This document shows positions 1-64,000 of a stretch of 64,000 nt of DNA, one piece after another. Source of the DNA: Bacteroidales bacterium (GTDB lineage Bacteria; Bacteroidota; Bacteroidia; Bacteroidales; UBA932); NCBI GenBank assembly GCA_015060225.1, contig SUYX01000001.1, positions 62,001 through 126,000 on the forward strand, read 5' to 3'. Under the pieces are notes generated by a model. It was given only the letters and a program-made list of their open reading frames with translations. It made no database searches and had not been told where the DNA came from. Position numbers and translations under genes: made by a program. How positions within the stretch are numbered: the stretch's first letter is position 1; each line of letters starts with the position of its first letter.

Positions 1-169
1 CAAGATAAACACCAGCTTTATAATGGACAAGTACAAGGTGAATGCAATGCCTTATTACATTATTGTAGATGCACATGGCAACGAGATTGTAGAGCCAAGA
101 GGATACAATCTTGACAAGGATGCATTTGTACAGTTCCTCAAAAATGCCATTGAAGTTTACAATAAATAA
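1..169 (+). CDS. C-terminal fragment of a DsbD-like / thioredoxin-fold protein
   Basis: The reading frame is open from the window edge and stops with TAA at 167-169, giving about 55 residues. Visible segments are VNAMPYYIIVDAHGNEIVEP, then a short turn and an amphipathic last helix (FVQFLKNAIEVYNK). A cis-Pro-type 'MPYY(I)IVD..G' strand followed by 'PRGY' and a final helix is the usual end of the thioredoxin domain of Bacteroidota DsbD-type thiol:disulfide interchange proteins. The CxxC active site would lie upstream of the window and cannot be seen. A hairpin terminator follows the stop within 12 bases, so this ends its transcription unit. Another thioredoxin-like protein (TlpA/ResA type) is possible. 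Confidence 0.6.
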   Translation, partial: KINTSFIMDKYKVNAMPYYIIVDAHGNEIVEPRGYNLDKDAFVQFLKNAIEVYNK

Positions 170-178
170 AAATTTTTA

Positions 179-216
179 CAGGGGTGCAATGCTTGACGGT
201 ATTGCCCCCTTTTTTT
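179..216 (+). terminator. Rho-independent terminator after the DsbD-like gene
   Basis: GGGG(T)GCAAT at 181-190 pairs with ATTGCCCCC at 201-209 around a 10-nt loop, and seven T residues follow (210-216). It sits 10 nt after the stop of the upstream gene. It also overlaps a GTG at 184 that could extend the next gene in frame, which argues that the next gene starts later, at the ATG at 223. Confidence 0.8.
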
Positions 217-222
217 ATTCCA

Positions 223-1113
223 ATGCAGAACAAAGTGTATAAAACAATAAAAGAGTATACGGTGATGGCATTTGCCCTCTCGCTGTATGTCTTTTCATGG
301 ACAGCGTTCCTTATTCCAAATGAGATAACTGCAGGTGGCGTTACCGGTTTGTCATCCATCCTCAATTATGCGTTCGGTATCCCAATCTCCTATTCATACC
401 TGGTGCTGAATGTGGTGCTCCTTGTGGCAGGAACCATAATAATGGGTAAAGGATTTGGGTTCAAGACAATTTATTGTGTACTTGTAAGTACCATTTACTT
501 TGAATTTTTCCCCCTTATCCCTTGGGTATCCAATATAGAGGACAATCTTATCAACTCAATAATAGGAGGTGCCATGAGCGGTGTGGGCATTTCACTTGTC
601 TTCACCCAGGGGGGAAGTACAGGTGGTGTGGATATCATTGCCCTTGTAATAAACAAATTCAAGGAGGTGCCCCCTGGAAGGGTGTTTATGATAGCAGATT
701 TCCTTATAATCTCATCAATCCTCTTCCTCCCGGGCAAAACCCTGCAGGATCTTGTTTACGGATATGTGGTTACCGTGGCCTTCTCATATACCATTGACCA
801 GATTCTTACCGGAAGCAAGCAGTCTGTACAGATGCTTATCATAACAAGCAAATACCAGGAGATAGCGGACAAACTCTGCTTTGAGCTGGATAAGGGCGTA
901 ACGGCCATAAACTCCATTGGGTGGTACAAGAAATCCGAGAGCATGATAATAATGGTTGTTACCCGCAAGAATATGATGCATGAAGTCATGGCTGCCGTAA
1001 AGGAGGTTGACCATCATGCTTTCCTTACCGTTTCAACCGTTATGGGGGTATATGGTGAGGGATTTGACCAGGTAAAGGCAAAACCAAAACCAAAACAGAA
1101 GAAATTGGGTTAG
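223..1113 (+). CDS. YitT family membrane protein (DUF161/DUF2179)
   Basis: A 296-residue integral membrane protein. The N-terminal two thirds has about five hydrophobic segments and carries the family's glycine-rich motifs NEITAGGVTGLS (about residues 33-44) and GGSTGGVDIIAL (about 129-140). The last 80 residues form the soluble DUF2179-type domain (VQMLIITSKYQEIADKL... with DHHAFLTVS near the end), followed by a Lys/Pro-rich tail. The family is widespread; its transport or signalling role is not settled. The ATG at 223 was chosen because the in-frame GTG at 184 lies inside the preceding terminator. A bidirectional terminator follows. Confidence 0.88.
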   Translation: MQNKVYKTIKEYTVMAFALSLYVFSWTAFLIPNEITAGGVTGLSSILNYAFGIPISYSYLVLNVVLLVAGTIIMGKGFGFKTIYCVLVSTIYFEFFPLIPWVSNIEDNLINSIIGGAMSGVGISLVFTQGGSTGGVDIIALVINKFKEVPPGRVFMIADFLIISSILFLPGKTLQDLVYGYVVTVAFSYTIDQILTGSKQSVQMLIITSKYQEIADKLCFELDKGVTAINSIGWYKKSESMIIMVVTRKNMMHEVMAAVKEVDHHAFLTVSTVMGVYGEGFDQVKAKPKPKQKKLG

Positions 1114-1133
1114 AATATACAGCCAATAAAAAA

Positions 1134-1163
1134 GTCCCGCTTCGTTCATTTGCGAAGCGGGAC
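1134..1163. terminator. Bidirectional rho-independent terminator
   Basis: GTCCCGCTTCG at 1134-1144 pairs perfectly with CGAAGCGGGAC at 1153-1163 around an 8-nt loop. A run of A precedes it and a run of T follows, so it can terminate both the plus-strand YitT gene and the minus-strand barrel gene that ends at 1188. Confidence 0.9.
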
Positions 1164-1187
1164 AATTTTTACCGGTTTATTCCAATA

Positions 1188-1940
1188 TTAGAATTTGAAA
1201 CCAATTTTAAGAGTAGGGGCAGCCAGGAACCCTATGTTGTGGCTGTCAGCACTCAAGTTTGACAGACCGGATTGAGGTCTGATAGTAGTTACGTTGTAAG
1301 TGTATTGGAGAGCATTCACCTCCAGTCCAACAAACATTGCAGGTAGGAAGTAGTAGTCAACCCCTGCATTTGCAGCCACTCTCAAGTTGAAAGCCTCTCC
1401 CACAGAGATGCCCATAGAGGTTGAAGAATACTTTTCGCTGTCCATCTCGTTAAGGCTGTAAGCAGCGCCAATGTGTCCGCCAAAGTGGAAATACAGGTTT
1501 TTCACACTTTTGTGCTCAAAATATCTGTCAATACCGGCGTAAACATTGTATTTGAAAGCGTAGCCCTCTGCCACAGCCTCATAGGTTGGAACAGAGCCGT
1601 CACCAGCGAAACTGTCCTCGTCAAATGTACCAAGCTTTTCGGCATAGCCCGGGAATGAAGTGAATCCCAGGCCGCCGCCGAAACGAAGTGACCATTTTTC
1701 AGAGAAGAACCAGTTTCCGTCAATTCCTACCATCAGTTTGCTGTCAAACCAGTCGGTAGAAAGAGCCTGTCCATAATAGTTGGGCAGAGTGGTAACCATA
1801 GGAGCATTATGGCTGACGAACTGGTTCGCGCCAATAGTAGCAGCTACGGTAATGTCACCCTTCTGAGGTCCGTTCTCCTGAGCGAAACCGCAGATGCACA
1901 ACATTACGGCACAAGTGAATAATATAAATCTTTTAACCAT
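1188..1940 (-). CDS. Outer-membrane beta-barrel protein, copy A of duplicated surface pair
   Basis: A 250-residue protein with a signal peptide (MVKRFILFTCAVMLCICGFA, then Q) and a series of amphipathic strands ending in a C-terminal aromatic, KIGFKF, typical of an outer-membrane barrel. The N-terminal half (to about residue 123) is identical to copy B at 4506-5258 at the DNA level; the C-terminal half differs at scattered sites. It lies 21 nt downstream of the coiled-coil lipoprotein gene and is the last gene of a four-gene minus-strand operon. The pairing of a large coiled-coil lipoprotein with a small barrel recalls, from memory, the BT1927/BT1926 surface-layer loci of Bacteroides thetaiotaomicron. 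On that view this would be the membrane anchor. That assignment is inference. Confidence 0.7.
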   Translation of the reverse strand: MVKRFILFTCAVMLCICGFAQENGPQKGDITVAATIGANQFVSHNAPMVTTLPNYYGQALSTDWFDSKLMVGIDGNWFFSEKWSLRFGGGLGFTSFPGYAEKLGTFDEDSFAGDGSVPTYEAVAEGYAFKYNVYAGIDRYFEHKSVKNLYFHFGGHIGAAYSLNEMDSEKYSSTSMGISVGEAFNLRVAANAGVDYYFLPAMFVGLEVNALQYTYNVTTIRPQSGLSNLSADSHNIGFLAAPTLKIGFKF

Positions 1941-1975
1941 AGTTCTTCTGTTTTATGAAAATTACTCAGCGTCAG
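1573..1975. repeat. 403-bp tract identical to 4891-5293
   Basis: Reading the two copies side by side (offset 3318) I find no mismatch over 403 bases. The tract covers the 5' half of the barrel gene, the 21-nt intergenic gap and the last codons of the upstream coiled-coil gene. Flanking sequence on both sides diverges at once, as expected for a recent gene-conversion tract between older duplicates. Confidence 0.9.
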
Positions 1976-4487
1976 CTGCAGACATTGCAGCATCCAAAGC
2001 AGCTTTGGCATCCTCTGCAAGTTTGCTGTAAAGCTCAACAGCTGCAGTGTATTTCTCAATCTGAAGTTTGTACCAAGAAATCAGATACTCTTTATAAGGA
2101 ACACTGTTAGACCAGCTGTAAGTGCCGTCCAAGTAACCCTCGTTTTGTTTGATCTGTTTCTCTGCATCCTCAATGGCAGCTTTGGCATCCTCAATGTTGC
2201 TCTCGCAATTTGCAATTAGAGAAGCAATGGTTGTGTATCCGGAAGGTGCATAGTAGCCATTGGCAAGAGAAAGAAGCTGTGAAACAGCATCAAATTTGCC
2301 TTTAAGCTCAGTAACAGCCTCGGCAGCAGCCTCAGCAGTTTCAACAGCAGCATAGTATGCATCTACAAGTTTCTGGATCTCAGGTATTCTCTCGTTAGCT
2401 GAAGCAACCCAGTCCCTCAACTCTTTCTCTTTTGCATCCCAGTTTGTCTTCCACTCGTTTGCATTTGCCAAGTTGTTGTTTGCCTCTGTAAGGGCATCCT
2501 GAGCCTCAGCAACAAGAGTTACATAGTGGGCAACCATCTTGTCGAAATCAGGACCTACATAAGCCTCATCTTTTGTAAAATAGTAATTGTTGTAGTTTGG
2601 AGCAAAATCTATCCATGAATCTGATGTCATCAAGTACAAACCATCTACAACAGTTCCGTCAGGATTAAGGTTCATATCAGGTTTGTTGTCATTGTTTCTG
2701 TCTGCTGCAAGATTGTAATTATATCTCCAAGATGTATTTGTGCTTGTGTAATAACCGTCCTGATTATACTCACAGTAGAATGAATTTTCATTCCAGAATT
2801 TGCGGAAATCTGTATCTGTAGTTCCGTACAATTCTTCAAGTGTTGCAATAGCTTCTTTTGCAGGAGCAAATGCGGCCTCAAATGCAGTCTTGTTCTCTTT
2901 GGCTGCTGCAAGTTTCTCTTCCCACTCTTCTTTTGACTGAGTGTCTTTAACTACCCAATTTTCCCAATTGGCAACTCTTGTTTCTGCCTCATATATTACT
3001 TTGTCGTAAGCAGTTTTAACAGCTTTGGTAGCCTCTTCAACAGCTTTTGCAGCATTGTCTACAGCGTCCTGTGCAGCTTTTTTCTCAGCATCTGTAGCTG
3101 TTGCAGCAAGTGCTTTCTGTGCATCCTGAGCAGCTTTCAGTTGCTCTTTTGCATACTCCAGATTAAGCAGATTGTTGTAGAATGCATTCATGGAATTTGT
3201 CATAGATGAGGTTCTTGTCCAGAATGCGAAATTCCATTTGTTGTAATCCTCGCTGGTGAATTTTGCCAAATCAACTTTCTTCAAAGTGTCAAGCTGGGCA
3301 GTAGCTTTTGCCAAGTATTTCTTGTCAACTTCCTCTATTTCTCTAGTCCAGTCTTTTACCTGAGCCTCTGCATACTCAACGGTCTCCTCTGTCTCATTAT
3401 AATTTTCATAAGCCTGGTCATAAGCATACAAAGCAGCTCTTGCCTGTGCAGCTTTTGCAAAATCATCCTCAAAACCCTTGAATGCCTCCAATGCAGCCTC
3501 AGCTTTCTCCAAATTCTCAGTTGCTGTTGCTACAGCCTCCTCAAGATTGGTATTGAGAACAGTGTTTTTCCATGTATCCAACTCTGATTCATCAACAAAG
3601 AATGTATACCAAGGGCGAGTGGTACCACCGCTCAAAACAGGCCAGTAGTCAATACCTGTAGTATTATACCTTACCCATACAAAGCTGTTAGGATCAACCT
3701 CTCCCCGTTCATCGTATAGTTCCTGGCGAGCTGTAGCAGCAACCTCTCTTGCCTCCTCTACTGCCTTAAGCTCCTTGTTCTCGTAAGCGGCAAGTGCATT
3801 TCTCCAAGCCATGTTTGCTTTTACAACCTCAAGCTCAAGAGAATCTGTGTTCATGCCTGCGTACTCGTGATTGTTGTAAACAGCCAATTTTGCCTCTTCT
3901 TCAGCAATAAGGGCCTCATTCTCTGCAATGATCTCTTTCTGCTCAGAGATTGCTTTTTCTGCAGCCTCCTGAATGTCAACAATCTCATTCTCAACTCTTG
4001 CCATCTGAACTTTATATTGGATCAGATTTGCATTTGCATCATTCAATGCATCTGAGTACTCTGAGTATTGATTGTATAGGGCAATAATCTTAGCCTTTTC
4101 TGCAGCCTCAATCTCAGCAAGTTTGTCCATAAGGCGTTTCTCGTAGTCGGCCTTCTGGAATTTGTATTGTGCAATACTTGCCTGGTATTGTGCTATAAGA
4201 GCCTCCAGCTGAATCTCAAATTTTTTCTTAAGCTGTTCAAGTTCCTCTTTTTTATAATCTGCCTGTGCCTGCTGGTATGCAGCCTGTGCTGCCTTTAGTG
4301 CAGCCTCTGCCTGTGCAGTAATTCTTGCAGCCTCTGCCTGTGCATTATATAGATTTGTAAGAGCTTTCAATTGCTCTGCTTTGGCGTTTCTTAGCTCAAC
4401 CAATGCCTGGGACTCCTCGGTCTCTACGCAAGAGATCATTCCAAATCCCAATGCGCAAGCTATAATCAATGAAAGTAATTTTTTCAT
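1962..4487 (-). CDS. Large coiled-coil surface lipoprotein, copy A
   Basis: An 841-residue protein. The leader ends in a lipobox (GFGMISC, Cys20), so the protein is predicted to be lipid-anchored. Residues about 25-245 are a nearly continuous Ala/Glu/Gln/Lys heptad coiled coil. A Trp/Tyr/Asn-rich globular stretch follows (around 275-320), then more coiled coil (330-540), a second aromatic insert (about 580-650) and a final coiled coil ending DAAMSAADAE. It is paralogous to the protein encoded at 5280-7814 along its whole length, with most differences in the aromatic inserts, as expected if those face the outside. The start is 18 nt after the stop of barrel copy B, so all four genes are probably one transcript. 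A surface-layer or fibre-like role is inferred; no catalytic motif is visible. Confidence 0.75.
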   Translation of the reverse strand: MKKLLSLIIACALGFGMISCVETEESQALVELRNAKAEQLKALTNLYNAQAEAARITAQAEAALKAAQAAYQQAQADYKKEELEQLKKKFEIQLEALIAQYQASIAQYKFQKADYEKRLMDKLAEIEAAEKAKIIALYNQYSEYSDALNDANANLIQYKVQMARVENEIVDIQEAAEKAISEQKEIIAENEALIAEEEAKLAVYNNHEYAGMNTDSLELEVVKANMAWRNALAAYENKELKAVEEAREVAATARQELYDERGEVDPNSFVWVRYNTTGIDYWPVLSGGTTRPWYTFFVDESELDTWKNTVLNTNLEEAVATATENLEKAEAALEAFKGFEDDFAKAAQARAALYAYDQAYENYNETEETVEYAEAQVKDWTREIEEVDKKYLAKATAQLDTLKKVDLAKFTSEDYNKWNFAFWTRTSSMTNSMNAFYNNLLNLEYAKEQLKAAQDAQKALAATATDAEKKAAQDAVDNAAKAVEEATKAVKTAYDKVIYEAETRVANWENWVVKDTQSKEEWEEKLAAAKENKTAFEAAFAPAKEAIATLEELYGTTDTDFRKFWNENSFYCEYNQDGYYTSTNTSWRYNYNLAADRNNDNKPDMNLNPDGTVVDGLYLMTSDSWIDFAPNYNNYYFTKDEAYVGPDFDKMVAHYVTLVAEAQDALTEANNNLANANEWKTNWDAKEKELRDWVASANERIPEIQKLVDAYYAAVETAEAAAEAVTELKGKFDAVSQLLSLANGYYAPSGYTTIASLIANCESNIEDAKAAIEDAEKQIKQNEGYLDGTYSWSNSVPYKEYLISWYKLQIEKYTAAVELYSKLAEDAKAALDAAMSAADAE

Positions 4488-4505
4488 AATATCTGGTTTT
4501 TCTTT

Positions 4506-5258
4506 TTAAAATTTGAAACCTATCTTAAGAGTAGGGGCAGCCAGGAACCCGAAGTTATGGCTGTCTGCACTCAAGTTTGACAAACCTGCCTGAGGTCTGA
4601 TTGTTGTAACATTGTAAGTGTACTGAAGGGCATTCACTTCCAGTCCTATAAACATTGCAGGAAGGAAATAATAGTCAACGCCAGCATTGACAGCGGCCCT
4701 GATATTGAAAGCCTCTCCAATAGAAGCACCCATTGATGTAGATGAAAGGTTCTCGGTATCCATCTCATTGAGGCTGTAAGCGAACCCTGCATGTCCACCA
4801 ACGTGGAAATAAAGGTTCTTTACCCCGTTGTGCTGGAAATATCTGTCAACCCCTGCATATACATTGTATTTGAACGAGTAACCCTCTGCTACAGCCTCAT
4901 AGGTTGGAACAGAGCCGTCACCAGCGAAACTGTCCTCGTCAAATGTACCAAGCTTTTCGGCATAGCCCGGGAATGAAGTGAATCCCAGGCCGCCGCCGAA
5001 ACGAAGTGACCATTTTTCAGAGAAGAACCAGTTTCCGTCAATTCCTACCATCAGTTTGCTGTCAAACCAGTCGGTAGAAAGAGCCTGTCCATAATAGTTG
5101 GGCAGAGTGGTAACCATAGGAGCATTATGGCTGACGAACTGGTTCGCGCCAATAGTAGCAGCTACGGTAATGTCACCCTTCTGAGGTCCGTTCTCCTGAG
5201 CGAAACCGCAGATGCACAACATTACGGCACAAGTGAATAATATAAATCTTTTAACCAT
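4506..5258 (-). CDS. Outer-membrane beta-barrel protein, copy B
   Basis: A 250-residue paralogue of the 1188-1940 product, with the same signal peptide and the same C-terminal KIGFKF. The first ~123 codons are DNA-identical to copy A. The rest differs at scattered positions, for example RYFQHNGVKNLYFHVGGH here against RYFEHKSVKNLYFHFGGH in A. It lies 21 nt after the 844-aa coiled-coil gene and 18 nt before the 841-aa one, so the unit lipoprotein + barrel is repeated in tandem. It is probably the membrane partner of the neighbouring lipoprotein. Confidence 0.72.
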   Translation of the reverse strand: MVKRFILFTCAVMLCICGFAQENGPQKGDITVAATIGANQFVSHNAPMVTTLPNYYGQALSTDWFDSKLMVGIDGNWFFSEKWSLRFGGGLGFTSFPGYAEKLGTFDEDSFAGDGSVPTYEAVAEGYSFKYNVYAGVDRYFQHNGVKNLYFHVGGHAGFAYSLNEMDTENLSSTSMGASIGEAFNIRAAVNAGVDYYFLPAMFIGLEVNALQYTYNVTTIRPQAGLSNLSADSHNFGFLAAPTLKIGFKF

Positions 5259-5293
5259 AGTTCTTCTGTTTTATGAAAATTACTCAGCGTCAG
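4891..5293. repeat. 403-bp tract identical to 1573-1975
   Basis: Second copy of the identical tract described at 1573-1975. The tract starts inside the barrel coding sequence and ends in the last codons of the 844-aa coiled-coil gene. Confidence 0.9.
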
Positions 5294-7814
5294 ATGCCGA
5301 CATTGCTGCATCCAATGCAGTTTTTGCAGCCTCTACAAGCTTGGTGTAAAGCTCAACCTCTGCAGTGTACTGCTCAATCTGAGCGGTGTACTGTGCAACA
5401 AGTGACTCTTTATAAGGAACACTGTTCTCCCAGCTGTATGTACCGTCCAATTTGCCCTCATTGTTCTTGATGATATCTTTAGCATCCTCAATGGCATCCT
5501 TGGCATCCTCAATGATACTCTCGCAATTTGCAATAAGGTCGGCAATATTCTGGCCATTTGCGTAGTAATAACCTTTAGCAAGGTTCAACAGCTCAGAAAC
5601 AGCGTCAAGTTTGCCTTTCAGCTCAGTAACAGCCTCATTTGCAGCCTCAGCTGCATCCTGAGCAGCAAGATATGCATCCTGCAATGCCTGAATCTCTTTA
5701 ATTTCCTCATTTTTGGCAGCAACAAAGTCTCTCAACTCTTTCTCTTTTGCATCCCAGTTTGTCTTCCACTCGTTTGCATTTGCCATGTTGTTGTTGGCTG
5801 TAGTCAAAGCATCTTTAGCCTCAGCAACAAGAGTTACAAAGTGAGCAACCATCTTGTTGAAGTCAGGACCTACGTAAGCTTCATCCTCTGTGAAATAGTA
5901 CCAGTTGGTAGCTGGAGCCACATCGTAGAAGGATTTCCACTCGTTCTTATACAATCCATCAATAACAGTACCGTCAGGGTTAAGGTTCATATCCGGTTTG
6001 CTGTCATTGTTTTTGTCTGCCAGGAAGTAGCGCTCGAAATAAGCAGGTACAGCATTTCCAAGGTATGAACCATATTTGTCATATACTGGGTTATAGAATG
6101 AATTTTCCTCCCAGAATTTGCGGAAGTCGGTATCAGCAGAACCAAACAGCTCAGTCAAAGTTGCCATTGCATCTCTTGCAGGAACGAATGCATCCTCCAA
6201 TGCTTTCTTGTTCTCTTTAGCAGTAGCAAGTTTCTCTTCCCACTCAGCTTTTGCCTTTTTGTAATCATTACAGTAGCCAGTGTAACTTACAAGGATTCTC
6301 TTAGCTTCATATACAGCTTTGTCATAAGCAGCCTTCACAGCTTTAGCAGCTTCCTCTACAGCTTTGCTGGCATTGTCTACAGCATCCTGAGCAGCCTTTT
6401 TCTCAGCATCTGTTGCAGTTGCAGCAAGTGCTTTCTGAGCATCCTGAGCAGCTTTCAATGCATCTTGAGCTGCTTTCAAATCCTCCAATTTGTCTTCCAA
6501 TGCATACATGGTATCCCACATGTCTCCATGCATCAGCCAATAATTGAAATTCCATTTCTTGTAATCGTCAATAGTGAACTTAGTCAGATCTACTTTATTC
6601 AAAGTATCCAATTGGGCTGTCATTCCTTCAACATATTCCTCGTAAGATTCAATGTTGCTCTCTTCGTATTTAATCATGTTTTCTGCATACTCAACAGTCT
6701 CATAAGTCTCATCATAGTTTGCATATGCCTGGTCGTAAGCATACAATGCAGCTCTTGCCTGTGAAGCTTTTGCAAAATCATCCTCAAAGCCTTTGAATGT
6801 ATCCAATGCAGCCTGAGCTTTCTCCAAGTTCTCAGTTGCAGTTGCTACAGCCTCCTCAAGGTTGGTATTCAGAACAGAGGTTTTCCAGGAATCCAAATTA
6901 GACTCATCGATATAGTATGAACGGATAGGGGTTGTATAACTCCACCATGAACCGGATACGCCGTATGTCCACTGCTCTGTAGCATTAGTGATGAAGTTTT
7001 CCTTAATGATGTCGTTGAAATCCATTTCTTCAACTTCTTCCATCATTTTGTGTGTAGCATCCATTGCAACATCTCTTGTCTCATTGACAGCTTTAAGCTC
7101 CTTGTTCTGGTATGCAGCAAGTGCGTTTCTCCAAGCCATGTTAGCTTTTACTATCTCAAGCTCAAGAGAATCTGTGTTCATGCCTGCGTACTCGTGGTTG
7201 TTGTAAACAGCCAATTTAGCCTCTTCAGCCGCGATCAATGCCTCTTTCTCGGCAATAATCTCTGTCTGCTCAGCAATGGCAGCCTGTGCAGCCTCGGTAA
7301 CGTCTACTATCTCGGCCTCAACTTTAGCTTTGTTAACTTGTGCGCGTACAAGTTTCCAGTTTGCGTCGTCCAGAGAGTATGCGTAGTCTGCGTACTCGTT
7401 GTAAAGTGCAATGATTTTAGCTTTCTCTGCAGCCTCAATCTCGGCAAGCTTGTCCATAAGCTGTTTCTCATAGTCAGTTTTCTGCCATTTGTATTTTGCA
7501 AGGTCGGCCTGATATTTTGCAATAAGGGCCTCCAGTTCAAGTTCAAATTTCTTTTTAAGTTGTTCAAGCTCCTCAGCTTCATAGTCGGCAAGAGCCTTCT
7601 GGTAAGCTGCCTGTGCAGCTTTAAGGGCAGCCTCTGCCTGTGCAGCAATTTTTGCCGCTTCAGCCTGGGCGTTAGTCAGGTTGGCAAGAGCCTTCAATTG
7701 CTCCGCCTTAGCGTTGCGAAGCTCAGATACCGCCTGAGACTCCTCGCTTTCCACGCAAGAGATCATACCAAATCCCAATGCGCAAACCAAAATCAATGAA
7801 AGTAGTTTTTTCAT
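5280..7814 (-). CDS. Large coiled-coil surface lipoprotein, copy B
   Basis: An 844-residue paralogue of the 1962-4487 product and the first gene of the four-gene operon. The leader MKKLLSLILVCALGFGMISC gives lipobox Cys20. A long Ala/Glu/Lys heptad coiled coil follows (about 25-245), and two aromatic, Asn/Asp-rich non-coil segments (about 265-310 and 575-650) interrupt further coils. The most conserved stretches between copies are the coils, such as NTNLEEAVATATENLEKA, while the aromatic inserts diverge. Upstream 250 nt are AT-rich and non-coding, with an A8-G-T-G8 tract. High expression and surface-layer assembly are plausible from composition but not shown by the sequence. Confidence 0.75.
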   Translation of the reverse strand: MKKLLSLILVCALGFGMISCVESEESQAVSELRNAKAEQLKALANLTNAQAEAAKIAAQAEAALKAAQAAYQKALADYEAEELEQLKKKFELELEALIAKYQADLAKYKWQKTDYEKQLMDKLAEIEAAEKAKIIALYNEYADYAYSLDDANWKLVRAQVNKAKVEAEIVDVTEAAQAAIAEQTEIIAEKEALIAAEEAKLAVYNNHEYAGMNTDSLELEIVKANMAWRNALAAYQNKELKAVNETRDVAMDATHKMMEEVEEMDFNDIIKENFITNATEQWTYGVSGSWWSYTTPIRSYYIDESNLDSWKTSVLNTNLEEAVATATENLEKAQAALDTFKGFEDDFAKASQARAALYAYDQAYANYDETYETVEYAENMIKYEESNIESYEEYVEGMTAQLDTLNKVDLTKFTIDDYKKWNFNYWLMHGDMWDTMYALEDKLEDLKAAQDALKAAQDAQKALAATATDAEKKAAQDAVDNASKAVEEAAKAVKAAYDKAVYEAKRILVSYTGYCNDYKKAKAEWEEKLATAKENKKALEDAFVPARDAMATLTELFGSADTDFRKFWEENSFYNPVYDKYGSYLGNAVPAYFERYFLADKNNDSKPDMNLNPDGTVIDGLYKNEWKSFYDVAPATNWYYFTEDEAYVGPDFNKMVAHFVTLVAEAKDALTTANNNMANANEWKTNWDAKEKELRDFVAAKNEEIKEIQALQDAYLAAQDAAEAANEAVTELKGKLDAVSELLNLAKGYYYANGQNIADLIANCESIIEDAKDAIEDAKDIIKNNEGKLDGTYSWENSVPYKESLVAQYTAQIEQYTAEVELYTKLVEAAKTALDAAMSASDAE

Positions 7815-8065
7815 AACGATTTGTTTTTAATTAGGTGGATAATATAGTGTAATTATTAACTGTTATCGTTGGTTGTTAAGTCACGAAATTTAATAAAAAA
7901 ATTGTGGAAATGCTAATTTTTATAAGGAAAATTGGCGAAATGGATTAAAAAAAAGTGGGGGGGGTAGATTATAATTATTAAAAATTAAAACAGGTAATTT
8001 TCCCTCTTTTCATTGAGAGGAGAAACAGCCTGTTTTATATATGGAGGGGAAGAAAGTGTAATTAT
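7815..8065. promoter_or_regulatory. AT-rich leader/promoter region of the surface-protein operon with an A8GTG8 homopolymer tract
   Basis: This non-coding stretch lies between purN and the coiled-coil operon, both on the minus strand. Read on the minus strand, TAAATTTC (7885-7892) is a 7/8 match to TAnnTTTG, with no convincing -33 element. An A8-G-T-G8 run lies at 7947-7964, about 140 nt before the start codon. I found no long inverted repeat typical of an invertible promoter. Confidence 0.35.
7987..8036 (-). terminator. Probable terminator of purN
   Basis: AAAACAGG (7987-7994) pairs with CCTGTTTT (8029-8036), with an imperfect inner stem (TTTTCCCTC against GAGAGGAGAAA). Read on the minus strand it lies just after the purN stop, and a T-rich stretch follows the stem. 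The stem is interrupted, so termination is likely but not certain. Confidence 0.5.
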
Positions 8066-8650
8066 TTATCGGGAAACATTTCCTTTAATATATTGTTCTA
8101 TTACTGCAGGGTAGTGCTGCTGTTCAAGTGCCTGCACTTTGGCGGCAACATCCTCGGGGGTGTCGAGGGGGGTGAGGGGGCATTGTGCCTGGAAGAGTAT
8201 TTTGCCGTTGTCGTAGATGGCATCTACCAGATGTATTGTTATTCCCGACAATTTCTCTCCGGCTGCCACTACTGCCCTGTGCACGTGGATGCCGTACATC
8301 CCCTTGCCGCCGAATTTTGGAAGAAGGGCGGGGTGGATGTTTATGATTCGCCCTGCGTATGCTGCTGTAAGTGCAGCAGGTATTTTCTGGAGATATCCGG
8401 CGAGTATTATATAATCTATTGCATCTGCCTCAAGCAGCTGCATGAGTGCGTAGGGGGTGTCTGAAGTGAGATCCCCTTTTCCCATTACTGTTGCGGGAAC
8501 ACCCAGAGCTGCTGCCCTTTCCAATACATATGCTTTGGGGTTGCTGCAGATTATATGTTTTACCTGAGCAATATTGCCGCCGTTGAAATGTTGTATAATA
8601 TTTTGTGCGTTGGAACCGCTCCCAGAGGCGAATATTGCAATGTTCTTCAT
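8066..8650 (-). CDS. purN: Phosphoribosylglycinamide formyltransferase
   Basis: A 194-residue cytosolic enzyme of de novo purine synthesis that transfers a formyl group from 10-formyltetrahydrofolate to GAR. The phosphate-binding loop GSGSN is at residues 10-14. The catalytic triad is visible as N104 and H106 in INIHPALLPKF and D143 in HLVDAIYDNG, matching the family's Asn/His/Asp. Length is normal. It is divergent from acpP with a 125-nt shared upstream region and is transcribed as a single gene. Another purine gene, purH, lies 7 kb away in a separate operon. Confidence 0.95.
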   Translation of the reverse strand: MKNIAIFASGSGSNAQNIIQHFNGGNIAQVKHIICSNPKAYVLERAAALGVPATVMGKGDLTSDTPYALMQLLEADAIDYIILAGYLQKIPAALTAAYAGRIINIHPALLPKFGGKGMYGIHVHRAVVAAGEKLSGITIHLVDAIYDNGKILFQAQCPLTPLDTPEDVAAKVQALEQQHYPAVIEQYIKGNVSR

Positions 8651-8672
8651 TTGTTTTGTGTGTTTATGGCTA

Positions 8673-8709
8673 CAAAATTAACCTTTTTTTAATTTTTTTA
8701 TTAACTTTG
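8673..8709. promoter_or_regulatory. Divergent promoter -7 boxes for purN and acpP
   Basis: TAATTTTG on the minus strand (8673-8680) faces purN and TAACTTTG on the plus strand (8702-8709) faces acpP. Both fit the Bacteroidota -7 consensus TAnnTTTG. I see no good TTTG -33 element at the expected spacing for either, so the assignment rests on the -7 box and location. Confidence 0.4.
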
Positions 8710-8775
8710 CACTTTGTAGTAGGTGAAAATAACTAAAATTATAAACTTATTTTATTAACTAATTTATTTTTAATC

Positions 8776-9012
8776 ATGGCAGATATTACTTCTAAAGTTA
8801 AGGAGATCATCGTTGACAAATTGGGCGTTGATGCAGCTGAGGTTACACCAGAGGCTAGCTTTACTAAAGATTTAGGAGCTGATTCACTTGACACAGTAGA
8901 GCTTATCATGGAGTTTGAGAAAGCATTTGAGATTTCAATTCCAGATGAGGCTGCAGAGAAAATTGCAACAGTAGGCGACGCAATCTCATATATTGAGGCT
9001 AACCAGAAATAA
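8776..9012 (+). CDS. acpP: Acyl carrier protein
   Basis: A 78-residue acidic four-helix carrier of fatty-acid synthesis. The phosphopantetheine attachment motif is [10 protein letters not shown], with Ser37 the modified residue. Length and charge are typical. It is followed 18 nt later by fabF, the usual partner; rnc, often third in this cluster, is absent here. Confidence 0.97.
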
Positions 9013-9030
9013 TTTATCTTGAGAGAATCC

Positions 9031-10284
9031 ATGGAGTTGAGAAGAGTTGTCATTACCGGATTGGGAACCATAAATCCGTTGGGTAACAGTGTAGAGGAGT
9101 ATTTTACAAATCTTAACAATGGCGTAAGCGGAGCGGGTCCTATTACCAGATTTGATGCTTCCCTTTTTAAGACCAGATTCGCGTGTGAGGTAAAAGATTT
9201 CAATCCAGCAGCTTTTGGAATTGACCGCAAAGAGGCCAGAAAGATGGACCGTTTTGCACAGTTTGCAGTTGTTGCGGCCGATCAGGCTGTTGCAGACAGC
9301 AAATTGGATCTTGGGAAGATCAATAAAAAGCGTGTTGGCGTTATAGTTGGTTCAGGAATAGGTGGAATAGAGACACTTACTGACGAGGTATTGGGTTTTG
9401 GCGAGGGAGGAAAAGTTCCTCGCTTCAACCCTTTTCTTATTCCTAAGATGATTCCTGATATTGTTGCAGGTCTCATTTCCATCAAGTATGGATTCATGGG
9501 ACCGAATTATGCTACGGTTTCGGCGTGTGCATCTTCTGCCCATGCAATGTCAAATGCCTTTGATATGATAAGGTTGAACAAGGCTGACATGATAATTACA
9601 GGTGGCTCGGAAGCCGGTGTAACCATTCCAAGTGTCGGCGGTTTCAATTCTGCACAGGCGCTTTCAACCAATAATGAAGAGTTTGCAACTGCAAGCCGTC
9701 CGTTTGACAATACCAGAGACGGTTTTGTTATTGGAGAGGGATGCGGTATCCTTGTTTTTGAGGAGTATGAGCATGCTCTTGCAAGGGGTGCCAAGATTTA
9801 TGCAGAGGTATATGGTACAGGCATGTCGGCTGATGCACATCATATTACTGCTCCCCATCCTGAGGGAGAAGGTGCCATTGAGGCAATGAGACTGGCTCTT
9901 GAGGAGGCAGGTATCGGACCGGAGGATGTTGATTATATCAATGTTCACGGTACATCTACGCCACTTGGCGACAGGGCTGAGTTGAAGGCTGTAAAGGAAG
10001 TGTTCGGAGAGCACGCCTACAAGCTTAACATCAGTTCTACAAAATCTATGACAGGCCACCTTCTTGGAGGTGCAGGAGCCATTGAAACAATGGCATGTAT
10101 CGATGCCATATGCAACGGCATTATTCCTCCAACCATCAATTTCAAGGAAGAGGATCCTGAAATAGATTATAAATTGAACCTCACACTTAACAAGGCTCAG
10201 CGCAGGGAGGTAAATGTGGCAATGAACAATACCTTCGGGTTTGGCGGCCACAACTCATGTCTGGTTCTTGGAAAGGTAAGATAA
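9031..10284 (+). CDS. fabF: Beta-ketoacyl-ACP synthase II
   Basis: A 417-residue thiolase-fold condensing enzyme that extends acyl-ACP with malonyl-ACP. The nucleophile is Cys166 in TVSACASSAHAM; the two histidines are in INVHGTSTP and the lysine/histidine stretch STKSMTGHLLGGAGA. The C-terminal FGFGGHN motif is present. The ATG at 9031 was preferred over an in-frame TTG at 9019, since MELRRVVITG matches the usual start. It forms an operon with acpP and ends in a clear terminator. Confidence 0.96.
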   Translation: MELRRVVITGLGTINPLGNSVEEYFTNLNNGVSGAGPITRFDASLFKTRFACEVKDFNPAAFGIDRKEARKMDRFAQFAVVAADQAVADSKLDLGKINKKRVGVIVGSGIGGIETLTDEVLGFGEGGKVPRFNPFLIPKMIPDIVAGLISIKYGFMGPNYATVSACASSAHAMSNAFDMIRLNKADMIITGGSEAGVTIPSVGGFNSAQALSTNNEEFATASRPFDNTRDGFVIGEGCGILVFEEYEHALARGAKIYAEVYGTGMSADAHHITAPHPEGEGAIEAMRLALEEAGIGPEDVDYINVHGTSTPLGDRAELKAVKEVFGEHAYKLNISSTKSMTGHLLGGAGAIETMACIDAICNGIIPPTINFKEEDPEIDYKLNLTLNKAQRREVNVAMNNTFGFGGHNSCLVLGKVR

Positions 10285-10308
10285 AAGGTGTATGCATCAT
10301 CAATTTAA

Positions 10309-10338
10309 GGCAGTTGCTGCAAGGCAATTGCCTTTTTT
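10309..10338. terminator. Rho-independent terminator between fabF and rodA
   Basis: GGCAGTTGC (10309-10317) pairs with GCAATTGCC (10324-10332, one G-T pair) around a 6-nt loop, followed by six to seven T. It serves fabF; the rodA stop overlaps its T-run, so convergent transcription may also use it. Confidence 0.85.
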
Positions 10339-11758
10339 AGTACCTCCACCTCTCCATATCCAGCTTTATGAATATAAAGAGCAGTATGGTAAAGCTCCAT
10401 AGTGAGGAGCCTCCGTAGCTCAGCAGCGGCAATGGTATTCCAATTACTGGCACCAGCCCCATGGTCATGCCAATGTTTATGAAGAAGTGCATAAAGAAAC
10501 AGCATGCCACACAGTACCCGTAAATGCGTACAAACTTGTCTTTCTGCCTTTCACTCAGGGTTATGAGCCTGCTTATGAGGAACATGTATATAGAAACGAC
10601 AAGAACACTTCCCACAAATCCCCACTCCTCTCCAATGGTGCAGAATATGAAATCTGTACTCTGTTCCGGCACAAAATCAAATTTGGTTTGTGTGCCGTTG
10701 AGGAACCCTTTTCCTGTGAGACCACCAGAGCCTATGGCAATTTTGGACTGGTGTACATTGTAGCCTGCCCCTTTAAGGTCTTCTGTTATTCCCAGCAGGT
10801 TCTCAATCCTTGATCTCTGGTGCGGTTGCAGTATATTGTTGAAGATGAATTCCACTGAGAATACAAGTGCAAGCGAACATACAAATCCCGCAAACAGGTA
10901 TTTCAGATGTCTCCCCCTTTTCCCCCTGAATATCCACATTGCCGCCAGTGCCAGGGCAGATGTAACCCCCATTGCAATATATTCATACTTGAGTGAGTCA
11001 AGGGATGGTATCCACTTCCCGACAATTGCAGGCATGAATCCCAGCAGCAGTGCCACCGGCACCATAACTGCAAGGTGCAGCATCAGTTTCCCTGTATATA
11101 TGCCATTGATGATACCTGCCAATATGAAGAGTATGATTATTGCTGCAAGGGGGGAGACGGCAAGAGTCACCACAAAAAGCACTATTGAGAGTATCCCGAA
11201 TGCCAGTACCCAACCGCTCAGCCCCTCCCTGTAAAGGAGGAAGATGAAGCCGCAGTACACCAGTGCGGAGCCGGTCTCCTTTTCCATCACAATTATGGCC
11301 ATTGGTATAAGTATGGACAGCGCTACAGCAGCGGCATTGCGCAGATTCCCCAGCCTGAAGTTGTATTTGCCCATTATGTAGGCCAGGAAGAGGGATGTGC
11401 TTATTTTGGAAACCTCGGCAGGCTGGAAACTGACAGGACCTATCTGGAACCAGGAATGTGAACCGTTTACCTCCTTGCCAAGGAATATTACCGCCACAAG
11501 CAGGAAACACACACCTATATATATGGGTGGTGCAAGTACGCTGTATATTTTGGGATTGAGGAGAAACAGTATGGCTGCAGCCAGTACAAGTGCTGTAATT
11601 ATCCATATGAACTGCATGCCGTATCTCTGGGAGATGTCAAATATGGAACTGTGCTCCTCTGAATATACAGCAGCATAAATGTTGATCCACCCTATGAATA
11701 CAAGCAGCAGGTAGCATATTACCAATGGAATGTCTATTTTGCCAAATTTGTTTCCCAT
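10337..11758 (-). CDS. rodA: Rod-shape determining peptidoglycan glycosyltransferase RodA
   Basis: A 473-residue SEDS-family membrane protein with about ten hydrophobic segments. It polymerises lipid II into glycan strands during elongation. Conserved SEDS features are visible: QPAEVSKI in the first third, ATGSAL-like ETGSALVY, the EQSTDFIF loop and the C-terminal PLPLLSYGGSS. A large non-conserved hydrophobic stretch of about 100 residues in the middle makes it longer than E. coli RodA (370 aa), as is usual in Bacteroidales. Start and stop of mrdA and rodA overlap as TGATG, so translation is coupled with the partner PBP2. Confidence 0.93.
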   Translation of the reverse strand: MGNKFGKIDIPLVICYLLLVFIGWINIYAAVYSEEHSSIFDISQRYGMQFIWIITALVLAAAILFLLNPKIYSVLAPPIYIGVCFLLVAVIFLGKEVNGSHSWFQIGPVSFQPAEVSKISTSLFLAYIMGKYNFRLGNLRNAAAVALSILIPMAIIVMEKETGSALVYCGFIFLLYREGLSGWVLAFGILSIVLFVVTLAVSPLAAIIILFILAGIINGIYTGKLMLHLAVMVPVALLLGFMPAIVGKWIPSLDSLKYEYIAMGVTSALALAAMWIFRGKRGRHLKYLFAGFVCSLALVFSVEFIFNNILQPHQRSRIENLLGITEDLKGAGYNVHQSKIAIGSGGLTGKGFLNGTQTKFDFVPEQSTDFIFCTIGEEWGFVGSVLVVSIYMFLISRLITLSERQKDKFVRIYGYCVACCFFMHFFINIGMTMGLVPVIGIPLPLLSYGGSSLWSFTILLFIFIKLDMERWRY

Positions 11759-13593
11759 CACTTTTTCCTCTTTACCGGTACATATTGCTGCAGATTGGCC
11801 TCCTTTATCCTCTTCTCAAGATCTGGGCGGCTGATTTCTCCCTTAAGGTACTTTTCGGCCAGAAGAGAGGCTATAGGGGCTGCCCAAGTGCCTCCGAATC
11901 CGGCATTCTCTATATATGTAGCTATTGCTATCCTGGGATTTTCCCGCGGTGCAAAGCAGATGAATACAGCGTTGTCCTTTCCGTGCGGGTTTTGGGCTGT
12001 GCCTGTCTTTCCACAGATGTCAAGCCCCTCCACATGGGCCTGTCTTGCTGTACCACCTGCTCCTGGAGCGGCATTTACAGCCATATACATCCCCTCTATC
12101 ACCTTATGGAAATGACTTGTGTCCACAAGTGTGTAGTTCTTCTGTTTGAACCTTGCATCTATTGGATTTTCTGCAGATTCCTTTACAAGATGGGGAATGT
12201 AGTAGTATCCCCTGTTGGCCAGCGTTGCAGCAAGGTTGGCCAGGTGAAGGGGAGTTGCACCTATCTCCCCCTGTCCAATGGACAATGAAATTATTGAGTT
12301 GGCTTTCCAGCGGTTTTTGCCGTATATCTTGTCATAGGTTGAGGTTGTCGGGAGTGTACCTCCCAATTCGGCAGGGAAGTCACTTCCAAGTTTGCGCCCG
12401 AACCCGAAACTCATTACCATCTCCCTCCAGCTGTTGAATGCATCAGATATGCTATTGTATTTTCTGTTCTCCAGAGTGGCTCTGAATGCGTAGCAATAGT
12501 ATGCGTTGCATGACATCATTATGGATTGGGTTAGGTTGGTGGGGGAAGGGTGAGCGTGGCACCCCAGTTTCCTCTCTCCGTAGTAGTATCCCAGATTGCA
12601 GTTGTATCTTGTTTCCGGGGTAATTACCCCTTCTTGGAGAGCAATGAGCCCGTTTACCAGCTTGAAAACGGAGCCTGGAGGATATGCAGACATTACTGCC
12701 CTGTTGAACATTGGCTTGTAAGGGTCGCTTACTATCTCTTTATAGTGCTGGTTTATGCTTGCAAGCTGCTCTATATTTATCCCAGGGCTTGATATCAGTG
12801 CCAGAATCTCTCCTGTCGAAGGTTCTATGGCAACCAGGCTTCCAACCTTGTTGTGCATCAGTTCCTCTCCATATTGCTGGAGGGTGCCGTCTATGGTAGA
12901 AACAATATTGCTGCCGGGGACAGCTGCCTTGTCGTAAGCCCCGTCCTCAAGGCTGCTCTGTATCCTGTTGTGTACATCGCGCAGCAGGATGCTGTATCCT
13001 TTCTCCCCTTTGAGTACTTTCTCATAAGATTTCTCAAGCCCGCTGGCACCTACATAATCTCCGCTTTTATAGTCGGGATTCTTTTTGATGAATTCCTGGT
13101 CCACCTCTGTTACGTAGCCCAAAAGGTTTGCCCCTGCGGCAAACGGATAGCTGCGGGATGTTCTTGAGACAGCGCTGAATCCAGGGAACTTCCACCCGTT
13201 TTCCATAAAAATGCTGTACTCTACACCGGGAACCTGTTTTAGGAAAGTAAGTGTACGGTAACCTATTTTCCTGCGGTATTTCCTGTATTCCCTGAACTTT
13301 TCCTTTACAAAGGAGGTGTCGAGGCCAAAGATGGAGCATAAGTGCAGAGTGTCAAACTCCTTTACCTCTATGGGGGTTACCATAATGTCATAAGTGTTCT
13401 TGTTGCCCACCAGGATGTTGCCGTTCCTGTCCAGAATCAGCCCTCTTACAGGATATCGGGTAACATACTTGTAAGCATTGTTTTCTGCAGTTATCTTATA
13501 CTCATCCTGGAGTATCTGCAGATTGAAGAGCTGGGCAATGAGAATGAGCCCAATTGCCAGCATGCCAATTATAAGAACACTCTTTCTCTCCAT
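11758..13593 (-). CDS. mrdA: Penicillin-binding protein 2 (elongasome transpeptidase)
   Basis: A 611-residue class B PBP with an N-terminal membrane helix (residues about 5-24), a dimerisation/pedestal domain beginning RYPVRGLILDRNG, and a C-terminal transpeptidase domain. Active-site motifs: SVFK (Ser308-Lys311) in YPPGSVFKL, SCN (361-363), and KTGTAQNP near residue 535. It cross-links new peptidoglycan with RodA, encoded immediately downstream. It begins 1 nt after the mreD stop. Confidence 0.95.
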   Translation of the reverse strand: MERKSVLIIGMLAIGLILIAQLFNLQILQDEYKITAENNAYKYVTRYPVRGLILDRNGNILVGNKNTYDIMVTPIEVKEFDTLHLCSIFGLDTSFVKEKFREYRKYRRKIGYRTLTFLKQVPGVEYSIFMENGWKFPGFSAVSRTSRSYPFAAGANLLGYVTEVDQEFIKKNPDYKSGDYVGASGLEKSYEKVLKGEKGYSILLRDVHNRIQSSLEDGAYDKAAVPGSNIVSTIDGTLQQYGEELMHNKVGSLVAIEPSTGEILALISSPGINIEQLASINQHYKEIVSDPYKPMFNRAVMSAYPPGSVFKLVNGLIALQEGVITPETRYNCNLGYYYGERKLGCHAHPSPTNLTQSIMMSCNAYYCYAFRATLENRKYNSISDAFNSWREMVMSFGFGRKLGSDFPAELGGTLPTTSTYDKIYGKNRWKANSIISLSIGQGEIGATPLHLANLAATLANRGYYYIPHLVKESAENPIDARFKQKNYTLVDTSHFHKVIEGMYMAVNAAPGAGGTARQAHVEGLDICGKTGTAQNPHGKDNAVFICFAPRENPRIAIATYIENAGFGGTWAAPIASLLAEKYLKGEISRPDLEKRIKEANLQQYVPVKRKK

Positions 13594-13594
13594 T

Positions 13595-14116
13595 TTATCT
13601 GAGGATTTTATCCAGCAGGGCCAGATTAAGGAGAATGGAAACCAGGGTGTTTGCTGTTATGCACGCAAGGAGCTTCAGCAGGGTATATCCCAAGGTGAAT
13701 GATGCAGCTGAGTCCATAAGTATATATATTGTAAAAAATACTGTAAGGAGCAGAACTGTAATCAGGACAAGGGTGGGGATTTCCACTGTCCGCGGTATGA
13801 GGGGTACATTCTCATAGTTGTCGAGGTTCCCCTTGGGAAGGGTGAACTTGAGTACAAGGGGGCGCACATATGCCATGGCTGTGAGGGCTGCTGCGTTAAG
13901 TCCCATAATTCCGTCGGAGAGAAGGTCTATGCATAGTCCCAGCGCAAAAGCGGTGAGCATATACAGAGTTCTGTTCATGGATGGAGGAAGCAGGATGATG
14001 AACTGGGGGAATATGGCAATGTACACCAGCGGCCATATGTTCACATACTCGCTCAGCAGTATCTGGCAAATTATCATAATTGCCCCAAGTGTGGAATATT
14101 TGAGTGCCCTGTTCAT
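13595..14116 (-). CDS. mreD: Rod-shape determining protein MreD
   Basis: A 173-residue membrane protein with about five hydrophobic helices and no soluble domain. It is identified mainly by position between mreC and mrdA and by the family motif region ALGLCIDLLSDGIMGLNAAALT. Its ATG overlaps the mreC stop (ATGA), indicating coupled translation. Confidence 0.9.
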   Translation of the reverse strand: MNRALKYSTLGAIMIICQILLSEYVNIWPLVYIAIFPQFIILLPPSMNRTLYMLTAFALGLCIDLLSDGIMGLNAAALTAMAYVRPLVLKFTLPKGNLDNYENVPLIPRTVEIPTLVLITVLLLTVFFTIYILMDSAASFTLGYTLLKLLACITANTLVSILLNLALLDKILR

Positions 14117-14919
14117 TCTGTTGCCTCTTTTACAAGTAAGTCAATCTCTTTCCTGTTGTTGTTCTCTACTACCATTACGTGCTTTATGCTCCTGAAATCC
14201 TGCAGCAGACGCACATCAATATTCAGGTGTACGCCGTTCACTATGTGGGAATTCTCAACAATGCCCAAAGGGATGTCGGGAGGAAAAAATGATGAGTATC
14301 CGCTTGTCCTTACAGTGTCACCGGGGTTTATCTGGAGATGCTGCGGAATCTCAGCAAGGATTGCCATTGATGGGGAGTGAGGGTTCCAGCTGAGTGGCCC
14401 GAACGCACCGGTTTCCCCTACTTTTGCACTTACCTGCTGGCTGGTATTGAGGAAGGAGAGAATGTAAGAATAATTGGCACTAACGGTGTGTGTAATGCCA
14501 ATTACACCAATTGGGGTGACAACACCCATATCTTCCCTAACCCCATCTTTGTAACCTTTATCTATAAGGAGGTAGTTGTGGGAACTTCCCACGGTATTCC
14601 TTATCACTTTGGCAGTTATGAAGGTGTATGGAGCCTTTGTTGTGTCTTCTCGGGTGGGGTTCTCCTTAAGTATCTGCAACTGGTGCATAAGGAGTGCGTT
14701 CTGGGCTGCAAGCCCTTCATTGGTTTGTCTGAGGGATGTGTACTCATCTATGGCAGCATACTTCTCCCAAAAAAATCCCTGAACCTCACGTAGCTTCCCT
14801 ATGAGCCTGTAGCGTTGTATGATCCCGTTGTTACTTACCATATACAGGCAAGCTGCCTCAAGCAGGATAAAAAGGAGAAACCTCCCCAACCCAAAGAGTA
14901 ATGAAGGAGGTATTCTCAT
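14113..14919 (-). CDS. mreC: Rod-shape determining protein MreC
   Basis: A 268-residue protein: one N-terminal membrane helix (about 8-28), a coiled coil around residues 55-90 (ENLR-like SLRQTNEGLAAQNALLMHQL), then the periplasmic two-barrel domain with GYKDGVREDMGVVTPIGVIG. It links cytoplasmic MreB to periplasmic PBP2. It follows mreB by 5 nt and overlaps mreD by 4 nt. Confidence 0.93.
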   Translation of the reverse strand: MRIPPSLLFGLGRFLLFILLEAACLYMVSNNGIIQRYRLIGKLREVQGFFWEKYAAIDEYTSLRQTNEGLAAQNALLMHQLQILKENPTREDTTKAPYTFITAKVIRNTVGSSHNYLLIDKGYKDGVREDMGVVTPIGVIGITHTVSANYSYILSFLNTSQQVSAKVGETGAFGPLSWNPHSPSMAILAEIPQHLQINPGDTVRTSGYSSFFPPDIPLGIVENSHIVNGVHLNIDVRLLQDFRSIKHVMVVENNNRKEIDLLVKEATE

Positions 14920-14924
14920 TTATT

Positions 14925-15944
14925 CTATCTCATTAAGTATGTAAGTTTGTCTGCATTTTTCAAAGCAATACTGGTTCCTCTGGCAACAGCCCTGAGCGGG
15001 TCTTCTGCAACATGGAACGGAATATTTATCTTCTCCTGCAGCCTCTGGTCCAATCCCCTTATCAATGCTCCTCCTCCGGAAAGGAATATACCACGGTCTA
15101 CTATATCCGAGTAGAGTTCTGGAGGGGTCTGTTCAAGCACAGACATTACGGCAGCCTCAATCTTTGCAAGTGACTTGTCCAGGCAGTGTGCAATCTCCTG
15201 AGGGGTGACTGACACCTCAACAGGGTGTGCCGTCATGAGGTTAGGACCCTTTACAAGATATGGCTCGGGGCCATCCTCAAGGTCTGTGAGTGCAGATCCG
15301 GCATTGATTTTTATGAGTTCTGCCGTAATCTCACCAATCCTTATGTTGTGCTGTTGGCGCATGTACTGCTGTATCTCGGCTGTAAATACATCACCGGCAA
15401 CCCTTATGCTCTCTTTGCAAACTATGCCGCCAAGGGATATTACCGCAATCTCTGTAGTTCCTCCACCTATATCCACAACCATGTGTCCGCTTGGAGATTC
15501 AACATCCAGCCCTATACCCAGAGCAGCTGCCATAGGCTCGTAGATGATGTATACATCCCTGCCGCCTGCGTGCTCAGAGGAGTCGCGTACCGCCCTTATC
15601 TCCACCTCTGTACTTCCCGACGGAATACATACAACCATCTTCAGGCTTGGGCTGAAGAGGGAGCGCTTGCTGTTGATCATCTTTACAAAACCCCTGATCA
15701 TCTGCTCTGCAGCGTTGAAGTCTGCAATCACACCATCTTTCAGAGGTCTGATGGTCTTTATGTTGGGATGTGTCCTCTCGTGCATCAGTCTGGCCTTGTG
15801 GCCAAAAGCTATAGGTTTGTTGGTATTCTGGTCAATTGCCACAATGGAAGGCTCGTCCAGCACAATCTTGTCATTCTGAAAGATGACGGTATTGGCTGTA
15901 CCAAGATCAATTGCCAGTTCCTGTGTCAAAAAAGAAAATGCCAT
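14925..15944 (-). CDS. mreB: Rod-shape determining actin homologue MreB
   Basis: A 339-residue actin-fold ATPase that guides cell-wall elongation. Phosphate-1 motif DLGTANTVI near the N-terminus, phosphate-2 DIGGGTTEIAVISLGG, and adenosine-loop FLSGGGALIRGLD near the C-terminus. The N-terminal amphipathic start (MAFSFLTQE) could bind membrane. It lies 3 nt after purH, so cell-shape and purine genes share a transcript. Confidence 0.97.
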   Translation of the reverse strand: MAFSFLTQELAIDLGTANTVIFQNDKIVLDEPSIVAIDQNTNKPIAFGHKARLMHERTHPNIKTIRPLKDGVIADFNAAEQMIRGFVKMINSKRSLFSPSLKMVVCIPSGSTEVEIRAVRDSSEHAGGRDVYIIYEPMAAALGIGLDVESPSGHMVVDIGGGTTEIAVISLGGIVCKESIRVAGDVFTAEIQQYMRQQHNIRIGEITAELIKINAGSALTDLEDGPEPYLVKGPNLMTAHPVEVSVTPQEIAHCLDKSLAKIEAAVMSVLEQTPPELYSDIVDRGIFLSGGGALIRGLDQRLQEKINIPFHVAEDPLRAVARGTSIALKNADKLTYLMR

Positions 15945-15947
15945 AAA

Positions 15948-17465
15948 TTAATGTTTGAAGTGTCTAACGCCAGTTATTACCATTGCAATGCCGTTGTTGT
16001 TGCAATACTCTATGCTCTCATTGTCCCTGATTGATCCGCCAGGCTGTATAACGGTCTTTATACCCTCATTGGCTGCAATTTCAACGCAGTCTGCAAACGG
16101 GAAGAATGCATCTGAAGACATTACTGCACCCTCCAGTGAGAATCCGAACGATTTGGCTTTGGCTATAGCCTGTCTAAGGGCATCAACTCTTGATGTCTGG
16201 CCGGTTCCGCTTGCAAGCAGCTGTTTCCCTTTTGCAAGTACAATGGCGTTTGATTTGGTATGCTTTACAAGCTTGTTGGCAAAGATGAGGTCTTCAATCT
16301 CCTCCGGACGCGGCTGCTTGTTGGTGGCAGGCTTAAGTTCCTCAGGTGTCTCAACATGTGAATCCCTCTCCTGTACAAGCACACCGCCAAGCATTGAGCG
16401 GAATTTTACAGGGGTTGGGGTGATGTTGTTGCTCTCAAGGATGATACGGTTCTTCTTGGTCTTGAGGATCTCAAGTGCCTCGGCATTGTAAGAAGGGGCA
16501 ATTACAACCTCAAAGAAGATTTTGTTCATCTCTTCTGCAGTAGCCTTGTCAACCTCCCTGTTTGTAACTATGATGCCTCCGAATGCAGATACCGGGTCTC
16601 CTGCAAGTGCTTTCTCCCATGCCTCAAGAGTGGTTGCAGCGCTTGCACAACCGCATGCGTTGTTGTGTTTGATGATGGCAACGGTGGTCTCTTCAAAGTC
16701 TGAGATAAGTTCAATTGCAGCTTCAATGTCAAGAAGGTTGTTGTGTGAAATCTCCTTGCCATGGAGTTGTTTTGGAAGTGTACCCTCAGCTCCGTAGTAT
16801 GTGCCTTTCTGGTGAGGGTTCTCACCGTATCTCAATGTCTGGGCTTTCTGCTGGCTCTGCTTGAAGGCAGGTATCTCAAATTTCCTGTTGAAATAGTTGA
16901 AGATTGCAGTGTCATAATGTGAACTTACATTGAACGCCTGTGCAGCAAAATACTCCCTCTCCTCCAAAGTGGTCCTGCAGCCCCTCTCTTTAAGGATTGA
17001 GAGCAATGTGCCGTATGACTCCTTTGAAGGGATTATTACAACGTCGTTATAGTTCTTGGCAGCGCCCCTTATTAGAGAGATGCCTCCAATGTCAATTTTC
17101 TCAATGATGTCTGCGTGCGAAGCATTGGCAGCAACATACTCCTCAAAAGGGTAAAGGTCTACAATCACAAGATCTATAGAAGGGATCTCGTATTGTGCAA
17201 TCTCCTTGGCATCCTGCCCGTTTTCCCTCCTGTTGAGGATACCTCCAAACACTTTTGGGTGCAGGGTCTTTACTCTTCCTCCAAGAATTGAAGGATAGCC
17301 TGTGACTGACTCCACGCTTGTAACAGGGATGTTCAAGCTCTCCAGAAATGATTGGGTTCCACCGGTAGAGAGTATCTCTACACCGTTCTCTGCCAAGATT
17401 TTGACAATTTCATCCAATCCGTCCTTATAGTAAACGGAAATTAGGGCCCTTTTAATCTCTTTCAC
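15948..17465 (-). CDS. purH: Bifunctional AICAR transformylase / IMP cyclohydrolase
   Basis: A 505-residue enzyme for the last two steps of IMP synthesis. The N-terminal IMP cyclohydrolase domain (about 1-190) begins KRALISVYYKDGL with STGGT around residue 35. The AICAR transformylase domain holds KHNNACGCA (about residue 265), where the family usually reads KHxNPCG, and ends IQPGGSIRDNE...MVITGVRHFKH. It is the first gene of the purH-mreBCD-mrdA-rodA operon, an order I know from other Bacteroidota. Confidence 0.96.
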   Translation of the reverse strand: MKEIKRALISVYYKDGLDEIVKILAENGVEILSTGGTQSFLESLNIPVTSVESVTGYPSILGGRVKTLHPKVFGGILNRRENGQDAKEIAQYEIPSIDLVIVDLYPFEEYVAANASHADIIEKIDIGGISLIRGAAKNYNDVVIIPSKESYGTLLSILKERGCRTTLEEREYFAAQAFNVSSHYDTAIFNYFNRKFEIPAFKQSQQKAQTLRYGENPHQKGTYYGAEGTLPKQLHGKEISHNNLLDIEAAIELISDFEETTVAIIKHNNACGCASAATTLEAWEKALAGDPVSAFGGIIVTNREVDKATAEEMNKIFFEVVIAPSYNAEALEILKTKKNRIILESNNITPTPVKFRSMLGGVLVQERDSHVETPEELKPATNKQPRPEEIEDLIFANKLVKHTKSNAIVLAKGKQLLASGTGQTSRVDALRQAIAKAKSFGFSLEGAVMSSDAFFPFADCVEIAANEGIKTVIQPGGSIRDNESIEYCNNNGIAMVITGVRHFKH

Positions 17466-17544
17466 TGTTTTATGTATATTTAAAGGTTTAAAAAATCAAT
17501 TTTTATCAGGTTGTAAAATTACAAAAAATAACCCTATATTTTGG

Positions 17545-17552
17545 TATATTTG
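17545..17552 (+). promoter_or_regulatory. -7 promoter box of ispD
   Basis: TATATTTG matches TAnnTTTG, 37 nt before the ispD ATG at 17589. Its position argues against an in-frame TTG start at 17541. No TTTG -33 element is evident. Confidence 0.4.
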
Positions 17553-17588
17553 CATGCATTTTATTTACAATTTTCAAACAGACCCATT

Positions 17589-18302
17589 ATGGACGGCAGC
17601 AACATATATATAATCATTACTGCAGGCGGCGTTGGACGCAGGATGGGGGGGAATACGGCCAAGCAATTTCTTGAACTGGAAGGCAAGCCGGTGCTTCTGA
17701 GGACAATTGAGATGTTCAGGGAGTGTCTGCCCCAGGCCAGCATAATCCTTACACTGCCGCAAGAGTACAAGGATTACTGGAGAAACTATTGTTTTGAGCA
17801 TAACCTGTGGTTCAAACATGTGATTGCGTCGGGAGGAATCACACGGTTCCATTCTGTGAAGAATGCCCTGGAATATGTGCCCCAGGGGGCAGTGGTTGCC
17901 GTGCATGACGGTGTCCGCCCTTTTGTGCCCCGCAAGATGCTGGCTTCCCTGCTCAGTTTCAATTTCAGGAAGGAGGGGGTTGCGGGGGTGATTCCTGTAA
18001 TGCCTTCTATAGAGTCCATGAGGAGATATACCTATGGTCAGGATGGAATGCCTGACGGGTCGCAGACTGTGAACAGGGATGAGTATATGTTTGTGCAGAC
18101 TCCCCAGGTGTTTGATTCAACAATTTTGAAGGAGTGCTATAAAAAAGCATACTCTCCAACATTTACAGATGATGCATCTGTTGTGGAGAGTAGTGGATAT
18201 AAGGTTGCCACAGCACCGGGAAGTAGGTTCAATATAAAACTGACCACCCCAGAGGATATGGTTATGGCAAAGATTTTCCTGTCGCTTATGGAGCAGGAGT
18301 AG
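17589..18302 (+). CDS. ispD: 2-C-methyl-D-erythritol 4-phosphate cytidylyltransferase
   Basis: A 237-residue nucleotidyltransferase of the MEP isoprenoid pathway that makes CDP-methylerythritol. The CTP-binding glycine-rich loop is TAGGVGRRMG (about residues 11-20) with the downstream KQFLEL lysine; VHDGVRPFV and the C-terminal TDDASVVE and NIKLTTPEDM motifs are present. The ATG at 17589 places the loop at the usual distance from the N-terminus. Its stop is 2 nt from the stop of the convergent Lrp gene, with no terminator between them. Confidence 0.93.
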   Translation: MDGSNIYIIITAGGVGRRMGGNTAKQFLELEGKPVLLRTIEMFRECLPQASIILTLPQEYKDYWRNYCFEHNLWFKHVIASGGITRFHSVKNALEYVPQGAVVAVHDGVRPFVPRKMLASLLSFNFRKEGVAGVIPVMPSIESMRRYTYGQDGMPDGSQTVNRDEYMFVQTPQVFDSTILKECYKKAYSPTFTDDASVVESSGYKVATAPGSRFNIKLTTPEDMVMAKIFLSLMEQE

Positions 18303-18304
18303 GG

Positions 18305-18799
18305 TTATTTCTTCTTGTTTCCCTTCTTCTCAGGGTAGCTCTTCACCCATACCTGTCTCTCAATGGCCTGGTCCAATGATACCATTGTTTCGGTCTTGAG
18401 CACACCGGGGATATTCTGTATTGTGTTTATGAGAATCTCCATAAGGTGGTCGTGGTTTGTGCAGTATATCTTGAGCAGCAATGAGTGCTTTCCTGTAACA
18501 AAGTGGCACTCCACAACTTCCGAGATCTGTTTGAGACAATCTATAACCTCAGGGTATTTGTTGGCTTCAGAAAGGCTTACCTCAACAAAGGCGCAGACAT
18601 TGAGCCCCAGGGTCTGTGGTTTTACAAGGAGTCTGGAACCGGTGATGATTCCGAGGGTCTCCATCTTTTTAACCCTCTGGTGAATTGCGGCACCCGATAC
18701 ACCGCACTCCCTTGCAATCTCAAGGAATGGCATTCTTGCATTCTTTACCAGAAACGAGAGTATCTTCTGGTCAATTTCGTCTATCTGATGTTTAAGCAT
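18305..18799 (-). CDS. Lrp/AsnC family transcriptional regulator
   Basis: A 164-residue regulator. An N-terminal winged helix-turn-helix (about 5-60; IDEIDQKILSFLVKNARMPF, CGVSGAAIHQRVKKME) is followed by a RAM/ligand-binding domain (about 68-150) with the family's 'FVTGKHSLLLKI' strand. The C-terminus is Lys-rich. A 27-bp palindrome lies 4 nt before its start codon and overlaps a -7 box, which suggests autorepression. The ligand is likely an amino acid, as in the family; which one is unknown. Confidence 0.92.
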   Translation of the reverse strand: MLKHQIDEIDQKILSFLVKNARMPFLEIARECGVSGAAIHQRVKKMETLGIITGSRLLVKPQTLGLNVCAFVEVSLSEANKYPEVIDCLKQISEVVECHFVTGKHSLLLKIYCTNHDHLMEILINTIQNIPGVLKTETMVSLDQAIERQVWVKSYPEKKGNKKK

Positions 18800-18802
18800 T
18801 TC

Positions 18803-18835
18803 TGTAATGATTTGTAATTAATCATTACAAAAATA
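18803..18835 (-). promoter_or_regulatory. Palindromic operator overlapping the Lrp-gene promoter
   Basis: TGTAATGATT (18803-18812) and AATCATTACA (18820-18829) form a perfect 10-bp inverted repeat with a 7-bp centre; the centre also contributes to a second, overlapping palindrome TTTGTAAT...ATTACAAA. On the minus strand TATTTTTG (18828-18835) matches the -7 consensus and abuts the palindrome. Binding by the encoded regulator is inferred. Confidence 0.6.
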
Positions 18836-18845
18836 TGAAAAAAAT

Positions 18846-19856
18846 TTACAAAATGGAATATTTCTGGTAGAAAAATAACCATCTTAGTGGGATGTCACCG
18901 CAGCAGGCAGATTTGTAGTCGTTGATGGAGCATGGGACCAAAATGGTTTTCTTATACTCCGGTACAGAAATTTCAAACCACCATCTATCTGTGGTTGAGC
19001 TGTTTATGAATACCATTTGCTCATTATTCCCCTCAAGGCTAATAATTTTCCTTATAAAATGTTCATCATCGCCATCAGCGGCAGGGGTTTCAATTATATT
19101 TGAGGCCAAGGCCTGGCAAAGGTGCCATATTGTTTCGGCTACCAGTCTGTTGCAGATGGGCAAACTCTCCTGAGATGATGGAGTGGAGTGGAGGAACACC
19201 CCTTTTAGGGCAACTCCAAAACCTATGTATCTTGCAAGGGTGCATATTTCCTCAGCATACATTCCGTTGGGGTATGTATTCCATGGTGCAGGATAATCGC
19301 TGTGTCTTACGGCATTAAAGTCCAGGAATGTATATCTGCTTTCCCTCACAACGGGCTCTACGGTGGAAATCCCTTCCCTGAGCTCTCCAAGCCTCATCTG
19401 CTCAAAATACCTTTCCCTCAGTTTCCTGCTCTTGTCGGGTGAAAAATAATAACCCTGGTATCCTATGCATGCGGCATGCGCTGCCCAGTTGTCGTTGATG
19501 ACATATGAAATTATATCGGGAGCACCGTCTGTCATTTCTCCGTAACTGCCTGGAGATACAACAGATGCGGTATATGGTGTATCGGTAGGGAGGAGGGCTG
19601 CTGCCGGAGGGAGGGCCTTTCCGCAATTTACAATTGCAGGTATCCCTGCCTCATGGCATCTTGCAAGCACTTGCGGCAACTTTTCCAATGATGTTTCTGT
19701 AAGATAAACCTTGAACTCCTGTGCATAGTACATCTGCTGCAGATATTCCATCACCTCCTGTGAACCTCCTGCATTCACCACTACCGCAACGCATGACGGC
19801 ATTGCAGGGGAGATAGCTCCTGCAGAGATCTTCTCAAAGCACCTTGTCTCCTTCAT
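18846..19856 (-). CDS. Arginase/ureohydrolase-fold protein, probably divergent or degenerate
   Basis: A 336-residue protein whose middle contains FLDFNAVRHSDYPAP followed by YPNGMYAEEICTLARYIG. This resembles the arginase family's SxDxDxxDPxxAPG..pGGlt..E segment, but one of the second-cluster Asp ligands reads Asn (DFN) and other His/Asp ligand motifs are not clear. It may therefore be a non-catalytic relative or a formimidoylglutamase-like protein. The start at 19856 is 2 nt after the topA stop, so it is translationally coupled to topA. The in-frame extension upstream would overlap topA and was rejected. Function is not assigned. Confidence 0.45.
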   Translation of the reverse strand: MKETRCFEKISAGAISPAMPSCVAVVVNAGGSQEVMEYLQQMYYAQEFKVYLTETSLEKLPQVLARCHEAGIPAIVNCGKALPPAAALLPTDTPYTASVVSPGSYGEMTDGAPDIISYVINDNWAAHAACIGYQGYYFSPDKSRKLRERYFEQMRLGELREGISTVEPVVRESRYTFLDFNAVRHSDYPAPWNTYPNGMYAEEICTLARYIGFGVALKGVFLHSTPSSQESLPICNRLVAETIWHLCQALASNIIETPAADGDDEHFIRKIISLEGNNEQMVFINSSTTDRWWFEISVPEYKKTILVPCSINDYKSACCGDIPLRWLFFYQKYSIL

Positions 19857-19858
19857 AT

Positions 19859-22183
19859 TTACTGTTTCTTCTTTTTTGCAGCGGATTTGCTTCCCGACGG
19901 TTTTGCTTTTGATATAATCTCCAGGCATGCTGCAGCATCAAGCGTTTTGGCATCTCTCCCTTTAGGAATCTTGTAGTTTTCACCACCATGTTTAATGTAT
20001 GCGCCAAAACGTCCGTTGAGCACCTGTATGTCTTCTGCCTCAAAATGGGCTATGAATTTTTCAGCCTCCTTGCGCTCATGTTCCTGTATGAGGGAAATGG
20101 CTGTTGCTTCATCTATAGTGCGCGGGTCATAGGCCTTGCCCAATGAGACAAATTTGCCGTCACATCTCAGATAAGGGCCAAAGCGTCCTACGGCGGCAAC
20201 AATCTTCTTGCCGTTGTATTCACCAACCTCGCGGGGGAGTTCAAACAGTTTCAATGCCTGCTCAAGGGTTATTGACTCAATCAGCTGCCCTTTCTGCAAA
20301 GATGCAAACTGCTTGTCGGGATCATCGTTTGTCCCTTTCTGTACAAGGGGACCGAACTTGCCCAGCCTTACAATCATTGTCTTTCCTGTTGCGGGGTCGG
20401 TTCCAAGAACCCTTTCTGCATTTGTGTGGGCACTCTCCTGCAGGGTTTGTCCAACCTGGTTGTGGAACGGATTGTAGAAGGTCTCAATTACCTTGTTCCA
20501 TACAAGTTTGCCTGCTGCAATCCTGTCAAAGTCCTCCTCAACTTTTGCTGTAAAGCCGTAGTCGAGGATATTCTCAAAATTCTTGCTCAGGAAGTCAGTT
20601 ACCAGAATTCCTATATCTTCCGGGAACAGTTTCCCTTTTTCTGCACCTGTAATCTCGGTAAATGTGGCTGATGTGATATTGCCCTCCTTAAGGGTTATTT
20701 TGGCATATTGCCTTTCAGTTCCTTCCCTGTTTTCTTTAACTACATAACCCCTTTTTTGGGTAATGGTGGAAATGGTTGGCGCATATGTGGATGGGCGTCC
20801 TATTCCAAGTTCCTCAAGCTTCTTTACAAGAGAAGCCTCAGAGTAGCGTGGAGGCCTTTGGGTAAAGCGCTCTGTAGCGGCAATCTCAATGTTTTCCATT
20901 GTCTCATTTTCTGACAATGCCGGAAGCAGCTGGTTCTCATTCTCCAGCTCCTCTTCATCCTTCCCTTCAAGGTAGAGTTTCAGGAATCCGTCAAATATAA
21001 CCTGTTCTCCCTGCGATACGAATTTTTCTGCAAAGCGGTTACTCCCGATGGTTATATCTGTCTTCTCCAGCAGTGCATCTGCCATTTGGGATGCAACGGC
21101 CCTTTTCCATATGAGGTTGTAGAGTTTCTTCTCCTGAGGTGTCCCCTCTATAGTGCTGTTTGCAGGGTAAGTAGGCCTTATTGCTTCATGGGCTTCCTGG
21201 GCCCCCTTGCTCTTGGTCTTATATTGTCTTACTTTTGAGTATTCAGCTCCAAACTCCTGTGTTACCACCTGCTTTATGCTGTTTATGGCAAGCTGCGAGA
21301 GGTTTGTAGAGTCTGTTCTCATGTAAGTGATGAGTCCGCTCTCATAAAGTTTCTGGGCTATGCGCATTGTCTGTGATACGGAGAGTCCCAATTTGCGGGC
21401 AGCTTCCTGTTGCAGTGCAGAGGTTGTGAAAGGTGGTGCGGGAGTTCTTGAAATCTCCTTCTTCTCAACGCTTCCAATATGGAATGAGGCATCCTTGCAT
21501 TTGTTCAAGAATGCAGCTGCCTCTTCCTGTGTTGCGTATCTTGTATCCAATGTGGCATTTACCTTAACGCTTTTTTTTGCTGTTACCGGGTGGAAAACTC
21601 CGGAAACCTTGAAGTACGGTGTGGAGTTGAATGCCATTATCTCCCTCTCCCTCTCTACAATAAGCCTTACAGCTACAGACTGTACCCTTCCGGCAGAGAG
21701 TTTTGGGGCAACCTTCTTCCACAAAATGGGGGAGAGTTCAAATCCTACAAGCCTGTCAAGCACTCTGCGTGCCTGCTGGGCCATTACAAGGTTATTGTCT
21801 ATAGAGCGGGGATTCTCAATTGCATTGAGTATGGCATTTTTTGTAATCTCGTGGAATACAATGCGTTTTGTATTTTCTTCCTTAAGGTTGAGGGTGTGGA
21901 AAAGATGCCATGCAATAGCCTCTCCCTCGCGGTCCTCATCGGATGCGAGCCAAACTGTTTCTGCCTTTTTTGCCAGGCTTTTCAACTCTGAAACTACCTT
22001 TTTCTTGTCATCCGAGACCTCATAAACAGGCTCAAATCCGTTATCTATGTTTATGCCAAGATTCTTCTTCTCCAGATCCCTTATATGGCCAAAACTGGAT
22101 TTCACCACAAATCCTTTTCCCAGGAACTTCTCAATAGTTTTTGCCTTTGCAGGCGACTCCACAATTACCAGATTCTCTCCCAT
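19859..22183 (-). CDS. topA: DNA topoisomerase I
   Basis: A 774-residue type IA topoisomerase that relaxes negative supercoils. The Toprim domain starts at once (MGENLVIVESPAKAKTIEKF) with the acidic ASDEDREGEAIAWH motif near residue 110. The catalytic tyrosine is in LITYMRTDSTNLS. The C-terminus carries Toprim-type repeats (RLGKFGPLVQKG, AVGRFGPYLRCDGKF, LNGRFGAYIKHG) and a basic KKKKQ tail in place of zinc fingers. The start at 22183 matches the family; further upstream codons are unlikely to be translated. Confidence 0.96.
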   Translation of the reverse strand: MGENLVIVESPAKAKTIEKFLGKGFVVKSSFGHIRDLEKKNLGINIDNGFEPVYEVSDDKKKVVSELKSLAKKAETVWLASDEDREGEAIAWHLFHTLNLKEENTKRIVFHEITKNAILNAIENPRSIDNNLVMAQQARRVLDRLVGFELSPILWKKVAPKLSAGRVQSVAVRLIVEREREIMAFNSTPYFKVSGVFHPVTAKKSVKVNATLDTRYATQEEAAAFLNKCKDASFHIGSVEKKEISRTPAPPFTTSALQQEAARKLGLSVSQTMRIAQKLYESGLITYMRTDSTNLSQLAINSIKQVVTQEFGAEYSKVRQYKTKSKGAQEAHEAIRPTYPANSTIEGTPQEKKLYNLIWKRAVASQMADALLEKTDITIGSNRFAEKFVSQGEQVIFDGFLKLYLEGKDEEELENENQLLPALSENETMENIEIAATERFTQRPPRYSEASLVKKLEELGIGRPSTYAPTISTITQKRGYVVKENREGTERQYAKITLKEGNITSATFTEITGAEKGKLFPEDIGILVTDFLSKNFENILDYGFTAKVEEDFDRIAAGKLVWNKVIETFYNPFHNQVGQTLQESAHTNAERVLGTDPATGKTMIVRLGKFGPLVQKGTNDDPDKQFASLQKGQLIESITLEQALKLFELPREVGEYNGKKIVAAVGRFGPYLRCDGKFVSLGKAYDPRTIDEATAISLIQEHERKEAEKFIAHFEAEDIQVLNGRFGAYIKHGGENYKIPKGRDAKTLDAAACLEIISKAKPSGSKSAAKKKKQ

Positions 22184-22250
22184 TGCATACATATTTACAT
22201 GAATTTGCAAAGTAAGCCATAAAGTAGGTTAAAATGCAAATTTTTATTGT

Positions 22251-22258
22251 TAATTTTG
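22251..22258 (+). promoter_or_regulatory. -7 promoter box of the class A PBP gene
   Basis: TAATTTTG matches TAnnTTTG, 37 nt before the ATG at 22295. No clear -33 element. Confidence 0.35.
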
Positions 22259-22294
22259 CCAAATTGTTAGGTTTTACAACTAGATACAGAGGGT

Positions 22295-24661
22295 ATGGAA
22301 ATCAAGATAAAAAATAGGAAAAGGTTTATAAAATGGGTATGGATTCTGGCATTTTCGCCGGTTGTCATGGTGCTGCTTGCACTGTTGTGTGTAGGCATTT
22401 TTGCCCCTATTCCGTCATTTGAGGAGCTGGAGGATCCAAAGAGCAATCTGGCAACCCAGATAATCTCAGAAGACGGAACGGTAATAAACACCTTCCATAT
22501 AGAGAACCGCTCCTATGTTACATTTGACGAGCTTTCCCAGCCGCTCAAGGATGCGATTGTGGCTACAGAGGATGTGAGGTTCTACTCCCATAGCGGAATA
22601 GATGCCAAGAGTCTCGCACGCGTGGTTGTCAAATCCCTGATAATGGGCAACAGGACATCGGGAGGAGGGGGAAGTACCCTTACCCAGCAGCTGGCAAAAT
22701 CGCTTTTCCCAAGGGATACTGTCAAGTCAAGATTCCCGGGTGCCAAATATTTTGTGTTGGGAGCAAACAAGTTCAAGGAGTGGATTACCGCTGTAAAGCT
22801 GGAGAGGAACTATACCAAGCAGGAGATTCTGAGCATGTATATGAATGCGGTCTTTTTTGGCAGCAATGCGTATGGTATAAAGGCGGCGGCACAGACATTC
22901 TTCGGGAAGCTCCCTATAGACCTCAATGTTGAGGAGAGTGCCCTTCTTGTGGGAATGGTGAACATGCCAACCAGGTACAATCCGGTACGCAATCCGGAGA
23001 AATCCCTTGTGCGCCGCAACCATGTTATAGGGCAGATGTGCAAATATGGATACATTACCAAAGAGGAGAGGGATTCGTTGAGGCAGCTCCCTATAACCCT
23101 TTCTTATTCCCGACAAGACCACAACTCCGGACTTGCCCCCCATTTCCGCGATATGATAAAGAGGGTGATGAATGCCAAGGAGCCGCAGAGGAAGAACTAT
23201 TACAATGTGGAGGATTACCGTGTGGATTCCACCGCATGGGTGGATGACCCTCTGTACGGCTGGCTGAACAAGAACCTCAAGCCCGACGGCACAAAATATA
23301 ATCTGGACAAGGACGGACTGAAGATATACACCCCTATCAATGCCAAGATGCAGCAATATGCTGAGGAGGCTGTTGCCGAGCACCTGGGCAAGGATTTGCA
23401 GAGACAGTTCAACAGGGAGCTCCGCTGGAAGAACAACAGGCCGTTTGCAAATGATGTCCCTAAGAATGTGATAGAGACAATCATGAAGCAGGCCCGCCGC
23501 TGGAGTGACCGTTACCGTTCAATGAAAAAGGATAATGCCACCGATGAGCAGATACTCAAGAGTTTTGAAACTCCGGTGAGGATGAGGGTATTTGCCTGGA
23601 ATGACAAGGGATATGTGGATACCGTAATGACCCCCAATGATTCCATAAGGTATTACAAGTCTTTCCTCAGGGCAGGTTTTATGGCCATGGAACCGGGGAG
23701 CGGATATGTAAAGGCTTATGTGGGAAGCGGCAACTACAGATATTTCAAATACGACCAGGTTAAGCAGGGCAAGAGGCAGGTAGGATCTACCTTCAAGCCT
23801 TTCCTTTATACTTTGGCAATGCAGAACGGTTATACCCCTTGTGACAAAGTGGTGAATGTGCCGCAGTCGTTTGTAATAGGGGAGGACATTTGGACACCTA
23901 AAAGTACTGACAAACCTGAGTGGATAGGTAAGACTGTTACCCTAAAATGGGGTCTTACAAAGAGTTCAAATAACATTTCTGCATTTCTTATGAAGCAGTT
24001 CGGTCCCAAGGCTCTTGTGGATATGGCCCACACTATGGGTGTGAAGAGCTGGCTGGACCCTGTTGAATCTCTGTGTGTAGGATCTGCAGATGTGCCTGTT
24101 TATCAGATGGTTTCTGCATTCAATACTTTCCCTGGTAGAGGTGTCTACGCTGAGCCGGTGTATGTAACCAGAATAGAGGACAAGATGGGCAATGTGCTGG
24201 CTACATTCACCCCAAGACGCAGGGAGGCTGTGAGTGAACAGACTGCATATCTTATGGTAAACCTTATGAAGGGTGTTGTGAATGAGGGTACTGCTGCCCG
24301 TATAAGGAGCAAGTATGTAAAAGAGGGTGAAGTTGCCGGAAAAACTGGTACCACCAATGACCAGTCTGACGGATGGTTTATTGGTTATACTCCAAAACTT
24401 ACAGCAGGAGTATGGGTAGGTGCTGAGGACAGGCAGGTCCACTTCAATTCCCTGGCTTTGGGAGGAGGTTCAAATATGGCGCTCCCTATCTGGGGTATCT
24501 TTATGAAGAAGGTTATGGAGGACGGTACTTTGGGAATTACTCCGTATGACCAGTTTGTGGCACCTCAGGGCTTTAACCTCAATTTGAATTGTGACGGCAG
24601 TGACAGTGACATTGCAACTCAGGAGAAAGAGGCTGCCCAGGAGAATTATTTTGGATTTTAA
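22295..24661 (+). CDS. Class A penicillin-binding protein (PBP1A type)
   Basis: A 788-residue bifunctional peptidoglycan synthase. An N-terminal membrane helix (about 11-35) is followed by a GT51 glycosyltransferase domain with the catalytic Glu in ATEDVRFYSHSGID and the motif GGSTLTQQLAKSLF. The transpeptidase domain has STFK in QVGSTFKPFLYTLA, SSN in TKSSNNISAF, and KTGTTNDQSDGWF. Length and order are standard. It is followed 15 nt later by ddl, so two cell-wall steps are co-transcribed. Confidence 0.95.
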   Translation: MEIKIKNRKRFIKWVWILAFSPVVMVLLALLCVGIFAPIPSFEELEDPKSNLATQIISEDGTVINTFHIENRSYVTFDELSQPLKDAIVATEDVRFYSHSGIDAKSLARVVVKSLIMGNRTSGGGGSTLTQQLAKSLFPRDTVKSRFPGAKYFVLGANKFKEWITAVKLERNYTKQEILSMYMNAVFFGSNAYGIKAAAQTFFGKLPIDLNVEESALLVGMVNMPTRYNPVRNPEKSLVRRNHVIGQMCKYGYITKEERDSLRQLPITLSYSRQDHNSGLAPHFRDMIKRVMNAKEPQRKNYYNVEDYRVDSTAWVDDPLYGWLNKNLKPDGTKYNLDKDGLKIYTPINAKMQQYAEEAVAEHLGKDLQRQFNRELRWKNNRPFANDVPKNVIETIMKQARRWSDRYRSMKKDNATDEQILKSFETPVRMRVFAWNDKGYVDTVMTPNDSIRYYKSFLRAGFMAMEPGSGYVKAYVGSGNYRYFKYDQVKQGKRQVGSTFKPFLYTLAMQNGYTPCDKVVNVPQSFVIGEDIWTPKSTDKPEWIGKTVTLKWGLTKSSNNISAFLMKQFGPKALVDMAHTMGVKSWLDPVESLCVGSADVPVYQMVSAFNTFPGRGVYAEPVYVTRIEDKMGNVLATFTPRRREAVSEQTAYLMVNLMKGVVNEGTAARIRSKYVKEGEVAGKTGTTNDQSDGWFIGYTPKLTAGVWVGAEDRQVHFNSLALGGGSNMALPIWGIFMKKVMEDGTLGITPYDQFVAPQGFNLNLNCDGSDSDIATQEKEAAQENYFGF

Positions 24662-24676
24662 CATTAGCAGAAGAAT

Positions 24677-25699
24677 ATGAAGAAGAGCATTGCATTGATA
24701 TATGGCGGCAACTCGGAGGAGGCAGGCATTTCGGTACAGAGTGGTAAAAATGTGGCGGCAAATATTTGTCGGGAAGAATATGAGGTGTATGAATTGTTGC
24801 TGAAGGGGGTGCATTGGAGGGTGCTCAATCCTTCAGGCGGCATGGTGGAAGAAGGGGTTGCGGAGCGCGGATTGGAGAATCCTGGTGAGGTGGGAGTTGA
24901 GGTGGACAAGACAGATTTTTCTTTTGTATGGGAAGGGAGGAAAGTGAAGTTTGATATGGCATTCATAATGATTCACGGCAATCCCGGAGAGAACGGGCTG
25001 TTGCAGGGATATCTGGAGATGATGGGTGTTCCGTACAATACATGCAGTGCATATGTCTCTGCAATAACATTTGACAAGCATTCGTGCAAGAGGTTCATTG
25101 AACATGCAGGGGTTAAGATGGCAAAGGATGTGTTCCTGCGCAGAGGCTCTGCCTATTGCCCGCAGGAGATTGTGGATGAGTTGGGGTTGCCGGTGTTTGT
25201 GAAGCCTACCAATGGGGGGAGCAGCTTTGGAATTACCAAAGTGAAGAGGGTAGAGGATCTGGAGGCTGCAGTGGAACTGGCATTCAAGGAATATGATTCT
25301 GTAATCATAGAAGAGAGCATAGTGGGGAGGGAACTTACCAACGGTATCTATCAGGACGGAGATCAGCTGGTGAAGTTGCCCGTTACAGAAATTGTTACCA
25401 CAAGGGAATTCTTTGATTACGAGGCAAAATACCTTGGCGAGAGCCAGGAGATATGTCCTGCCCAGATTCCGGATGAACTAACTTTGAGGATTCAGGAAAC
25501 AACAGAGAGAATCTACAGATATATGGGCTGCAGCGGCCTTGTGAGGATGGATTACATAGTGCGGGGAGAGGAAATTTTCTTCCTTGAGACCAACACTGTA
25601 CCGGGAATGACCCCAATGAGCCTTGTACCGGCCCAGGTGAGAGCTGCCGGTATCCCTATGAAGGAATTCTTCAGTACCCTTATAGAAAATATCCGATAG
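24677..25699 (+). CDS. ddl: D-alanine--D-alanine ligase
   Basis: A 340-residue ATP-grasp ligase making the D-Ala-D-Ala dipeptide for lipid II. The start is GGNSEEAGISVQSG (family GGxSxE...S), the lysine loop is FVKPTNGGSSFGITKV, and the C-terminal metal/substrate motif is FFLETNTVPGMTPMSL. Length is near normal. It lies 15 nt after the class A PBP gene and about 100 nt before prmC. Confidence 0.95.
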   Translation: MKKSIALIYGGNSEEAGISVQSGKNVAANICREEYEVYELLLKGVHWRVLNPSGGMVEEGVAERGLENPGEVGVEVDKTDFSFVWEGRKVKFDMAFIMIHGNPGENGLLQGYLEMMGVPYNTCSAYVSAITFDKHSCKRFIEHAGVKMAKDVFLRRGSAYCPQEIVDELGLPVFVKPTNGGSSFGITKVKRVEDLEAAVELAFKEYDSVIIEESIVGRELTNGIYQDGDQLVKLPVTEIVTTREFFDYEAKYLGESQEICPAQIPDELTLRIQETTERIYRYMGCSGLVRMDYIVRGEEIFFLETNTVPGMTPMSLVPAQVRAAGIPMKEFFSTLIENIR

Positions 25700-25710
25700 C
25701 AGAGAACTGC

Positions 25711-25770
25711 CGGGCACATTTGGGGCTGTTTTTGTGCCCGAGGAGGCATTTTTTCTGCCGCTGGGCACGA
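25711..25770 (+). promoter_or_regulatory. Competing hairpins between ddl and prmC
   Basis: CGGGCACA (25711-25718) pairs with TGTGCCCG (25733-25740). The second arm can instead pair with GGGCAC (25763-25768), just before prmC. The two GGGCAC arms head an imperfect ~25-bp direct repeat. Either hairpin could act as a weak terminator or attenuator; a T6 run lies at about 25749. Confidence 0.3.
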
Positions 25771-25795
25771 TTTGGAGGATTTTTGTGACAATGGA

Positions 25796-26914
25796 ATGAC
25801 TTTACGCAATTTCATAGATTATACACAGGAGCAACTTGCTCCCCTTTACCCGCAGCAGGAGTGCAAGGCGATAGCTGTGCGTATGCTCAAGGAGCTCCTG
25901 GCAGGGTATAAGGGGTATGAGCATTTGGTGGAGCCGGCAAAGGAACTGGATACTTTTCAACTGGCGGACCATTCCTGCCAGGGTGGATGCGAGGAGCGGC
26001 AGAGTGCACGGGAGGGTGCAGCAGCGGATAAGAAGCTTTCAAGCCATCAGTCAGGTGCAGAAAAGTATCTCCTTTCATGCGTAAAGCGCCTCGCAACAGG
26101 TGAACCTCTCCAATATGTACTGGGGTTTGAGTGGTTCTGCGGACACAGGTTCAATGTGGCACCGGGAGTGCTGATTCCCCGTCCGGAGACGGAGGAATTG
26201 GTGGGCAGGGCAATTGATTTTGCGCAAGCATCGCTCCTGCGAACGATGCGGGAAGCAGTGACAAGAGTGCCACAACACCATAATGCAGTGGCATTGCAGA
26301 ACCCGTCGGGAAACTCTATAAGAATCCTTGATGTCTGTACCGGTAGCGGATGCATAGCGTGGAGCATAGCAGCGGCAATTCCCCAGGCAGAGGTTTATGC
26401 CTGTGACATCTCCCGACAGGCATTGCAGATGGCCCGCTCGCAAAATATCTTTACTTTGGGAGGTGTATCGGCAGATGAAAAATGCGGAACACTGGCACAA
26501 GTGCATCTCTTTGAGTGTGACATCCTTTCACGGGAGGCGGAGCAAACAATCCTTTCCCAATGCACAGTTGCTTCGGCAACTGGAGATGCCGTTGGTACAT
26601 TTGACATCATTGTCAGCAATCCCCCATATGTGTGCGAAAGTGAAAAATCCCAAATGCGTGCCAATGTCCTGGACCACGAGCCTCATCTTGCCCTTTTTGT
26701 TCCCGACAATGATCCCTTGAAATTCTACCGTGCAATCGCACAACTGTCGGGAAGAATACTCGCCCCAGGCGGTGCACTGATGTTTGAGATAAATGAGAGG
26801 TTCGGGCAGGAAACAAAAAAAATCCTGCAGGACCTTGGTTTTGAAAATTGCCAGGTGGTGCAGGATATCTTTGGGAAGGAGAGGATGGTAGTGGGTTACA
26901 AGAACTTCTCGTAG
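25796..26914 (+). CDS. prmC: Peptide chain release factor N5-glutamine methyltransferase, enlarged
   Basis: A 372-residue SAM-dependent methyltransferase that modifies the GGQ glutamine of release factors. The N-terminal helical domain leads to ATGEPLQYVLGFEWFCGHRF and PGVLIPRPETEEL. SAM motif I is LDVCTGSGCIAWSIA and the catalytic NPPY is in FDIIVSNPPYVCESE. Family members are usually about 280 aa; this one carries extra low-conservation stretches at about 45-90, 140-180 and 215-265. These are in frame and do not disturb the motifs. The ATG at 25796 was chosen over an in-frame TTG at 25772. Its 3' end overlaps the convergent trpB by 19 bp. Confidence 0.88.
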   Translation: MTLRNFIDYTQEQLAPLYPQQECKAIAVRMLKELLAGYKGYEHLVEPAKELDTFQLADHSCQGGCEERQSAREGAAADKKLSSHQSGAEKYLLSCVKRLATGEPLQYVLGFEWFCGHRFNVAPGVLIPRPETEELVGRAIDFAQASLLRTMREAVTRVPQHHNAVALQNPSGNSIRILDVCTGSGCIAWSIAAAIPQAEVYACDISRQALQMARSQNIFTLGGVSADEKCGTLAQVHLFECDILSREAEQTILSQCTVASATGDAVGTFDIIVSNPPYVCESEKSQMRANVLDHEPHLALFVPDNDPLKFYRAIAQLSGRILAPGGALMFEINERFGQETKKILQDLGFENCQVVQDIFGKERMVVGYKNFS

Positions 26915-28182
26915 GCTGCCATGTCTATGAGGCCGTGGCCGCTGAGGTTGAACAGGAGCACTTCTTCTTTTCCTTCTTCTTTTGCCTTGAGGGCTTCGCG
27001 GATGGTGGCTGCTATGGCGTGGGTGGATTCCGGTGCCGGAATGATACCTTCTGCTCTGGCAAAGAGGATTCCGGCCTTGAATGTTTCATCCTGAGGGATC
27101 GCCACTGAGTTGATGTAGCCGTCGAGAACCAGTTGGCTTACAATCTGGCCGCCTCCGTGATATCTGAGGCCTGCGGCGTGTATCTGCTCGGGCTGGAAAT
27201 CGCTTCCCAGGGAAAGCATTGGGATAAGCGGAGTGGTTCCTGCGGTATCTCCAAAGTCGTACATCATTTTGCCTTGTGAGAGTTTTGGACAGCAGGCCGG
27301 TTCTGCAGCAATAAATTCTGTTTTAAATCCTTGTGTAATGTTGTGGCGCAGGAATGGGAATGCTATGCCGGCAAAGTTTGAACCGCCGCCAAAACAGGCA
27401 ATCACTTTGGTAGGGTAGTCTCCTGCAATTTCCATCTGCTTTTCTGCCTCAAGACCTATGATTGTCTGGTGCAGCAGCACATGATTGAGCACACTTCCAA
27501 GCACATATCTGCAGTTTGGGGTTTTTGTTGCCATTTCAACTGCCTCGGAGATTGCTATACCCAGGCTGCCGCCGCAATCGGGTTGGGTTGCAAGAATATT
27601 GCGTCCAAACTCGGTCACTTCAGAAGGGGAGGCGTGTACATTGCCGCCGTAGGTGCGCATTACCAGTTTGCGGTAAGGTTTGGCGTGGTAACTGTTCTTT
27701 ACCATAAAGACATTCAAATCCAGCCCAAAGTGTTCGCAGGCAATACTCATAGATGAGCCCCATTGGCCGGCACCTGTCTCTGTGGTAAGGTGGGTTATTC
27801 CCTGCATCTTGTTGTAGTATGCCTGAGGGATTGCCGAGTTGAGCTTGTGCGATCCTACAGGGCTTACACTTTCATTCTTGAAGTATATTTTGGCCGGGGT
27901 ATCCAAAGCCTTTTCAAGTCCGCTGGCACGCACCAGTGGAGTGGGACGGTATATCTTCAGGAGGGTACGCACCTCGTCGGGAATATCAATGAATCTCTCC
28001 TTTGAGAACTCCTGTGCCACAAGTTCCTTTGCAAACAGTTGCTCCATCTCCTCCTTCTTGAGGGGTTCCCTGGTTTTTGGGTTGAGCAGCGGTTGTGGCT
28101 GGTTTGGCATGTCTGCCAATATATTGTACCATTGTTTTGGAATTTTGTCCTCAGGCAATGTAATTTTCTTGGTTGTTTTCAT
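26896..28182 (-). CDS. trpB: Tryptophan synthase beta chain, TrpB2-type
   Basis: A 428-residue PLP enzyme. The PLP lysine is K113 in GSHKLNSA; the phosphate-binding loop is CFGGGSNFAG, and TETGAGQWG is the substrate-loop motif. The extended N-terminus (about 75 residues before the 'RPTPLVRA' motif) and the sequence are typical of the TrpB2 / TrpB-like branch, which often occurs without trpA, as here. It makes L-tryptophan from indole and serine. The ATG at 28182 is preferred; a longer in-frame start lacks support. A Trp-rich leader peptide and attenuator lie just upstream, which ties the gene to tryptophan supply. Confidence 0.92.
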   Translation of the reverse strand: MKTTKKITLPEDKIPKQWYNILADMPNQPQPLLNPKTREPLKKEEMEQLFAKELVAQEFSKERFIDIPDEVRTLLKIYRPTPLVRASGLEKALDTPAKIYFKNESVSPVGSHKLNSAIPQAYYNKMQGITHLTTETGAGQWGSSMSIACEHFGLDLNVFMVKNSYHAKPYRKLVMRTYGGNVHASPSEVTEFGRNILATQPDCGGSLGIAISEAVEMATKTPNCRYVLGSVLNHVLLHQTIIGLEAEKQMEIAGDYPTKVIACFGGGSNFAGIAFPFLRHNITQGFKTEFIAAEPACCPKLSQGKMMYDFGDTAGTTPLIPMLSLGSDFQPEQIHAAGLRYHGGGQIVSQLVLDGYINSVAIPQDETFKAGILFARAEGIIPAPESTHAIAATIREALKAKEEGKEEVLLFNLSGHGLIDMAAYEKFL

Positions 28183-28267
28183 ATAATCATTTGTTATTAT
28201 TGAGAGCAGATGTGTTGAGGCCAATAGCTCATACACACATTATATATAGAATAGTCTTCCTTTCAAT

Positions 28268-28295
28268 AAAAAACCCGTCGCTTGTGAGCAACGGG
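28268..28295 (-). terminator. Attenuator terminator upstream of trpB
   Basis: On the minus strand CCCGT-T-GCT / AGC-G-ACGGG forms an 8-bp stem with one mismatch (28274-28282 against 28287-28295), immediately followed by six U (28273-28268). It lies between the leader peptide and trpB, about 85 nt before the trpB start. Its upstream arm and loop (28283-28290) are complementary to 28334-28341 at the leader-peptide stop codon, giving an antiterminator alternative. Confidence 0.82.
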
Positions 28296-28336
28296 CCTGT
28301 TTCATATATTTAAGCAAACATGTTACGCGGCAATGC

Positions 28337-28396
28337 TCACAGAAAAAACTCCCTGTGCCACCACCAGAAACGGATATTTGCGGAACTGTTTCTCAT
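28337..28396 (-). CDS. Tryptophan leader peptide (trpL-like)
   Basis: A 19-codon reading frame, MRNSSANIRFWWWHREFFL, then TGA. Three consecutive Trp codons (28358-28366) in 19 residues is the mark of an attenuation leader. It begins about 19 nt after a promoter-like -7 box and ends 42 nt before the terminator stem. The octamer at its stop codon (28334-28341) can pair with 28283-28290, so a ribosome stalled on the Trp codons would leave it free to block the terminator, while a ribosome at the stop would cover it. Confidence 0.82.
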   Translation of the reverse strand: MRNSSANIRFWWWHREFFL

Positions 28397-28414
28397 TTTG
28401 CAATTTTATTTCTA

Positions 28415-28447
28415 CAAAGTTTACAATAATAAACAATAAATACAATA
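28415..28447 (-). promoter_or_regulatory. Promoter of the trp leader-trpB transcript
   Basis: On the minus strand TATTG (28447-28443) and AAACTTTG (28422-28415) are separated by 20 nt. The latter matches TAnnTTTG at 7 of 8 positions, and spacing fits the Bacteroidota -33/-7 arrangement. The leader-peptide ATG follows after 18 nt. Confidence 0.5.
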
Positions 28448-28576
28448 GAATGGTTAAAAAATTTCCCAAGATCTATTACAAATACAGGTTCTTCTCTATT
28501 TAAAGCTGGGGCTATTCTTGAGGTCCCCTTTGCCCCGTCATTTCTGTGGAAGTTGTTCAGGTATCTCCGGGATTCA

Positions 28577-28648
28577 AGAGGTTTTAGAGGTTCCAGAGTT
28601 CCCAGAGGTTTTAGAGATTCTAGAGGTTTCAGAGATTTTTGAGTTTCA
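28577..28648. repeat. Eight tandem 9-bp units (AGAGGTTTT type)
   Basis: The stretch divides without remainder into eight nonamers: AGAGGTTTT, AGAGGTTCC, AGAGTTCCC, AGAGGTTTT, AGAGATTCT, AGAGGTTTC, AGAGATTTT, TGAGTTTCA. A second short run of the same unit lies at 28856-28883. Both runs sit directly before copies of the 144-bp element. Confidence 0.8.
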
Positions 28649-28653
28649 GATAT

Positions 28654-28797
28654 CCAAGAGGTTAGGCACAGTATCTGCGTCCAAACACATGCGTAACAGC
28701 ATTCTGCGTGCCTAATCTCATCAGCCCAGCAGAGGTTAGGCACACTAATGGCAACCGGACAACACCGTACACAGCATTCGCGTGCCCAACCTCTTGG
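28654..28797 (+). repeat. 144-bp dispersed palindromic element, copy 1
   Basis: It starts CCAAGAGGTTAGGCAC and ends GTGCCCAACCTCTTGG, terminal inverted repeats matching at 15 of 16 positions. Inside, GTGCCTAATCTC and GAGGTTAGGCAC split it into two similar halves, each with its own inverted ends. Copy 2 lies 228 bp downstream in the same orientation and an inverted copy at 33209-33351. It has no coding potential that survives comparison of copies. Confidence 0.85.
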
Positions 28798-28845
28798 CAT
28801 CCTCGGATCCATGACTTTCTGGCATCCTTGAGTGCATGGCCTCCA
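28796..28845. repeat. Two tandem 25-bp units after element copy 1
   Basis: Units begin GGCATCCT at 28796 and 28821 and contain CATG at the same place. The same unit is repeated four times after element copy 2 (29024-29124). Confidence 0.7.
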
Positions 28846-28881
28846 GACATTTATTAGAGATTCAAGAGACCCCAAGAGATT

Positions 28882-29025
28882 CCAAGAGGTTAGGCACAGT
28901 ATCTGCGCCCAAACACATGTGTAACAGCATTCTGCGTGCCTAATCTCATCAGCCCAAGAGAGGTTAGGCACACTAATGGCAACTGGACACCACCAGACAC
29001 AGCATTCGCGTGCCCAACCTCTTGG
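28882..29025 (+). repeat. 144-bp dispersed palindromic element, copy 2
   Basis: Same length, same 16-bp ends and same two-part layout as copy 1, with few substitutions. It is preceded by a short run of 9-bp units and followed by 25-bp units, so a compound block of about 228 bp has been duplicated in tandem. Confidence 0.85.
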
Positions 29026-29124
29026 CATCCTCGGATCCATGACTTTCTGGCATCCTTGGATTCATGATCTCTTGGCACACTCGGGCGCATGACCTCTCCG
29101 GCATCCCCGACATCCTCGGTATCC
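29024..29124. repeat. Four tandem 25-26-bp units after element copy 2
   Basis: Units start at 29024, 29049, 29074 and 29100 and follow the pattern GGCATCCTYGGATYCATGAC plus five bases, with decay towards the right. No spacers separate the units, so this is not a CRISPR array. Confidence 0.7.
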
Positions 29125-29238
29125 TTGGCGCCGGTTAGCACTCTTTATGAAACCTGGAGATATAAAAACTCCCTGCGTCCTTCAGATAAGGGCAGGGAGC
29201 AAATGGTTTTCCCGATGATATTTGTCGGGATGAAAATT
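29125..29238. other. Remaining non-coding sequence before the C26-family gene
   Basis: AT-moderate sequence between the repeat district and the stop of the peptidase C26-type gene at 29239. It contains a TGTCGGGA octamer (29223-29230). I see no gene, hairpin terminator or promoter of note. The 28448-28576 stretch on the other side of the repeats is likewise without a recognisable feature. Confidence 0.4.
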
Positions 29239-29991
29239 CTACTGCAGAAGGGCTTTGAAGATGCCAATGAAGTTGTCTGCATCAACGCCGTTTACAAGGT
29301 GCTCCGGATGGAACTGCACACCCCAAACTTTTGGATTGCCAACCATCTCAATGGCTTCAATGCATCCGTCCTTTGATTTTGCTGTAGCCTTGAATCCTGG
29401 GGCAACATCCTTCACTGCCTGGTGGTGGAAACTGTTTACAGCAATCTGCTCTTTGCCTACCTGCTTGTACAAGGCAGAGTTCTTGTCAATTATAACAGTG
29501 TGTGTGCCAAGGCTTCCTGGGGCATCCTGAGAGTGCTGGATGCTGTAGGTAGGAAGCTGGGTTGGGATATCCTGATACAAAGTGCCGCCAAATGCAACAT
29601 TCAAAGCCTGCACGCCACGGCAGATTCCAAGCACAGGAATACCTTTGGCTACGGCTTTTTTAATAAGTTTGATATCAAAGGCATCCCTTGCAGGGACAAC
29701 TTCTCCCAAATTAGGATGAGGTTCCTCTCCAAAATACTCCAGCGGAGCGATGTCTTCTCCACCAGTCATGATCAATGCATCAATTACATTCAATATTGCA
29801 TCAATCTGCCTGTCATCTGTGGTCATGGGGATTACAATTGGAACTCCGCCTGCCTTCTTTACTGCATTTACGTAAGTAAGGTTTGCAGAAGCCTCTCCTG
29901 AACGGGCCTTTGATGAAAGGCCAACAATTTTCTGAGCATATGCTCCACCGGCCATCATTACGGCCAGAACAATCAATAATAGTTTTTTCAT
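29239..29991 (-). CDS. Secreted class I glutamine amidotransferase-like hydrolase (peptidase C26)
   Basis: A 250-residue protein with a signal peptide ending AYAQ (residues 1-20). The rest is a gamma-glutamyl hydrolase / gamma-glutamyl-GABA hydrolase (PuuD-like) fold: the TGGEDIAPLEYFGE motif, nucleophile Cys124 in LGICRGVQALN, and the His/Glu pair in WGVQFHPEH. It should cleave gamma-glutamyl bonds in the periplasm; the substrate is unknown. It lies 16 nt after a secreted serine hydrolase on the same strand, probably one operon. Confidence 0.85.
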   Translation of the reverse strand: MKKLLLIVLAVMMAGGAYAQKIVGLSSKARSGEASANLTYVNAVKKAGGVPIVIPMTTDDRQIDAILNVIDALIMTGGEDIAPLEYFGEEPHPNLGEVVPARDAFDIKLIKKAVAKGIPVLGICRGVQALNVAFGGTLYQDIPTQLPTYSIQHSQDAPGSLGTHTVIIDKNSALYKQVGKEQIAVNSFHHQAVKDVAPGFKATAKSKDGCIEAIEMVGNPKVWGVQFHPEHLVNGVDADNFIGIFKALLQ

Positions 29992-30007
29992 ATTTGTGTA
30001 TTTTTAA

Positions 30008-31684
30008 TTATTTGCGTACCCAGCCTCCTATGCACTCTTCCTCCTTGTTAGGGAAGCCTACAATAAAGCTTTCGGCCTTCTTGTTTTTCTCATCAAATGT
30101 AAATGTTATAGGGAAAGCGTAGCCGTCGCTGCGGAAATGCCAAACATTGCCGTTTATATGTACAAGTTTGTTCTTGTATCCCTGTTTGCCCAATGAGATA
30201 TAAAGGTCTCCGTTCTCTTTGGTAATCTTTGCATCCCCAAACAGCTCGTCTTTCGAATACTCACCCACAAGTGCCTTGTCGGGAGCAGGGGCAGGAAGAA
30301 CCTCCTTCTTGGCTGCACGCTCTTTTGCCCAGCTCTTCTCATTTGATGATATGTAGCTTTCAAAATACTCCTTGTTGTAATCCTTGCCAGGCAATCCCAT
30401 TATGAGGTCAACCAATTTGTACATGATTGCGTAGCGTGGATTGGAACCCATCTCACAGTTTGAAAGGATTACTCCCGACAATTTTATTTCGGGTACAAAG
30501 AAGCATATTGCAGTCATTCCCCAGGTGGTGCCTGTATGGAAATACAACCTGTATTTGTTGTTCTGCTCCACAAACCAGCAGTGGGCATACAGGGTGGTGC
30601 GGTTGTCGTTCTGCGAAGTGATTGTTACACCCTCATGCAGCTTTCTCATTGCCTTCTCAGACATTACTCTGGTGGTATCGGCATTGTCAACAATAAAACC
30701 GTTGTTCATATGCATCTGGGCATAACGTAACATATCTACAACAGTTGAGTTGATGCTTCCTGCAGGGCCTACACCTGTAAGCCAGTAAAGGGCCTGCTCA
30801 TCTCCGTAAAGAGGAAGGGTTACAATCTCACCCTTGGTGTCTGCAGGTATATCCACCAGCTCAGGGAACTGTGCCTTTGCCTGCTCTACAGTTGTAAAAC
30901 GGTAATCATGAGGTGTAGCTACATTTTTTGAAGCGGCATAACCCTCTGCATTTGCAGAAGAACTCTTCATCCCTGCCTTGTTGAACACCCTCTCCTGAAG
31001 GTTTTCCTCCCAGCTTTTGCCTGTCACTTTCTCAATTATCTTCTCTGCAATAAGGAAAGTTGAGTTGTTGTACTGGTAAGCACCTCTGAATATATAGGCA
31101 GGTTTGTAAAGTGCCAACATCTTGTAGCAATCCTCGCGGTCATAACCCAGGTTAGGAAAATAGGTTCCTACCTGTCCCCCTATGCCGGTACGGTGTGTCA
31201 TAACATCCATAACCTGCATGTGCTCTGTAACCCAAGGGTCGTAGTATTTGAAATCGGGAAGAATATTCTTTACAGTATCTGTCCATTTTACCAGCCCCTC
31301 ATCAACCAGCTGCCCCATAATGGTGGCAGTAAAGGATTTGGAAACAGAGCCAATCTGGAATACAGTATTCTCATCTATTGGCTCACCAGGCTCATTCACC
31401 ACACCCGGTACGCCACCGCTGGCCACGTTGCGGTCATTTGCAGAAACTCCTCTGAAACCTATGCCGTCTGCCGGGCGCTGTTCCTTTACACCATAGCCTT
31501 TTACAAGTAGCGGTGTATTGTCCCATGAGAAGGCAACTGCCATTCCGGGAATCTTCCAGGTAGAGATAACCTCCTGAACATAAGAATCTATCTCCTTTGC
31601 AACCTCCTCCCTCTGTGGAGTCTGGGCAAATGCTGCATTGAATAAAAACAATGCAGGGAGAACAAATAAAATGGTCTTTTTCAT
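30008..31684 (-). CDS. Secreted serine hydrolase of the beta-lactamase (class C / PBP4*) family
   Basis: A 558-residue protein with a signal peptide (MKKTILFVLPALFLFNAAFA). The N-terminal ~360 residues form the beta-lactamase fold with SVSK (Ser113-Lys116) in IGSVSKSFTA, the YNN motif in AYQYNNSTFLIAE, and HTG in YFHTGTTWGM replacing KTG. The C-terminal ~110 residues form a lipocalin-like strand-rich domain common in EstB/AmpH-type enzymes. Substrate could be D-amino peptides or esters. The ATG at 31684 gives a proper signal peptide; an in-frame ATG six codons upstream does not. Confidence 0.87.
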   Translation of the reverse strand: MKKTILFVLPALFLFNAAFAQTPQREEVAKEIDSYVQEVISTWKIPGMAVAFSWDNTPLLVKGYGVKEQRPADGIGFRGVSANDRNVASGGVPGVVNEPGEPIDENTVFQIGSVSKSFTATIMGQLVDEGLVKWTDTVKNILPDFKYYDPWVTEHMQVMDVMTHRTGIGGQVGTYFPNLGYDREDCYKMLALYKPAYIFRGAYQYNNSTFLIAEKIIEKVTGKSWEENLQERVFNKAGMKSSSANAEGYAASKNVATPHDYRFTTVEQAKAQFPELVDIPADTKGEIVTLPLYGDEQALYWLTGVGPAGSINSTVVDMLRYAQMHMNNGFIVDNADTTRVMSEKAMRKLHEGVTITSQNDNRTTLYAHCWFVEQNNKYRLYFHTGTTWGMTAICFFVPEIKLSGVILSNCEMGSNPRYAIMYKLVDLIMGLPGKDYNKEYFESYISSNEKSWAKERAAKKEVLPAPAPDKALVGEYSKDELFGDAKITKENGDLYISLGKQGYKNKLVHINGNVWHFRSDGYAFPITFTFDEKNKKAESFIVGFPNKEEECIGGWVRK

Positions 31685-31727
31685 ATTGTTGGTTTTGTAC
31701 ATTTGTGTCTGCAGTTGTGAGTAAATA

Positions 31728-31755
31728 CAAATATAAGGAATTATTCATAAATTTG
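31728..31755. promoter_or_regulatory. Divergent -7 boxes for the serine hydrolase and radA
   Basis: TATATTTG on the minus strand (31728-31735) faces the serine hydrolase and TAAATTTG on the plus strand (31748-31755) faces radA. Both are full matches to TAnnTTTG. -33 elements are not clear. Confidence 0.45.
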
Positions 31756-31780
31756 CCGTAAAGGAGAGGAAAGGATTTAT

Positions 31781-33193
31781 ATGGCAAAGATCAAAAAGGC
31801 ATGGTTCTGCAGTGCATGCGGAAATGAGAGTGCAAAATGGATGGGCAAATGTCCAGCCTGCGGTGAATGGAATACAATGGTGGAGGAGATTGTAAGCAAG
31901 TCTCCCGACAATTCATCCCTTACCTCCAGGGTACAGTCGTACCTTCAAGGGAGCGGCAATGCCAAACCGCAGCCCCTGCCACAGATAGAAAGCGGTCAGG
32001 AGAGCAGAATCATTCTGGGTAACAAGGGGGATATGCCGGGAGTGGGTTATAGGGAAGGAAATGAACTGGACCGTGTGCTTGGAGGGGGTATGGTAAAAGG
32101 TTCCCTGGTGCTCCTTGGCGGCGAACCGGGGATTGGAAAATCTACACTGAGCCTGCAGATACCTCTCATGAATGACACGCTCCGCACATTGTATGTCTCA
32201 GGAGAGGAGAGTGCCAAACAGATAAAGATGCGGGCCCAGAGGCTGGGAGGGACTCATGACAACTGCCTTGTGCTCTCAGAAACCCTTTTGGAGAATATCC
32301 TCAACGAGGCCCATGCAACGGCTCCCCAACTTGTAATAATAGATTCAATACAGACAATATATTCCCAAAACATTGAATCATCTGCAGGTAGCGTCTCCCA
32401 AGTAAGGGAGTGCGCCGCAGCTTTGCTCCGCTATGCCAAGGAGACCGGCACACCGGTAATCCTCATAGGACACATTACCAAAGATGGGAGCATTGCAGGA
32501 CCAAAGGTGCTGGAGCACATAGTGGATGTGGTATTGCAGTTTGAAGGGGACAACCGCCATGCATACAGGATACTCAGAAGCATTAAGAACCGCTTTGGCT
32601 CAACTGCAGAACTTGCAGTTTACCAGATGTGTTCAGATGGTCTGAGGGAGGTGCTGAACCCATCTGAAATGTTTATCCCAATGCATGGGGCAGAACTCAG
32701 CGGCATAGCAGTGGCAGCCATGCTGGACGGGAGCAGGCCGTTCCTCATTGAGGTACAGTCGCTTGTGAGTACCGCTGCATACGGTACCCCGCAACGCTCC
32801 GCCACAGGATTTGATGTGCGCCGCATGAACATGCTCCTTGCCGTTCTGGAGAAAAGGGTAGGATTCAAACTCTCTCAAAAGGATGTGTTCCTGAATATGG
32901 CCGGAGGTCTCAAAATTACAGACCCTGCATGCGACCTGGCAATAGTTGCAGCAATCCTCTCATCAAATTTTGATACAAGTCTCCCTTCAGATGCTGCTTT
33001 TGCAGGAGAGATTGGCCTCAGTGGAGAAATACGCCCCGTAAGCCAGATTGAAAAGAGGATTGCCGAAGCTGCAAAACTTGGAATGAAAAAAATCTTCATC
33101 TCCTCATACAACACCCCACAAGGGAAACCGTACAAAGGGCTGCAGGTAGTGCAGATTGCCACAGTAGCAGAACTGGTGAAACAAATTTTTTAA
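31781..33193 (+). CDS. radA: DNA repair protein RadA
   Basis: A 470-residue RecA-like ATPase that promotes branch migration in recombination. An N-terminal zinc finger has Cys10, Cys13, Cys24 and Cys27. The Walker A motif is GGEPGIGKST (about 112-121), the RadA-specific KNRFG motif is in RSIKNRFGSTAEL, and a C-terminal Lon-protease-like domain follows (FLNMAGGLKITDPACDLA). Length is normal. It is monocistronic; the 325 nt after it contain only repeats. Confidence 0.96.
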   Translation: MAKIKKAWFCSACGNESAKWMGKCPACGEWNTMVEEIVSKSPDNSSLTSRVQSYLQGSGNAKPQPLPQIESGQESRIILGNKGDMPGVGYREGNELDRVLGGGMVKGSLVLLGGEPGIGKSTLSLQIPLMNDTLRTLYVSGEESAKQIKMRAQRLGGTHDNCLVLSETLLENILNEAHATAPQLVIIDSIQTIYSQNIESSAGSVSQVRECAAALLRYAKETGTPVILIGHITKDGSIAGPKVLEHIVDVVLQFEGDNRHAYRILRSIKNRFGSTAELAVYQMCSDGLREVLNPSEMFIPMHGAELSGIAVAAMLDGSRPFLIEVQSLVSTAAYGTPQRSATGFDVRRMNMLLAVLEKRVGFKLSQKDVFLNMAGGLKITDPACDLAIVAAILSSNFDTSLPSDAAFAGEIGLSGEIRPVSQIEKRIAEAAKLGMKKIFISSYNTPQGKPYKGLQVVQIATVAELVKQIF

Positions 33194-33208
33194 TCCTCAT
33201 AAATAAGG

Positions 33209-33351
33209 CCAAGAGGTTGGGAACGCCACTATTATGTCTGGTGGTGCCCAGTTCCATTAGTGTGCTTAACCTCATCGGCGCGAGAGAGATTAAGGACGCA
33301 GATTGCTGTTTTGTGAGCTTGTGGAGGCAGCTACTGTGCCTAACCTCTTGG
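33209..33351 (-). repeat. Dispersed palindromic element, copy 3 (inverted)
   Basis: This is the reverse complement of the element at 28654-28797 and 28882-29025, 143 bp, with intact ends CCAAGAGGTTGGG and GTGCCTAACCTCTTGG. Shared inner segments include TCTGGTGGTG, CCATTAGTGTGC and TACTGTGCCTAACC; overall identity by eye is roughly three quarters. It lies 15 bp after radA in an otherwise empty stretch. Confidence 0.8.
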
Positions 33352-33375
33352 ATGGACAATTGAAGGGTCAGTACA

Positions 33376-33487
33376 AAGGCCAATAGATATTGAAGGTGCC
33401 TGCATAATTCGACGGTTACGAGTTATTCCGTAGGAATGACGAAGTAGAGGAGACTTCGGGCAGGTATCTTCAATATCTATTGGCCTT
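33376..33487. repeat. 112-bp cloverleaf-like palindrome
   Basis: A perfect 20-bp inverted repeat, AAGGCCAATAGATATTGAAG (33376-33395) and its complement (33468-33487), continues inward for eight more pairs with two G-T pairs (33396-33403 / 33460-33467), making a 28-bp stem. The enclosed 56 nt fold into two further hairpins: ATTC..ACGG / CCGT..GAAT (33407-33437) and CGAAGT / ACTTCG (33440-33458). It is not a tRNA. It could be a non-autonomous mobile element, a structured RNA or a bidirectional terminator for radA and malQ. Apart from this and element copy 3 the 33194-33518 gap holds nothing I recognise. Confidence 0.7.
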
Positions 33488-33518
33488 AGGTATTTAAAAA
33501 AGTTGCAGCCGATGAATT

Positions 33519-35930
33519 TTATTCTCGTGAGGCAAGTTCCTTCACTTTTGCATTGAAGTCAGATGCAGCAATCATATCTTCAATGTTGATGTGCATCCTG
33601 TATCTCCAGTAGTGGTCTGCTACAGCAGGGTTGTTTATCCTCTCGCTGGAGGCATCTTCCTTGCGGATTTTGCCGTCTATTGAGAGCCAGTCCTGCAGAG
33701 GAAGTATTGCCAGCATGCTTGGTGCCGCCATATTTGTCTTTATTGTGTCATAGCACTCCTGTGGGGTTGCGTCACCTGTGCCGTTACGCTGTCCCAGCCA
33801 CATGCGCATGGTCTCACAATCGTGTGTGCTGGTGGTGCATACACTCAAATATGGATATGTTGCAGGGTCACCCAGGTCGGTTCCCAAAACTTTTGGCATA
33901 ATCTGCAGTTCCAATGAGAGTATCTTAAGATTGTTCATGCAACGGGTAACGGACTCGTTGAGCATTCCAAGGTCTTCACCGCAGGTAAGCATATTTGTGG
34001 ATGCAATCAGCTGCTGCAGTTTCTTCATTGCATTATTGTACCAGAACTCATTATGTCTTACATAGAAATAGTTGTAGTGCAGTCTTTTGAACGATTCCTG
34101 CTCCCCGTGGGTGAGAAGGGCAAATTCTTCGTTCTGCTCGCCTCCAATCATAGGGTGGTATTTCCCTTTGCTGTACGGATCTTCTACAAACAGCCCTGTC
34201 TTTCCTATGTTGCCGAACCCCCACGCTGCCAGCTCTTCTTTTGACAATGGAAGGGCAGGGGAGAAGTGACCTCTCATGCCGCTGCGGTATTCAACGGGTA
34301 TCTCCCAGATTCTGAAGAATCCGAGGATATGGTCTATACGGTATGCATCAAAGTAGTTGGCAAAATGGGTGAAACGGTTTTTCCACCATGTGTAGTTGTC
34401 CTTCTCCATTTCATCCCAGTTGTATGTAGGGAATCCCCAGTTCTGTCCGTCTGCAGAGAAGAAATCGGGTGGAGCGCCTGCCTGCTGCCCAAAGTTGAAC
34501 AGATGCGGGTATTGCCATGCTTCTACACTGTCTCTCGAGATTCCTATCGGGATATCCCCTTTTAGGGCAACTCCCTTTTTGTGGGCGTATTCCTTTGTTT
34601 GTACCATCTGTTTGTGAAGATGATATTGTATGAATACATAGAAATATATTTCTGTATGGAGAGGACTCCTTTTATCTGTAAGTTTTTCCAGCAGTTCTTT
34701 GGAGAAGGTGGCATACTCACCCCATTCCCGGAAGTTGGCTGTCCTGAAATGGTCTCTAAGGGCGCAGAATGCAGCATATGGGAAGAGCCACTCCCTGTTG
34801 TGCTTTACAAACGAGTAGTATCCCGGTTCTGCAAATGTATTTTCCTTTTCTTGAGGATAGATGGCTCTCAAGTATCTCATTTTGGAGTTCCATACCCCTT
34901 CGTAATCTGTAGATTCCTTTGCATTCAGCTTATTACCCTCCTGCTCAAGTTGCTGTTGCAGCCTTTTGTCTTCCAATATGCCTACAGATTGCAGATTAAT
35001 ATATATTGGGTGGAGTGCCAGAGTGGATATGCAGTTATATGGATATGAGTCCCTCCAGCTCAGATGGGCTGTAGTATCATTTATAGGGAGGAGCTGGATC
35101 ATTGAGAGTCCTGTCTCAGATGCCCAGTCAACCATTTTACGCAGGTCTGCAAAATCTCCAGTTCCATGGCTGGTTCTGCTTCTGAGGGAGAATACCGGTA
35201 TTGATACTCCGCTGAAACGGGGATTTCCCTGATTGAAATCAGCACCGCAGAATTCCTTTATTATTGTGCTGTGTTTGAGAGTCTTTGGAAGCGGAAGCTC
35301 CCTGTTGTACCTGTTTTCCCAGATCAGCTCTCCGTTGGGCATCTTTATGAGGAATTTGAATTCCCATTCATTGCCATCCTCTTTAGTTATCTCAAAACTC
35401 CTTTCCCATTTGAGGTTTTCCATCCTCCTGAGAGGTTTTGCCTGTGACGGATCCCATGCTCCAAGTTTCTCCGGAGTACCGCATATGAGCACTTGTCCCC
35501 CTTTGGGCACATTGGGGACAGTTACCCTTATTATCAGTTCATTTGTGTGTATGTGGGTTTGGGTATATGGCCAGTTGCTGTCGGCGAAGAATACCTCAGA
35601 AAATGGTGCAGAGAGAAATGGGGCATCTACCGAGTTCCCTTGCCACTGGTCAAATGTCTCTATCTCTTTTGTAGAGGAGTTGAGGGCTATGGCCCTCCCT
35701 TTTCCGGCTTCGTAGTGTATGCCGTTCTCCCCTTTTACAAAATATCTGTAGGATACAATTCTCTCTTTTGTGAGGTTGCAGTTTATTTTGCCCTCCCATT
35801 TCCCTGGTGTTGTGCATGCAAGGGGTAGGGCCTTCATTATATCATAACTTCCAAGTGAAGGTGATGAACCTGTGATGAAGAGGTTCTCGCCCCATTTGGT
35901 GTTGTACTCTATATTGAATTTTATAATCAT
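33519..35930 (-). CDS. malQ: 4-alpha-glucanotransferase with two CBM20 domains
   Basis: An 803-residue cytosolic amylomaltase (GH77) of the DPE2-like type. Two CBM20 starch-binding modules lie at about 1-105 and 128-230 (each with a W..G-type GKWEG / LGAWDPSQA core), followed by the catalytic barrel. Catalytic residues are visible in YRIDHILGFFR (nucleophile Asp), TCGEDLGML (acid Glu) and STHDCETMRMW (third Asp). It rearranges maltodextrins and supports glycogen/starch metabolism. It is last in the panC-panD-flippase operon, 7 nt after its neighbour. Confidence 0.93.
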   Translation of the reverse strand: MIIKFNIEYNTKWGENLFITGSSPSLGSYDIMKALPLACTTPGKWEGKINCNLTKERIVSYRYFVKGENGIHYEAGKGRAIALNSSTKEIETFDQWQGNSVDAPFLSAPFSEVFFADSNWPYTQTHIHTNELIIRVTVPNVPKGGQVLICGTPEKLGAWDPSQAKPLRRMENLKWERSFEITKEDGNEWEFKFLIKMPNGELIWENRYNRELPLPKTLKHSTIIKEFCGADFNQGNPRFSGVSIPVFSLRSRTSHGTGDFADLRKMVDWASETGLSMIQLLPINDTTAHLSWRDSYPYNCISTLALHPIYINLQSVGILEDKRLQQQLEQEGNKLNAKESTDYEGVWNSKMRYLRAIYPQEKENTFAEPGYYSFVKHNREWLFPYAAFCALRDHFRTANFREWGEYATFSKELLEKLTDKRSPLHTEIYFYVFIQYHLHKQMVQTKEYAHKKGVALKGDIPIGISRDSVEAWQYPHLFNFGQQAGAPPDFFSADGQNWGFPTYNWDEMEKDNYTWWKNRFTHFANYFDAYRIDHILGFFRIWEIPVEYRSGMRGHFSPALPLSKEELAAWGFGNIGKTGLFVEDPYSKGKYHPMIGGEQNEEFALLTHGEQESFKRLHYNYFYVRHNEFWYNNAMKKLQQLIASTNMLTCGEDLGMLNESVTRCMNNLKILSLELQIMPKVLGTDLGDPATYPYLSVCTTSTHDCETMRMWLGQRNGTGDATPQECYDTIKTNMAAPSMLAILPLQDWLSIDGKIRKEDASSERINNPAVADHYWRYRMHINIEDMIAASDFNAKVKELASRE

Positions 35931-35937
35931 ATTAAGG

Positions 35938-36924
35938 TTATTCTTTTATACGCTTTTTCCACAGGCTTACACTTATCAGGGATGCTGCTCCGCACAGAAT
36001 CATTACAAGTGCCTGTGCTTCATGTGATATGGTGGCAAATATTACGCCTGTGGTCTGGCTTATCCCGTAAACTTTGGCAAGTGCAAGGCTTACTATAAAA
36101 TGGTAAGCCCCCAAGCCTCCCTGTACAGGTACAACCCACCCGAATCCACCTACAATCATAAGGAACAGCGCATCTGTGCCGTTAAGGTGTGAAACCTGGG
36201 AGAATGCGTAAATGGTTGTGAGGCTGGTGAGCCAGTATGTGAGCCATATCAGCAATGTGTACAGGAGGAACATCCATTTGTGCTGCATCTTGAATGCTGT
36301 GAGCACCCCCTCCAGCAGCCCTTTTGCTATGTTGAATATCTTTTCCAATAATGGTATCCTGAGGATCGTTCTTCGGAATATCCATATTGCAGCAGCTGAA
36401 AGGATAATGAGGAAAAACAATATTGCAATTGGCCATATGAGGGAATTTACCTTCCCGAAAAGCGGCTCAATTATTTCCATTTGTATAAAGGAGCCGAACT
36501 CCCCCCATTTGAAGAGCAGAAGCAGGGCCATCCAGAGCAGCAGGCACAGCATGTCAAAACTACGCTCTATTACAACTGTTCCCAAAGATTTTTCAAGTGA
36601 AACCTTTTTGGTTCCTGCAATTACTCCGCATCTGGCAACCTCTCCGGCACGGGGGAAGAGGAAGTTTGTTATGTACCCAATGTTTATGCCGTCAAATGTC
36701 TCTCTGATTGTAACCTCCTTGTTTATTGAGAGGAGCAGGAGTCTCCAGCGGAGGGCACGGGCAAGGAATCCGAGAATGCCTATTCCCATAGATGCAAGTA
36801 TCCACCACCAGTTGCAGTCACTCAGTCCCGCAACAAAATCACTCCATTTTACCCCTTTGAAGGAGAAATGGAGCAATATTCCGGCAAGGACCAGGAAGGC
36901 GAGGTACTTGAGCACCTTGCCCAT
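35938..36924 (-). CDS. Lysylphosphatidylglycerol synthase TM-region / flippase-like membrane protein
   Basis: A 328-residue protein with about eight hydrophobic segments of the LPG_synthase_TM (UPF0104) family. Family landmarks are ALRWRLLL, NIGYITNFLFPRAGEVARC near residue 75 and PVQGGLGAYHF near residue 265. The soluble synthase domain of MprF is absent, so lipid flipping or polyprenyl-linked transport is possible but unproven. It starts 1 nt after the panD stop. Confidence 0.85.
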   Translation of the reverse strand: MGKVLKYLAFLVLAGILLHFSFKGVKWSDFVAGLSDCNWWWILASMGIGILGFLARALRWRLLLLSINKEVTIRETFDGINIGYITNFLFPRAGEVARCGVIAGTKKVSLEKSLGTVVIERSFDMLCLLLWMALLLLFKWGEFGSFIQMEIIEPLFGKVNSLIWPIAILFFLIILSAAAIWIFRRTILRIPLLEKIFNIAKGLLEGVLTAFKMQHKWMFLLYTLLIWLTYWLTSLTTIYAFSQVSHLNGTDALFLMIVGGFGWVVPVQGGLGAYHFIVSLALAKVYGISQTTGVIFATISHEAQALVMILCGAASLISVSLWKKRIKE

Positions 36925-36925
36925 C

Positions 36926-37276
36926 TTATAGAAGTTTGTTTGTTAAGGAGTCTGGGAACACAACTTTAGGTTTGAATGTTGAGGCCTCTTCTGGGGTCAT
37001 CTGGGCATAAGCCATTATTATTACAAGGTCCCCAACCTCAAATTTGCGTGCAGCAGCTCCGTTCAAGCAGATTTTTCCGCTGCCTCTCTCCCCTTTTATC
37101 ACGTATGTGTCTACTCTCTCGCCATTGTTTATGTTTACAATAGTAACTTTTTCGTTTTCATAGAGCCCTGCTGCTTCAACCAGGTCTTCATCTATGGTGA
37201 TGCTGCCAATGTAGTTGAGATTAGCCTCAGTTACACTTACACGGTGAATCTTGGATTTAAGTATTTCAAGTAGCAT
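36926..37276 (-). CDS. panD: Aspartate 1-decarboxylase
   Basis: A 116-residue pyruvoyl enzyme making beta-alanine from aspartate for pantothenate. The self-cleavage site Gly24-Ser25 is in NYIGSITID; Ser25 becomes the pyruvoyl group. [15 protein letters not shown] is the conserved C-terminal motif. It lies 3 nt after panC, whose product uses its beta-alanine. Confidence 0.96.
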
Positions 37277-37279
37277 AGG

Positions 37280-38119
37280 TTATTTGATTTTAATATTGTC
37301 AATTAGTCTTACAGGGCGGGCATATACTGCACACCACAATTGGATTTTTTCTGCATCATCCCAAGATGAAACAGGTTTGAGCATATCTGCATCAACCAGT
37401 TCTATATATTCTGTTTCAAGCTCCGGATTGGTGTTGATATTGTTTGTAACTGCCTCAATTACCTGCGCGGGAGACATTGTCTTTGAGTACTCTACCGCTT
37501 TTTTCAGGCATTTGTAGATGTGTGGGGCAGCTTCCCTCTGTGCAGGGGTGAGCAATGTGTTGCGGGAACTCTTTGCCAGACCGTCCTCCTCCCTCAGTAT
37601 AGGGCACTGGACAATCTCAAGCTGGTAGTTCAAATCCTTAACAAAGTATTTTATGATGGCAACCTGCTGGAAGTCTTTTTCCCCAAAGAATGCGAAATGG
37701 GGTTTTACAATGTCAAACAGGCGGGTTACCACCTGTGCAACACCGTTGAAGTGGCCCGGTCTGCGTGGACCTTCGCCGTATGCATCCAAGCCCCCAAGAT
37801 TGAATACTCTCTCGTCGGGAGTAGGGTAAATGTCAATTACCCTTGGGGCAAAGGCAATGTCAACACCGTTTGCCTCAAGAAGTGCACAATCTGCCTCAAG
37901 TGTCCTTGGATATGTTGCAAGGTCCTGAGGATTATTGAACTGGGTTGGATTTACGAATATGCTTACTATAGTGTGCTTGCATTTTGCAACGGAATGCTCT
38001 ACCAATGAGATATGCCCCTGGTGAAGTGCCCCCATGGTTGGCACAAAACCTATGCTCTCCTGGTTCTGGAGGGCTTTACGGGCCTGAATGAACTCTTCTA
38101 AAGTTTTTGCTACAATCAT
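37280..38119 (-). CDS. panC: Pantothenate synthetase
   Basis: A 279-residue enzyme joining pantoate and beta-alanine. The nucleotide-binding PTMGALHQGH motif is at residues 27-36; FVNPTQFNN, FGEKDFQQV and the KMSKS-like AKSSRN loop are present. The ATG at 38119 gives the usual N-terminus. A -7 box TAGGTTTG (minus strand 38148-38141) lies just upstream. A decayed copy of part of this gene lies at 44563-44690. Confidence 0.95.
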   Translation of the reverse strand: MIVAKTLEEFIQARKALQNQESIGFVPTMGALHQGHISLVEHSVAKCKHTIVSIFVNPTQFNNPQDLATYPRTLEADCALLEANGVDIAFAPRVIDIYPTPDERVFNLGGLDAYGEGPRRPGHFNGVAQVVTRLFDIVKPHFAFFGEKDFQQVAIIKYFVKDLNYQLEIVQCPILREEDGLAKSSRNTLLTPAQREAAPHIYKCLKKAVEYSKTMSPAQVIEAVTNNINTNPELETEYIELVDADMLKPVSSWDDAEKIQLWCAVYARPVRLIDNIKIK

Positions 38120-38140
38120 TTTGTATAAGTTTACAACCTG

Positions 38141-38218
38141 CAAACCTACAAAAAAATATAATACCAAGTATTATTTAAGTTCAAAATGGGACATTGGCAC
38201 TATTTTTCCCTATATTTG
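38141..38218. promoter_or_regulatory. Divergent promoter region of panC and cassette 1
   Basis: TAGGTTTG on the minus strand (38141-38148 in plus coordinates) faces panC and TATATTTG (38211-38218) faces cassette 1; both match TAnnTTTG. No clear -33 elements. Part of this region recurs, decayed, upstream of cassette 2 (about 44693-44750). Confidence 0.45.
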
Positions 38219-38247
38219 TATTATATCCTGTCTTAAATGATACTTGT

Positions 38248-38913
38248 ATGAAGCGCAGTTGTATATGCATGTTCCAGCTTGTCTTTCTGATATTTTGTTT
38301 CCAGAGCCTGTGGTGCCAGGAAGATTATCTGCAGAAGAGACAGTTGGATGCTGTCATTTACAGAGGGCCTGTTGCCCTCAAATATCCTTTCCTGTTTAGT
38401 GGAAGCGTATATGTGTTTTCGGACGAATTTATTCAGGGATCAGTTGTCTATAATCAGAAAAACTATTCCGGAGCATTGCTTAATCTTGATGCCCACCGTG
38501 ATGAGTTGTGTATAAAGCTTCCTCAGAGCGGGGTTGTGATTGTTTTGTCAAAGGATCTTGTGGATGAGTTTTCATTGGGAGAGAAGCGTTTTATAAAAGG
38601 GAAGTGGAAAGATACGGATTTGGAAAATTCATATTGTCAGGAGCTGTATGCCGGCAATATTTCAATTCTCAAGAGGGTTGGGAAGGATTTTTATCTTGAG
38701 GATGGTGTCAAACCCTCAGTTTACGAAAATGTGAAATATTATCTGGTTAAGGAAAATGTCCCGTACAGATTGAAGAGGATAGAATCAATAGGCAAGTTTT
38801 ACAGGAAGGATTTAAGGAAGAAAATCATGAGGGCGTTGGGCCAAATGAAGGTGTCGGTGGAAGAGACAGATGAAGTTTACCGCCGTATAGGAGCCGTTAT
38901 TGACAATTTATAA
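38248..38913 (+). CDS. Cassette 1 gene a: small secreted protein of unknown family
   Basis: A 221-residue protein with a hydrophobic leader (MKRSCICMFQLVFLIFCFQS, then LWCQ). I do not recognise a named family. All three cassette paralogues share 'DAxIYRGP', 'KYPF...G..Y..S..F..G.VVYN', '(L)NLDAHRDEL' and a basic C-terminal tail with 'KYYLVK...P.R.K'. Repeated beta-strand patterns suggest a compact periplasmic or surface domain. It is the first gene of the cassette and lies 9 nt before the receptor gene. Its constant position implies it works with that receptor. Confidence 0.6.
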   Translation: MKRSCICMFQLVFLIFCFQSLWCQEDYLQKRQLDAVIYRGPVALKYPFLFSGSVYVFSDEFIQGSVVYNQKNYSGALLNLDAHRDELCIKLPQSGVVIVLSKDLVDEFSLGEKRFIKGKWKDTDLENSYCQELYAGNISILKRVGKDFYLEDGVKPSVYENVKYYLVKENVPYRLKRIESIGKFYRKDLRKKIMRALGQMKVSVEETDEVYRRIGAVIDNL

Positions 38914-38922
38914 AGGAGAGGG

Positions 38923-41586
38923 ATGGGTACATTAAGGAAAATATTGGTTTTGATTATGGCAGCAGTACCTTTTGTGGCTTTTTCACAACAGGTTAATGTG
39001 CACCGCAATATAGGAATCGATTCATTGATGGCACTTATGCAGAAGGTCTCTCCGCAGAAGATATTTTATGTTGCCGGAGATGATTCCCGCAATGTAAACT
39101 TTACAATAGAAGTGCTGGATGGAAAAGGTTTGTTGGAGCAGATAAGGGAAGCTCTGTATGAGAAAGGTTATTCGGTTACACCTTTTGAGGGGAATCTGCT
39201 TGTCCTTAAAGGACTTGGGCCAACCGATTCTTTGCCGCATGATTTCTTTGCTGCAAGGAAGGATGTTAAGGTGAAGGATAGTGCCAAAGATCATATAGAT
39301 GCGATAGAAAATGTAAAGAATGTTGCTACAACTGAGAATAAGGTTTATCAGATAGGCAGCAGACAGAATGCAAAGAGTGGCAGGGCTTATTTGAGCGGTT
39401 ATGTGAGGGATTCCCGTACGGGAGAACCTGTAGTTGGAGTGACCCTGTATGACAACTCCTCCAAGAAACATGTCCAGAGTGACGGGAACGGATTCTACAG
39501 ACTGTTGCTTGGAACCGGAGAGAGGGAACTCGAGGTTTCCGGCTATTCATATGAGGATTCCAAAGTGCACCTGGAGGTTTATGGGGACGGCAACCTTGAT
39601 ATAATTGTCAGGGAAAAGGTGTTCTCCCTCAATGAGGTGGTGGTAGCGGCCGAGAGTGCAGACAACATCAGGAGCACTGAGATGGGAATTGAGAGGATAA
39701 GGGTTGACAAAATAAAGAATGTCCCTACGGTCTTGGGAGAAACGGACATTGTAAAAATAATACTTACACTCCCCGGTGTGAAGTCTGTGGGGGAGGCTTC
39801 AGGCGGCTTTAATGTAAGGGGTGGTGCAACAGACCAGAATCTTGTACTTTTCAACGGAGGGACAGTGTACAACCCTTCACATCTTTTTGGAATGTTTTCC
39901 GGTTTTAATCCCGATATAGCCAGCAATATTGAGTTGTACAAATGTTCAATTCCGGTGGAGTATGGAGGGAGGATTTCATCTGTCCTTGATGTGAAGAACA
40001 GGGAGGGCAACAATAAGAATGTATCAGGCTCACTAAGTGCAGGACTCCTTACAGCCAGGGGGCATATTGAAGGTCCATTGGGGAAGAAGACTACTTTTAT
40101 TGCTGCTGCAAGAGCCACATATTCAGACTGGTTGCTTGGCCTGTTGCCTGAGGAGAGCGAATACCGCAATGGGACGGCATCATTTTATGACATTTCTGCC
40201 GGCGTAACCCACAAGTTTAACGGGAAGAACACTTTGCAGCTGAACGGTTATTATTCAGATGATGCATTCAGTTTCAGTGTGGATACAAGTTACCGTTACA
40301 GGAATATGAATATTTCATTAAAGTGGAACAGCAATTTCAATGAACGCAATTCCATGGAGGCAACTGCAGGTTATGACAAATATGGATATGTTACTGTAGA
40401 CGATTTTAATCCTTCCCAGGCATATGAGATGTCTTATGATATAGGTCAGATTTATACTAAGGCCAAGTTCAGGACACTCCTAAATGATGAACATTCATTG
40501 GTGTATGGTGCAGATGTGCTGCATTATGATATCGTTCCAGGGAGATATCTCCCATATGGAAACAGCTCTTTGGCCGTTCCAAAAATAATGGAAAAGGAGA
40601 ATGCGGTTGAAGGGGCAATATATATGAGTGATGTGTGGAACGTTTCGGAAAAATTGTCGGCAGACTGCGGAGTGAGGTTCTCAATGTTCAATTCTGACAA
40701 GTTCTACTGCGGACCGGAGATAAGATTGTCGGGAAGATATATTTTGAAGGATGGCGTTTCCCTGAAGTTGGGATTCAACAGCATGAGGCAATACATACAT
40801 ATGCTTTCCAATACTGTTTCAATTTCTCCTACAGATACATGGAAACTGAGTGACAAGGAGTTGAAACCGCAGAGCGGATGGCAGTTGGCAGGTGGGCTGT
40901 ATGCATCCGTTTTCAGGAACAGGGTGGATGCATCTGTAGAGGTATATTACAAGAGGATGAGGAATTATCTTGATTACAAGAGTGGGGCTGTTATTCTTAT
41001 GAATGAAAATATTGCAGATGATGTTGTCCCTGTAAAAGGAAAGGCTTATGGTGTGGAACTGATGCTCAAGAAGCCGCTGGGCAAACTTAACGGATGGGTT
41101 TCGTATACATATTCAAGGACAAGGCTCAAGGAGGATTCTGACCGGGGTACTGCAGCAATCAATAAAGGGAGATGGTATAACGCCTCCTTTGACAAGCCTC
41201 ATGAATTGAAGCTGGTGGGGAACTATAAATTTACACATAGGGTAAGCGTGTCTGTAAATGGAGATTATGCAACAGGCCGTCCTGTTACTGTTCCTGCAGC
41301 CAAATATTTTTATGGTGGAGGTTACAGGCTTTATTTTACGGAGAGAAACTCCTATAGGATTCCGGATTATTTCAGAATTGATGCATCGGTAAACATTGAG
41401 CCTACACACAGGATAAAGGCGTTTACACATTTCTCTTTTACAGTGGGTGTGTATAATGTTACCGGGAGGAAAAATGTATATTCCGTTTTCTTTGAAAACA
41501 AGGGTGCGGGAGAAAAAGTGAACGGTTATAAAATGAGTGTTTTTGGGGCACAGATACCTTATCTCACACTCAACTTTAAATTTTAG
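38923..41586 (+). CDS. Cassette 1 gene b: STN-type TonB-dependent receptor
   Basis: An 887-residue outer-membrane receptor. Signal peptide 1-22; STN/secretin-like domain about 25-98 (NIGIDSLMALMQK, GNLLVLKGLG); carboxypeptidase-like regulatory domain about 153-235 (AYLSGYVRDSRTGEPVVGVT); plug about 265-380 with LPGVKSVGEASGGFNVRGG and DQNLVLFNGGTVYNPSHLFG; then a 22-strand-type barrel ending in YLTLNFKF. An STN domain usually signals to a FecR-type anti-sigma factor, but no sigma/anti-sigma pair is encoded nearby. The plug is strongly conserved between the three cassettes, while the STN region and linker diverge. Substrate unknown. Confidence 0.9.
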   Translation: MGTLRKILVLIMAAVPFVAFSQQVNVHRNIGIDSLMALMQKVSPQKIFYVAGDDSRNVNFTIEVLDGKGLLEQIREALYEKGYSVTPFEGNLLVLKGLGPTDSLPHDFFAARKDVKVKDSAKDHIDAIENVKNVATTENKVYQIGSRQNAKSGRAYLSGYVRDSRTGEPVVGVTLYDNSSKKHVQSDGNGFYRLLLGTGERELEVSGYSYEDSKVHLEVYGDGNLDIIVREKVFSLNEVVVAAESADNIRSTEMGIERIRVDKIKNVPTVLGETDIVKIILTLPGVKSVGEASGGFNVRGGATDQNLVLFNGGTVYNPSHLFGMFSGFNPDIASNIELYKCSIPVEYGGRISSVLDVKNREGNNKNVSGSLSAGLLTARGHIEGPLGKKTTFIAAARATYSDWLLGLLPEESEYRNGTASFYDISAGVTHKFNGKNTLQLNGYYSDDAFSFSVDTSYRYRNMNISLKWNSNFNERNSMEATAGYDKYGYVTVDDFNPSQAYEMSYDIGQIYTKAKFRTLLNDEHSLVYGADVLHYDIVPGRYLPYGNSSLAVPKIMEKENAVEGAIYMSDVWNVSEKLSADCGVRFSMFNSDKFYCGPEIRLSGRYILKDGVSLKLGFNSMRQYIHMLSNTVSISPTDTWKLSDKELKPQSGWQLAGGLYASVFRNRVDASVEVYYKRMRNYLDYKSGAVILMNENIADDVVPVKGKAYGVELMLKKPLGKLNGWVSYTYSRTRLKEDSDRGTAAINKGRWYNASFDKPHELKLVGNYKFTHRVSVSVNGDYATGRPVTVPAAKYFYGGGYRLYFTERNSYRIPDYFRIDASVNIEPTHRIKAFTHFSFTVGVYNVTGRKNVYSVFFENKGAGEKVNGYKMSVFGAQIPYLTLNFKF

Positions 41587-41598
41587 GAGGAGACTGGA

Positions 41599-42804
41599 AT
41601 GGGAAATACAGGAAAATTCATATTGTTGCTCTTGTTGCCGATAATATATGGGTGTGTATATGAGTTTGAGCCCACAGATGTCCAAGTGCCGGGAGCGGAT
41701 GGGAAAATGCTGGTTATAGAGGGGGATATAATTGCCGGGGGCATCACACAGGTTTCTGTGAGTTATACCACAAAGGCTCTGGAATATGATTATATATGGG
41801 ATTGGTTAAAAGGCGTTTCAGTCTGGGTTGAAAATGAAGCAGGTGAGATATGGGGCAGTGCCCCACCTGAGGATGTACAGGATACATCAAGCTATAAGTT
41901 GGTTACTCCATACCTGTATCAGATACATAAGATTGACACCCGGGAATTGCCGCTTGATGCAAAATACAGGCTGTGTGTCTCTGTGCCGGATAAGGGGGAG
42001 TACATGTCATCTTTCAAACCGGTAATGGCAACTCCGCCAATAGATAGCATAACATGGTCTGTTTCTCCCGACAGTCTTCAGGCATTTCTGGAGGTGACCA
42101 CACACGACGACCGGCAGCAGTCGGGATATTACAGATGGTTTTACAGGGAAAATTGGGAAAACAGTCCGGACCTGATACCAAATATAAGATATAATTATAA
42201 CCTGAATCTTATGGAGAGGTACAGTGAGGAGCAGAAGCAGATGATGCAGGGTTGTCTTGGAGAGTCATATTCGTCCCAGATACTTGTGGCGTCAACAGAA
42301 AAACTTGGAAAAAACCATTTGAACAGGCAAAGGATTGCCGGAATTGGTTCCAATGACAAAAGGGTAAAGGGGCTTTATTGTATAACTGTAATCCAGACAG
42401 CAATGGATAAGGAAGGTTATGCTTATTGGGAGTCCATCAGGAAGAATACTACCGGCATGGGCGGATTGTTTGATCCTCAGCCGAGCGAGATAAACGGCAA
42501 TATCACCTCCGTTACCAATCCGGGTGAAACGGTTATAGGATACATAAATGTATGTACCGCTTCTGTAGGCAGACGTTTCATAGATTGGGAAAAGACAGGT
42601 ATATATGACAAGAAAGGGTGTATGAATATGGTGATGTATCCGCAGCAGGAGTGGCGCATTTTGTATGAAAGCGGAAAACGTCCTGTATATTACGGTATGA
42701 CAGAAAGCGGTTATGAGGATACGGGGATTGCAGCATGGGTGGATGAGAAATGTGTGACTGTAGGTGAATGTTTCAGAAAGCCTCCTTTCTGGCCGGAAAA
42801 GTAA
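41599..42804 (+). CDS. Cassette 1 gene c: DUF4249 lipoprotein
   Basis: A 401-residue lipoprotein with lipobox Cys19 in LPIIYGCVYEFEP. The start of the mature domain (MLVIEGDIIAGGITQVSVS), 'IDTRELPLDAKYRLCVSVP' and the C-terminal Cys followed by KPPFWP mark the DUF4249 family. DUF4249 genes commonly sit beside TonB-dependent receptors in Bacteroidota; function is not known to me. It is probably a surface-exposed ligand-binding partner of the receptor. It begins 12 nt after gene b. Confidence 0.85.
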   Translation: MGNTGKFILLLLLPIIYGCVYEFEPTDVQVPGADGKMLVIEGDIIAGGITQVSVSYTTKALEYDYIWDWLKGVSVWVENEAGEIWGSAPPEDVQDTSSYKLVTPYLYQIHKIDTRELPLDAKYRLCVSVPDKGEYMSSFKPVMATPPIDSITWSVSPDSLQAFLEVTTHDDRQQSGYYRWFYRENWENSPDLIPNIRYNYNLNLMERYSEEQKQMMQGCLGESYSSQILVASTEKLGKNHLNRQRIAGIGSNDKRVKGLYCITVIQTAMDKEGYAYWESIRKNTTGMGGLFDPQPSEINGNITSVTNPGETVIGYINVCTASVGRRFIDWEKTGIYDKKGCMNMVMYPQQEWRILYESGKRPVYYGMTESGYEDTGIAAWVDEKCVTVGECFRKPPFWPEK

Positions 42805-42834
42805 AAGTAAAGAACTGCAAATTAAAGAGGATGT

Positions 42835-44559
42835 ATGAAGAAAAGGGGAGTTTTTCAATTGGTATTGGCATTTGCACTGTTGTTGCAGGCATCGGGTATC
42901 CATTCTATGGAGAGGGTGTATGTATCCACTGACAAAGAACTTTATCTGGCAGGGGAGAGCATATGGTGTTCCGTATTTTGTATTGATGAATCAACAGGCA
43001 AGTATTCGCAGTTCAGCAGCGTGGCATATCTTGAGTTCCATTCAAAAAGGGGGATTGAGGCCCTGATAAAGGTGGCTATGATTGATGGACGCGGGTGCGG
43101 AAGACTGCAGGTCCCGTTCAGTTTTGCGACAGGAAACTGTACCATTGTTGCGTATACGTCCAAAGATGGCGGTGATTCAAAAGGGGAATTCAACGGCAAG
43201 ACGGTTACGGTGTTCAATACCCTTTCGTCAGACAAGGTGAAGGATGGTGTTGAGGTAGTGGAAAAGGGAGAACCGGTAATGGCTCCGGAACACAAACCGG
43301 TAGAGGATAGTGGTGCCATTTCAATTGAAGTGGGTGAACAGGGGAATGGCGCTGTTCCTGTAAAGATAAGGAATGCAGGAGGGGATGGGGCAAGCTTTAG
43401 TGTTTCAGTATACCATATTGACGGTATTGAGGATATCATAGGCAAGAGAGGATATGACAATACATCGCTGCTGGAGCGTAAGGGTGATTTTGAAGTTACC
43501 GGTATTGAGGAGTACGCGGGGGAGATGATAAGGACAAGGGTGTTCCGGGACGGCAAGCCCCTCCGGGGAAATGATGCAAAAGGGGTTTATATGTATATGT
43601 CGGCAATGGGCAATACTGATGATACATATATTGCCAATGTGGATTCATTGGGCTACGCCACATATTACACCAACAACATATCGGGAAAAAGGGATTTGTT
43701 GTTTGATGTGGTTACAAATGTAAGGCAGACAGCCAAAATAGGGAGCGGAGCGGGTTCCGGCAATGATTTAAGGGTGGAGAAAGTTGAGGGGGAATTCAAA
43801 CATATTCCGGCAGAGATTCCGGTGCTCAAGATATCGGGAGAACTGGAAGAACCCCTCAAGAAAAGGAGTATGAGGATGCAGGTTGGGAGAAGGTTTGAAC
43901 AAGATACCCTGTTTAATCTGATGCCTATGCGGAGCAATGACTTCTTTGGTGCCGTGGAACCGATAGTTTACAATTTGGACGATTATACCCGTTTTCCTCT
44001 GATGAAGGAGGTTATAAGTGAATATGTGAGCAACTTGAGGGTAAGGATGGTGGAAGGTGAGGAGCGCCTGCTGGTGTTGTGGCAGGAGACGGAAGGGGTA
44101 TATACAGTTTCCCGACAATATGCACTTGCCCTTCTTGACGGTGTACCTGTGAGGGACCACTCCAAAATTATAAATATGGATCCTCTGTTGGTAAAGCAGA
44201 TAATAATTTATCCCAGAAGATATCTGCTGAATTATTTCATGTTTGACGGAATTGTCAAGTTCAATACCTACAAAGGGGATATGGGGGGAATGAAGCTGGG
44301 TGAAGATGTGAATATCCTCAGCCATGACGGGCCACAGTATCCGTTGGCCTTTATGGGAGACAGGATTCCCGAAAACGGAAGGTATCCCAACTACAACAGT
44401 ACCATATACTGGAACCCTGTTGTGGATATGGACAAAGATGGCGTTTATGAGTTCAATTGCCCCCTTCCGGATTATAAAGGGAACTTCAGGATTGTAGTAG
44501 AGGGAATTGATGGAGCTGGCAATGGCATTTATAAGGAGGCAGTTGTGTCAATTGAGTGA
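42835..44559 (+). CDS. Cassette 1 gene d: MG2-like protein with plug-like C-terminus
   Basis: A 574-residue secreted protein. A signal peptide is followed at once by [19 protein letters not shown], the macroglobulin MG2 start, with [11 protein letters not shown] and [10 protein letters not shown] completing the domain. The middle is beta-rich. Near residue 440-480 comes [14 protein letters not shown] and [18 protein letters not shown], which resembles a TonB-receptor plug (LDGVPV...DxxxVexI). No barrel follows; the protein ends [11 protein letters not shown]...AVVSIE. It may be a soluble or periplasm-facing partner of gene b. The last ~70 nt are almost identical to those of the cassette 2 homologue. 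Confidence 0.75.
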
Positions 44560-44562
44560 TTT

Positions 44563-44690
44563 TTACCCTTGGTGCAAAAGCTATGTCTACGCCGCTTGCC
44601 TCAAGGAGTGCACAATCTGCCTCAAGTGTCCTTGGGTATGTTGCAAGGTCCTGAAAATATACTTACTATAGTGTGCTTGCATTTTGCAAC
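44563..44690 (-). pseudogene. Decayed fragment of panC
   Basis: Bases 44563-44654 align with 37837-37928 inside panC with about 8 differences in 92. Then 27 nt are missing, and 44656-44690 align with the panC stretch ending at 37990 (CTTACTATAGTGTGCTTGC is shared exactly). Orientation is the same as panC. No start or full frame remains. It is directly joined to the end of cassette 1, and after it comes sequence like the panC/cassette 1 promoter region. It is the scar of the tandem duplication that made cassette 2. Confidence 0.9.
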
Positions 44691-44793
44691 TGAAAAAAAT
44701 ATAATATCCGCCATAATTTGAGGTGAAAATGGAAAATGATATAGCAGAAGTCATTTTGTTTTTTTATATTTACAACATTAAAGCCTTTTGTCT

Positions 44794-45453
44794 ATGAAGC
44801 GTTTTTTCTTGTTTGTTGCATTTCTTGCAATAGTTCATGTTTCGCTCTTTGCGCAGGACGGGAATGTAGATGTCTCAAAGTATGATGCTGCAATTTTCAG
44901 AGGCCCGGTAGTGGAGTCATATCCCCATTATATAAGGGGTACTGCATATTTGTATTCTTCCGAGTTTATGAAAGAACGTGTGGTTTACAATAAGAAGCCT
45001 TTTTACAATGTAAAGCTCAATCTTGATGTTTACAGGGATATTGTATGTGTGATGGTGCCGGAGAGTTCAATTGTGATGGTGCTGGACAATTCACTTGTTG
45101 AGGGTTTTACCTTGTGCGGAAAGGAGTTTGTGCAGGCATCTGGTGTGGAAGGGCTTGAGAGGAATTTTTATGAGAAGCTTTATGGTGGCGGCAATATGCT
45201 GCTTAAAGAAACGGTAAAGAGATACCACAGGGTAGACAGGGGTAATGTGGAGTTCTATCCTATTGTCAAGTATTTTCTGGTCAAGGATTGTAAAGCTGTG
45301 CGGGTGAAGGGTATGAAGGCGTTCAAGAAGGTTTATCCCGATAAAAAGAGGGAATTGCGCAAATACAGGAATGCTTTGTATGATTCAGGCAAGGTGTCGG
45401 ACAATGAACAGCTCTATAGGGCTTTGGCTGAGTATGCAGATAAAAATTTATGA
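44794..45453 (+). CDS. Cassette 2 gene a: small secreted protein of unknown family
   Basis: A 219-residue paralogue of the 38248 product. Signal peptide MKRFFLFVAFLAIVHVSLFA, then Q. Conserved blocks: DAAIFRGPVVESYPHY, VVYNKKPFYNVKLNLDVYRD, VKYFLVKDCKAVRVK. It overlaps the receptor start by 4 nt (ATGA). A weak -7 box (TATATTTA, 44765-44772) lies upstream. Family and role unknown. Confidence 0.6.
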   Translation: MKRFFLFVAFLAIVHVSLFAQDGNVDVSKYDAAIFRGPVVESYPHYIRGTAYLYSSEFMKERVVYNKKPFYNVKLNLDVYRDIVCVMVPESSIVMVLDNSLVEGFTLCGKEFVQASGVEGLERNFYEKLYGGGNMLLKETVKRYHRVDRGNVEFYPIVKYFLVKDCKAVRVKGMKAFKKVYPDKKRELRKYRNALYDSGKVSDNEQLYRALAEYADKNL

Positions 45454-48107
45454 TGTGTATGAACAGGATATTGTCTATATGTATGGCATTGGTTTTTGCG
45501 GCACAGGTTGATGCTGCTGGCCAGAGGATTGTACACAGGAATATAGGATTGGATTCTCTTATGACAGTTATGCAGGGATTTTGCCGGGGAACGGTATATT
45601 ATGTCCCGGGGGCAAATGCTGCGTCGCTGGTTTATACTGTTGATGCCACTTCTCCAGGTGCCCTGGACAGGATTGTGGGGGTTCTTGCCAATAGCGGATA
45701 TACTGTTACCGGCTATGAAGGCGACATTTATGTGCTCAAAGGTATAGGTCTTAAGGAGGGGCTTCCTTTGGAGTATTTCAAACAGCAGGTGCTGGAGCAG
45801 GAAAAGGACCATATTCTGGTGGAGACGCTGAAGGGGACCGCTAATGAAGTTACTGCAACAAACAGGGTTTATTTGATTGGAGACAAGGATAATGCCAAAA
45901 GTGGGGAGTCGGTGTATTTGAGCGGCTATATACGCAATTACAGGACAGGGGAACCGGTAGTTGGGGTTACCCTTTACGATAATGAATCAAAGGCTATTGC
46001 GCAGAGCGACCAGCACGGTTTCTACAAGATAATGCTTCCTGTTGGTGATGTGGAGCTTAATGTGGCGGGATTCTCATTGGAAGAGATGAATGTGAAGCTG
46101 CAGGTTTTCAATGACGGTTTCCTGGATATTGTGGTGAAGGAGAAGATTTTTGCCCTTAATGAGGTTATTGTCACATCAGAAGACAACAACAAGGTGAGGA
46201 GCGTGTCAATGGGTATTGAGAACTTGAGGATAAGTGCCATAAAGAAGGTCCCTGTTGTGTTGGGAGAGGCAGATGTGGTGAAGGTGCTCCTTACACTTCC
46301 AGGTGTGAAAAGTGTTGGTGAGGCTTCCAACGGATTTAACGTAAGGGGTGGGGCAGTTGATCAGAATCTGGTGCTGTTCAACGGAGGAACAGTGTACAAC
46401 CCCTCCCATATGTTCGGTATTTTTTCGGGATTCAATCCCGACGTGATAAGTGATGTGGAGCTGTACAAATCATCAATTCCAGTGAATTATGGCGGCAGGA
46501 TCTCATCTGTGCTGGATGTAAATACAAGGCAGGGGAACAATAAGGAGGTGATAGCCTCGCTCAGTGCGGGGGCCCTTACAACCAAGGGCCACATTGAAGG
46601 CCCTATAGGCAAGAAGACAACATTCATAGCTGGAGTAAGGACAACATATTCAGACTGGCTGCTGGGACTGCTTCCAAAGGATAGCGAGTACAAGATGGGT
46701 ACGGCATCATTCTTTGATGTTACGGGAGGCCTTACCCATAATTTCAATGACAAGCATTCTGTCCATTTTAACGGATACTATTCAAGTGACCAGTTCAAGT
46801 TCAGGATAAATACCAAGTATGCATACGAGAATATGAACGGGTCTGTAAGGTGGAGGAGCAATTTCAATACAAAGCATTCCATGGAGCTGGTTGCAGGATA
46901 TGACAATTACAATTATCTCACATCGGACTGGACAAACGAGGCGAAGGCATATGAAATGTCATTTGACATCTCTCAAGTGTATGGTAAACTGAATATGAAA
47001 TATATGCCGGTTATAGACCATAGAATAACATATGGAGCGGATTTTGTTTCATATGACCTTATGCCGGGAAGCTATCTTCCTGTGGGGGAAAGTTCTTTGG
47101 TAGCGCCGAAAATAATGGATAATGAGACAGCTGTGGAGGGTGCCGTTTATGTGGGAGACAACTGGGCCGTGAATGACAGGCTCTCGGTAGACTACGGAGT
47201 GAGGTATTCGATGTTCAGGTCTGACAAGTTCTATTCTGCACCGGAGATAAGGATGTCGGGAAGATACCTGATAAACGAAAAGTTCTCTGTCAAGGCGGGA
47301 TTCAACAGTATGAGGCAGTATATCCATATGCTTTCAAATACCATCTCGGTTTCTCCTACCGATACTTGGAAACTCAGTGATAAGGATATTGCTCCGCAGA
47401 AGGGTTGGCAACTAGCGGCAGGTGCTTATACCAATGTCATTGATGACAAGGTGGAACTTTCGTTGGAGGCGTATTACAAGAGGATGGACAATTATCTTGA
47501 TTTTAAGAGCGGTGCATCTTTGGTGATGAACAGCAATATTGCCAATGATGTGATAGACGTTAAAGGAAAGGCTTATGGTGTGGAACTGATGGCATCAAAA
47601 CCGTTGGGAAAATTGTATGGATGGGCTTCGTATACATGGTCAAGGACAAAGCTTAGGGAGGTTGGAGACAGGGGAACTTCTGCAATTAACAGGGGAATGT
47701 GGTATAATGCGGCGTATGACAAGCCTCACGAATTCAAAGTTGTAGGAAATTACAAGTTTACCCATAGGGCCATTCTTTCTGTGAATATGGATTTCGCAAC
47801 CGGCAGACCTGCAACGGTGCCTGTTGCCTATTACGAGTACAATGATGCGGTAAGACTGTACTACACCCAAAGAAATTCGCATAGGGTTCCAAACTATTTC
47901 AGAATGGATATAGCTATAAATATAGAACCTACTCACAGGCTGAAAGCTTTTACCCATTTCTCATTTACAGTTGGAGTGTATAATGCAACAGGCAGAAAGA
48001 ATGCCTATTCTATATTTTACGAGGGCTCCAAATATAGTGTGCACGGCTATAAGTTGAGCGTATTTGCTGCGCCTGTGCCGTATATGAACTTCAACTTCAA
48101 ATTTTAA
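45450..48107 (+). CDS. Cassette 2 gene b: STN-type TonB-dependent receptor
   Basis: An 885-residue paralogue of the 38923 product with the same order: signal peptide, STN domain (NIGLDSLMTVMQG...), carboxypeptidase-like domain (VYLSGYIRNYRTGEPVVGVT), plug (LPGVKSVGEASNGFNVRGG, NPSHMFGIFSGFNPD) and barrel ending YMNFNFKF. It is the most divergent of the three in the STN and linker (FCRGTVYYVPGANAASL). The start overlaps gene a by ATGA; ATG at 45459 is an alternative. Confidence 0.9.
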   Translation: MMCMNRILSICMALVFAAQVDAAGQRIVHRNIGLDSLMTVMQGFCRGTVYYVPGANAASLVYTVDATSPGALDRIVGVLANSGYTVTGYEGDIYVLKGIGLKEGLPLEYFKQQVLEQEKDHILVETLKGTANEVTATNRVYLIGDKDNAKSGESVYLSGYIRNYRTGEPVVGVTLYDNESKAIAQSDQHGFYKIMLPVGDVELNVAGFSLEEMNVKLQVFNDGFLDIVVKEKIFALNEVIVTSEDNNKVRSVSMGIENLRISAIKKVPVVLGEADVVKVLLTLPGVKSVGEASNGFNVRGGAVDQNLVLFNGGTVYNPSHMFGIFSGFNPDVISDVELYKSSIPVNYGGRISSVLDVNTRQGNNKEVIASLSAGALTTKGHIEGPIGKKTTFIAGVRTTYSDWLLGLLPKDSEYKMGTASFFDVTGGLTHNFNDKHSVHFNGYYSSDQFKFRINTKYAYENMNGSVRWRSNFNTKHSMELVAGYDNYNYLTSDWTNEAKAYEMSFDISQVYGKLNMKYMPVIDHRITYGADFVSYDLMPGSYLPVGESSLVAPKIMDNETAVEGAVYVGDNWAVNDRLSVDYGVRYSMFRSDKFYSAPEIRMSGRYLINEKFSVKAGFNSMRQYIHMLSNTISVSPTDTWKLSDKDIAPQKGWQLAAGAYTNVIDDKVELSLEAYYKRMDNYLDFKSGASLVMNSNIANDVIDVKGKAYGVELMASKPLGKLYGWASYTWSRTKLREVGDRGTSAINRGMWYNAAYDKPHEFKVVGNYKFTHRAILSVNMDFATGRPATVPVAYYEYNDAVRLYYTQRNSHRVPNYFRMDIAINIEPTHRLKAFTHFSFTVGVYNATGRKNAYSIFYEGSKYSVHGYKLSVFAAPVPYMNFNFKF

Positions 48108-48119
48108 GGAGGAGAGATT

Positions 48120-49406
48120 ATGGAAGTACTGAAATGTGCAGTTATTGTTTTGGTGGCGGCTATTGTGGCCGGATGTGTATATGATTATGGTGTTGGAGGA
48201 GAAACCAAGCTTGAGAAGAGCCTTGTAGTGATAGAAGGGGATATTGTTGCCGGGGGAATTTCTGAGGTGAAAATTTCAACAACGGCAAATATCACATACC
48301 ATCCGTCAACCTGGGGGGATGAGGCTTCAACCAAAGTAGAGGATTTGTATCCTTTTGATAAGGTATGTCAGGTATGGGTGGAAAGCTCTGCCGGAGAAGT
48401 TTGGCCCGGAAGGGATTCATTCTATGTGTGGAAGTTTGATGAAATGGGTTCGTACCGCCAGTTCAGGAGGATGTATGTGATAGATACAAGAGATCTCCCT
48501 CTGGATGGAGAGTACAGGTTGTGTGTTTCTTATCCCGACAGGGGTGAATACCATTCCTATTTCAAGAGGGTACAGAGGGCACAGGACATTGATTCTTTTG
48601 ATTTCTCTTTTAAGCCTGATACATCTTCAATTGATATTGTCATCAATAGCAGTGGTAGTGAGGGGAATACTCCGTATTACAGATGGAAGTACGAGGAGTG
48701 GTGGGAAAATGAGCCTCCATTGATGCCTAATGTTAAATATAAAGGCAAACTGGATACCCTTTCGAGAAAGGAAAAGGATTCTCTTGCCAAATGTTTTGAC
48801 AGGTTTGCATCTACAGAAATTATGCTTGAGAATACAGAGAAACTGAGTGGAAATATGGTGAGGGGGAAGGTGATAAACACTCTTTACAGGGAACAGAGGA
48901 AGGTTAATGCACTATATTGCATAACTGTGTACCAGTATCCGCTCGATAAGGAAGGTTATGATTATTATGAGGCTATGCGTGTAAATGCAGATGAGATGGG
49001 GGGATTGTTTTCACCGTATCCGAGTGAAATGACTGGAAATATTGTGTGCGAAACGTATCCGGAAGAGCTGGTCGTGGGTTATGTGAATGTGTGCACTGTG
49101 GCAAAGGAGAGGCGTTTCCTTGATGGAGAGGCTCTCAAATTGTTCAATCGCAGAAAATGTCTGGACTTTACAACCATAAATTTGGACGAAAATAAGGTGA
49201 CATGGTTGGATGCATACTATGAACTTGATATGAGGCCGTACGATTGTGAAAAGAAACTGGTTCCATATGAGCCGCCGGTAGAACCGGGCGAACCGCCTAA
49301 GATTGATTACCTGATAGAAAGAGATTGTGGTGTGTCATATTGGGGTACCGCGGATTGCCATCAAGTGCTCAATTGTTATTCTAAACCTGATTTTTGGCCA
49401 AGATAG
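48120..49406 (+). CDS. Cassette 2 gene c: DUF4249 lipoprotein
   Basis: A 428-residue lipoprotein with a Cys lipobox in AAIVAGCVYDYG and the same LVVIEGDIVAGGISEV and IDTRDLPLDGEYRLCVSYP blocks as its paralogues. It is longer by about 25 residues, mainly a Pro-rich segment near the end (EPPVEPGEPPK), before the final Cys and KPDFWPR. It follows gene b by 12 nt. Confidence 0.85.
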   Translation: MEVLKCAVIVLVAAIVAGCVYDYGVGGETKLEKSLVVIEGDIVAGGISEVKISTTANITYHPSTWGDEASTKVEDLYPFDKVCQVWVESSAGEVWPGRDSFYVWKFDEMGSYRQFRRMYVIDTRDLPLDGEYRLCVSYPDRGEYHSYFKRVQRAQDIDSFDFSFKPDTSSIDIVINSSGSEGNTPYYRWKYEEWWENEPPLMPNVKYKGKLDTLSRKEKDSLAKCFDRFASTEIMLENTEKLSGNMVRGKVINTLYREQRKVNALYCITVYQYPLDKEGYDYYEAMRVNADEMGGLFSPYPSEMTGNIVCETYPEELVVGYVNVCTVAKERRFLDGEALKLFNRRKCLDFTTINLDENKVTWLDAYYELDMRPYDCEKKLVPYEPPVEPGEPPKIDYLIERDCGVSYWGTADCHQVLNCYSKPDFWPR

Positions 49407-49417
49407 AAACTGACGTT

Positions 49418-51124
49418 ATGGTAAAGGGAAGTAAAAGTTTTATTGTAGCGGTGCTTGCTCTGCTTGTCAATATTGTTGCACAGGGGCAGGAGCGCGTATA
49501 TGTTTCAACCGACAAGAACGCTTATCTTGCCGGGGAAGACCTTTGGTGTTCTGTATACTGCCAGGATGGCAATACGGGAAAATATTCAAACTTGAGCAGT
49601 GTGGCATATCTTGAGTTCCATTCTGCGCAGGGGGTGGAGGATCTGATCAAGGTTCCGCTGGTAAAGGGAAGGGGGTGTGGAAGATTGCAGATTCCATTTG
49701 ATTTTGCTACGGGCAACTATTCCATTGTGGCCTACACAAAATTGCATGGAGGGGATTCCAAAGGCGATTTTAGTGGGAGAGTGGTTACGGTTTACAATAC
49801 GGTAACAGCAGAAAAAGTCGACAGGGCTGTTGAGATTGTGGAGCAATTGCCAGATGCGGTAGCGGTGCCTGCCGGGTATGGAGATGTGATGATTGGAGCC
49901 AAGGCTGATCTTCAGAAAGGTGTGTTGCCGGTTAAAATTACCAATACAGGCATGGTGGAGGCAAGCATCAATGTCTCGGTATTCCATTATGACGAACTGG
50001 AGAAAAACTCGGAGGGGTTGAGGAGTGCCAGCGGAACATTGTTGGAGAGGAAGGGGGATTTTGCCGAGACCGGGGTTACAGATTTTGCCGGAGAGGTAAT
50101 AACCCTTGAGGTTGAACCTCTGCAGTGGAGCAAGGATTGGTGGAAAGGTGTGTATGTATATATGTCTGCAAAGGGTAATGAGGATGACCTGTATGTGGGA
50201 AGGATTGATTCATTGGGAAGGGTTACGTATTATACAAATAATATGTCGGGAGACAAGGACCTGATGATTGAAGTCGTGGATAATGTAGCTGTTTCTGCAA
50301 GATTTTCCGGACAGGAGGGGGTAATGCAGAAATATAAGGTTAAAGTGCTGGAGAACAAATATAACCATAAGGCTGGAGAGATTCCGGTGCTGAAGATTTC
50401 CCAAAAGATGAGGGGTACACTTGACAAAAGGAGCATGAGAATGCAGATAGGCAAGAGGTTTGCGGCAGATTCAATATTCAACCTTATGCCTATGCGTACC
50501 TCATCGTACCTTGGAGCAGCACTCCCTTTGAAATATAATCTGGATGATTATACCAGGTTCCCTACAGTTGATGATGTGGTGAGGGAGTATGTGTCATATT
50601 TGAGGATAAGGACTATGGATGGCGTGAGGGGATTCAAGGTCGTGAACCAGGATGGCAATGATTTTTCATGGGCTTCAAAAGGGCAGGCGCTGGCATTGCT
50701 TGATGGTGTGCCTGTAAGGGACCATAATACGATAATCAATATGGACCCGCTGCTTATAAAAGAGATTCAGGTGTATCCGAGACAGATTGTGCTGAATCAC
50801 TTTGTATTTGACGGAGTTGTGAAGTTCAATACATACAAGGGGGATATGGGCGGTCTTAAAATGGGGGAGAATTTCTCCATTGTTCCCCATAGTGGTGTCC
50901 AATATCCGCTGGCATTCCTGGGAGATGGAATTTTGGAGAATTTGCGCTATCCCAACTATAACAGTACCCTATACTGGAATCCTCTGGTTGAGGTTGGGGA
51001 AGGTGAGACATTTGAGTTCAGTTGCCCGCTTCCAAAATACAGGGGAGAATTCAAGATTGTTGTAGAGGGAATTGATGGAGCGGGCAATGGTATTTATAAG
51101 GAGGCAGTTGTGTCAATTGAGTGA
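49418..51124 (+). CDS. Cassette 2 gene d: MG2-like protein with plug-like C-terminus
   Basis: A 568-residue paralogue of the 42835 product. A signal peptide precedes [43 protein letters not shown] closes the MG2-like domain. [20 protein letters not shown] and LLIKEIQVYPRQ form the plug-like segment. The ATG at 49418 follows the gene c stop by 11 nt; an earlier in-frame ATG overlaps gene c. The 3' end is nearly identical in DNA to cassette 1. Confidence 0.75.
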   Translation: MVKGSKSFIVAVLALLVNIVAQGQERVYVSTDKNAYLAGEDLWCSVYCQDGNTGKYSNLSSVAYLEFHSAQGVEDLIKVPLVKGRGCGRLQIPFDFATGNYSIVAYTKLHGGDSKGDFSGRVVTVYNTVTAEKVDRAVEIVEQLPDAVAVPAGYGDVMIGAKADLQKGVLPVKITNTGMVEASINVSVFHYDELEKNSEGLRSASGTLLERKGDFAETGVTDFAGEVITLEVEPLQWSKDWWKGVYVYMSAKGNEDDLYVGRIDSLGRVTYYTNNMSGDKDLMIEVVDNVAVSARFSGQEGVMQKYKVKVLENKYNHKAGEIPVLKISQKMRGTLDKRSMRMQIGKRFAADSIFNLMPMRTSSYLGAALPLKYNLDDYTRFPTVDDVVREYVSYLRIRTMDGVRGFKVVNQDGNDFSWASKGQALALLDGVPVRDHNTIINMDPLLIKEIQVYPRQIVLNHFVFDGVVKFNTYKGDMGGLKMGENFSIVPHSGVQYPLAFLGDGILENLRYPNYNSTLYWNPLVEVGEGETFEFSCPLPKYRGEFKIVVEGIDGAGNGIYKEAVVSIE

Positions 51125-51131
51125 TTTATTG

Positions 51132-51139
51132 TACATTTG
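51132..51139 (+). promoter_or_regulatory. -7 box before cassette 3
   Basis: TACATTTG matches TAnnTTTG in the 34-nt gap before cassette 3, with a TTG 21 nt upstream (51108-51110) inside the end of cassette 2 gene d. It could allow cassette 3 to be transcribed separately. Confidence 0.4.
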
Positions 51140-51158
51140 TGAGATAAACATCTGAACA

Positions 51159-51860
51159 ATGAAGAAGTTTTTCCTTATTCTGTTGTGGGCGGTGTTTTCT
51201 GTCCACAATTTTTCTTTGTACTCCCAGCAAAAGTATGATTTTGTTGCGGAGGCCGGTATGGATGCCGCAGTTTACCGCGGCCCCGAAGCTGTTAAATACC
51301 CTTTCAGATATGAAGGTACCCCGTATGCCTATACGGAGAGTTTCCTCAGCGGTACACTGGTGTATAATGGGGTGTTCTACAAGGGGCTGCTCCTTAACTT
51401 TAATGCCCATAGGGATGAGCTGCATCTGAAAATGCCTTCGTCGGGAATAGTAATTGAACTGGACAGGAGAATTGTGGGGGAGTTTTCTTTTGGTGGAAGG
51501 AGTTATGTTTCCCTTATTGGAGAGAGGGCTGTTGATGGGTTGCAGGAGGGGTTCTACCAGATGCTCTACAAGGGGGAGGATATGCTGGTGAAGAAGAATG
51601 GCAAGAGCTTCCATGAGAGGCTGCAGAACGGGGGGAGTTCAAAAGGGGCTTTCAGATTCTTTGACCCGGCAGACAGGTATTATGTCGTTAAAGATGGTGT
51701 GCCGGTGCAGATATCAAAGGTGAAACACTTTACCAAGGTATATAAAGATAAAAAGAAGGCTGTTAAAGGCTTTATCAGGAAGAATAAGATAAAGTTCATT
51801 GATATGGATGACAATGATCTTGCACTTGTTGAGGTAATGGAGTTTGTTGACAATAATTGA
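51159..51860 (+). CDS. Cassette 3 gene a: small secreted protein of unknown family
   Basis: A 233-residue paralogue of the cassette 1 and 2 a-proteins: signal peptide MKKFFLILLWAVFSVHNFSLYS, then DAAVYRGPEAVKYPFRYEGTPY, TLVYNGVFYKGLLLNFNAHRDEL and RYYVVKDGVPVQISKVK. The C-terminus is Lys-rich. It is closer to cassette 1 than to cassette 2 in the NAHRDEL block. Function unknown. Confidence 0.6.
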   Translation: MKKFFLILLWAVFSVHNFSLYSQQKYDFVAEAGMDAAVYRGPEAVKYPFRYEGTPYAYTESFLSGTLVYNGVFYKGLLLNFNAHRDELHLKMPSSGIVIELDRRIVGEFSFGGRSYVSLIGERAVDGLQEGFYQMLYKGEDMLVKKNGKSFHERLQNGGSSKGAFRFFDPADRYYVVKDGVPVQISKVKHFTKVYKDKKKAVKGFIRKNKIKFIDMDDNDLALVEVMEFVDNN

Positions 51861-51868
51861 GGCATGGC

Positions 51869-54532
51869 ATGAAACACTTTATAATATCTGTTGTTTTTTC
51901 CCTGTTCATGTTGGGACAAGTCCAGCAGGGGTATTCACAGGCAAAGGTCCACAGGAATATAGGATTGGATTCACTTATGGTGCTTCTTCAGAAAGAGAGC
52001 GGACAGAAGATATATTATCAGAGTGACGCCTCGGCAAAGAATCTTACCTTTACTGTAAACGAAGGGGATCCTTCATATACAGGGCAGATAAAGGAAGACC
52101 TGGCAGACAATGGTTACACAATCCTTTCTCTAAAGGGGTATATATTTGTCCTTAAAGGTGCTGGCCTGGCGCAGGAGCTTCCTTGGGATTATTTTTCGGC
52201 GGCCGCTAAGCGGGAGAAGCAGCCTGTTGCACAGGATTATATAGATGCATTGGCAGAAAGTGCAAATGTAGCAACATCACAGAACAAGACCTATCAGATA
52301 GGTGATAAGGGAAATGTGAGTGCCTCGGGGAAGGCTTATATGAGCGGCTATGTGAGGGATGCGGTTACGGGAGAACCTGTAGTGGGCGTTTCACTGGTAG
52401 ACAATGTTACCAAATCTTATGCCCAGTCAGATGCACACGGCTTCTACAAGATACTGTTGCCTGTGGGAAAAACCGTGCTGGATGTGGGCGGCTATTCTCT
52501 TGAGGATACAAAAGTGCATCTGCAGGTGTACGGTGAGGGTACATTGGATGTAGTGGTAAAGGAAAAGGTGTTTGCTTTGTCGGGAGTGGTTGTCTCTGCT
52601 GAGAATACAAATAAGGTAAGGGCAAACCATATGGGTATAGAGAAGGTGAGGATGGACAGGGTAAAGAATGTCCCTATGGTGTTTGGAGAGTCTGATGTGG
52701 TAAAGATTATCCTCACCCTGCCCGGCGTTAAATCTGTGGGTGAGGCTTCCAGTGGTTTCAATGTGAGGGGTGGTGCCACAGACCAGAACCTTGTCCTGTT
52801 CAATGGAGGTACCGTGTATAACCCGTCCCACCTTTTTGGAGTGTTTTCGGGTTTTAATCCCGATATCGTCAGCGACATTGAACTGTACAAGAGTTCTGTT
52901 CCGGTGGAGTACGGAGGAAGAATCTCTTCTGTACTGGATGTGAACAGCAGGGAAGGAAACAACAAGAAGATTACAGGCTCTCTTGGTATAGGGCTCCTTA
53001 CAGCCAAAGGACATGTGGAGGGACCGGTGGGCAGCAAGACCACATTTATAGCGGGGGCGAGGGCAACATACTCGGACTGGCTTCTTTCATTGCTCCCTGA
53101 GGAGAGTGAATATAACGACGGTGCGGCATCATTCTATGATCTTACGGCGGGCATTACACATAAGTTCAATGCCAACAATTCCATACATGTAAACGGATAT
53201 TATTCGGTTGATGATTTCAGTTTCAGTGCGGATACCCTGTACAAATACAGGAATGCAAATGCCTCATTAAAATGGAAGAGCAATTTTGGAGACAAGACAT
53301 CAATGGAACTCACTGCCGGTTATGACCATTACGATTATGCCACTATAGACAAGTTCAGCCCGTTGAAGGCGTATGAGATGTCATTCAGGATAGAGCAGAT
53401 GTATGGCAAGCTCAGGTTCAAGTCTCTTTTGAGTGAGAAGCATACCATCACATACGGTGCCGATATCGTGTCGTTTGATCTTCTTCCGGGAAGCTATCTC
53501 CCTTATGGGGATGCCTCCCTGGTGGTTCCGGATATCATCCCAAATGAGACTGGCATAGAGGGGGCTGCGTATTTGAGTGACAGTTGGAGCATATCGGAGA
53601 AGTTGTCATTGGATTTTGGCGTGAGGTATTCCATGTTCAATTCAGACAAGTTCTACAGTGGACCCGAGTTCAGGTTGTCGGGAAGAGCAATGTTGTCTGA
53701 CAAAGTATCATTCAAGGTGGGGGTAAATACAATGCAGCAATATATCCATATGTTGTCAAACTCAATATCGGTTTCCCCTACAGACATATGGAAATTGAGC
53801 GACAGGAACATAAAGCCGCAGAAGGGTTGGCAGGTTGCAGGAGGATTCTATGCCTCACTGTTCAACAACAAGGTTGAGGCCTCAATTGAGGGATATTATA
53901 AAGAGATGGACAATTACCTCGATTACAAGAGCGGTGCAGTAATTATAATGAACAGGAACATTGCGGAGGATGTGATAAATACCCAGGGAAGGGCCTATGG
54001 AGCGGAGCTGATGCTCAAGAAATCTGTAGGAAAGCTCAACGGATGGCTCTCTTATACCTATTCCAAGACACAATTGAGGGAGAAGGATGAGAGGGGAGTG
54101 AACGCAATTAACGGAGGAAGATGGTACGATGCCTCGTATGACAAGCCGCACGATGCAAAACTGGTTGCCAACTACAAGTTTACCCATAGGGTGAGCATAT
54201 CGGCCAATGCAGATTATTCTACAGGGCGCCCTATAACGGTGCCTATAGCAAAGTATGAGTATGGTGGGGGATACAGGTTGTATTACTCAGACAGGAACTC
54301 ATTCAGGATTCCCGATTATATGAGGATAGATGCGGCTCTGAATATAGAGCCTACCCACAAGTTGGGGGCATTTACCCATTTCTCCTTCTCTATAGGTGTT
54401 TATAATGTTACCGGAAGGAAAAATGTCTATTCTGTCTACTTTGACACTGATGCGGCCGGTCAGATAAAGGGACACCAGCTCTGTATTTTTGGAGCACCTA
54501 TCCCGTATGTCAACTTCAATTTCAAATTTTAG
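51869..54532 (+). CDS. Cassette 3 gene b: STN-type TonB-dependent receptor
   Basis: An 887-residue paralogue of the other two receptors. Signal peptide MKHFIISVVFSLFMLGQVQQ..., STN domain (NIGLDSLMVLLQKESGQKIY), carboxypeptidase-like domain (AYMSGYVRDAVTGEPVVGVS), plug (LPGVKSVGEASSGFNVRGG) and barrel ending YVNFNFKF. The ATG at 51869 gives the best signal peptide; an in-frame TTG at 51857 overlaps gene a. Confidence 0.9.
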   Translation: MKHFIISVVFSLFMLGQVQQGYSQAKVHRNIGLDSLMVLLQKESGQKIYYQSDASAKNLTFTVNEGDPSYTGQIKEDLADNGYTILSLKGYIFVLKGAGLAQELPWDYFSAAAKREKQPVAQDYIDALAESANVATSQNKTYQIGDKGNVSASGKAYMSGYVRDAVTGEPVVGVSLVDNVTKSYAQSDAHGFYKILLPVGKTVLDVGGYSLEDTKVHLQVYGEGTLDVVVKEKVFALSGVVVSAENTNKVRANHMGIEKVRMDRVKNVPMVFGESDVVKIILTLPGVKSVGEASSGFNVRGGATDQNLVLFNGGTVYNPSHLFGVFSGFNPDIVSDIELYKSSVPVEYGGRISSVLDVNSREGNNKKITGSLGIGLLTAKGHVEGPVGSKTTFIAGARATYSDWLLSLLPEESEYNDGAASFYDLTAGITHKFNANNSIHVNGYYSVDDFSFSADTLYKYRNANASLKWKSNFGDKTSMELTAGYDHYDYATIDKFSPLKAYEMSFRIEQMYGKLRFKSLLSEKHTITYGADIVSFDLLPGSYLPYGDASLVVPDIIPNETGIEGAAYLSDSWSISEKLSLDFGVRYSMFNSDKFYSGPEFRLSGRAMLSDKVSFKVGVNTMQQYIHMLSNSISVSPTDIWKLSDRNIKPQKGWQVAGGFYASLFNNKVEASIEGYYKEMDNYLDYKSGAVIIMNRNIAEDVINTQGRAYGAELMLKKSVGKLNGWLSYTYSKTQLREKDERGVNAINGGRWYDASYDKPHDAKLVANYKFTHRVSISANADYSTGRPITVPIAKYEYGGGYRLYYSDRNSFRIPDYMRIDAALNIEPTHKLGAFTHFSFSIGVYNVTGRKNVYSVYFDTDAAGQIKGHQLCIFGAPIPYVNFNFKF

Positions 54533-54544
54533 CAGAGGGAGGAT

Positions 54545-55759
54545 ATGGCAATGGAAAACAGATATTTGAAAATTATGATTTGTTCCCTGATTGCATTGGC
54601 AATGGGAAGCTGTGTATATGATTTTACTCCCGACAGTGATGACCTGCAGGGGCTTGATAAACCTCTTCTTGTAATTGAGGGGGATATTATAGCCGGAGGA
54701 ACTACCCTTGTAAAACTTGGTTCCAGCAAAGCGGTGCTTAATGGGATTGTAAACGAAAAGATAGATTATGTAGGGACAACAGTGTGGGTTGAGAGCGAGG
54801 AGGGACAGATATGGAATGGCCGTGCCATGGATGATGTGCTTTCATCCCAAATTGTCAATGACAAATTTGAAATTGATACCAGGGAGTTGCCTATGGATGG
54901 CAGATACAGGCTGTGTGTTTCTGTCCCTGGCAGAGGTGAATACCGTTCTGCTTTCAAGCCGGTTGCCATTTCACCGGAGATAGACAGTGTGTCGTACAGC
55001 TTTACGGAGGACAGGAATGGGGTTCAGTTTGAAGTCTCAACACATAATGATTCTGCTGAGCCTTTATATTGCAGATGGTCTTTTGAAGAGGATTGGGAGA
55101 GCAATGCCGGGCTGATCCCATACTTGAGGGCCAAACTGGACAAGGAGACAAGCAAAATTACATTTGATGAGCTGACAGAAGAGGAGAGGAGAGCGATGAC
55201 AAGATGTTTCAGCAAAAGCATTTCAAAGGATATATATATTGAAGGGACCGACAAGCTTTCCAAGAACATAATCAGCAGGGCGAGGCTTAATGTGGTAGCC
55301 GGAACCGACAGAAGAATCTCATCATTATATTCACTCACTGTTACCCAAACTGCAATGGATAAGGAGGCATTCAAATATTGGGAGGGGATAAAGGCCAGCA
55401 TAAGCGGTACAGGAGGCCTTTTTGCCCCAATGCCAAACGAAGTGAGGGGTAACATAAAGTGTGATACTTATCCCGACGAAACCGTACTTGGGTACATAAA
55501 TGTATCTACTGCCACAACCCAAAGGAAGATGGTTTATGCAATAGAGCTGCAGCTCTTCAGGAGAACCTGTTTTGAGACAATGTATCCCGATTCATTGTGG
55601 CTGGACCTGTTCAATTCCGGTGAGCTCCCCATAAGGTATGAATACGGTGAAAAAGGCAATATTGTGGCGAATCAGGTTTATTGGGCCAGTGCCGAGTGTG
55701 CCGATTGCCGTACATACTCAAACAGTACAAGACCTGACTGGTGGCCGGAGGGGAGATGA
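54545..55759 (+). CDS. Cassette 3 gene c: DUF4249 lipoprotein
   Basis: A 404-residue lipoprotein with the lipobox in LALAMGSCVYDFTP. LLVIEGDIIAGGTTLVKL, IDTRELPMDGRYRLCVSVP and the final C..CRTYSNSTRPDWWP match the family; the ending differs slightly from the KPxFWP of the others. It follows gene b by 12 nt. Confidence 0.85.
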   Translation: MAMENRYLKIMICSLIALAMGSCVYDFTPDSDDLQGLDKPLLVIEGDIIAGGTTLVKLGSSKAVLNGIVNEKIDYVGTTVWVESEEGQIWNGRAMDDVLSSQIVNDKFEIDTRELPMDGRYRLCVSVPGRGEYRSAFKPVAISPEIDSVSYSFTEDRNGVQFEVSTHNDSAEPLYCRWSFEEDWESNAGLIPYLRAKLDKETSKITFDELTEEERRAMTRCFSKSISKDIYIEGTDKLSKNIISRARLNVVAGTDRRISSLYSLTVTQTAMDKEAFKYWEGIKASISGTGGLFAPMPNEVRGNIKCDTYPDETVLGYINVSTATTQRKMVYAIELQLFRRTCFETMYPDSLWLDLFNSGELPIRYEYGEKGNIVANQVYWASAECADCRTYSNSTRPDWWPEGR

Positions 55760-55779
55760 TGTATAATATTGGAACAACG

Positions 55780-57441
55780 ATGATGATGAAAAGATATATT
55801 CATATTTTGGTTGCATTGGGTGCTGTATTCTGCACTTTTGGGGCAAATGCCCAGGAACGGGTTTACGTTTCAACGGACAAGGAGTGTTACATAGCCGGCG
55901 AGCCCATATGGTTTTCCGTTTACTGCATGGCAGATGACAAGGGGGGCTTCAGTTCTGTGAGCAAGGTTGCGTATCTTGAACTCCACACTTCAGGAGGGGT
56001 GTTTTCTACGGTAAAAGTGGCCCTTAAGGAGGGGCGCGGATGCGGAAGGATGCTTATACCTCTAACTGTCCCTACAGGAAACTGTTCCATTGTGTCATAC
56101 ACCGGGCTGGATGGGGGCAACTCAACAGAAGCTTTTGCAGGTAAGATTATTACAATATTCAATACCCTTTCAAGTGCAAAAGTCCCAGAAGGGGTTGAGA
56201 TTGTACCGTCTGACCTCCCTGTAAAGGGGGATGGTGTGCCGCAGGTGGGGAGCAATGTATTCAGTGTGGATGTGCAGAAGGATGATACAGGTATTGAGGG
56301 GGCGTTTCCTGTAAGCATAAGGAATCTTTCGGACAAAGGGATCAGGTTCTCAGTATCCATTTATCACAATGATGAATTGAATTCTCTTGTAGGTGAATGG
56401 GGATACAATAATACCTCACTCCTGGAGAGGAGAGGCGGTTTCAGCAGGAGCGGGAGGATTGATTATGCCGGAGAGGTAATAAAGGCAAAGATTACTGGCC
56501 GGGACAATGCTGCAGAACAGATGGACGGGAAGCTTGTATATATGTCTGCAATGGGAAATACAGATGACATATATGTTGCTTCTGCAAATGGAAATGGGGT
56601 GGTAACATTCTATACAAACAACATTTACGGGACAAGGGATCTTGTATTTGAAGTGGTGGGGGATACATCAAAAGCATATGATGTGGAGATTCTCAAACCG
56701 GACCATATTCACAAGAGTGTCCCTGTGCCGGTATTGAAAATATCTCCAAAAATGAGGGAGGCCCTTCTGCAACGCAGCACAGATATGCAGATTGCGAGGC
56801 GCTTTGAGGCGGATACATTGTTCAATCTGATGGAAATGCGGGAGACCTCATTTATAGGGAATGTGCAGCCCCACATATATAACCTGGATGATTATACAAG
56901 ATTTCCTGTAATGGAGGAGGTTATTAGGGAATATGTGAAGGATTTGAGAGTAAGGAAAGAGGGTGGGGAGACAGTGTTGAGAATATTGTGGGATACCAGG
57001 GCCAAGGCTCTTGTATTGTTGGACGGGGTGCCCGTACTTGACCACTCGGCAGTTGTAGGGATGGATCCGCTTCTTGTAAGGCAGATTGCAGTTTATCCGC
57101 GCAGGTATGTGCTGAACAATCTGGTGTATGACGGAATTGTGAAGTTCAATACATACAAGAACGATATGGGGGGGATAAAACTGGGCAGGAATGTATCCAT
57201 TGAGACCCACAAGGGGGTTGAATATCCACTTGCATTCCTCGGTGACGGAGTACTGGGAAAAGAGAACTATCCAAATTTCAACAGCACAATATACTGGAAC
57301 CCTACAGCTGAGATTGGGGCAGGAGAAACTTTTGGGTTCTATTGTGCAAAACCGCAATATAAAGGGGCGTTCAGGATGGTTATAGAGGGGATTGATTCCC
57401 AAGGGAAAGAGGTCTTCTTTACCACAACATTCAATTTGTAG
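55780..57441 (+). CDS. Cassette 3 gene d: MG2-like protein with plug-like C-terminus
   Basis: A 553-residue paralogue of the other d-proteins: signal peptide MMMKRYIHILVALGAVFC..., [57 protein letters not shown] and LLVRQIAVYPRRY. The last residues (KEVFFTTTFNL) differ from the AVVSIE end of cassettes 1 and 2. An ATG at 55756 overlapping the gene c stop (ATGA) is an alternative start. Confidence 0.75.
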   Translation: MMMKRYIHILVALGAVFCTFGANAQERVYVSTDKECYIAGEPIWFSVYCMADDKGGFSSVSKVAYLELHTSGGVFSTVKVALKEGRGCGRMLIPLTVPTGNCSIVSYTGLDGGNSTEAFAGKIITIFNTLSSAKVPEGVEIVPSDLPVKGDGVPQVGSNVFSVDVQKDDTGIEGAFPVSIRNLSDKGIRFSVSIYHNDELNSLVGEWGYNNTSLLERRGGFSRSGRIDYAGEVIKAKITGRDNAAEQMDGKLVYMSAMGNTDDIYVASANGNGVVTFYTNNIYGTRDLVFEVVGDTSKAYDVEILKPDHIHKSVPVPVLKISPKMREALLQRSTDMQIARRFEADTLFNLMEMRETSFIGNVQPHIYNLDDYTRFPVMEEVIREYVKDLRVRKEGGETVLRILWDTRAKALVLLDGVPVLDHSAVVGMDPLLVRQIAVYPRRYVLNNLVYDGIVKFNTYKNDMGGIKLGRNVSIETHKGVEYPLAFLGDGVLGKENYPNFNSTIYWNPTAEIGAGETFGFYCAKPQYKGAFRMVIEGIDSQGKEVFFTTTFNL

Positions 57442-57447
57442 CAGAGT

Positions 57448-58446
57448 ATGAAATCCATCCTTGGAATAGGCAATGCCGTTACCGATATCGTTTGTGACAT
57501 TCCCGACAATTCATTTCTTGCCCGGATGCAGCTTTCTCCCGGTGGAATGACCCACATAGATGGGGAAAGAGCTGGCCGTATTGCAAGTATGCTGGATGGA
57601 ATCCGGACAATTTCCATACCGGGAGGCTCGTCTGCAAATACTGTTGCAGCAGCATCGCTTTTGGGAATGAGGTGCGGATTTGTAGGGAAGGTAGGACATG
57701 ATCCAATGGGTGATGAGTATCTGTACGATTTGAAACAGAACGGTGTCTTTCCGCATCTTTACAGGGGAAATCTTCCGAGTGCCGGGTCCATGGCATTTGT
57801 GTCGGGAGCTGATGGGGAAAGGACGGTTGCAACATATCTTGGAGCGGCATTGGAGTTGGGGGTGGAGGAGATTGTCCCGGAACTCTTTGACAATTATAAT
57901 TTCCTTCATATAGAGGGGTATCTGTTGCAGTGCAATGGAGTTGTGGAAAAGGCAATGGAGATTGCCACGGAGAGAGGGATGACAATCTCGTTTGATCTGG
58001 GCAGCTGTAATATGGTGGAGAAATACGCCCCGTTGCTGCACCGTCTTGTAAATGAGTATGTGGATATTCTATTCGCAAATGAGGCAGAAGCGCTCTCCTT
58101 TACGGGGAAGGGGGGGGAGGCTGCCTCCAAAGCCATATCGGGAATGGGGCATGGAAAAACAGCTGTTGTGAAACTGGGTGAAGAAGGGTCGGTTGTCTGC
58201 CGCGGAGAGGAGCTTTACAGGATAGAGGCGGTAGCTGCAAATGTTGTGGATACAATTGGAGCGGGGGATGCTTATGCCGCAGGATTCCTGTGCGCACACT
58301 CACTGGGAGCCCCTCTGCACATATGTGGCAGGGCAGGAGCAATACTGGCATCTCATGTGGTTTCTGCAGTTGGTCCAAAAATTGGCAAATCTAGACGGGA
58401 AGAAGTTAAAAAGGCGTTAGGGGATTATTTGGAAATTAAAGATTAG
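57448..58446 (+). CDS. PfkB-family sugar/nucleoside kinase (adenosine-kinase-like)
   Basis: A 332-residue ribokinase-fold kinase. It begins ILGIGNAVTDIVCDIP and has the GGSSANTVAAASLLG motif near residue 52. The PfkB signature 2 with catalytic Asp is DTIGAGDAYAAGF (about 268-280). The N-terminal motif and the acidic FDLGSCNMVE region are closest to the adenosine-kinase-like subgroup common in Bacteroidota. The exact substrate cannot be read from sequence. It lies only 6 nt after cassette 3 and may share its transcript. Confidence 0.87.
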   Translation: MKSILGIGNAVTDIVCDIPDNSFLARMQLSPGGMTHIDGERAGRIASMLDGIRTISIPGGSSANTVAAASLLGMRCGFVGKVGHDPMGDEYLYDLKQNGVFPHLYRGNLPSAGSMAFVSGADGERTVATYLGAALELGVEEIVPELFDNYNFLHIEGYLLQCNGVVEKAMEIATERGMTISFDLGSCNMVEKYAPLLHRLVNEYVDILFANEAEALSFTGKGGEAASKAISGMGHGKTAVVKLGEEGSVVCRGEELYRIEAVAANVVDTIGAGDAYAAGFLCAHSLGAPLHICGRAGAILASHVVSAVGPKIGKSRREEVKKALGDYLEIKD

Positions 58447-58459
58447 TATTTTTGCCGCC

Positions 58460-59257
58460 ATGTTTAGAGCGGCAAAATTTTTATTTATACTTCTGTTGGC
58501 AGTTTCCTGCGATGCAGTGGACATTCATCCTTATGATTGCAGAATAAGGGGAGAAAGGGATATCAACGCCACCAATATCGGAAAGATTACGGAATACCTC
58601 AACTGCAAGAAAGAATTCAGGTTTGCCTTTATAAGTGATACCCAAAGGTGGTATGATGAAACTGAAGATGCTGTAAAGGCCATCAATGGGAGAGGGGTTG
58701 ATTTTGTAATCCACGGAGGCGACCTTACCGATTTTGGAGCTACAAAAGAGTTCCTGTGGCAACGGGATATCCTTTCCCGTCTGGATGTTCCGTGGATAGC
58801 ACTCATAGGAAACCATGATTGCCTGGGCTCGGGTGAGCAGGCATTTGAGGCTATTTTTGGGGAACTAAACTTCAGTTTCAAGGCAGGAAATGTACTGTTT
58901 GTGTGCCTTAATACAAATGCTCTGGAGTATGACTACAATACTCCGGTTCCCGATTTCTCATATATGTCAGAGCTGTTGGACAATATTCCGGAAGGGGTTG
59001 AGAAGACGGTATTTGTAATGCATGCCAGACCATATGCAAGTGGATTCAACAATAATGTTGCCCATATATTTGACCGCTATACAAGGGAATTTCCGGGGGT
59101 GCAGTTTTATCTCTTTGGTCATGAGCACAAGATGATGGAGAAGGATCTGTTCAATACAGGGCTTACATATTACGGGGTTTCCAATATAGAAAAAAGGAAG
59201 TATTATCTGTTTACCATAAAAGAGGAGGGTTTTGAGTATGAGGTTGTGGAGTTTTAG
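58460..59257 (+). CDS. Metallophosphoesterase lipoprotein
   Basis: A 265-residue protein with a lipobox (LLAVSC, Cys17). Calcineurin-type metal-site motifs appear in order: ISDTQ (about residue 60), GGDLTDFG, IGNHDCLG, VMHARPYASG and LFGHEHKM. The DxQ in place of DxH in the first motif is seen in part of the family. It is probably a periplasmic or surface phosphodiesterase/phosphatase. It follows the kinase gene by 13 nt. Confidence 0.87.
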   Translation: MFRAAKFLFILLLAVSCDAVDIHPYDCRIRGERDINATNIGKITEYLNCKKEFRFAFISDTQRWYDETEDAVKAINGRGVDFVIHGGDLTDFGATKEFLWQRDILSRLDVPWIALIGNHDCLGSGEQAFEAIFGELNFSFKAGNVLFVCLNTNALEYDYNTPVPDFSYMSELLDNIPEGVEKTVFVMHARPYASGFNNNVAHIFDRYTREFPGVQFYLFGHEHKMMEKDLFNTGLTYYGVSNIEKRKYYLFTIKEEGFEYEVVEF

Positions 59258-59831
59258 TGTGCTGGTGCTCATTGTGTCACTTCTGTTCCCAGATACCGTA
59301 CATGGGCAATGGAAACTCAAACCCTCTATAGGAATATTGCAGGTGGCAGGAAACATGGGGCTTGTCTCTGCCGGGTTCGGATGGGATTATGGCCGTAAAA
59401 ACCAATGGGAAACAACTCTACTGTACGGATATATACCAAAACATGAGGGGAAGAGGGGGTATGCTACCTTTACATTGAAACAGACATATATCCCATGGAG
59501 CAACCACTTGAATGATAATGTGACTTTTGAGCCGCTCACTTGCGGGATGTATTTGAATTCAATACTGAGCAGGGATTTTTGGGTAAGGGAACCCGATAAA
59601 TACCCCAAAGGGTATTATGGGTTCTCCACCAAGATAAGGTTCAATATATTTATAGGAGAGAGCATAAGTTTCTATCCCACATCCGCTGAGGAATATGTAA
59701 TAAAGGGGGGCTCCCTTTTCTGGGAGTTTGGAGCAACCGACATCTACATCATAAGCAAGGCTACAAACAGGTATCTCAAGTTCTGGGACATTTTTGGCCT
59801 TTCGTTCGGACTCAAGCTGAGGTTCTGTTAG
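59238..59831 (+). CDS. Small outer-membrane barrel-like protein, unknown
   Basis: A 197-residue protein with a signal peptide (MRLWSFSVLVLIVSLLFPDT) and alternating aromatic/glycine strands ([32 protein letters not shown]), consistent with a small beta barrel. I do not recognise the family. It overlaps the metallophosphoesterase by 20 nt and ends in a 4-bp convergent stop overlap (TTAG) with uvrA. Confidence 0.6.
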   Translation: MRLWSFSVLVLIVSLLFPDTVHGQWKLKPSIGILQVAGNMGLVSAGFGWDYGRKNQWETTLLYGYIPKHEGKRGYATFTLKQTYIPWSNHLNDNVTFEPLTCGMYLNSILSRDFWVREPDKYPKGYYGFSTKIRFNIFIGESISFYPTSAEEYVIKGGSLFWEFGATDIYIISKATNRYLKFWDIFGLSFGLKLRFC

Positions 59832-62641
59832 AGAATCTCCCTGAGAAATTCTCCGGTGTAGGAGCTCTTGCTTTGGGCAACTTGTTCGGGTGTACCCTCA
59901 GCAATGATGCAGCCACCTCCTGATCCCCCTTCAGGGCCCATGTCAATAAGCCAGTCAACACTCTTGAGCACATCAAGGTTATGCTCAATCACCACAACGG
60001 TATTACCCTGGTCAACAATTTTCTGGAGTACTCCAAGCAGTATCTTTATATCCTCAAAATGGAGCCCCGTTGTAGGCTCATCCAGTATGTATATACTGTT
60101 GCCGGTTCCCTTCTTTGCAAGTTCAGTGGCAAGCTTTACTCTCTGGCTCTCACCTCCGCTCAAGGTGGTTGAAGGCTGTCCGAGCTTTATGTAACCCAAT
60201 CCCACATCGTTGAGGGCCTTTATCTTTTGGGCAATTGACGGTACCGGTTCAAAGAACTCCATTGCCTGGGCTATAGTCATCTCCAGTACATCATTGATGC
60301 TTTTTCCCTTATATTTTACCGCAAGGGTATCCTGATTGTACCTTTTGCCGTTGCACTCCTTGCAATGGACATATACGCTTGGGAGGAAGTTCATCTCAAT
60401 TGTTTCAACACCGGCACCTTTGCAGGTTTCACAGCGCCCCCCCTTCACATTAAAGGAGAACCTTCCGGCCTTGAATCCCCTGATTTTTGCATCGGGAGTA
60501 TTCTCAAACAGTTTTCTTATATCTCCAAATACATTTGTATATGTTGCAGGATTGCTGCGTGGGGTACGTCCTATAGGACTCTGGTCCACCACTATGAGTT
60601 TGTCTACATTTCCTATCCCTTCAATCTCCCTGTATGGCAGTGGTGTTGCCAGAGAACGGTAAAAGTGTTTGCTCAATACAGGCATAAGGGTTTCGTTGAT
60701 GAGGGTGGATTTGCCGCTTCCGCTTACACCGCTAATACCGACAAGGCAACCCAATGGCAACCTGAGGTCAACCCCCTTGAGGTTGTTGCCTGTTGCACCT
60801 TTGAGTTCAAGGAATTTTCCGTTCCCTTTCCGTCGGGAAGCAGGTACCTCAATTTTACGGATGCCTCTGAGGTAGTCTGCAGTGAAACTCCCCAGTTCTG
60901 CAACCTCTTCAAGTGTCATACTGTATATCTTGTCGGGAGCACCGTTGTAGAGGAGTTTTCCCCCAAGAGCTCCGGCTCCCGGACCAAGGTCTATAAGGTG
61001 GTCGCTCTCCCGTATCATCTCCTCATCATGCTCCACAACCATTACGGAGTTCCCCTCATCCCTCAATTTTTTCAAAGAAGATATGAGCTTGCGGTTATCT
61101 CTCTGGTGGAGGCCGATACTTGGCTCGTCAAGTATATACAGCACATTTACCAGCTTGCTGCCAATTTGGGTGGCGAGCCTTATGCGCTGGCTCTCTCCAC
61201 CACTGAGGCTACGTGTAGAGCGGCTCAAGGAGAGGTAATTCAAACCAACCTGCTGCAAGAACCCTATCCTGTCTCCCAGCTCCTTCAGTATATCCCGGGC
61301 AATCATGTTCTGTTTTTCCGACAATTTCCCCGGAAGTGTCCCAATCCATTCCGCCAGCTCATCCATATCCATTGCACTAACCTGGGCAATGTCCTTTTCA
61401 TCTATCTTGAAATGCAGCGCATCTTTGTTCAGGCGTGTACCTTTACATTCGGGGCATTCAAGCTCCTCAATGAAGCGCTCCTTCTTCTCACTTATCTCCT
61501 CATTGTTCTGCTCCAGTTTTGAGATGACCCCTGCAAATGGGGAGAGTTGGGTGCCATCTGAAAGATTCACCCTGAAGAGCTCCTCCGTTCCGTAAATTAT
61601 CATGTCCATGACATCCTGCGGGAGGTTCTTTACAGGCACATTGAGGGAGAATTCATGCACCTTTGCCATGCTCTCCAATATCCTGAACCAATTGTTGTCC
61701 TTATATGGGCCCAAAGGCTCAAATGCTCCCTGCAGGATGCTTTTTCCTGTATCCGGAACAATCTTCTCCATATCTATTCTGGAGATGTATCCCAATCCCT
61801 TGCATCTTGGACAGGCTCCCTGTGGAGAGTTGAATGAAAATGTGTGCGGAGCAGGTTCGGGGAATGAAATTCCGCTTTTGGGACACATCAGATGCTTGCT
61901 GAAATATCTCAGTGGGGCATCCTGCTCAGAGTAGTCAAGGATTGCAAGAGTCCCTTTACCCTGCTGCAGGGCCTGCTCAACTGAGTTGGAGATGCGTTTG
62001 TAATCATCGTTGTCTGGAACAAGCTTGTCAATTACAAGTTCTATGAAATGTGTCTTGTAGCGGTCAAGAGGTGATACATCTGCAAGAAAATGTATCTGGC
62101 CGTCTATCCTTATCTGCTGGTACCCTTTTTTTATAAGGCTCTCAAACAGCTCTTTGTAATGTCCTTTCCTGCCAACCACAACAGGAGCAAGGATAATGCA
62201 TTTCTTTCCGGCATACTCGTCAAGTATAAGGGAAATGATCTGCTCGTTGGTATATTTTACCATTGGAAGTCCCGTGGCAGGAGAATAGGCTGTAGATGCC
62301 CTTGCATACAGGAGCCTGAGGAAGTCGTAGATTTCGGTAATGGTCCCTACGGTAGAGCGTGGATTCCTGCCGGTTGTCTTCTGCTCAATGGCAATGATTG
62401 GGCTCAGACCGGTGATTGACTCTACGGCCGGTCTCTCCAGAATCCCTATGAACTGGCGTGCATAGGCAGAAAGGGTCTCCATATAACGTCTTTGCCCCTC
62501 TGCATATATTGTATCAAATGCCAAAGAGGATTTTCCGCTTCCGCTCAAACCTGTTACAACAACAAGCCTGTTGCGGGGAATCTCAACATCAACCCCTTTG
62601 AGGTTGTGCTCCCTGGCCCCTGTTACCGTTATCTTCTCCAT
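59828..62641 (-). CDS. uvrA: Excinuclease ABC subunit A
   Basis: A 937-residue damage-recognition ATPase of nucleotide excision repair. Walker A motifs are [12 protein letters not shown] (about 31-42) and [12 protein letters not shown]; the ABC signatures are [12 protein letters not shown] and [12 protein letters not shown]. The second zinc module is CETCKGAG...CKECNG. The first reads CPKSG...[10 protein letters not shown], so one of its four usual Cys ligands is replaced by Ser. The ATG at 62641 is the family start. It begins 1 nt after the lytic transglycosylase stop. Confidence 0.96.
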
Positions 62642-62642
62642 A

Positions 62643-63560
62643 TTAATCCCTGCTGGTTGGAACAAGTACTTTATATTTCTTCCCGTATTTGTTGGTCAGT
62701 TTGTTTGAGCGGATCCATTCGTTGCACATCTTTATCATCTTGAAATTTGTATTGTGCTCCCTTGCAAACTCGCTCCAGTTTGCAACAGGTCCGGTTACCT
62801 CAACAACTTTGCACTCAATAGGCTTGTATTTGTCCTCTTCACTAATATTGAAACCGTAATCCTTAAGATTGTTCATTATTATCTTGAATGCCACAGCCCT
62901 GTAAACATACCTTGCAGTCTCCAGCGGAAGCTGCATGTCATAATAGTTCTTGAGTGACTGGTATCCTATCCTGCTGTCAATATTTGCCATACCTACATTG
63001 TATGAAGCTGCGGCGAGGGTCCAGGTGCCGTATTTCTCATACCCCTTGCGGAAATACTTGCATGCGGCCCTTGTAGCCTTCTCCCAATTGTACCTTTCAT
63101 CTACCTCAGAACCTACCTCCAGACCGTAATCTTTGGCTGTGCCGGATAGGAACTGCCAATAACCCTTTGCACCTGCAGGGGAGGTCTGCGGCTGGAGCGA
63201 GCTCTCTGCCACACATAGGTAGAAAAAGTCCCGGGGAATACCCTCTTCTTCCAATATCCTGCATATCATATCCTTGTATCTTCCCGACAACTGTACAATA
63301 TATGAAAGGCTCCCATGCCAGTAATTGATGATTGTCATCTCTCTCTGGAGGCTCTCCCTCACATCAAAGTATTCCAACGGCACCCTTTCACCTGCAAAAT
63401 CTGCTTCTGCGGGGAGTTTGGGGATAACTACATTCTGGATTGGAAGTTCCTTTTCACTTTCAGAACCGCCCCATAATCCCGAGAAGAAGGAGCTGTTCTC
63501 CTGACAAAAAGCTGCACAAACAATCAGACATGCGGCAACTGTAAACAAAAACTTTCTCAT
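62643..63560 (-). CDS. MltD-like lytic transglycosylase
   Basis: A 305-residue secreted enzyme with a signal peptide ([20 protein letters not shown]). The GH23 core has catalytic Glu119 in [20 protein letters not shown] and the [12 protein letters not shown] motif. The C-terminal ~60 residues contain a single LysM-like/KMCNEW segment. It cleaves peptidoglycan to make anhydro-muropeptides. It lies between the MBL-fold gene (3' end 2 nt upstream) and uvrA, all on the minus strand. Confidence 0.9.
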
Positions 63561-63562
63561 AA

Positions 63563-64000
63563 CTATTCGTATCTCAAGAATGGGTTGGTATTGAGTTCAT
63601 GGCCAATAGTGGTCTCAGGACCGTGCCCAGGGAACACTTTGCTGAAAGGGTCTGCAATCTTGCAAACTTTGTTGAGCAGACTCTCCATAAGGGCATCATA
63701 GTCTCCCCCGGGGAGATCTGTCCTTCCAATGCTCCCCTGGAAAAGGGAATCACCTGTAATTATGAACTTGTCGGGAGCGGAATAGAAACACACACCGCCC
63801 CTGGTGTGCCCGGGTGAATGAATTACCTGCAGAGCAGAGTCTCCAAAGGTGACATCCTTCCCCTCCTCCAGTTCAATAAGATTATCTACAGGTGGCTTTT
63901 CTATTGAGTAGCCGAACATCTGGCAATATTGCTGGGCCCTTTCGAGCTGCCCTATATCCTCTTTATGGATACAGGTTGGAATTCCCCATTTGGCTGTTAC
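63563..64000 (-). CDS. MBL-fold metallo-hydrolase, 3' part
   Basis: The frame is open to the window edge, adding 27 codons (VTAKWGIPTCIHKEDIGQLE...) before an internal Met at 63919, so the gene continues beyond the window. Visible are SPGHTRGGVCFY (metal His), ITGDSLFQGSIGRTDLPGG (bridging Asp) and FPGHGPETTIGHE (last His). This is the glyoxalase II / YcbL-type subgroup. Substrate is not determined. Confidence 0.9.
   Translation of the reverse strand, partial: VTAKWGIPTCIHKEDIGQLERAQQYCQMFGYSIEKPPVDNLIELEEGKDVTFGDSALQVIHSPGHTRGGVCFYSAPDKFIITGDSLFQGSIGRTDLPGGDYDALMESLLNKVCKIADPFSKVFPGHGPETTIGHELNTNPFLRYE

Follow-up and report, generated by a model that had tools for sequence, protein, structure and literature searches.

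A recurring four-gene unit of TonB receptor, DUF4249 lipoprotein and two secreted proteins in the Bacteroidia, a candidate four-part outer-membrane importer

Background

What is encoded when a TonB receptor gene stands with the same three neighbours, in the same order, three times in succession, and do the four products work together? The locus that raises this question lies in a window, by which is meant the whole stretch of 64,000 nucleotides analysed here, from a Bacteroidales bacterium. For many TonB receptors of the Bacteroidota no substrate is known, and they are described only as a receptor plus its neighbour. An earlier note on this DNA had proposed that each of three tandem cassettes encodes a dedicated outer-membrane complex. 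The reading favoured in the present work, which is held to be somewhat more likely than not, is a four-part TonB-dependent importer in which the receptor (b) and its lid (c) would be joined by one soluble protein (a) on the receptor's N-terminal domain and by a second soluble subunit (d).

Results

The cassette array

The features of the array are as follows.

38211..38218, + strand: TATATTTG, -7-like box, 37 nt ahead of a1
38248..38913, + strand: a1, small secreted protein, 221 aa from ATG; candidate periplasmic partner of the receptor
38923..41586, + strand: b1, TonB-dependent receptor, 887 aa; STN-like N-domain (about residues 23-97), linker, CarbopepD_reg_2, plug, barrel
41599..42804, + strand: c1, DUF4249 lipoprotein (Pfam E 4e-33), candidate lid
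42835..44559, + strand: d1, secreted protein, MG2 plus half-plug-like region
44563..44694, strand unassigned: decayed panC fragment between cassettes 1 and 2
44765: TATATTTA, ahead of a2
44794..45453, + strand: a2
45450..48107, + strand: b2, receptor, 885 aa
48120..49406, + strand: c2, DUF4249 lipoprotein (Pfam E 9e-25)
49394..51124, + strand: d2, MG2/half-plug protein; ATG probably at 49418
51132: TACATTTG, ahead of a3
51159..51860, + strand: a3
51869..54532, + strand: b3, receptor, 887 aa from ATG 51869
54545..55759, + strand: c3, DUF4249 lipoprotein (Pfam E 2e-30)
55741..57441, + strand: d3, MG2/half-plug protein; start uncertain, 55741-55783

The open reading frames and their translations agree with the earlier description. 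From 38248 to 57441 the + strand carries the series a-b-c-d three times, twelve genes in all; intergenic gaps inside a cassette never exceed 30 nt, some genes overlap, and the receptors measure 887, 885 and 887 aa (b1, b2 and b3, counted from ATG). The three copies are covered by ungapped repeat families at spacings of 6.3-6.6 kb. The panC fragment has a 26-nt internal gap relative to intact panC, and after it comes an upstream region resembling that of a related locus, L003. The three boxes ahead of the a genes presumably correspond to the Bacteroidota -7 promoter motif; of 66 relatives, 25 have TAnnTTTG no more than 70 nt ahead of a, with a start codons picked by rule, where about 0.025 occurrences are expected per 60 nt.

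Recurrence of the unit

The earlier note had named, as one finding that would be fatal to its proposal, that a and d occur mostly apart from DUF4249/receptor pairs; at the family, order and phylum levels they do not. In 149 genomes of the family, a DUF4249 match directly precedes 48 of the 50 full-length d matches, and a lies upstream in 46 of them; the 50 include the three of the own genome, and one opposite-strand d fragment (contig C9 of G068) was left out. In the same genomes d is absent after 102 of the 150 DUF4249 matches listed, at least 150 such matches existing. The unit turns up again throughout the order and also in further orders of the same class. Of 93 uncut d ORFs, 68 stand in a-b-c-d and 13 in ab-c-d, with a and the receptor as one fused gene, although these fractions are not unbiased because the loci, short duplicates left out, were chosen by their a or d matches. 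Across 296 genomes sampled from the phylum, an a match lies at most 12 kb upstream in 27 of the best 33 d matches, one of the 27 sharing the a of the preceding unit, and b and c were confirmed in the fetched regions; this count used the 33 strongest d matches and 36 a matches (the 35 strongest and that of G496), with the own genome and weaker matches excluded. One count of a/d co-occurrence excluded the own genome, G010 and the second piece of one d ORF, and some locus labels overlap (L006 is G086, L009 is G011 and L021 is G031, and L038 and L079 refer to a single place). The samples from family, order and phylum bear out a-b-c-d as a real conserved four-gene unit. Two exceptions, L147 and the second unit of L168, are b-c-d units without a; judged by eye, the L147 receptor seems to carry an N-domain despite the absence of a.

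In the fetched loci the unit is mostly single-copy, and its neighbour families differ between groups, the largest cluster comprising 7 loci at 6 distinct places. Recurring neighbours are the rpsL family (7 loci, with rpsG and fusA), panC, and aminotransferase and DDAH genes; further ones are an M23 peptidase, a GH97 gene beside one fused group and an unannotated protein of 750 aa in 4 loci. A metabolic partner was sought among ten annotated neighbours, and these gave no clue to a substrate.

The receptor, protein a and their fusions

The best reading of the b sequences is that they encode TonB-dependent receptors with a plugged barrel and an STN-like N-terminus. Plug scores over the Pfam cut-off in all three window receptors and the barrel model in two of the three; CarbopepD_reg_2 is matched in b1-b3, the third copy slightly below cut-off. 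A crude TonB-box-like pattern matched 58 of 90 receptors, and comparison of the receptors with solved structures gave no useful match. The earlier assignment of an STN domain holds only in a qualified form. Pfam STN is absent from the window copies even at E 10, a search of the own genome with PF07660 at E up to 10 having found its two classic STN-receptor loci and no window receptor, but profile-profile comparison supports the assignment, because the N-domain matches 21 classic STN domains with a probability of 88% (P 3e-6), against 0.2% for three control profiles. In the two cassette receptors scanned, Pfam STN lies over the cut-off in L160 and below it in L118. Short matches of the N-domain to solved structures, all to unrelated or designed chains, were discarded.

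A signal peptide is present in protein a, in which no further membrane segment is seen by eye, and the structure of a3 is modelled with a pLDDT of 90; no match above cut-off was found in Pfam or NCBIfam, and no relative among solved structures. At 13 loci, including two near-duplicates (L024 of L022 and L030 of L018), a is fused to the receptor, and the 11 fused loci placed in the receptor tree fall into three clades among the separate-gene receptors. These fusions in three clades supplement the gene order as support for a physical partnership between a and the receptor. The N-domain is present in 67 of 67 separate-gene receptors versus 0 of 13 fused receptors, a result for which the 67 comprise 64 of 68 parsed units (four with broken or truncated genes were dropped) and the three window copies, all with complete a, b, c and d, and for which the halves of the held-out test share one alignment and close relatives. 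On the boldest reading, these fusions, in which the STN domain is gone and a is joined to the receptor instead, would lay bare an exchange of partners at that domain. Distance correlations gave no special signal between a and the N-domain (partial r 0.37, versus 0.43 for a-c and 0.39 for a-d).

FecR, ECF sigma factors and signalling

In classic STN receptors, those of the FecA type, the anti-sigma factor FecR binds at the STN domain, and receptor, FecR and ECF sigma factor form a relay. The strongest rival to the importer, although an unlikely one, is accordingly cell-surface signalling, in which the STN-like domain together with a would replace this relay and the cassette would sense instead of, or besides, importing. 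The nature of the N-domain speaks for it, as do the receptor-DUF4249 pairs that lack a and d. Such pairs were collected from 24 loci (20 from DUF4249 matches without a following d, picked by score and room, and L069-L072), of which L185 and L192 are cut and were not counted; the remaining 22 comprise 18 in b-c order, two of them with STN, and four in c-b order, none with STN. Twenty of these 22 receptors, in all of which the N-terminus is visible, have no N-domain or STN, and in three of the twenty (L180, L189 and L196) 100-200 ORF residues before the receptor model gave no STN match. Both STN-bearing pairs adjoin ECF sigma and FecR genes, and the plain receptors that precede the L009 and L021 cassettes are likewise STN-bearing with FecR and sigma, which makes 4 of 24.

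The cassettes themselves present a different picture. With sigma and FecR profiles built from four and five sequences respectively, the FecR profile matched, over the fetched loci, only the plain pairs L187 and L188, those ahead of the L009 and L021 cassettes, and L138, where sigma and FecR genes lie directly downstream of d, a point in favour of a signalling role. Beside the other a-type cassettes it found no FecR within the fetched flanks, many of which are short; the L021 cassette has a weak sigma-like ORF two genes downstream (E 2e-5) and no FecR. In the own genome, FecR_C matches are located on C2, C8 and, weakly, C29, with none on C39, and thus on contigs other than that of the cassettes. 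The loss of the STN-like domain from fused receptors also counts against signalling, and a could not itself reach a cytoplasmic sigma factor, because it has a signal peptide and, by eye, no other membrane segment.

Proteins c and d, and the export alternative

All three window copies of c are DUF4249 proteins far over the Pfam cut-off, as the earlier note had it, directly downstream of the receptor. A cysteine is invariant across 40 aligned c proteins, and one simple lipobox pattern matched 81 of 108 c, 7 of 84 a and 6 of 105 d proteins (43, 4 and 0 with a narrower pattern). Comparison of c with solved structures gave no useful match. It is proposed that c is a lipoprotein lid which would bind substrate on the receptor surface. 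In some loci elsewhere c alone is duplicated.

The description of d as MG2/plug-like is sound in its first half and weaker in its second. MG2 is matched at E up to 0.1 in all 33 d proteins examined (best 1e-9), falling below the Pfam cut-off in the single window copy of the first scan. The plug part is degenerate: Plug is matched in 2 of 33 (best 0.0086), profile comparison of whole d with the three window receptors gave no plug match, and a comparison restricted to the plug region, taken from b1 and 41 further receptors, gave a weak one (probability 37%, P 3.5e-4). Lone MG2-plug proteins of the Bacteroidota, of about 820-900 aa, belong to the same family and have the same MG2 and plug-like regions; the one scanned, L171, matches the full Plug model at 1.5e-15 in addition to MG2, whereas the window d proteins are shorter with a degenerate plug, and unlike d the lone proteins at L171-L174 do not adjoin b, c or a. 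Many d proteins of other families measure 700-880 aa. Identification of d as a full alpha-2-macroglobulin was rejected, since MG2 is the sole recurring domain (33 of 33), MG4 being matched in 2 of 33 (best 0.021) and no A2M or thioester-domain model occurring among the 10 families listed. Comparison of d with solved structures gave no useful match, and nothing linking MG2 proteins with TonB receptors was found in the literature searched.

It is unusual for an importer to have two soluble partners, and TonB-dependent secretion through such a receptor has a published precedent (PMC6434023). The unit could on these grounds be an export or surface-protein assembly device, the receptor acting outward while a and d serve as its chaperones in the periplasm, in the manner of Myxococcus Oar/PopC or of a BAM accessory. 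This second rival is also held to be unlikely. No neighbour family is common to all groups, so no cargo gene stands out; among eight proteins scanned, no Bam model, including the BamA, BamG and BamH types, passed its cut-off (BamK reached 9.9 bits against 120), and membership of a BAM complex was rejected; and uptake is the better fit for a lid-type DUF4249 protein and for amplification of c alone.

Divergence and history of the three copies

The contrast between nearly constant plugs and differing N-domains and linkers noted earlier is confirmed, with identities of 73-78% in the plug, 41-45% in the N-domain, 23-42% in the linker and 61-67% in the barrel. The proposal that the array arose by amplification followed by divergence needs amendment: the three copies have diverged, but amplification within the genome is an incomplete account, as the copy lineages predate the species split in the receptor tree. 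At the same locus, relatives carry one cassette (L004), two (L003) or at least two (L001), and the array shows signs of recombination. Between orthologues c and a are the fastest-diverging parts; dN/dS is at most 0.28 where computable, dS being saturated and infinite in 3 of 15 comparisons. That the three copies represent three substrate specificities is plausible; because c and a diverge fastest, changed specificity fits, a matter of fit and not of proof.

The same divergence, together with the varying cassette number and the recombination marks, could instead reflect antigenic or phage-receptor variation. This is improbable, because a is predicted to be periplasmic, where surface selection would not act on it, and because the fetched loci are mostly single-copy and dN/dS is far below 1 where computable.

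Discussion

In the favoured reading as an importer, b would be the plugged-barrel receptor of an outer-membrane TonB-dependent system, and c would act as a lid on b that binds substrate. Proteins a and d would be soluble secreted partners on the periplasmic side, with a held by the receptor's STN-like N-domain in the stead of FecR; a fused a would make the N-domain dispensable, leading to its loss. Protein d, with its MG2 and degenerate half plug, may bind the plug or barrel mouth or help to pass cargo. Duplication of the whole cassette, and elsewhere of c only, would widen the range of imports. A bolder form of the proposal, held tentatively and at somewhat short of an even chance, is that this is an undescribed class-wide importer in which the STN domain exchanged FecR for subunit a, and d descends from an MG2-plug protein, its half plug acting on the barrel. 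The view that b and c are the sole working pair, with a and d carried along through operon inertia, can appeal to the majority of listed DUF4249 matches, which have no d after them, and to a published receptor-DUF4249 pair whose available description mentions neither a nor d, and is very improbable given an order kept across orders of the class, a-b fusion in three clades and exchange of the N-domain for a fused a.

The analysis defines a conserved four-part unit present in several orders of the class, names as its parts a and d, two families that carry no functional annotation, and offers a testable idea of the role of the STN domain where no anti-sigma factor adjoins.

Relation to known systems

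The DUF4249-receptor pair is already published, and the four-part unit is what is added here; no description of it was found in the literature searched. In Bacteroides thetaiotaomicron, the receptor BT2172 is encoded with the DUF4249 protein BT2173 in a conserved operon, and mutation of either has similar consequences (PMC11003636). The pair resembles b-c in that a receptor adjoins a DUF4249 protein; a and d are not named in the available part of that report, the one paper on DUF4249 found in the literature searched. As described in the portions of the sources available, SusCD, BtuBG and XusAB share with b-c a barrel and a lipoprotein lid encoded together, but XusB is a DUF4374 propeller where c is a DUF4249 protein, and these systems have no a, no MG2/half-plug protein and no soluble protein fused at the receptor N-terminus. 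The Bacteroidota BAM complex (BamA, BamD, BamG, BamH and others) likewise combines barrels, surface lipoproteins and a periplasmic part (PMC12611786, PMC12578637). The receptors of FecA-type relays, of which the own genome has two loci, resemble b in their N-terminal domain; the cassettes differ from these relays in that, save for L138, no FecR adjoins in the stretches searched, and in that a stands in the neighbouring position or is fused to the receptor in exchange for the STN-like domain.

Organisation of the array

The window comes from a source genome of 2.15 Mb that is 86% complete. Its closest relatives with a name are uncultured Bacteroidales, and several of these come from gut samples of ruminants and other herbivores. 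The array contains three cassettes, each made up of four genes in the order a (small secreted protein), b (TonB-dependent receptor), c (DUF4249 protein) and d (MG2/half-plug protein).

Features of the array
37280-38167, - strand, intact panC ORF
38248-44559, + strand, cassette 1, four ORFs a-b-c-d
44563-44694, decayed panC fragment separating cassette 1 from cassette 2, internal gap of 26 nt
44794-51124, + strand, cassette 2, four ORFs a-b-c-d
51159-57441, + strand, cassette 3, four ORFs a-b-c-d

Within each cassette the genes (12 in total) either overlap or are separated by gaps of at most 30 nt, and copy-to-copy identity among the three cassettes is 33-36% for a, 59-64% for b, 38-41% for c and 48-55% for d. 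A box resembling a -7 element, whose motif we take to be TAnnTTTG, lies 27-37 nt upstream of each a gene in the window, and its presence before every a suggests one promoter for each cassette. The exact motif precedes a1 and a3, while a2 is preceded by TATATTTA; in relatives the exact motif lies no more than 70 nt before a in 25 of 66 cases, compared to a chance expectation of about 0.025 per 60 nt. Elsewhere in the window (1188-7814, - strand), two successive ORF pairs of 250 aa plus 841/844 aa are possibly another tandem duplication, judged from ORF sizes.

Conservation of the four-gene unit

Within the family, 149 genomes gave 50 full-length matches to d, of which 48 have a DUF4249 match directly upstream and 46 have a strong match to a 2.5-5.5 kb upstream, and d lies downstream of 46 of 50 strong a matches, several of the exceptions being contig ends or cases in which only the partner's row is absent among the matches listed. 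In the reverse direction, d follows only 48 of 150 DUF4249 matches among those listed for these genomes. Across the order (295 genomes), 27 of 61 a matches and 27 of 50 d matches, counted at stringent thresholds, are paired on the same strand 3.5-7.7 kb apart, and b and c were present in all 20 of the paired regions that were fetched, with a fused to b in one. Ten unpaired d regions all contain b, seven contain a (once fused, twice divergent together with b), and in nine c adjoins d. All four genes are present in eight of the ten unpaired a regions, where one has the fusion and another has d 2 kb farther along; the remaining two hold a only.

The 33 strongest d matches outside the source genome were taken from 296 genomes across the phylum; 27 of them have an a match within 12 kb upstream, one of these being counted with the a of a preceding unit; the 27 pairings fall in 22 genomes from other orders of the same class. 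The remaining six have no a match, and the five of their regions that were fetched comprise four lone d genes and one d at a contig edge behind a DUF4249 gene. The fetched loci yielded 104 d ORFs, 11 of them cut by an edge. The 93 uncut ORFs are divided among a-b-c-d units (68), fused ab-c-d units (13), units without a (2) or without c (1), c-d pairs with a divergent a-b pair adjoining (2), and lone d-like genes or d apart from c (7), fractions which are descriptive and not rates because the loci were selected by a or d matches. An rpsL-family gene lies directly downstream of the cassette in L017, L038, L039, L041, L073, L076 and L079 (L038 and L079 being the same place), followed in several of these by rpsG and fusA.

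The receptor N-terminal domain and its proposed partners

The earlier note had described receptors with a nearly constant plug and differing STN domains and linkers, and the region-wise identities among the three b copies bear this out: 73-78% in the plug, 61-67% in the barrel and 62-63% in the CarbopepD domain, compared to 41-45% in the first domain and 23-42% in the linker. Pfam STN is not called in the first domain of the window receptors, and of two homologous receptors scanned with it (cut-off 28.4 bits) one lies above (L160, 30.7) and one below (L118, 16.6). Even so, when 28 first domains are aligned and compared with a profile built from 21 classic STN domains, the match extends from end to end with a probability of 88% (P 3e-6), against 0.2% for each of three control profiles.

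Thirteen loci encode a as the N-terminal part of the receptor. A midpoint-rooted tree of 76 receptors, including 11 of the 13 and given without branch supports, places the fused receptors in three clades (the L018-L029 group, L119 with L139, and L155), each amid receptors whose a is a gene of its own; a smaller tree supports the L018-L029 group. A first-domain profile, tested on held-out halves of one alignment, detected the domain in every one of the 67 receptors whose a gene is separate (64 from loci and the three window copies) and in none of the 13 fused receptors. After a, the fused genes continue with a linker and the CarbopepD domain, except in L119 and L139, where a leads straight to the plug region; L139 starts within a at a contig start.

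Receptors paired with DUF4249 genes in the absence of a and d were collected from 24 loci; two are cut, and the STN-like domain is present in two of the other 22 (L187 and L188). Genes for an ECF sigma factor and a FecR anti-sigma factor precede both of these pairs, as well as extra pairs upstream of the cassettes in L009 and L021. At L009:420-4296, and also in L021, an STN-bearing DUF4249-receptor pair lies upstream of an a-b-c-d cassette. A search with small sigma and FecR profiles over 140 loci and the plain pairs found FecR elsewhere only in L138 (455-2111), an exception to the pattern: there it sits with an ECF sigma gene immediately after a d that has no c beside it. The sigma profile also matched two more ORFs in L021, of which one, two genes downstream of d, is a weak match (E 2e-5). 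Two classic FecR/STN receptors are present in the source genome away from the array, which indicates that the search works. In the same genome, two further receptors beside DUF4249 genes lack both a and the N-terminal domain (C42:1572-5570, where the contig ends right after DUF4249, and C61:10903-14024, where DUF4249 precedes the receptor; loci L069 and L070).

The simplest reading of these distributions is that the STN-like domain of this receptor family pairs with either FecR or a, and that joining a to the receptor makes the domain unnecessary; we infer that a docks on the STN-like domain. This exchange of STN partner would be an unusual and testable feature of the a-b-c-d unit.

Proteins a, c and d

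No relative of protein a was found in the databases searched. Its structure is predicted with confidence (pLDDT 90, pTM 0.81) and has beta strands within residues 63-185 followed by four terminal helices. The family genomes contain 31 weak matches to a, and those sampled stand alone; a seems to be one specialised offshoot of a larger family that has no name. Stand-alone secreted weak relatives of about 220-300 aa occur in L061-L068, L153, L156 and L177, with no cassette in the fetched stretch. At L175:1835-2541, where the cassette is complete in other respects, a is split into two ORFs and may be in the course of being lost.

All 33 homologues of d examined match MG2, with E values of up to 0.1. 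The C-terminal plug-like part is degenerate, giving no plug match in one profile comparison and a probability of 37% in another; a lone 839-aa relative carries MG2 and a clear Plug (1.5e-15). Lone d-like MG2-plug proteins of 660-906 aa, with no adjoining receptor or DUF4249 gene, occur in L171, L172, L173, L174 and L176, and in L176 two such proteins come after a c-d pair.

A simple lipobox pattern matches 81 of 108 c proteins, 7 of 84 a proteins and 6 of 105 d proteins, and a narrower pattern matches 43, 4 and 0 of the same sets, on which basis we regard c as a lipoprotein and both a and d as secreted, soluble proteins.

History of the array

The receptor tree (support 0.89-1.0) places window copy 1 beside the copy that comes first in L001 and window copy 2 beside the one that comes first in L003. 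Window copy 3 groups with the second copy in each of these two relatives and with the only copy in L004. Because the window copies pair with different copies in these relatives, the tree places their origin before the species compared. The locus is shared, panC lying upstream of the cassettes in L001, L003 and L004, and L004 carries a single cassette there, L003 two, L001 (which reaches a contig end) at least two, and the window three.

The stretch after the decayed panC fragment resembles the upstream region of L003, and d1 (42835-44559) is 96% identical to the d of L001 (9989-11722), with a dS of 0.08, whereas a, b and c of cassette 1 differ from L001 with dS above 1.5. The panC remnant and the contrast in dS point to recombination in the array, and cassette 1 is a mosaic, probably produced by recombination or gene conversion. 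Tandem cassettes are also present in a further five family genomes and in two genomes of another order (L166 and L168); the receptor tree sets the duplications of L073/L074 and L076 apart from that in the window.

Identity between orthologues is 56-69% for c, 57-83% for a and 78-86% for b, so that c and a change faster than b; dN/dS is low where it can be computed, dS being saturated in several pairs. The fast change of c and a fits diversified ligand contact and pairing of a with its receptor, and is not proof of three specificities.

Function and comparison with known systems

Ten annotated neighbour genes gave no clue to the substrate. According to PMC11003636, BT2172-BT2173, a receptor and a DUF4249 protein, form a conserved operon in which the two mutants have similar consequences, and PMC13142918 presents a proposed working of a lipoprotein lid on a TonB receptor in XusAB. 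By analogy with these systems, b and c may be read as a lidded importer. Export by the receptor, for which Oar and PopC (PMC6434023) give a precedent, is kept as a rival to the importer reading. Units mostly have one c, seven have two, and up to four occur, with five in one edge-cut locus; c alone is multiplied within the cassette in L144 (the edge-cut locus), L162, L118, L133, L158, L166, L169 and L175, and such amplification would provide several putative lids for one receptor.

The literature searched, with partial coverage that makes an earlier description possible, contained no description of a four-part unit with a and d, and nothing relevant to MG2 together with TonB receptors; DUF4249 occurred there in a single paper. 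The receptor-DUF4249 pair is already known, and by the same analogy the a-b-c-d unit would be a variant of the lidded TonB importer.
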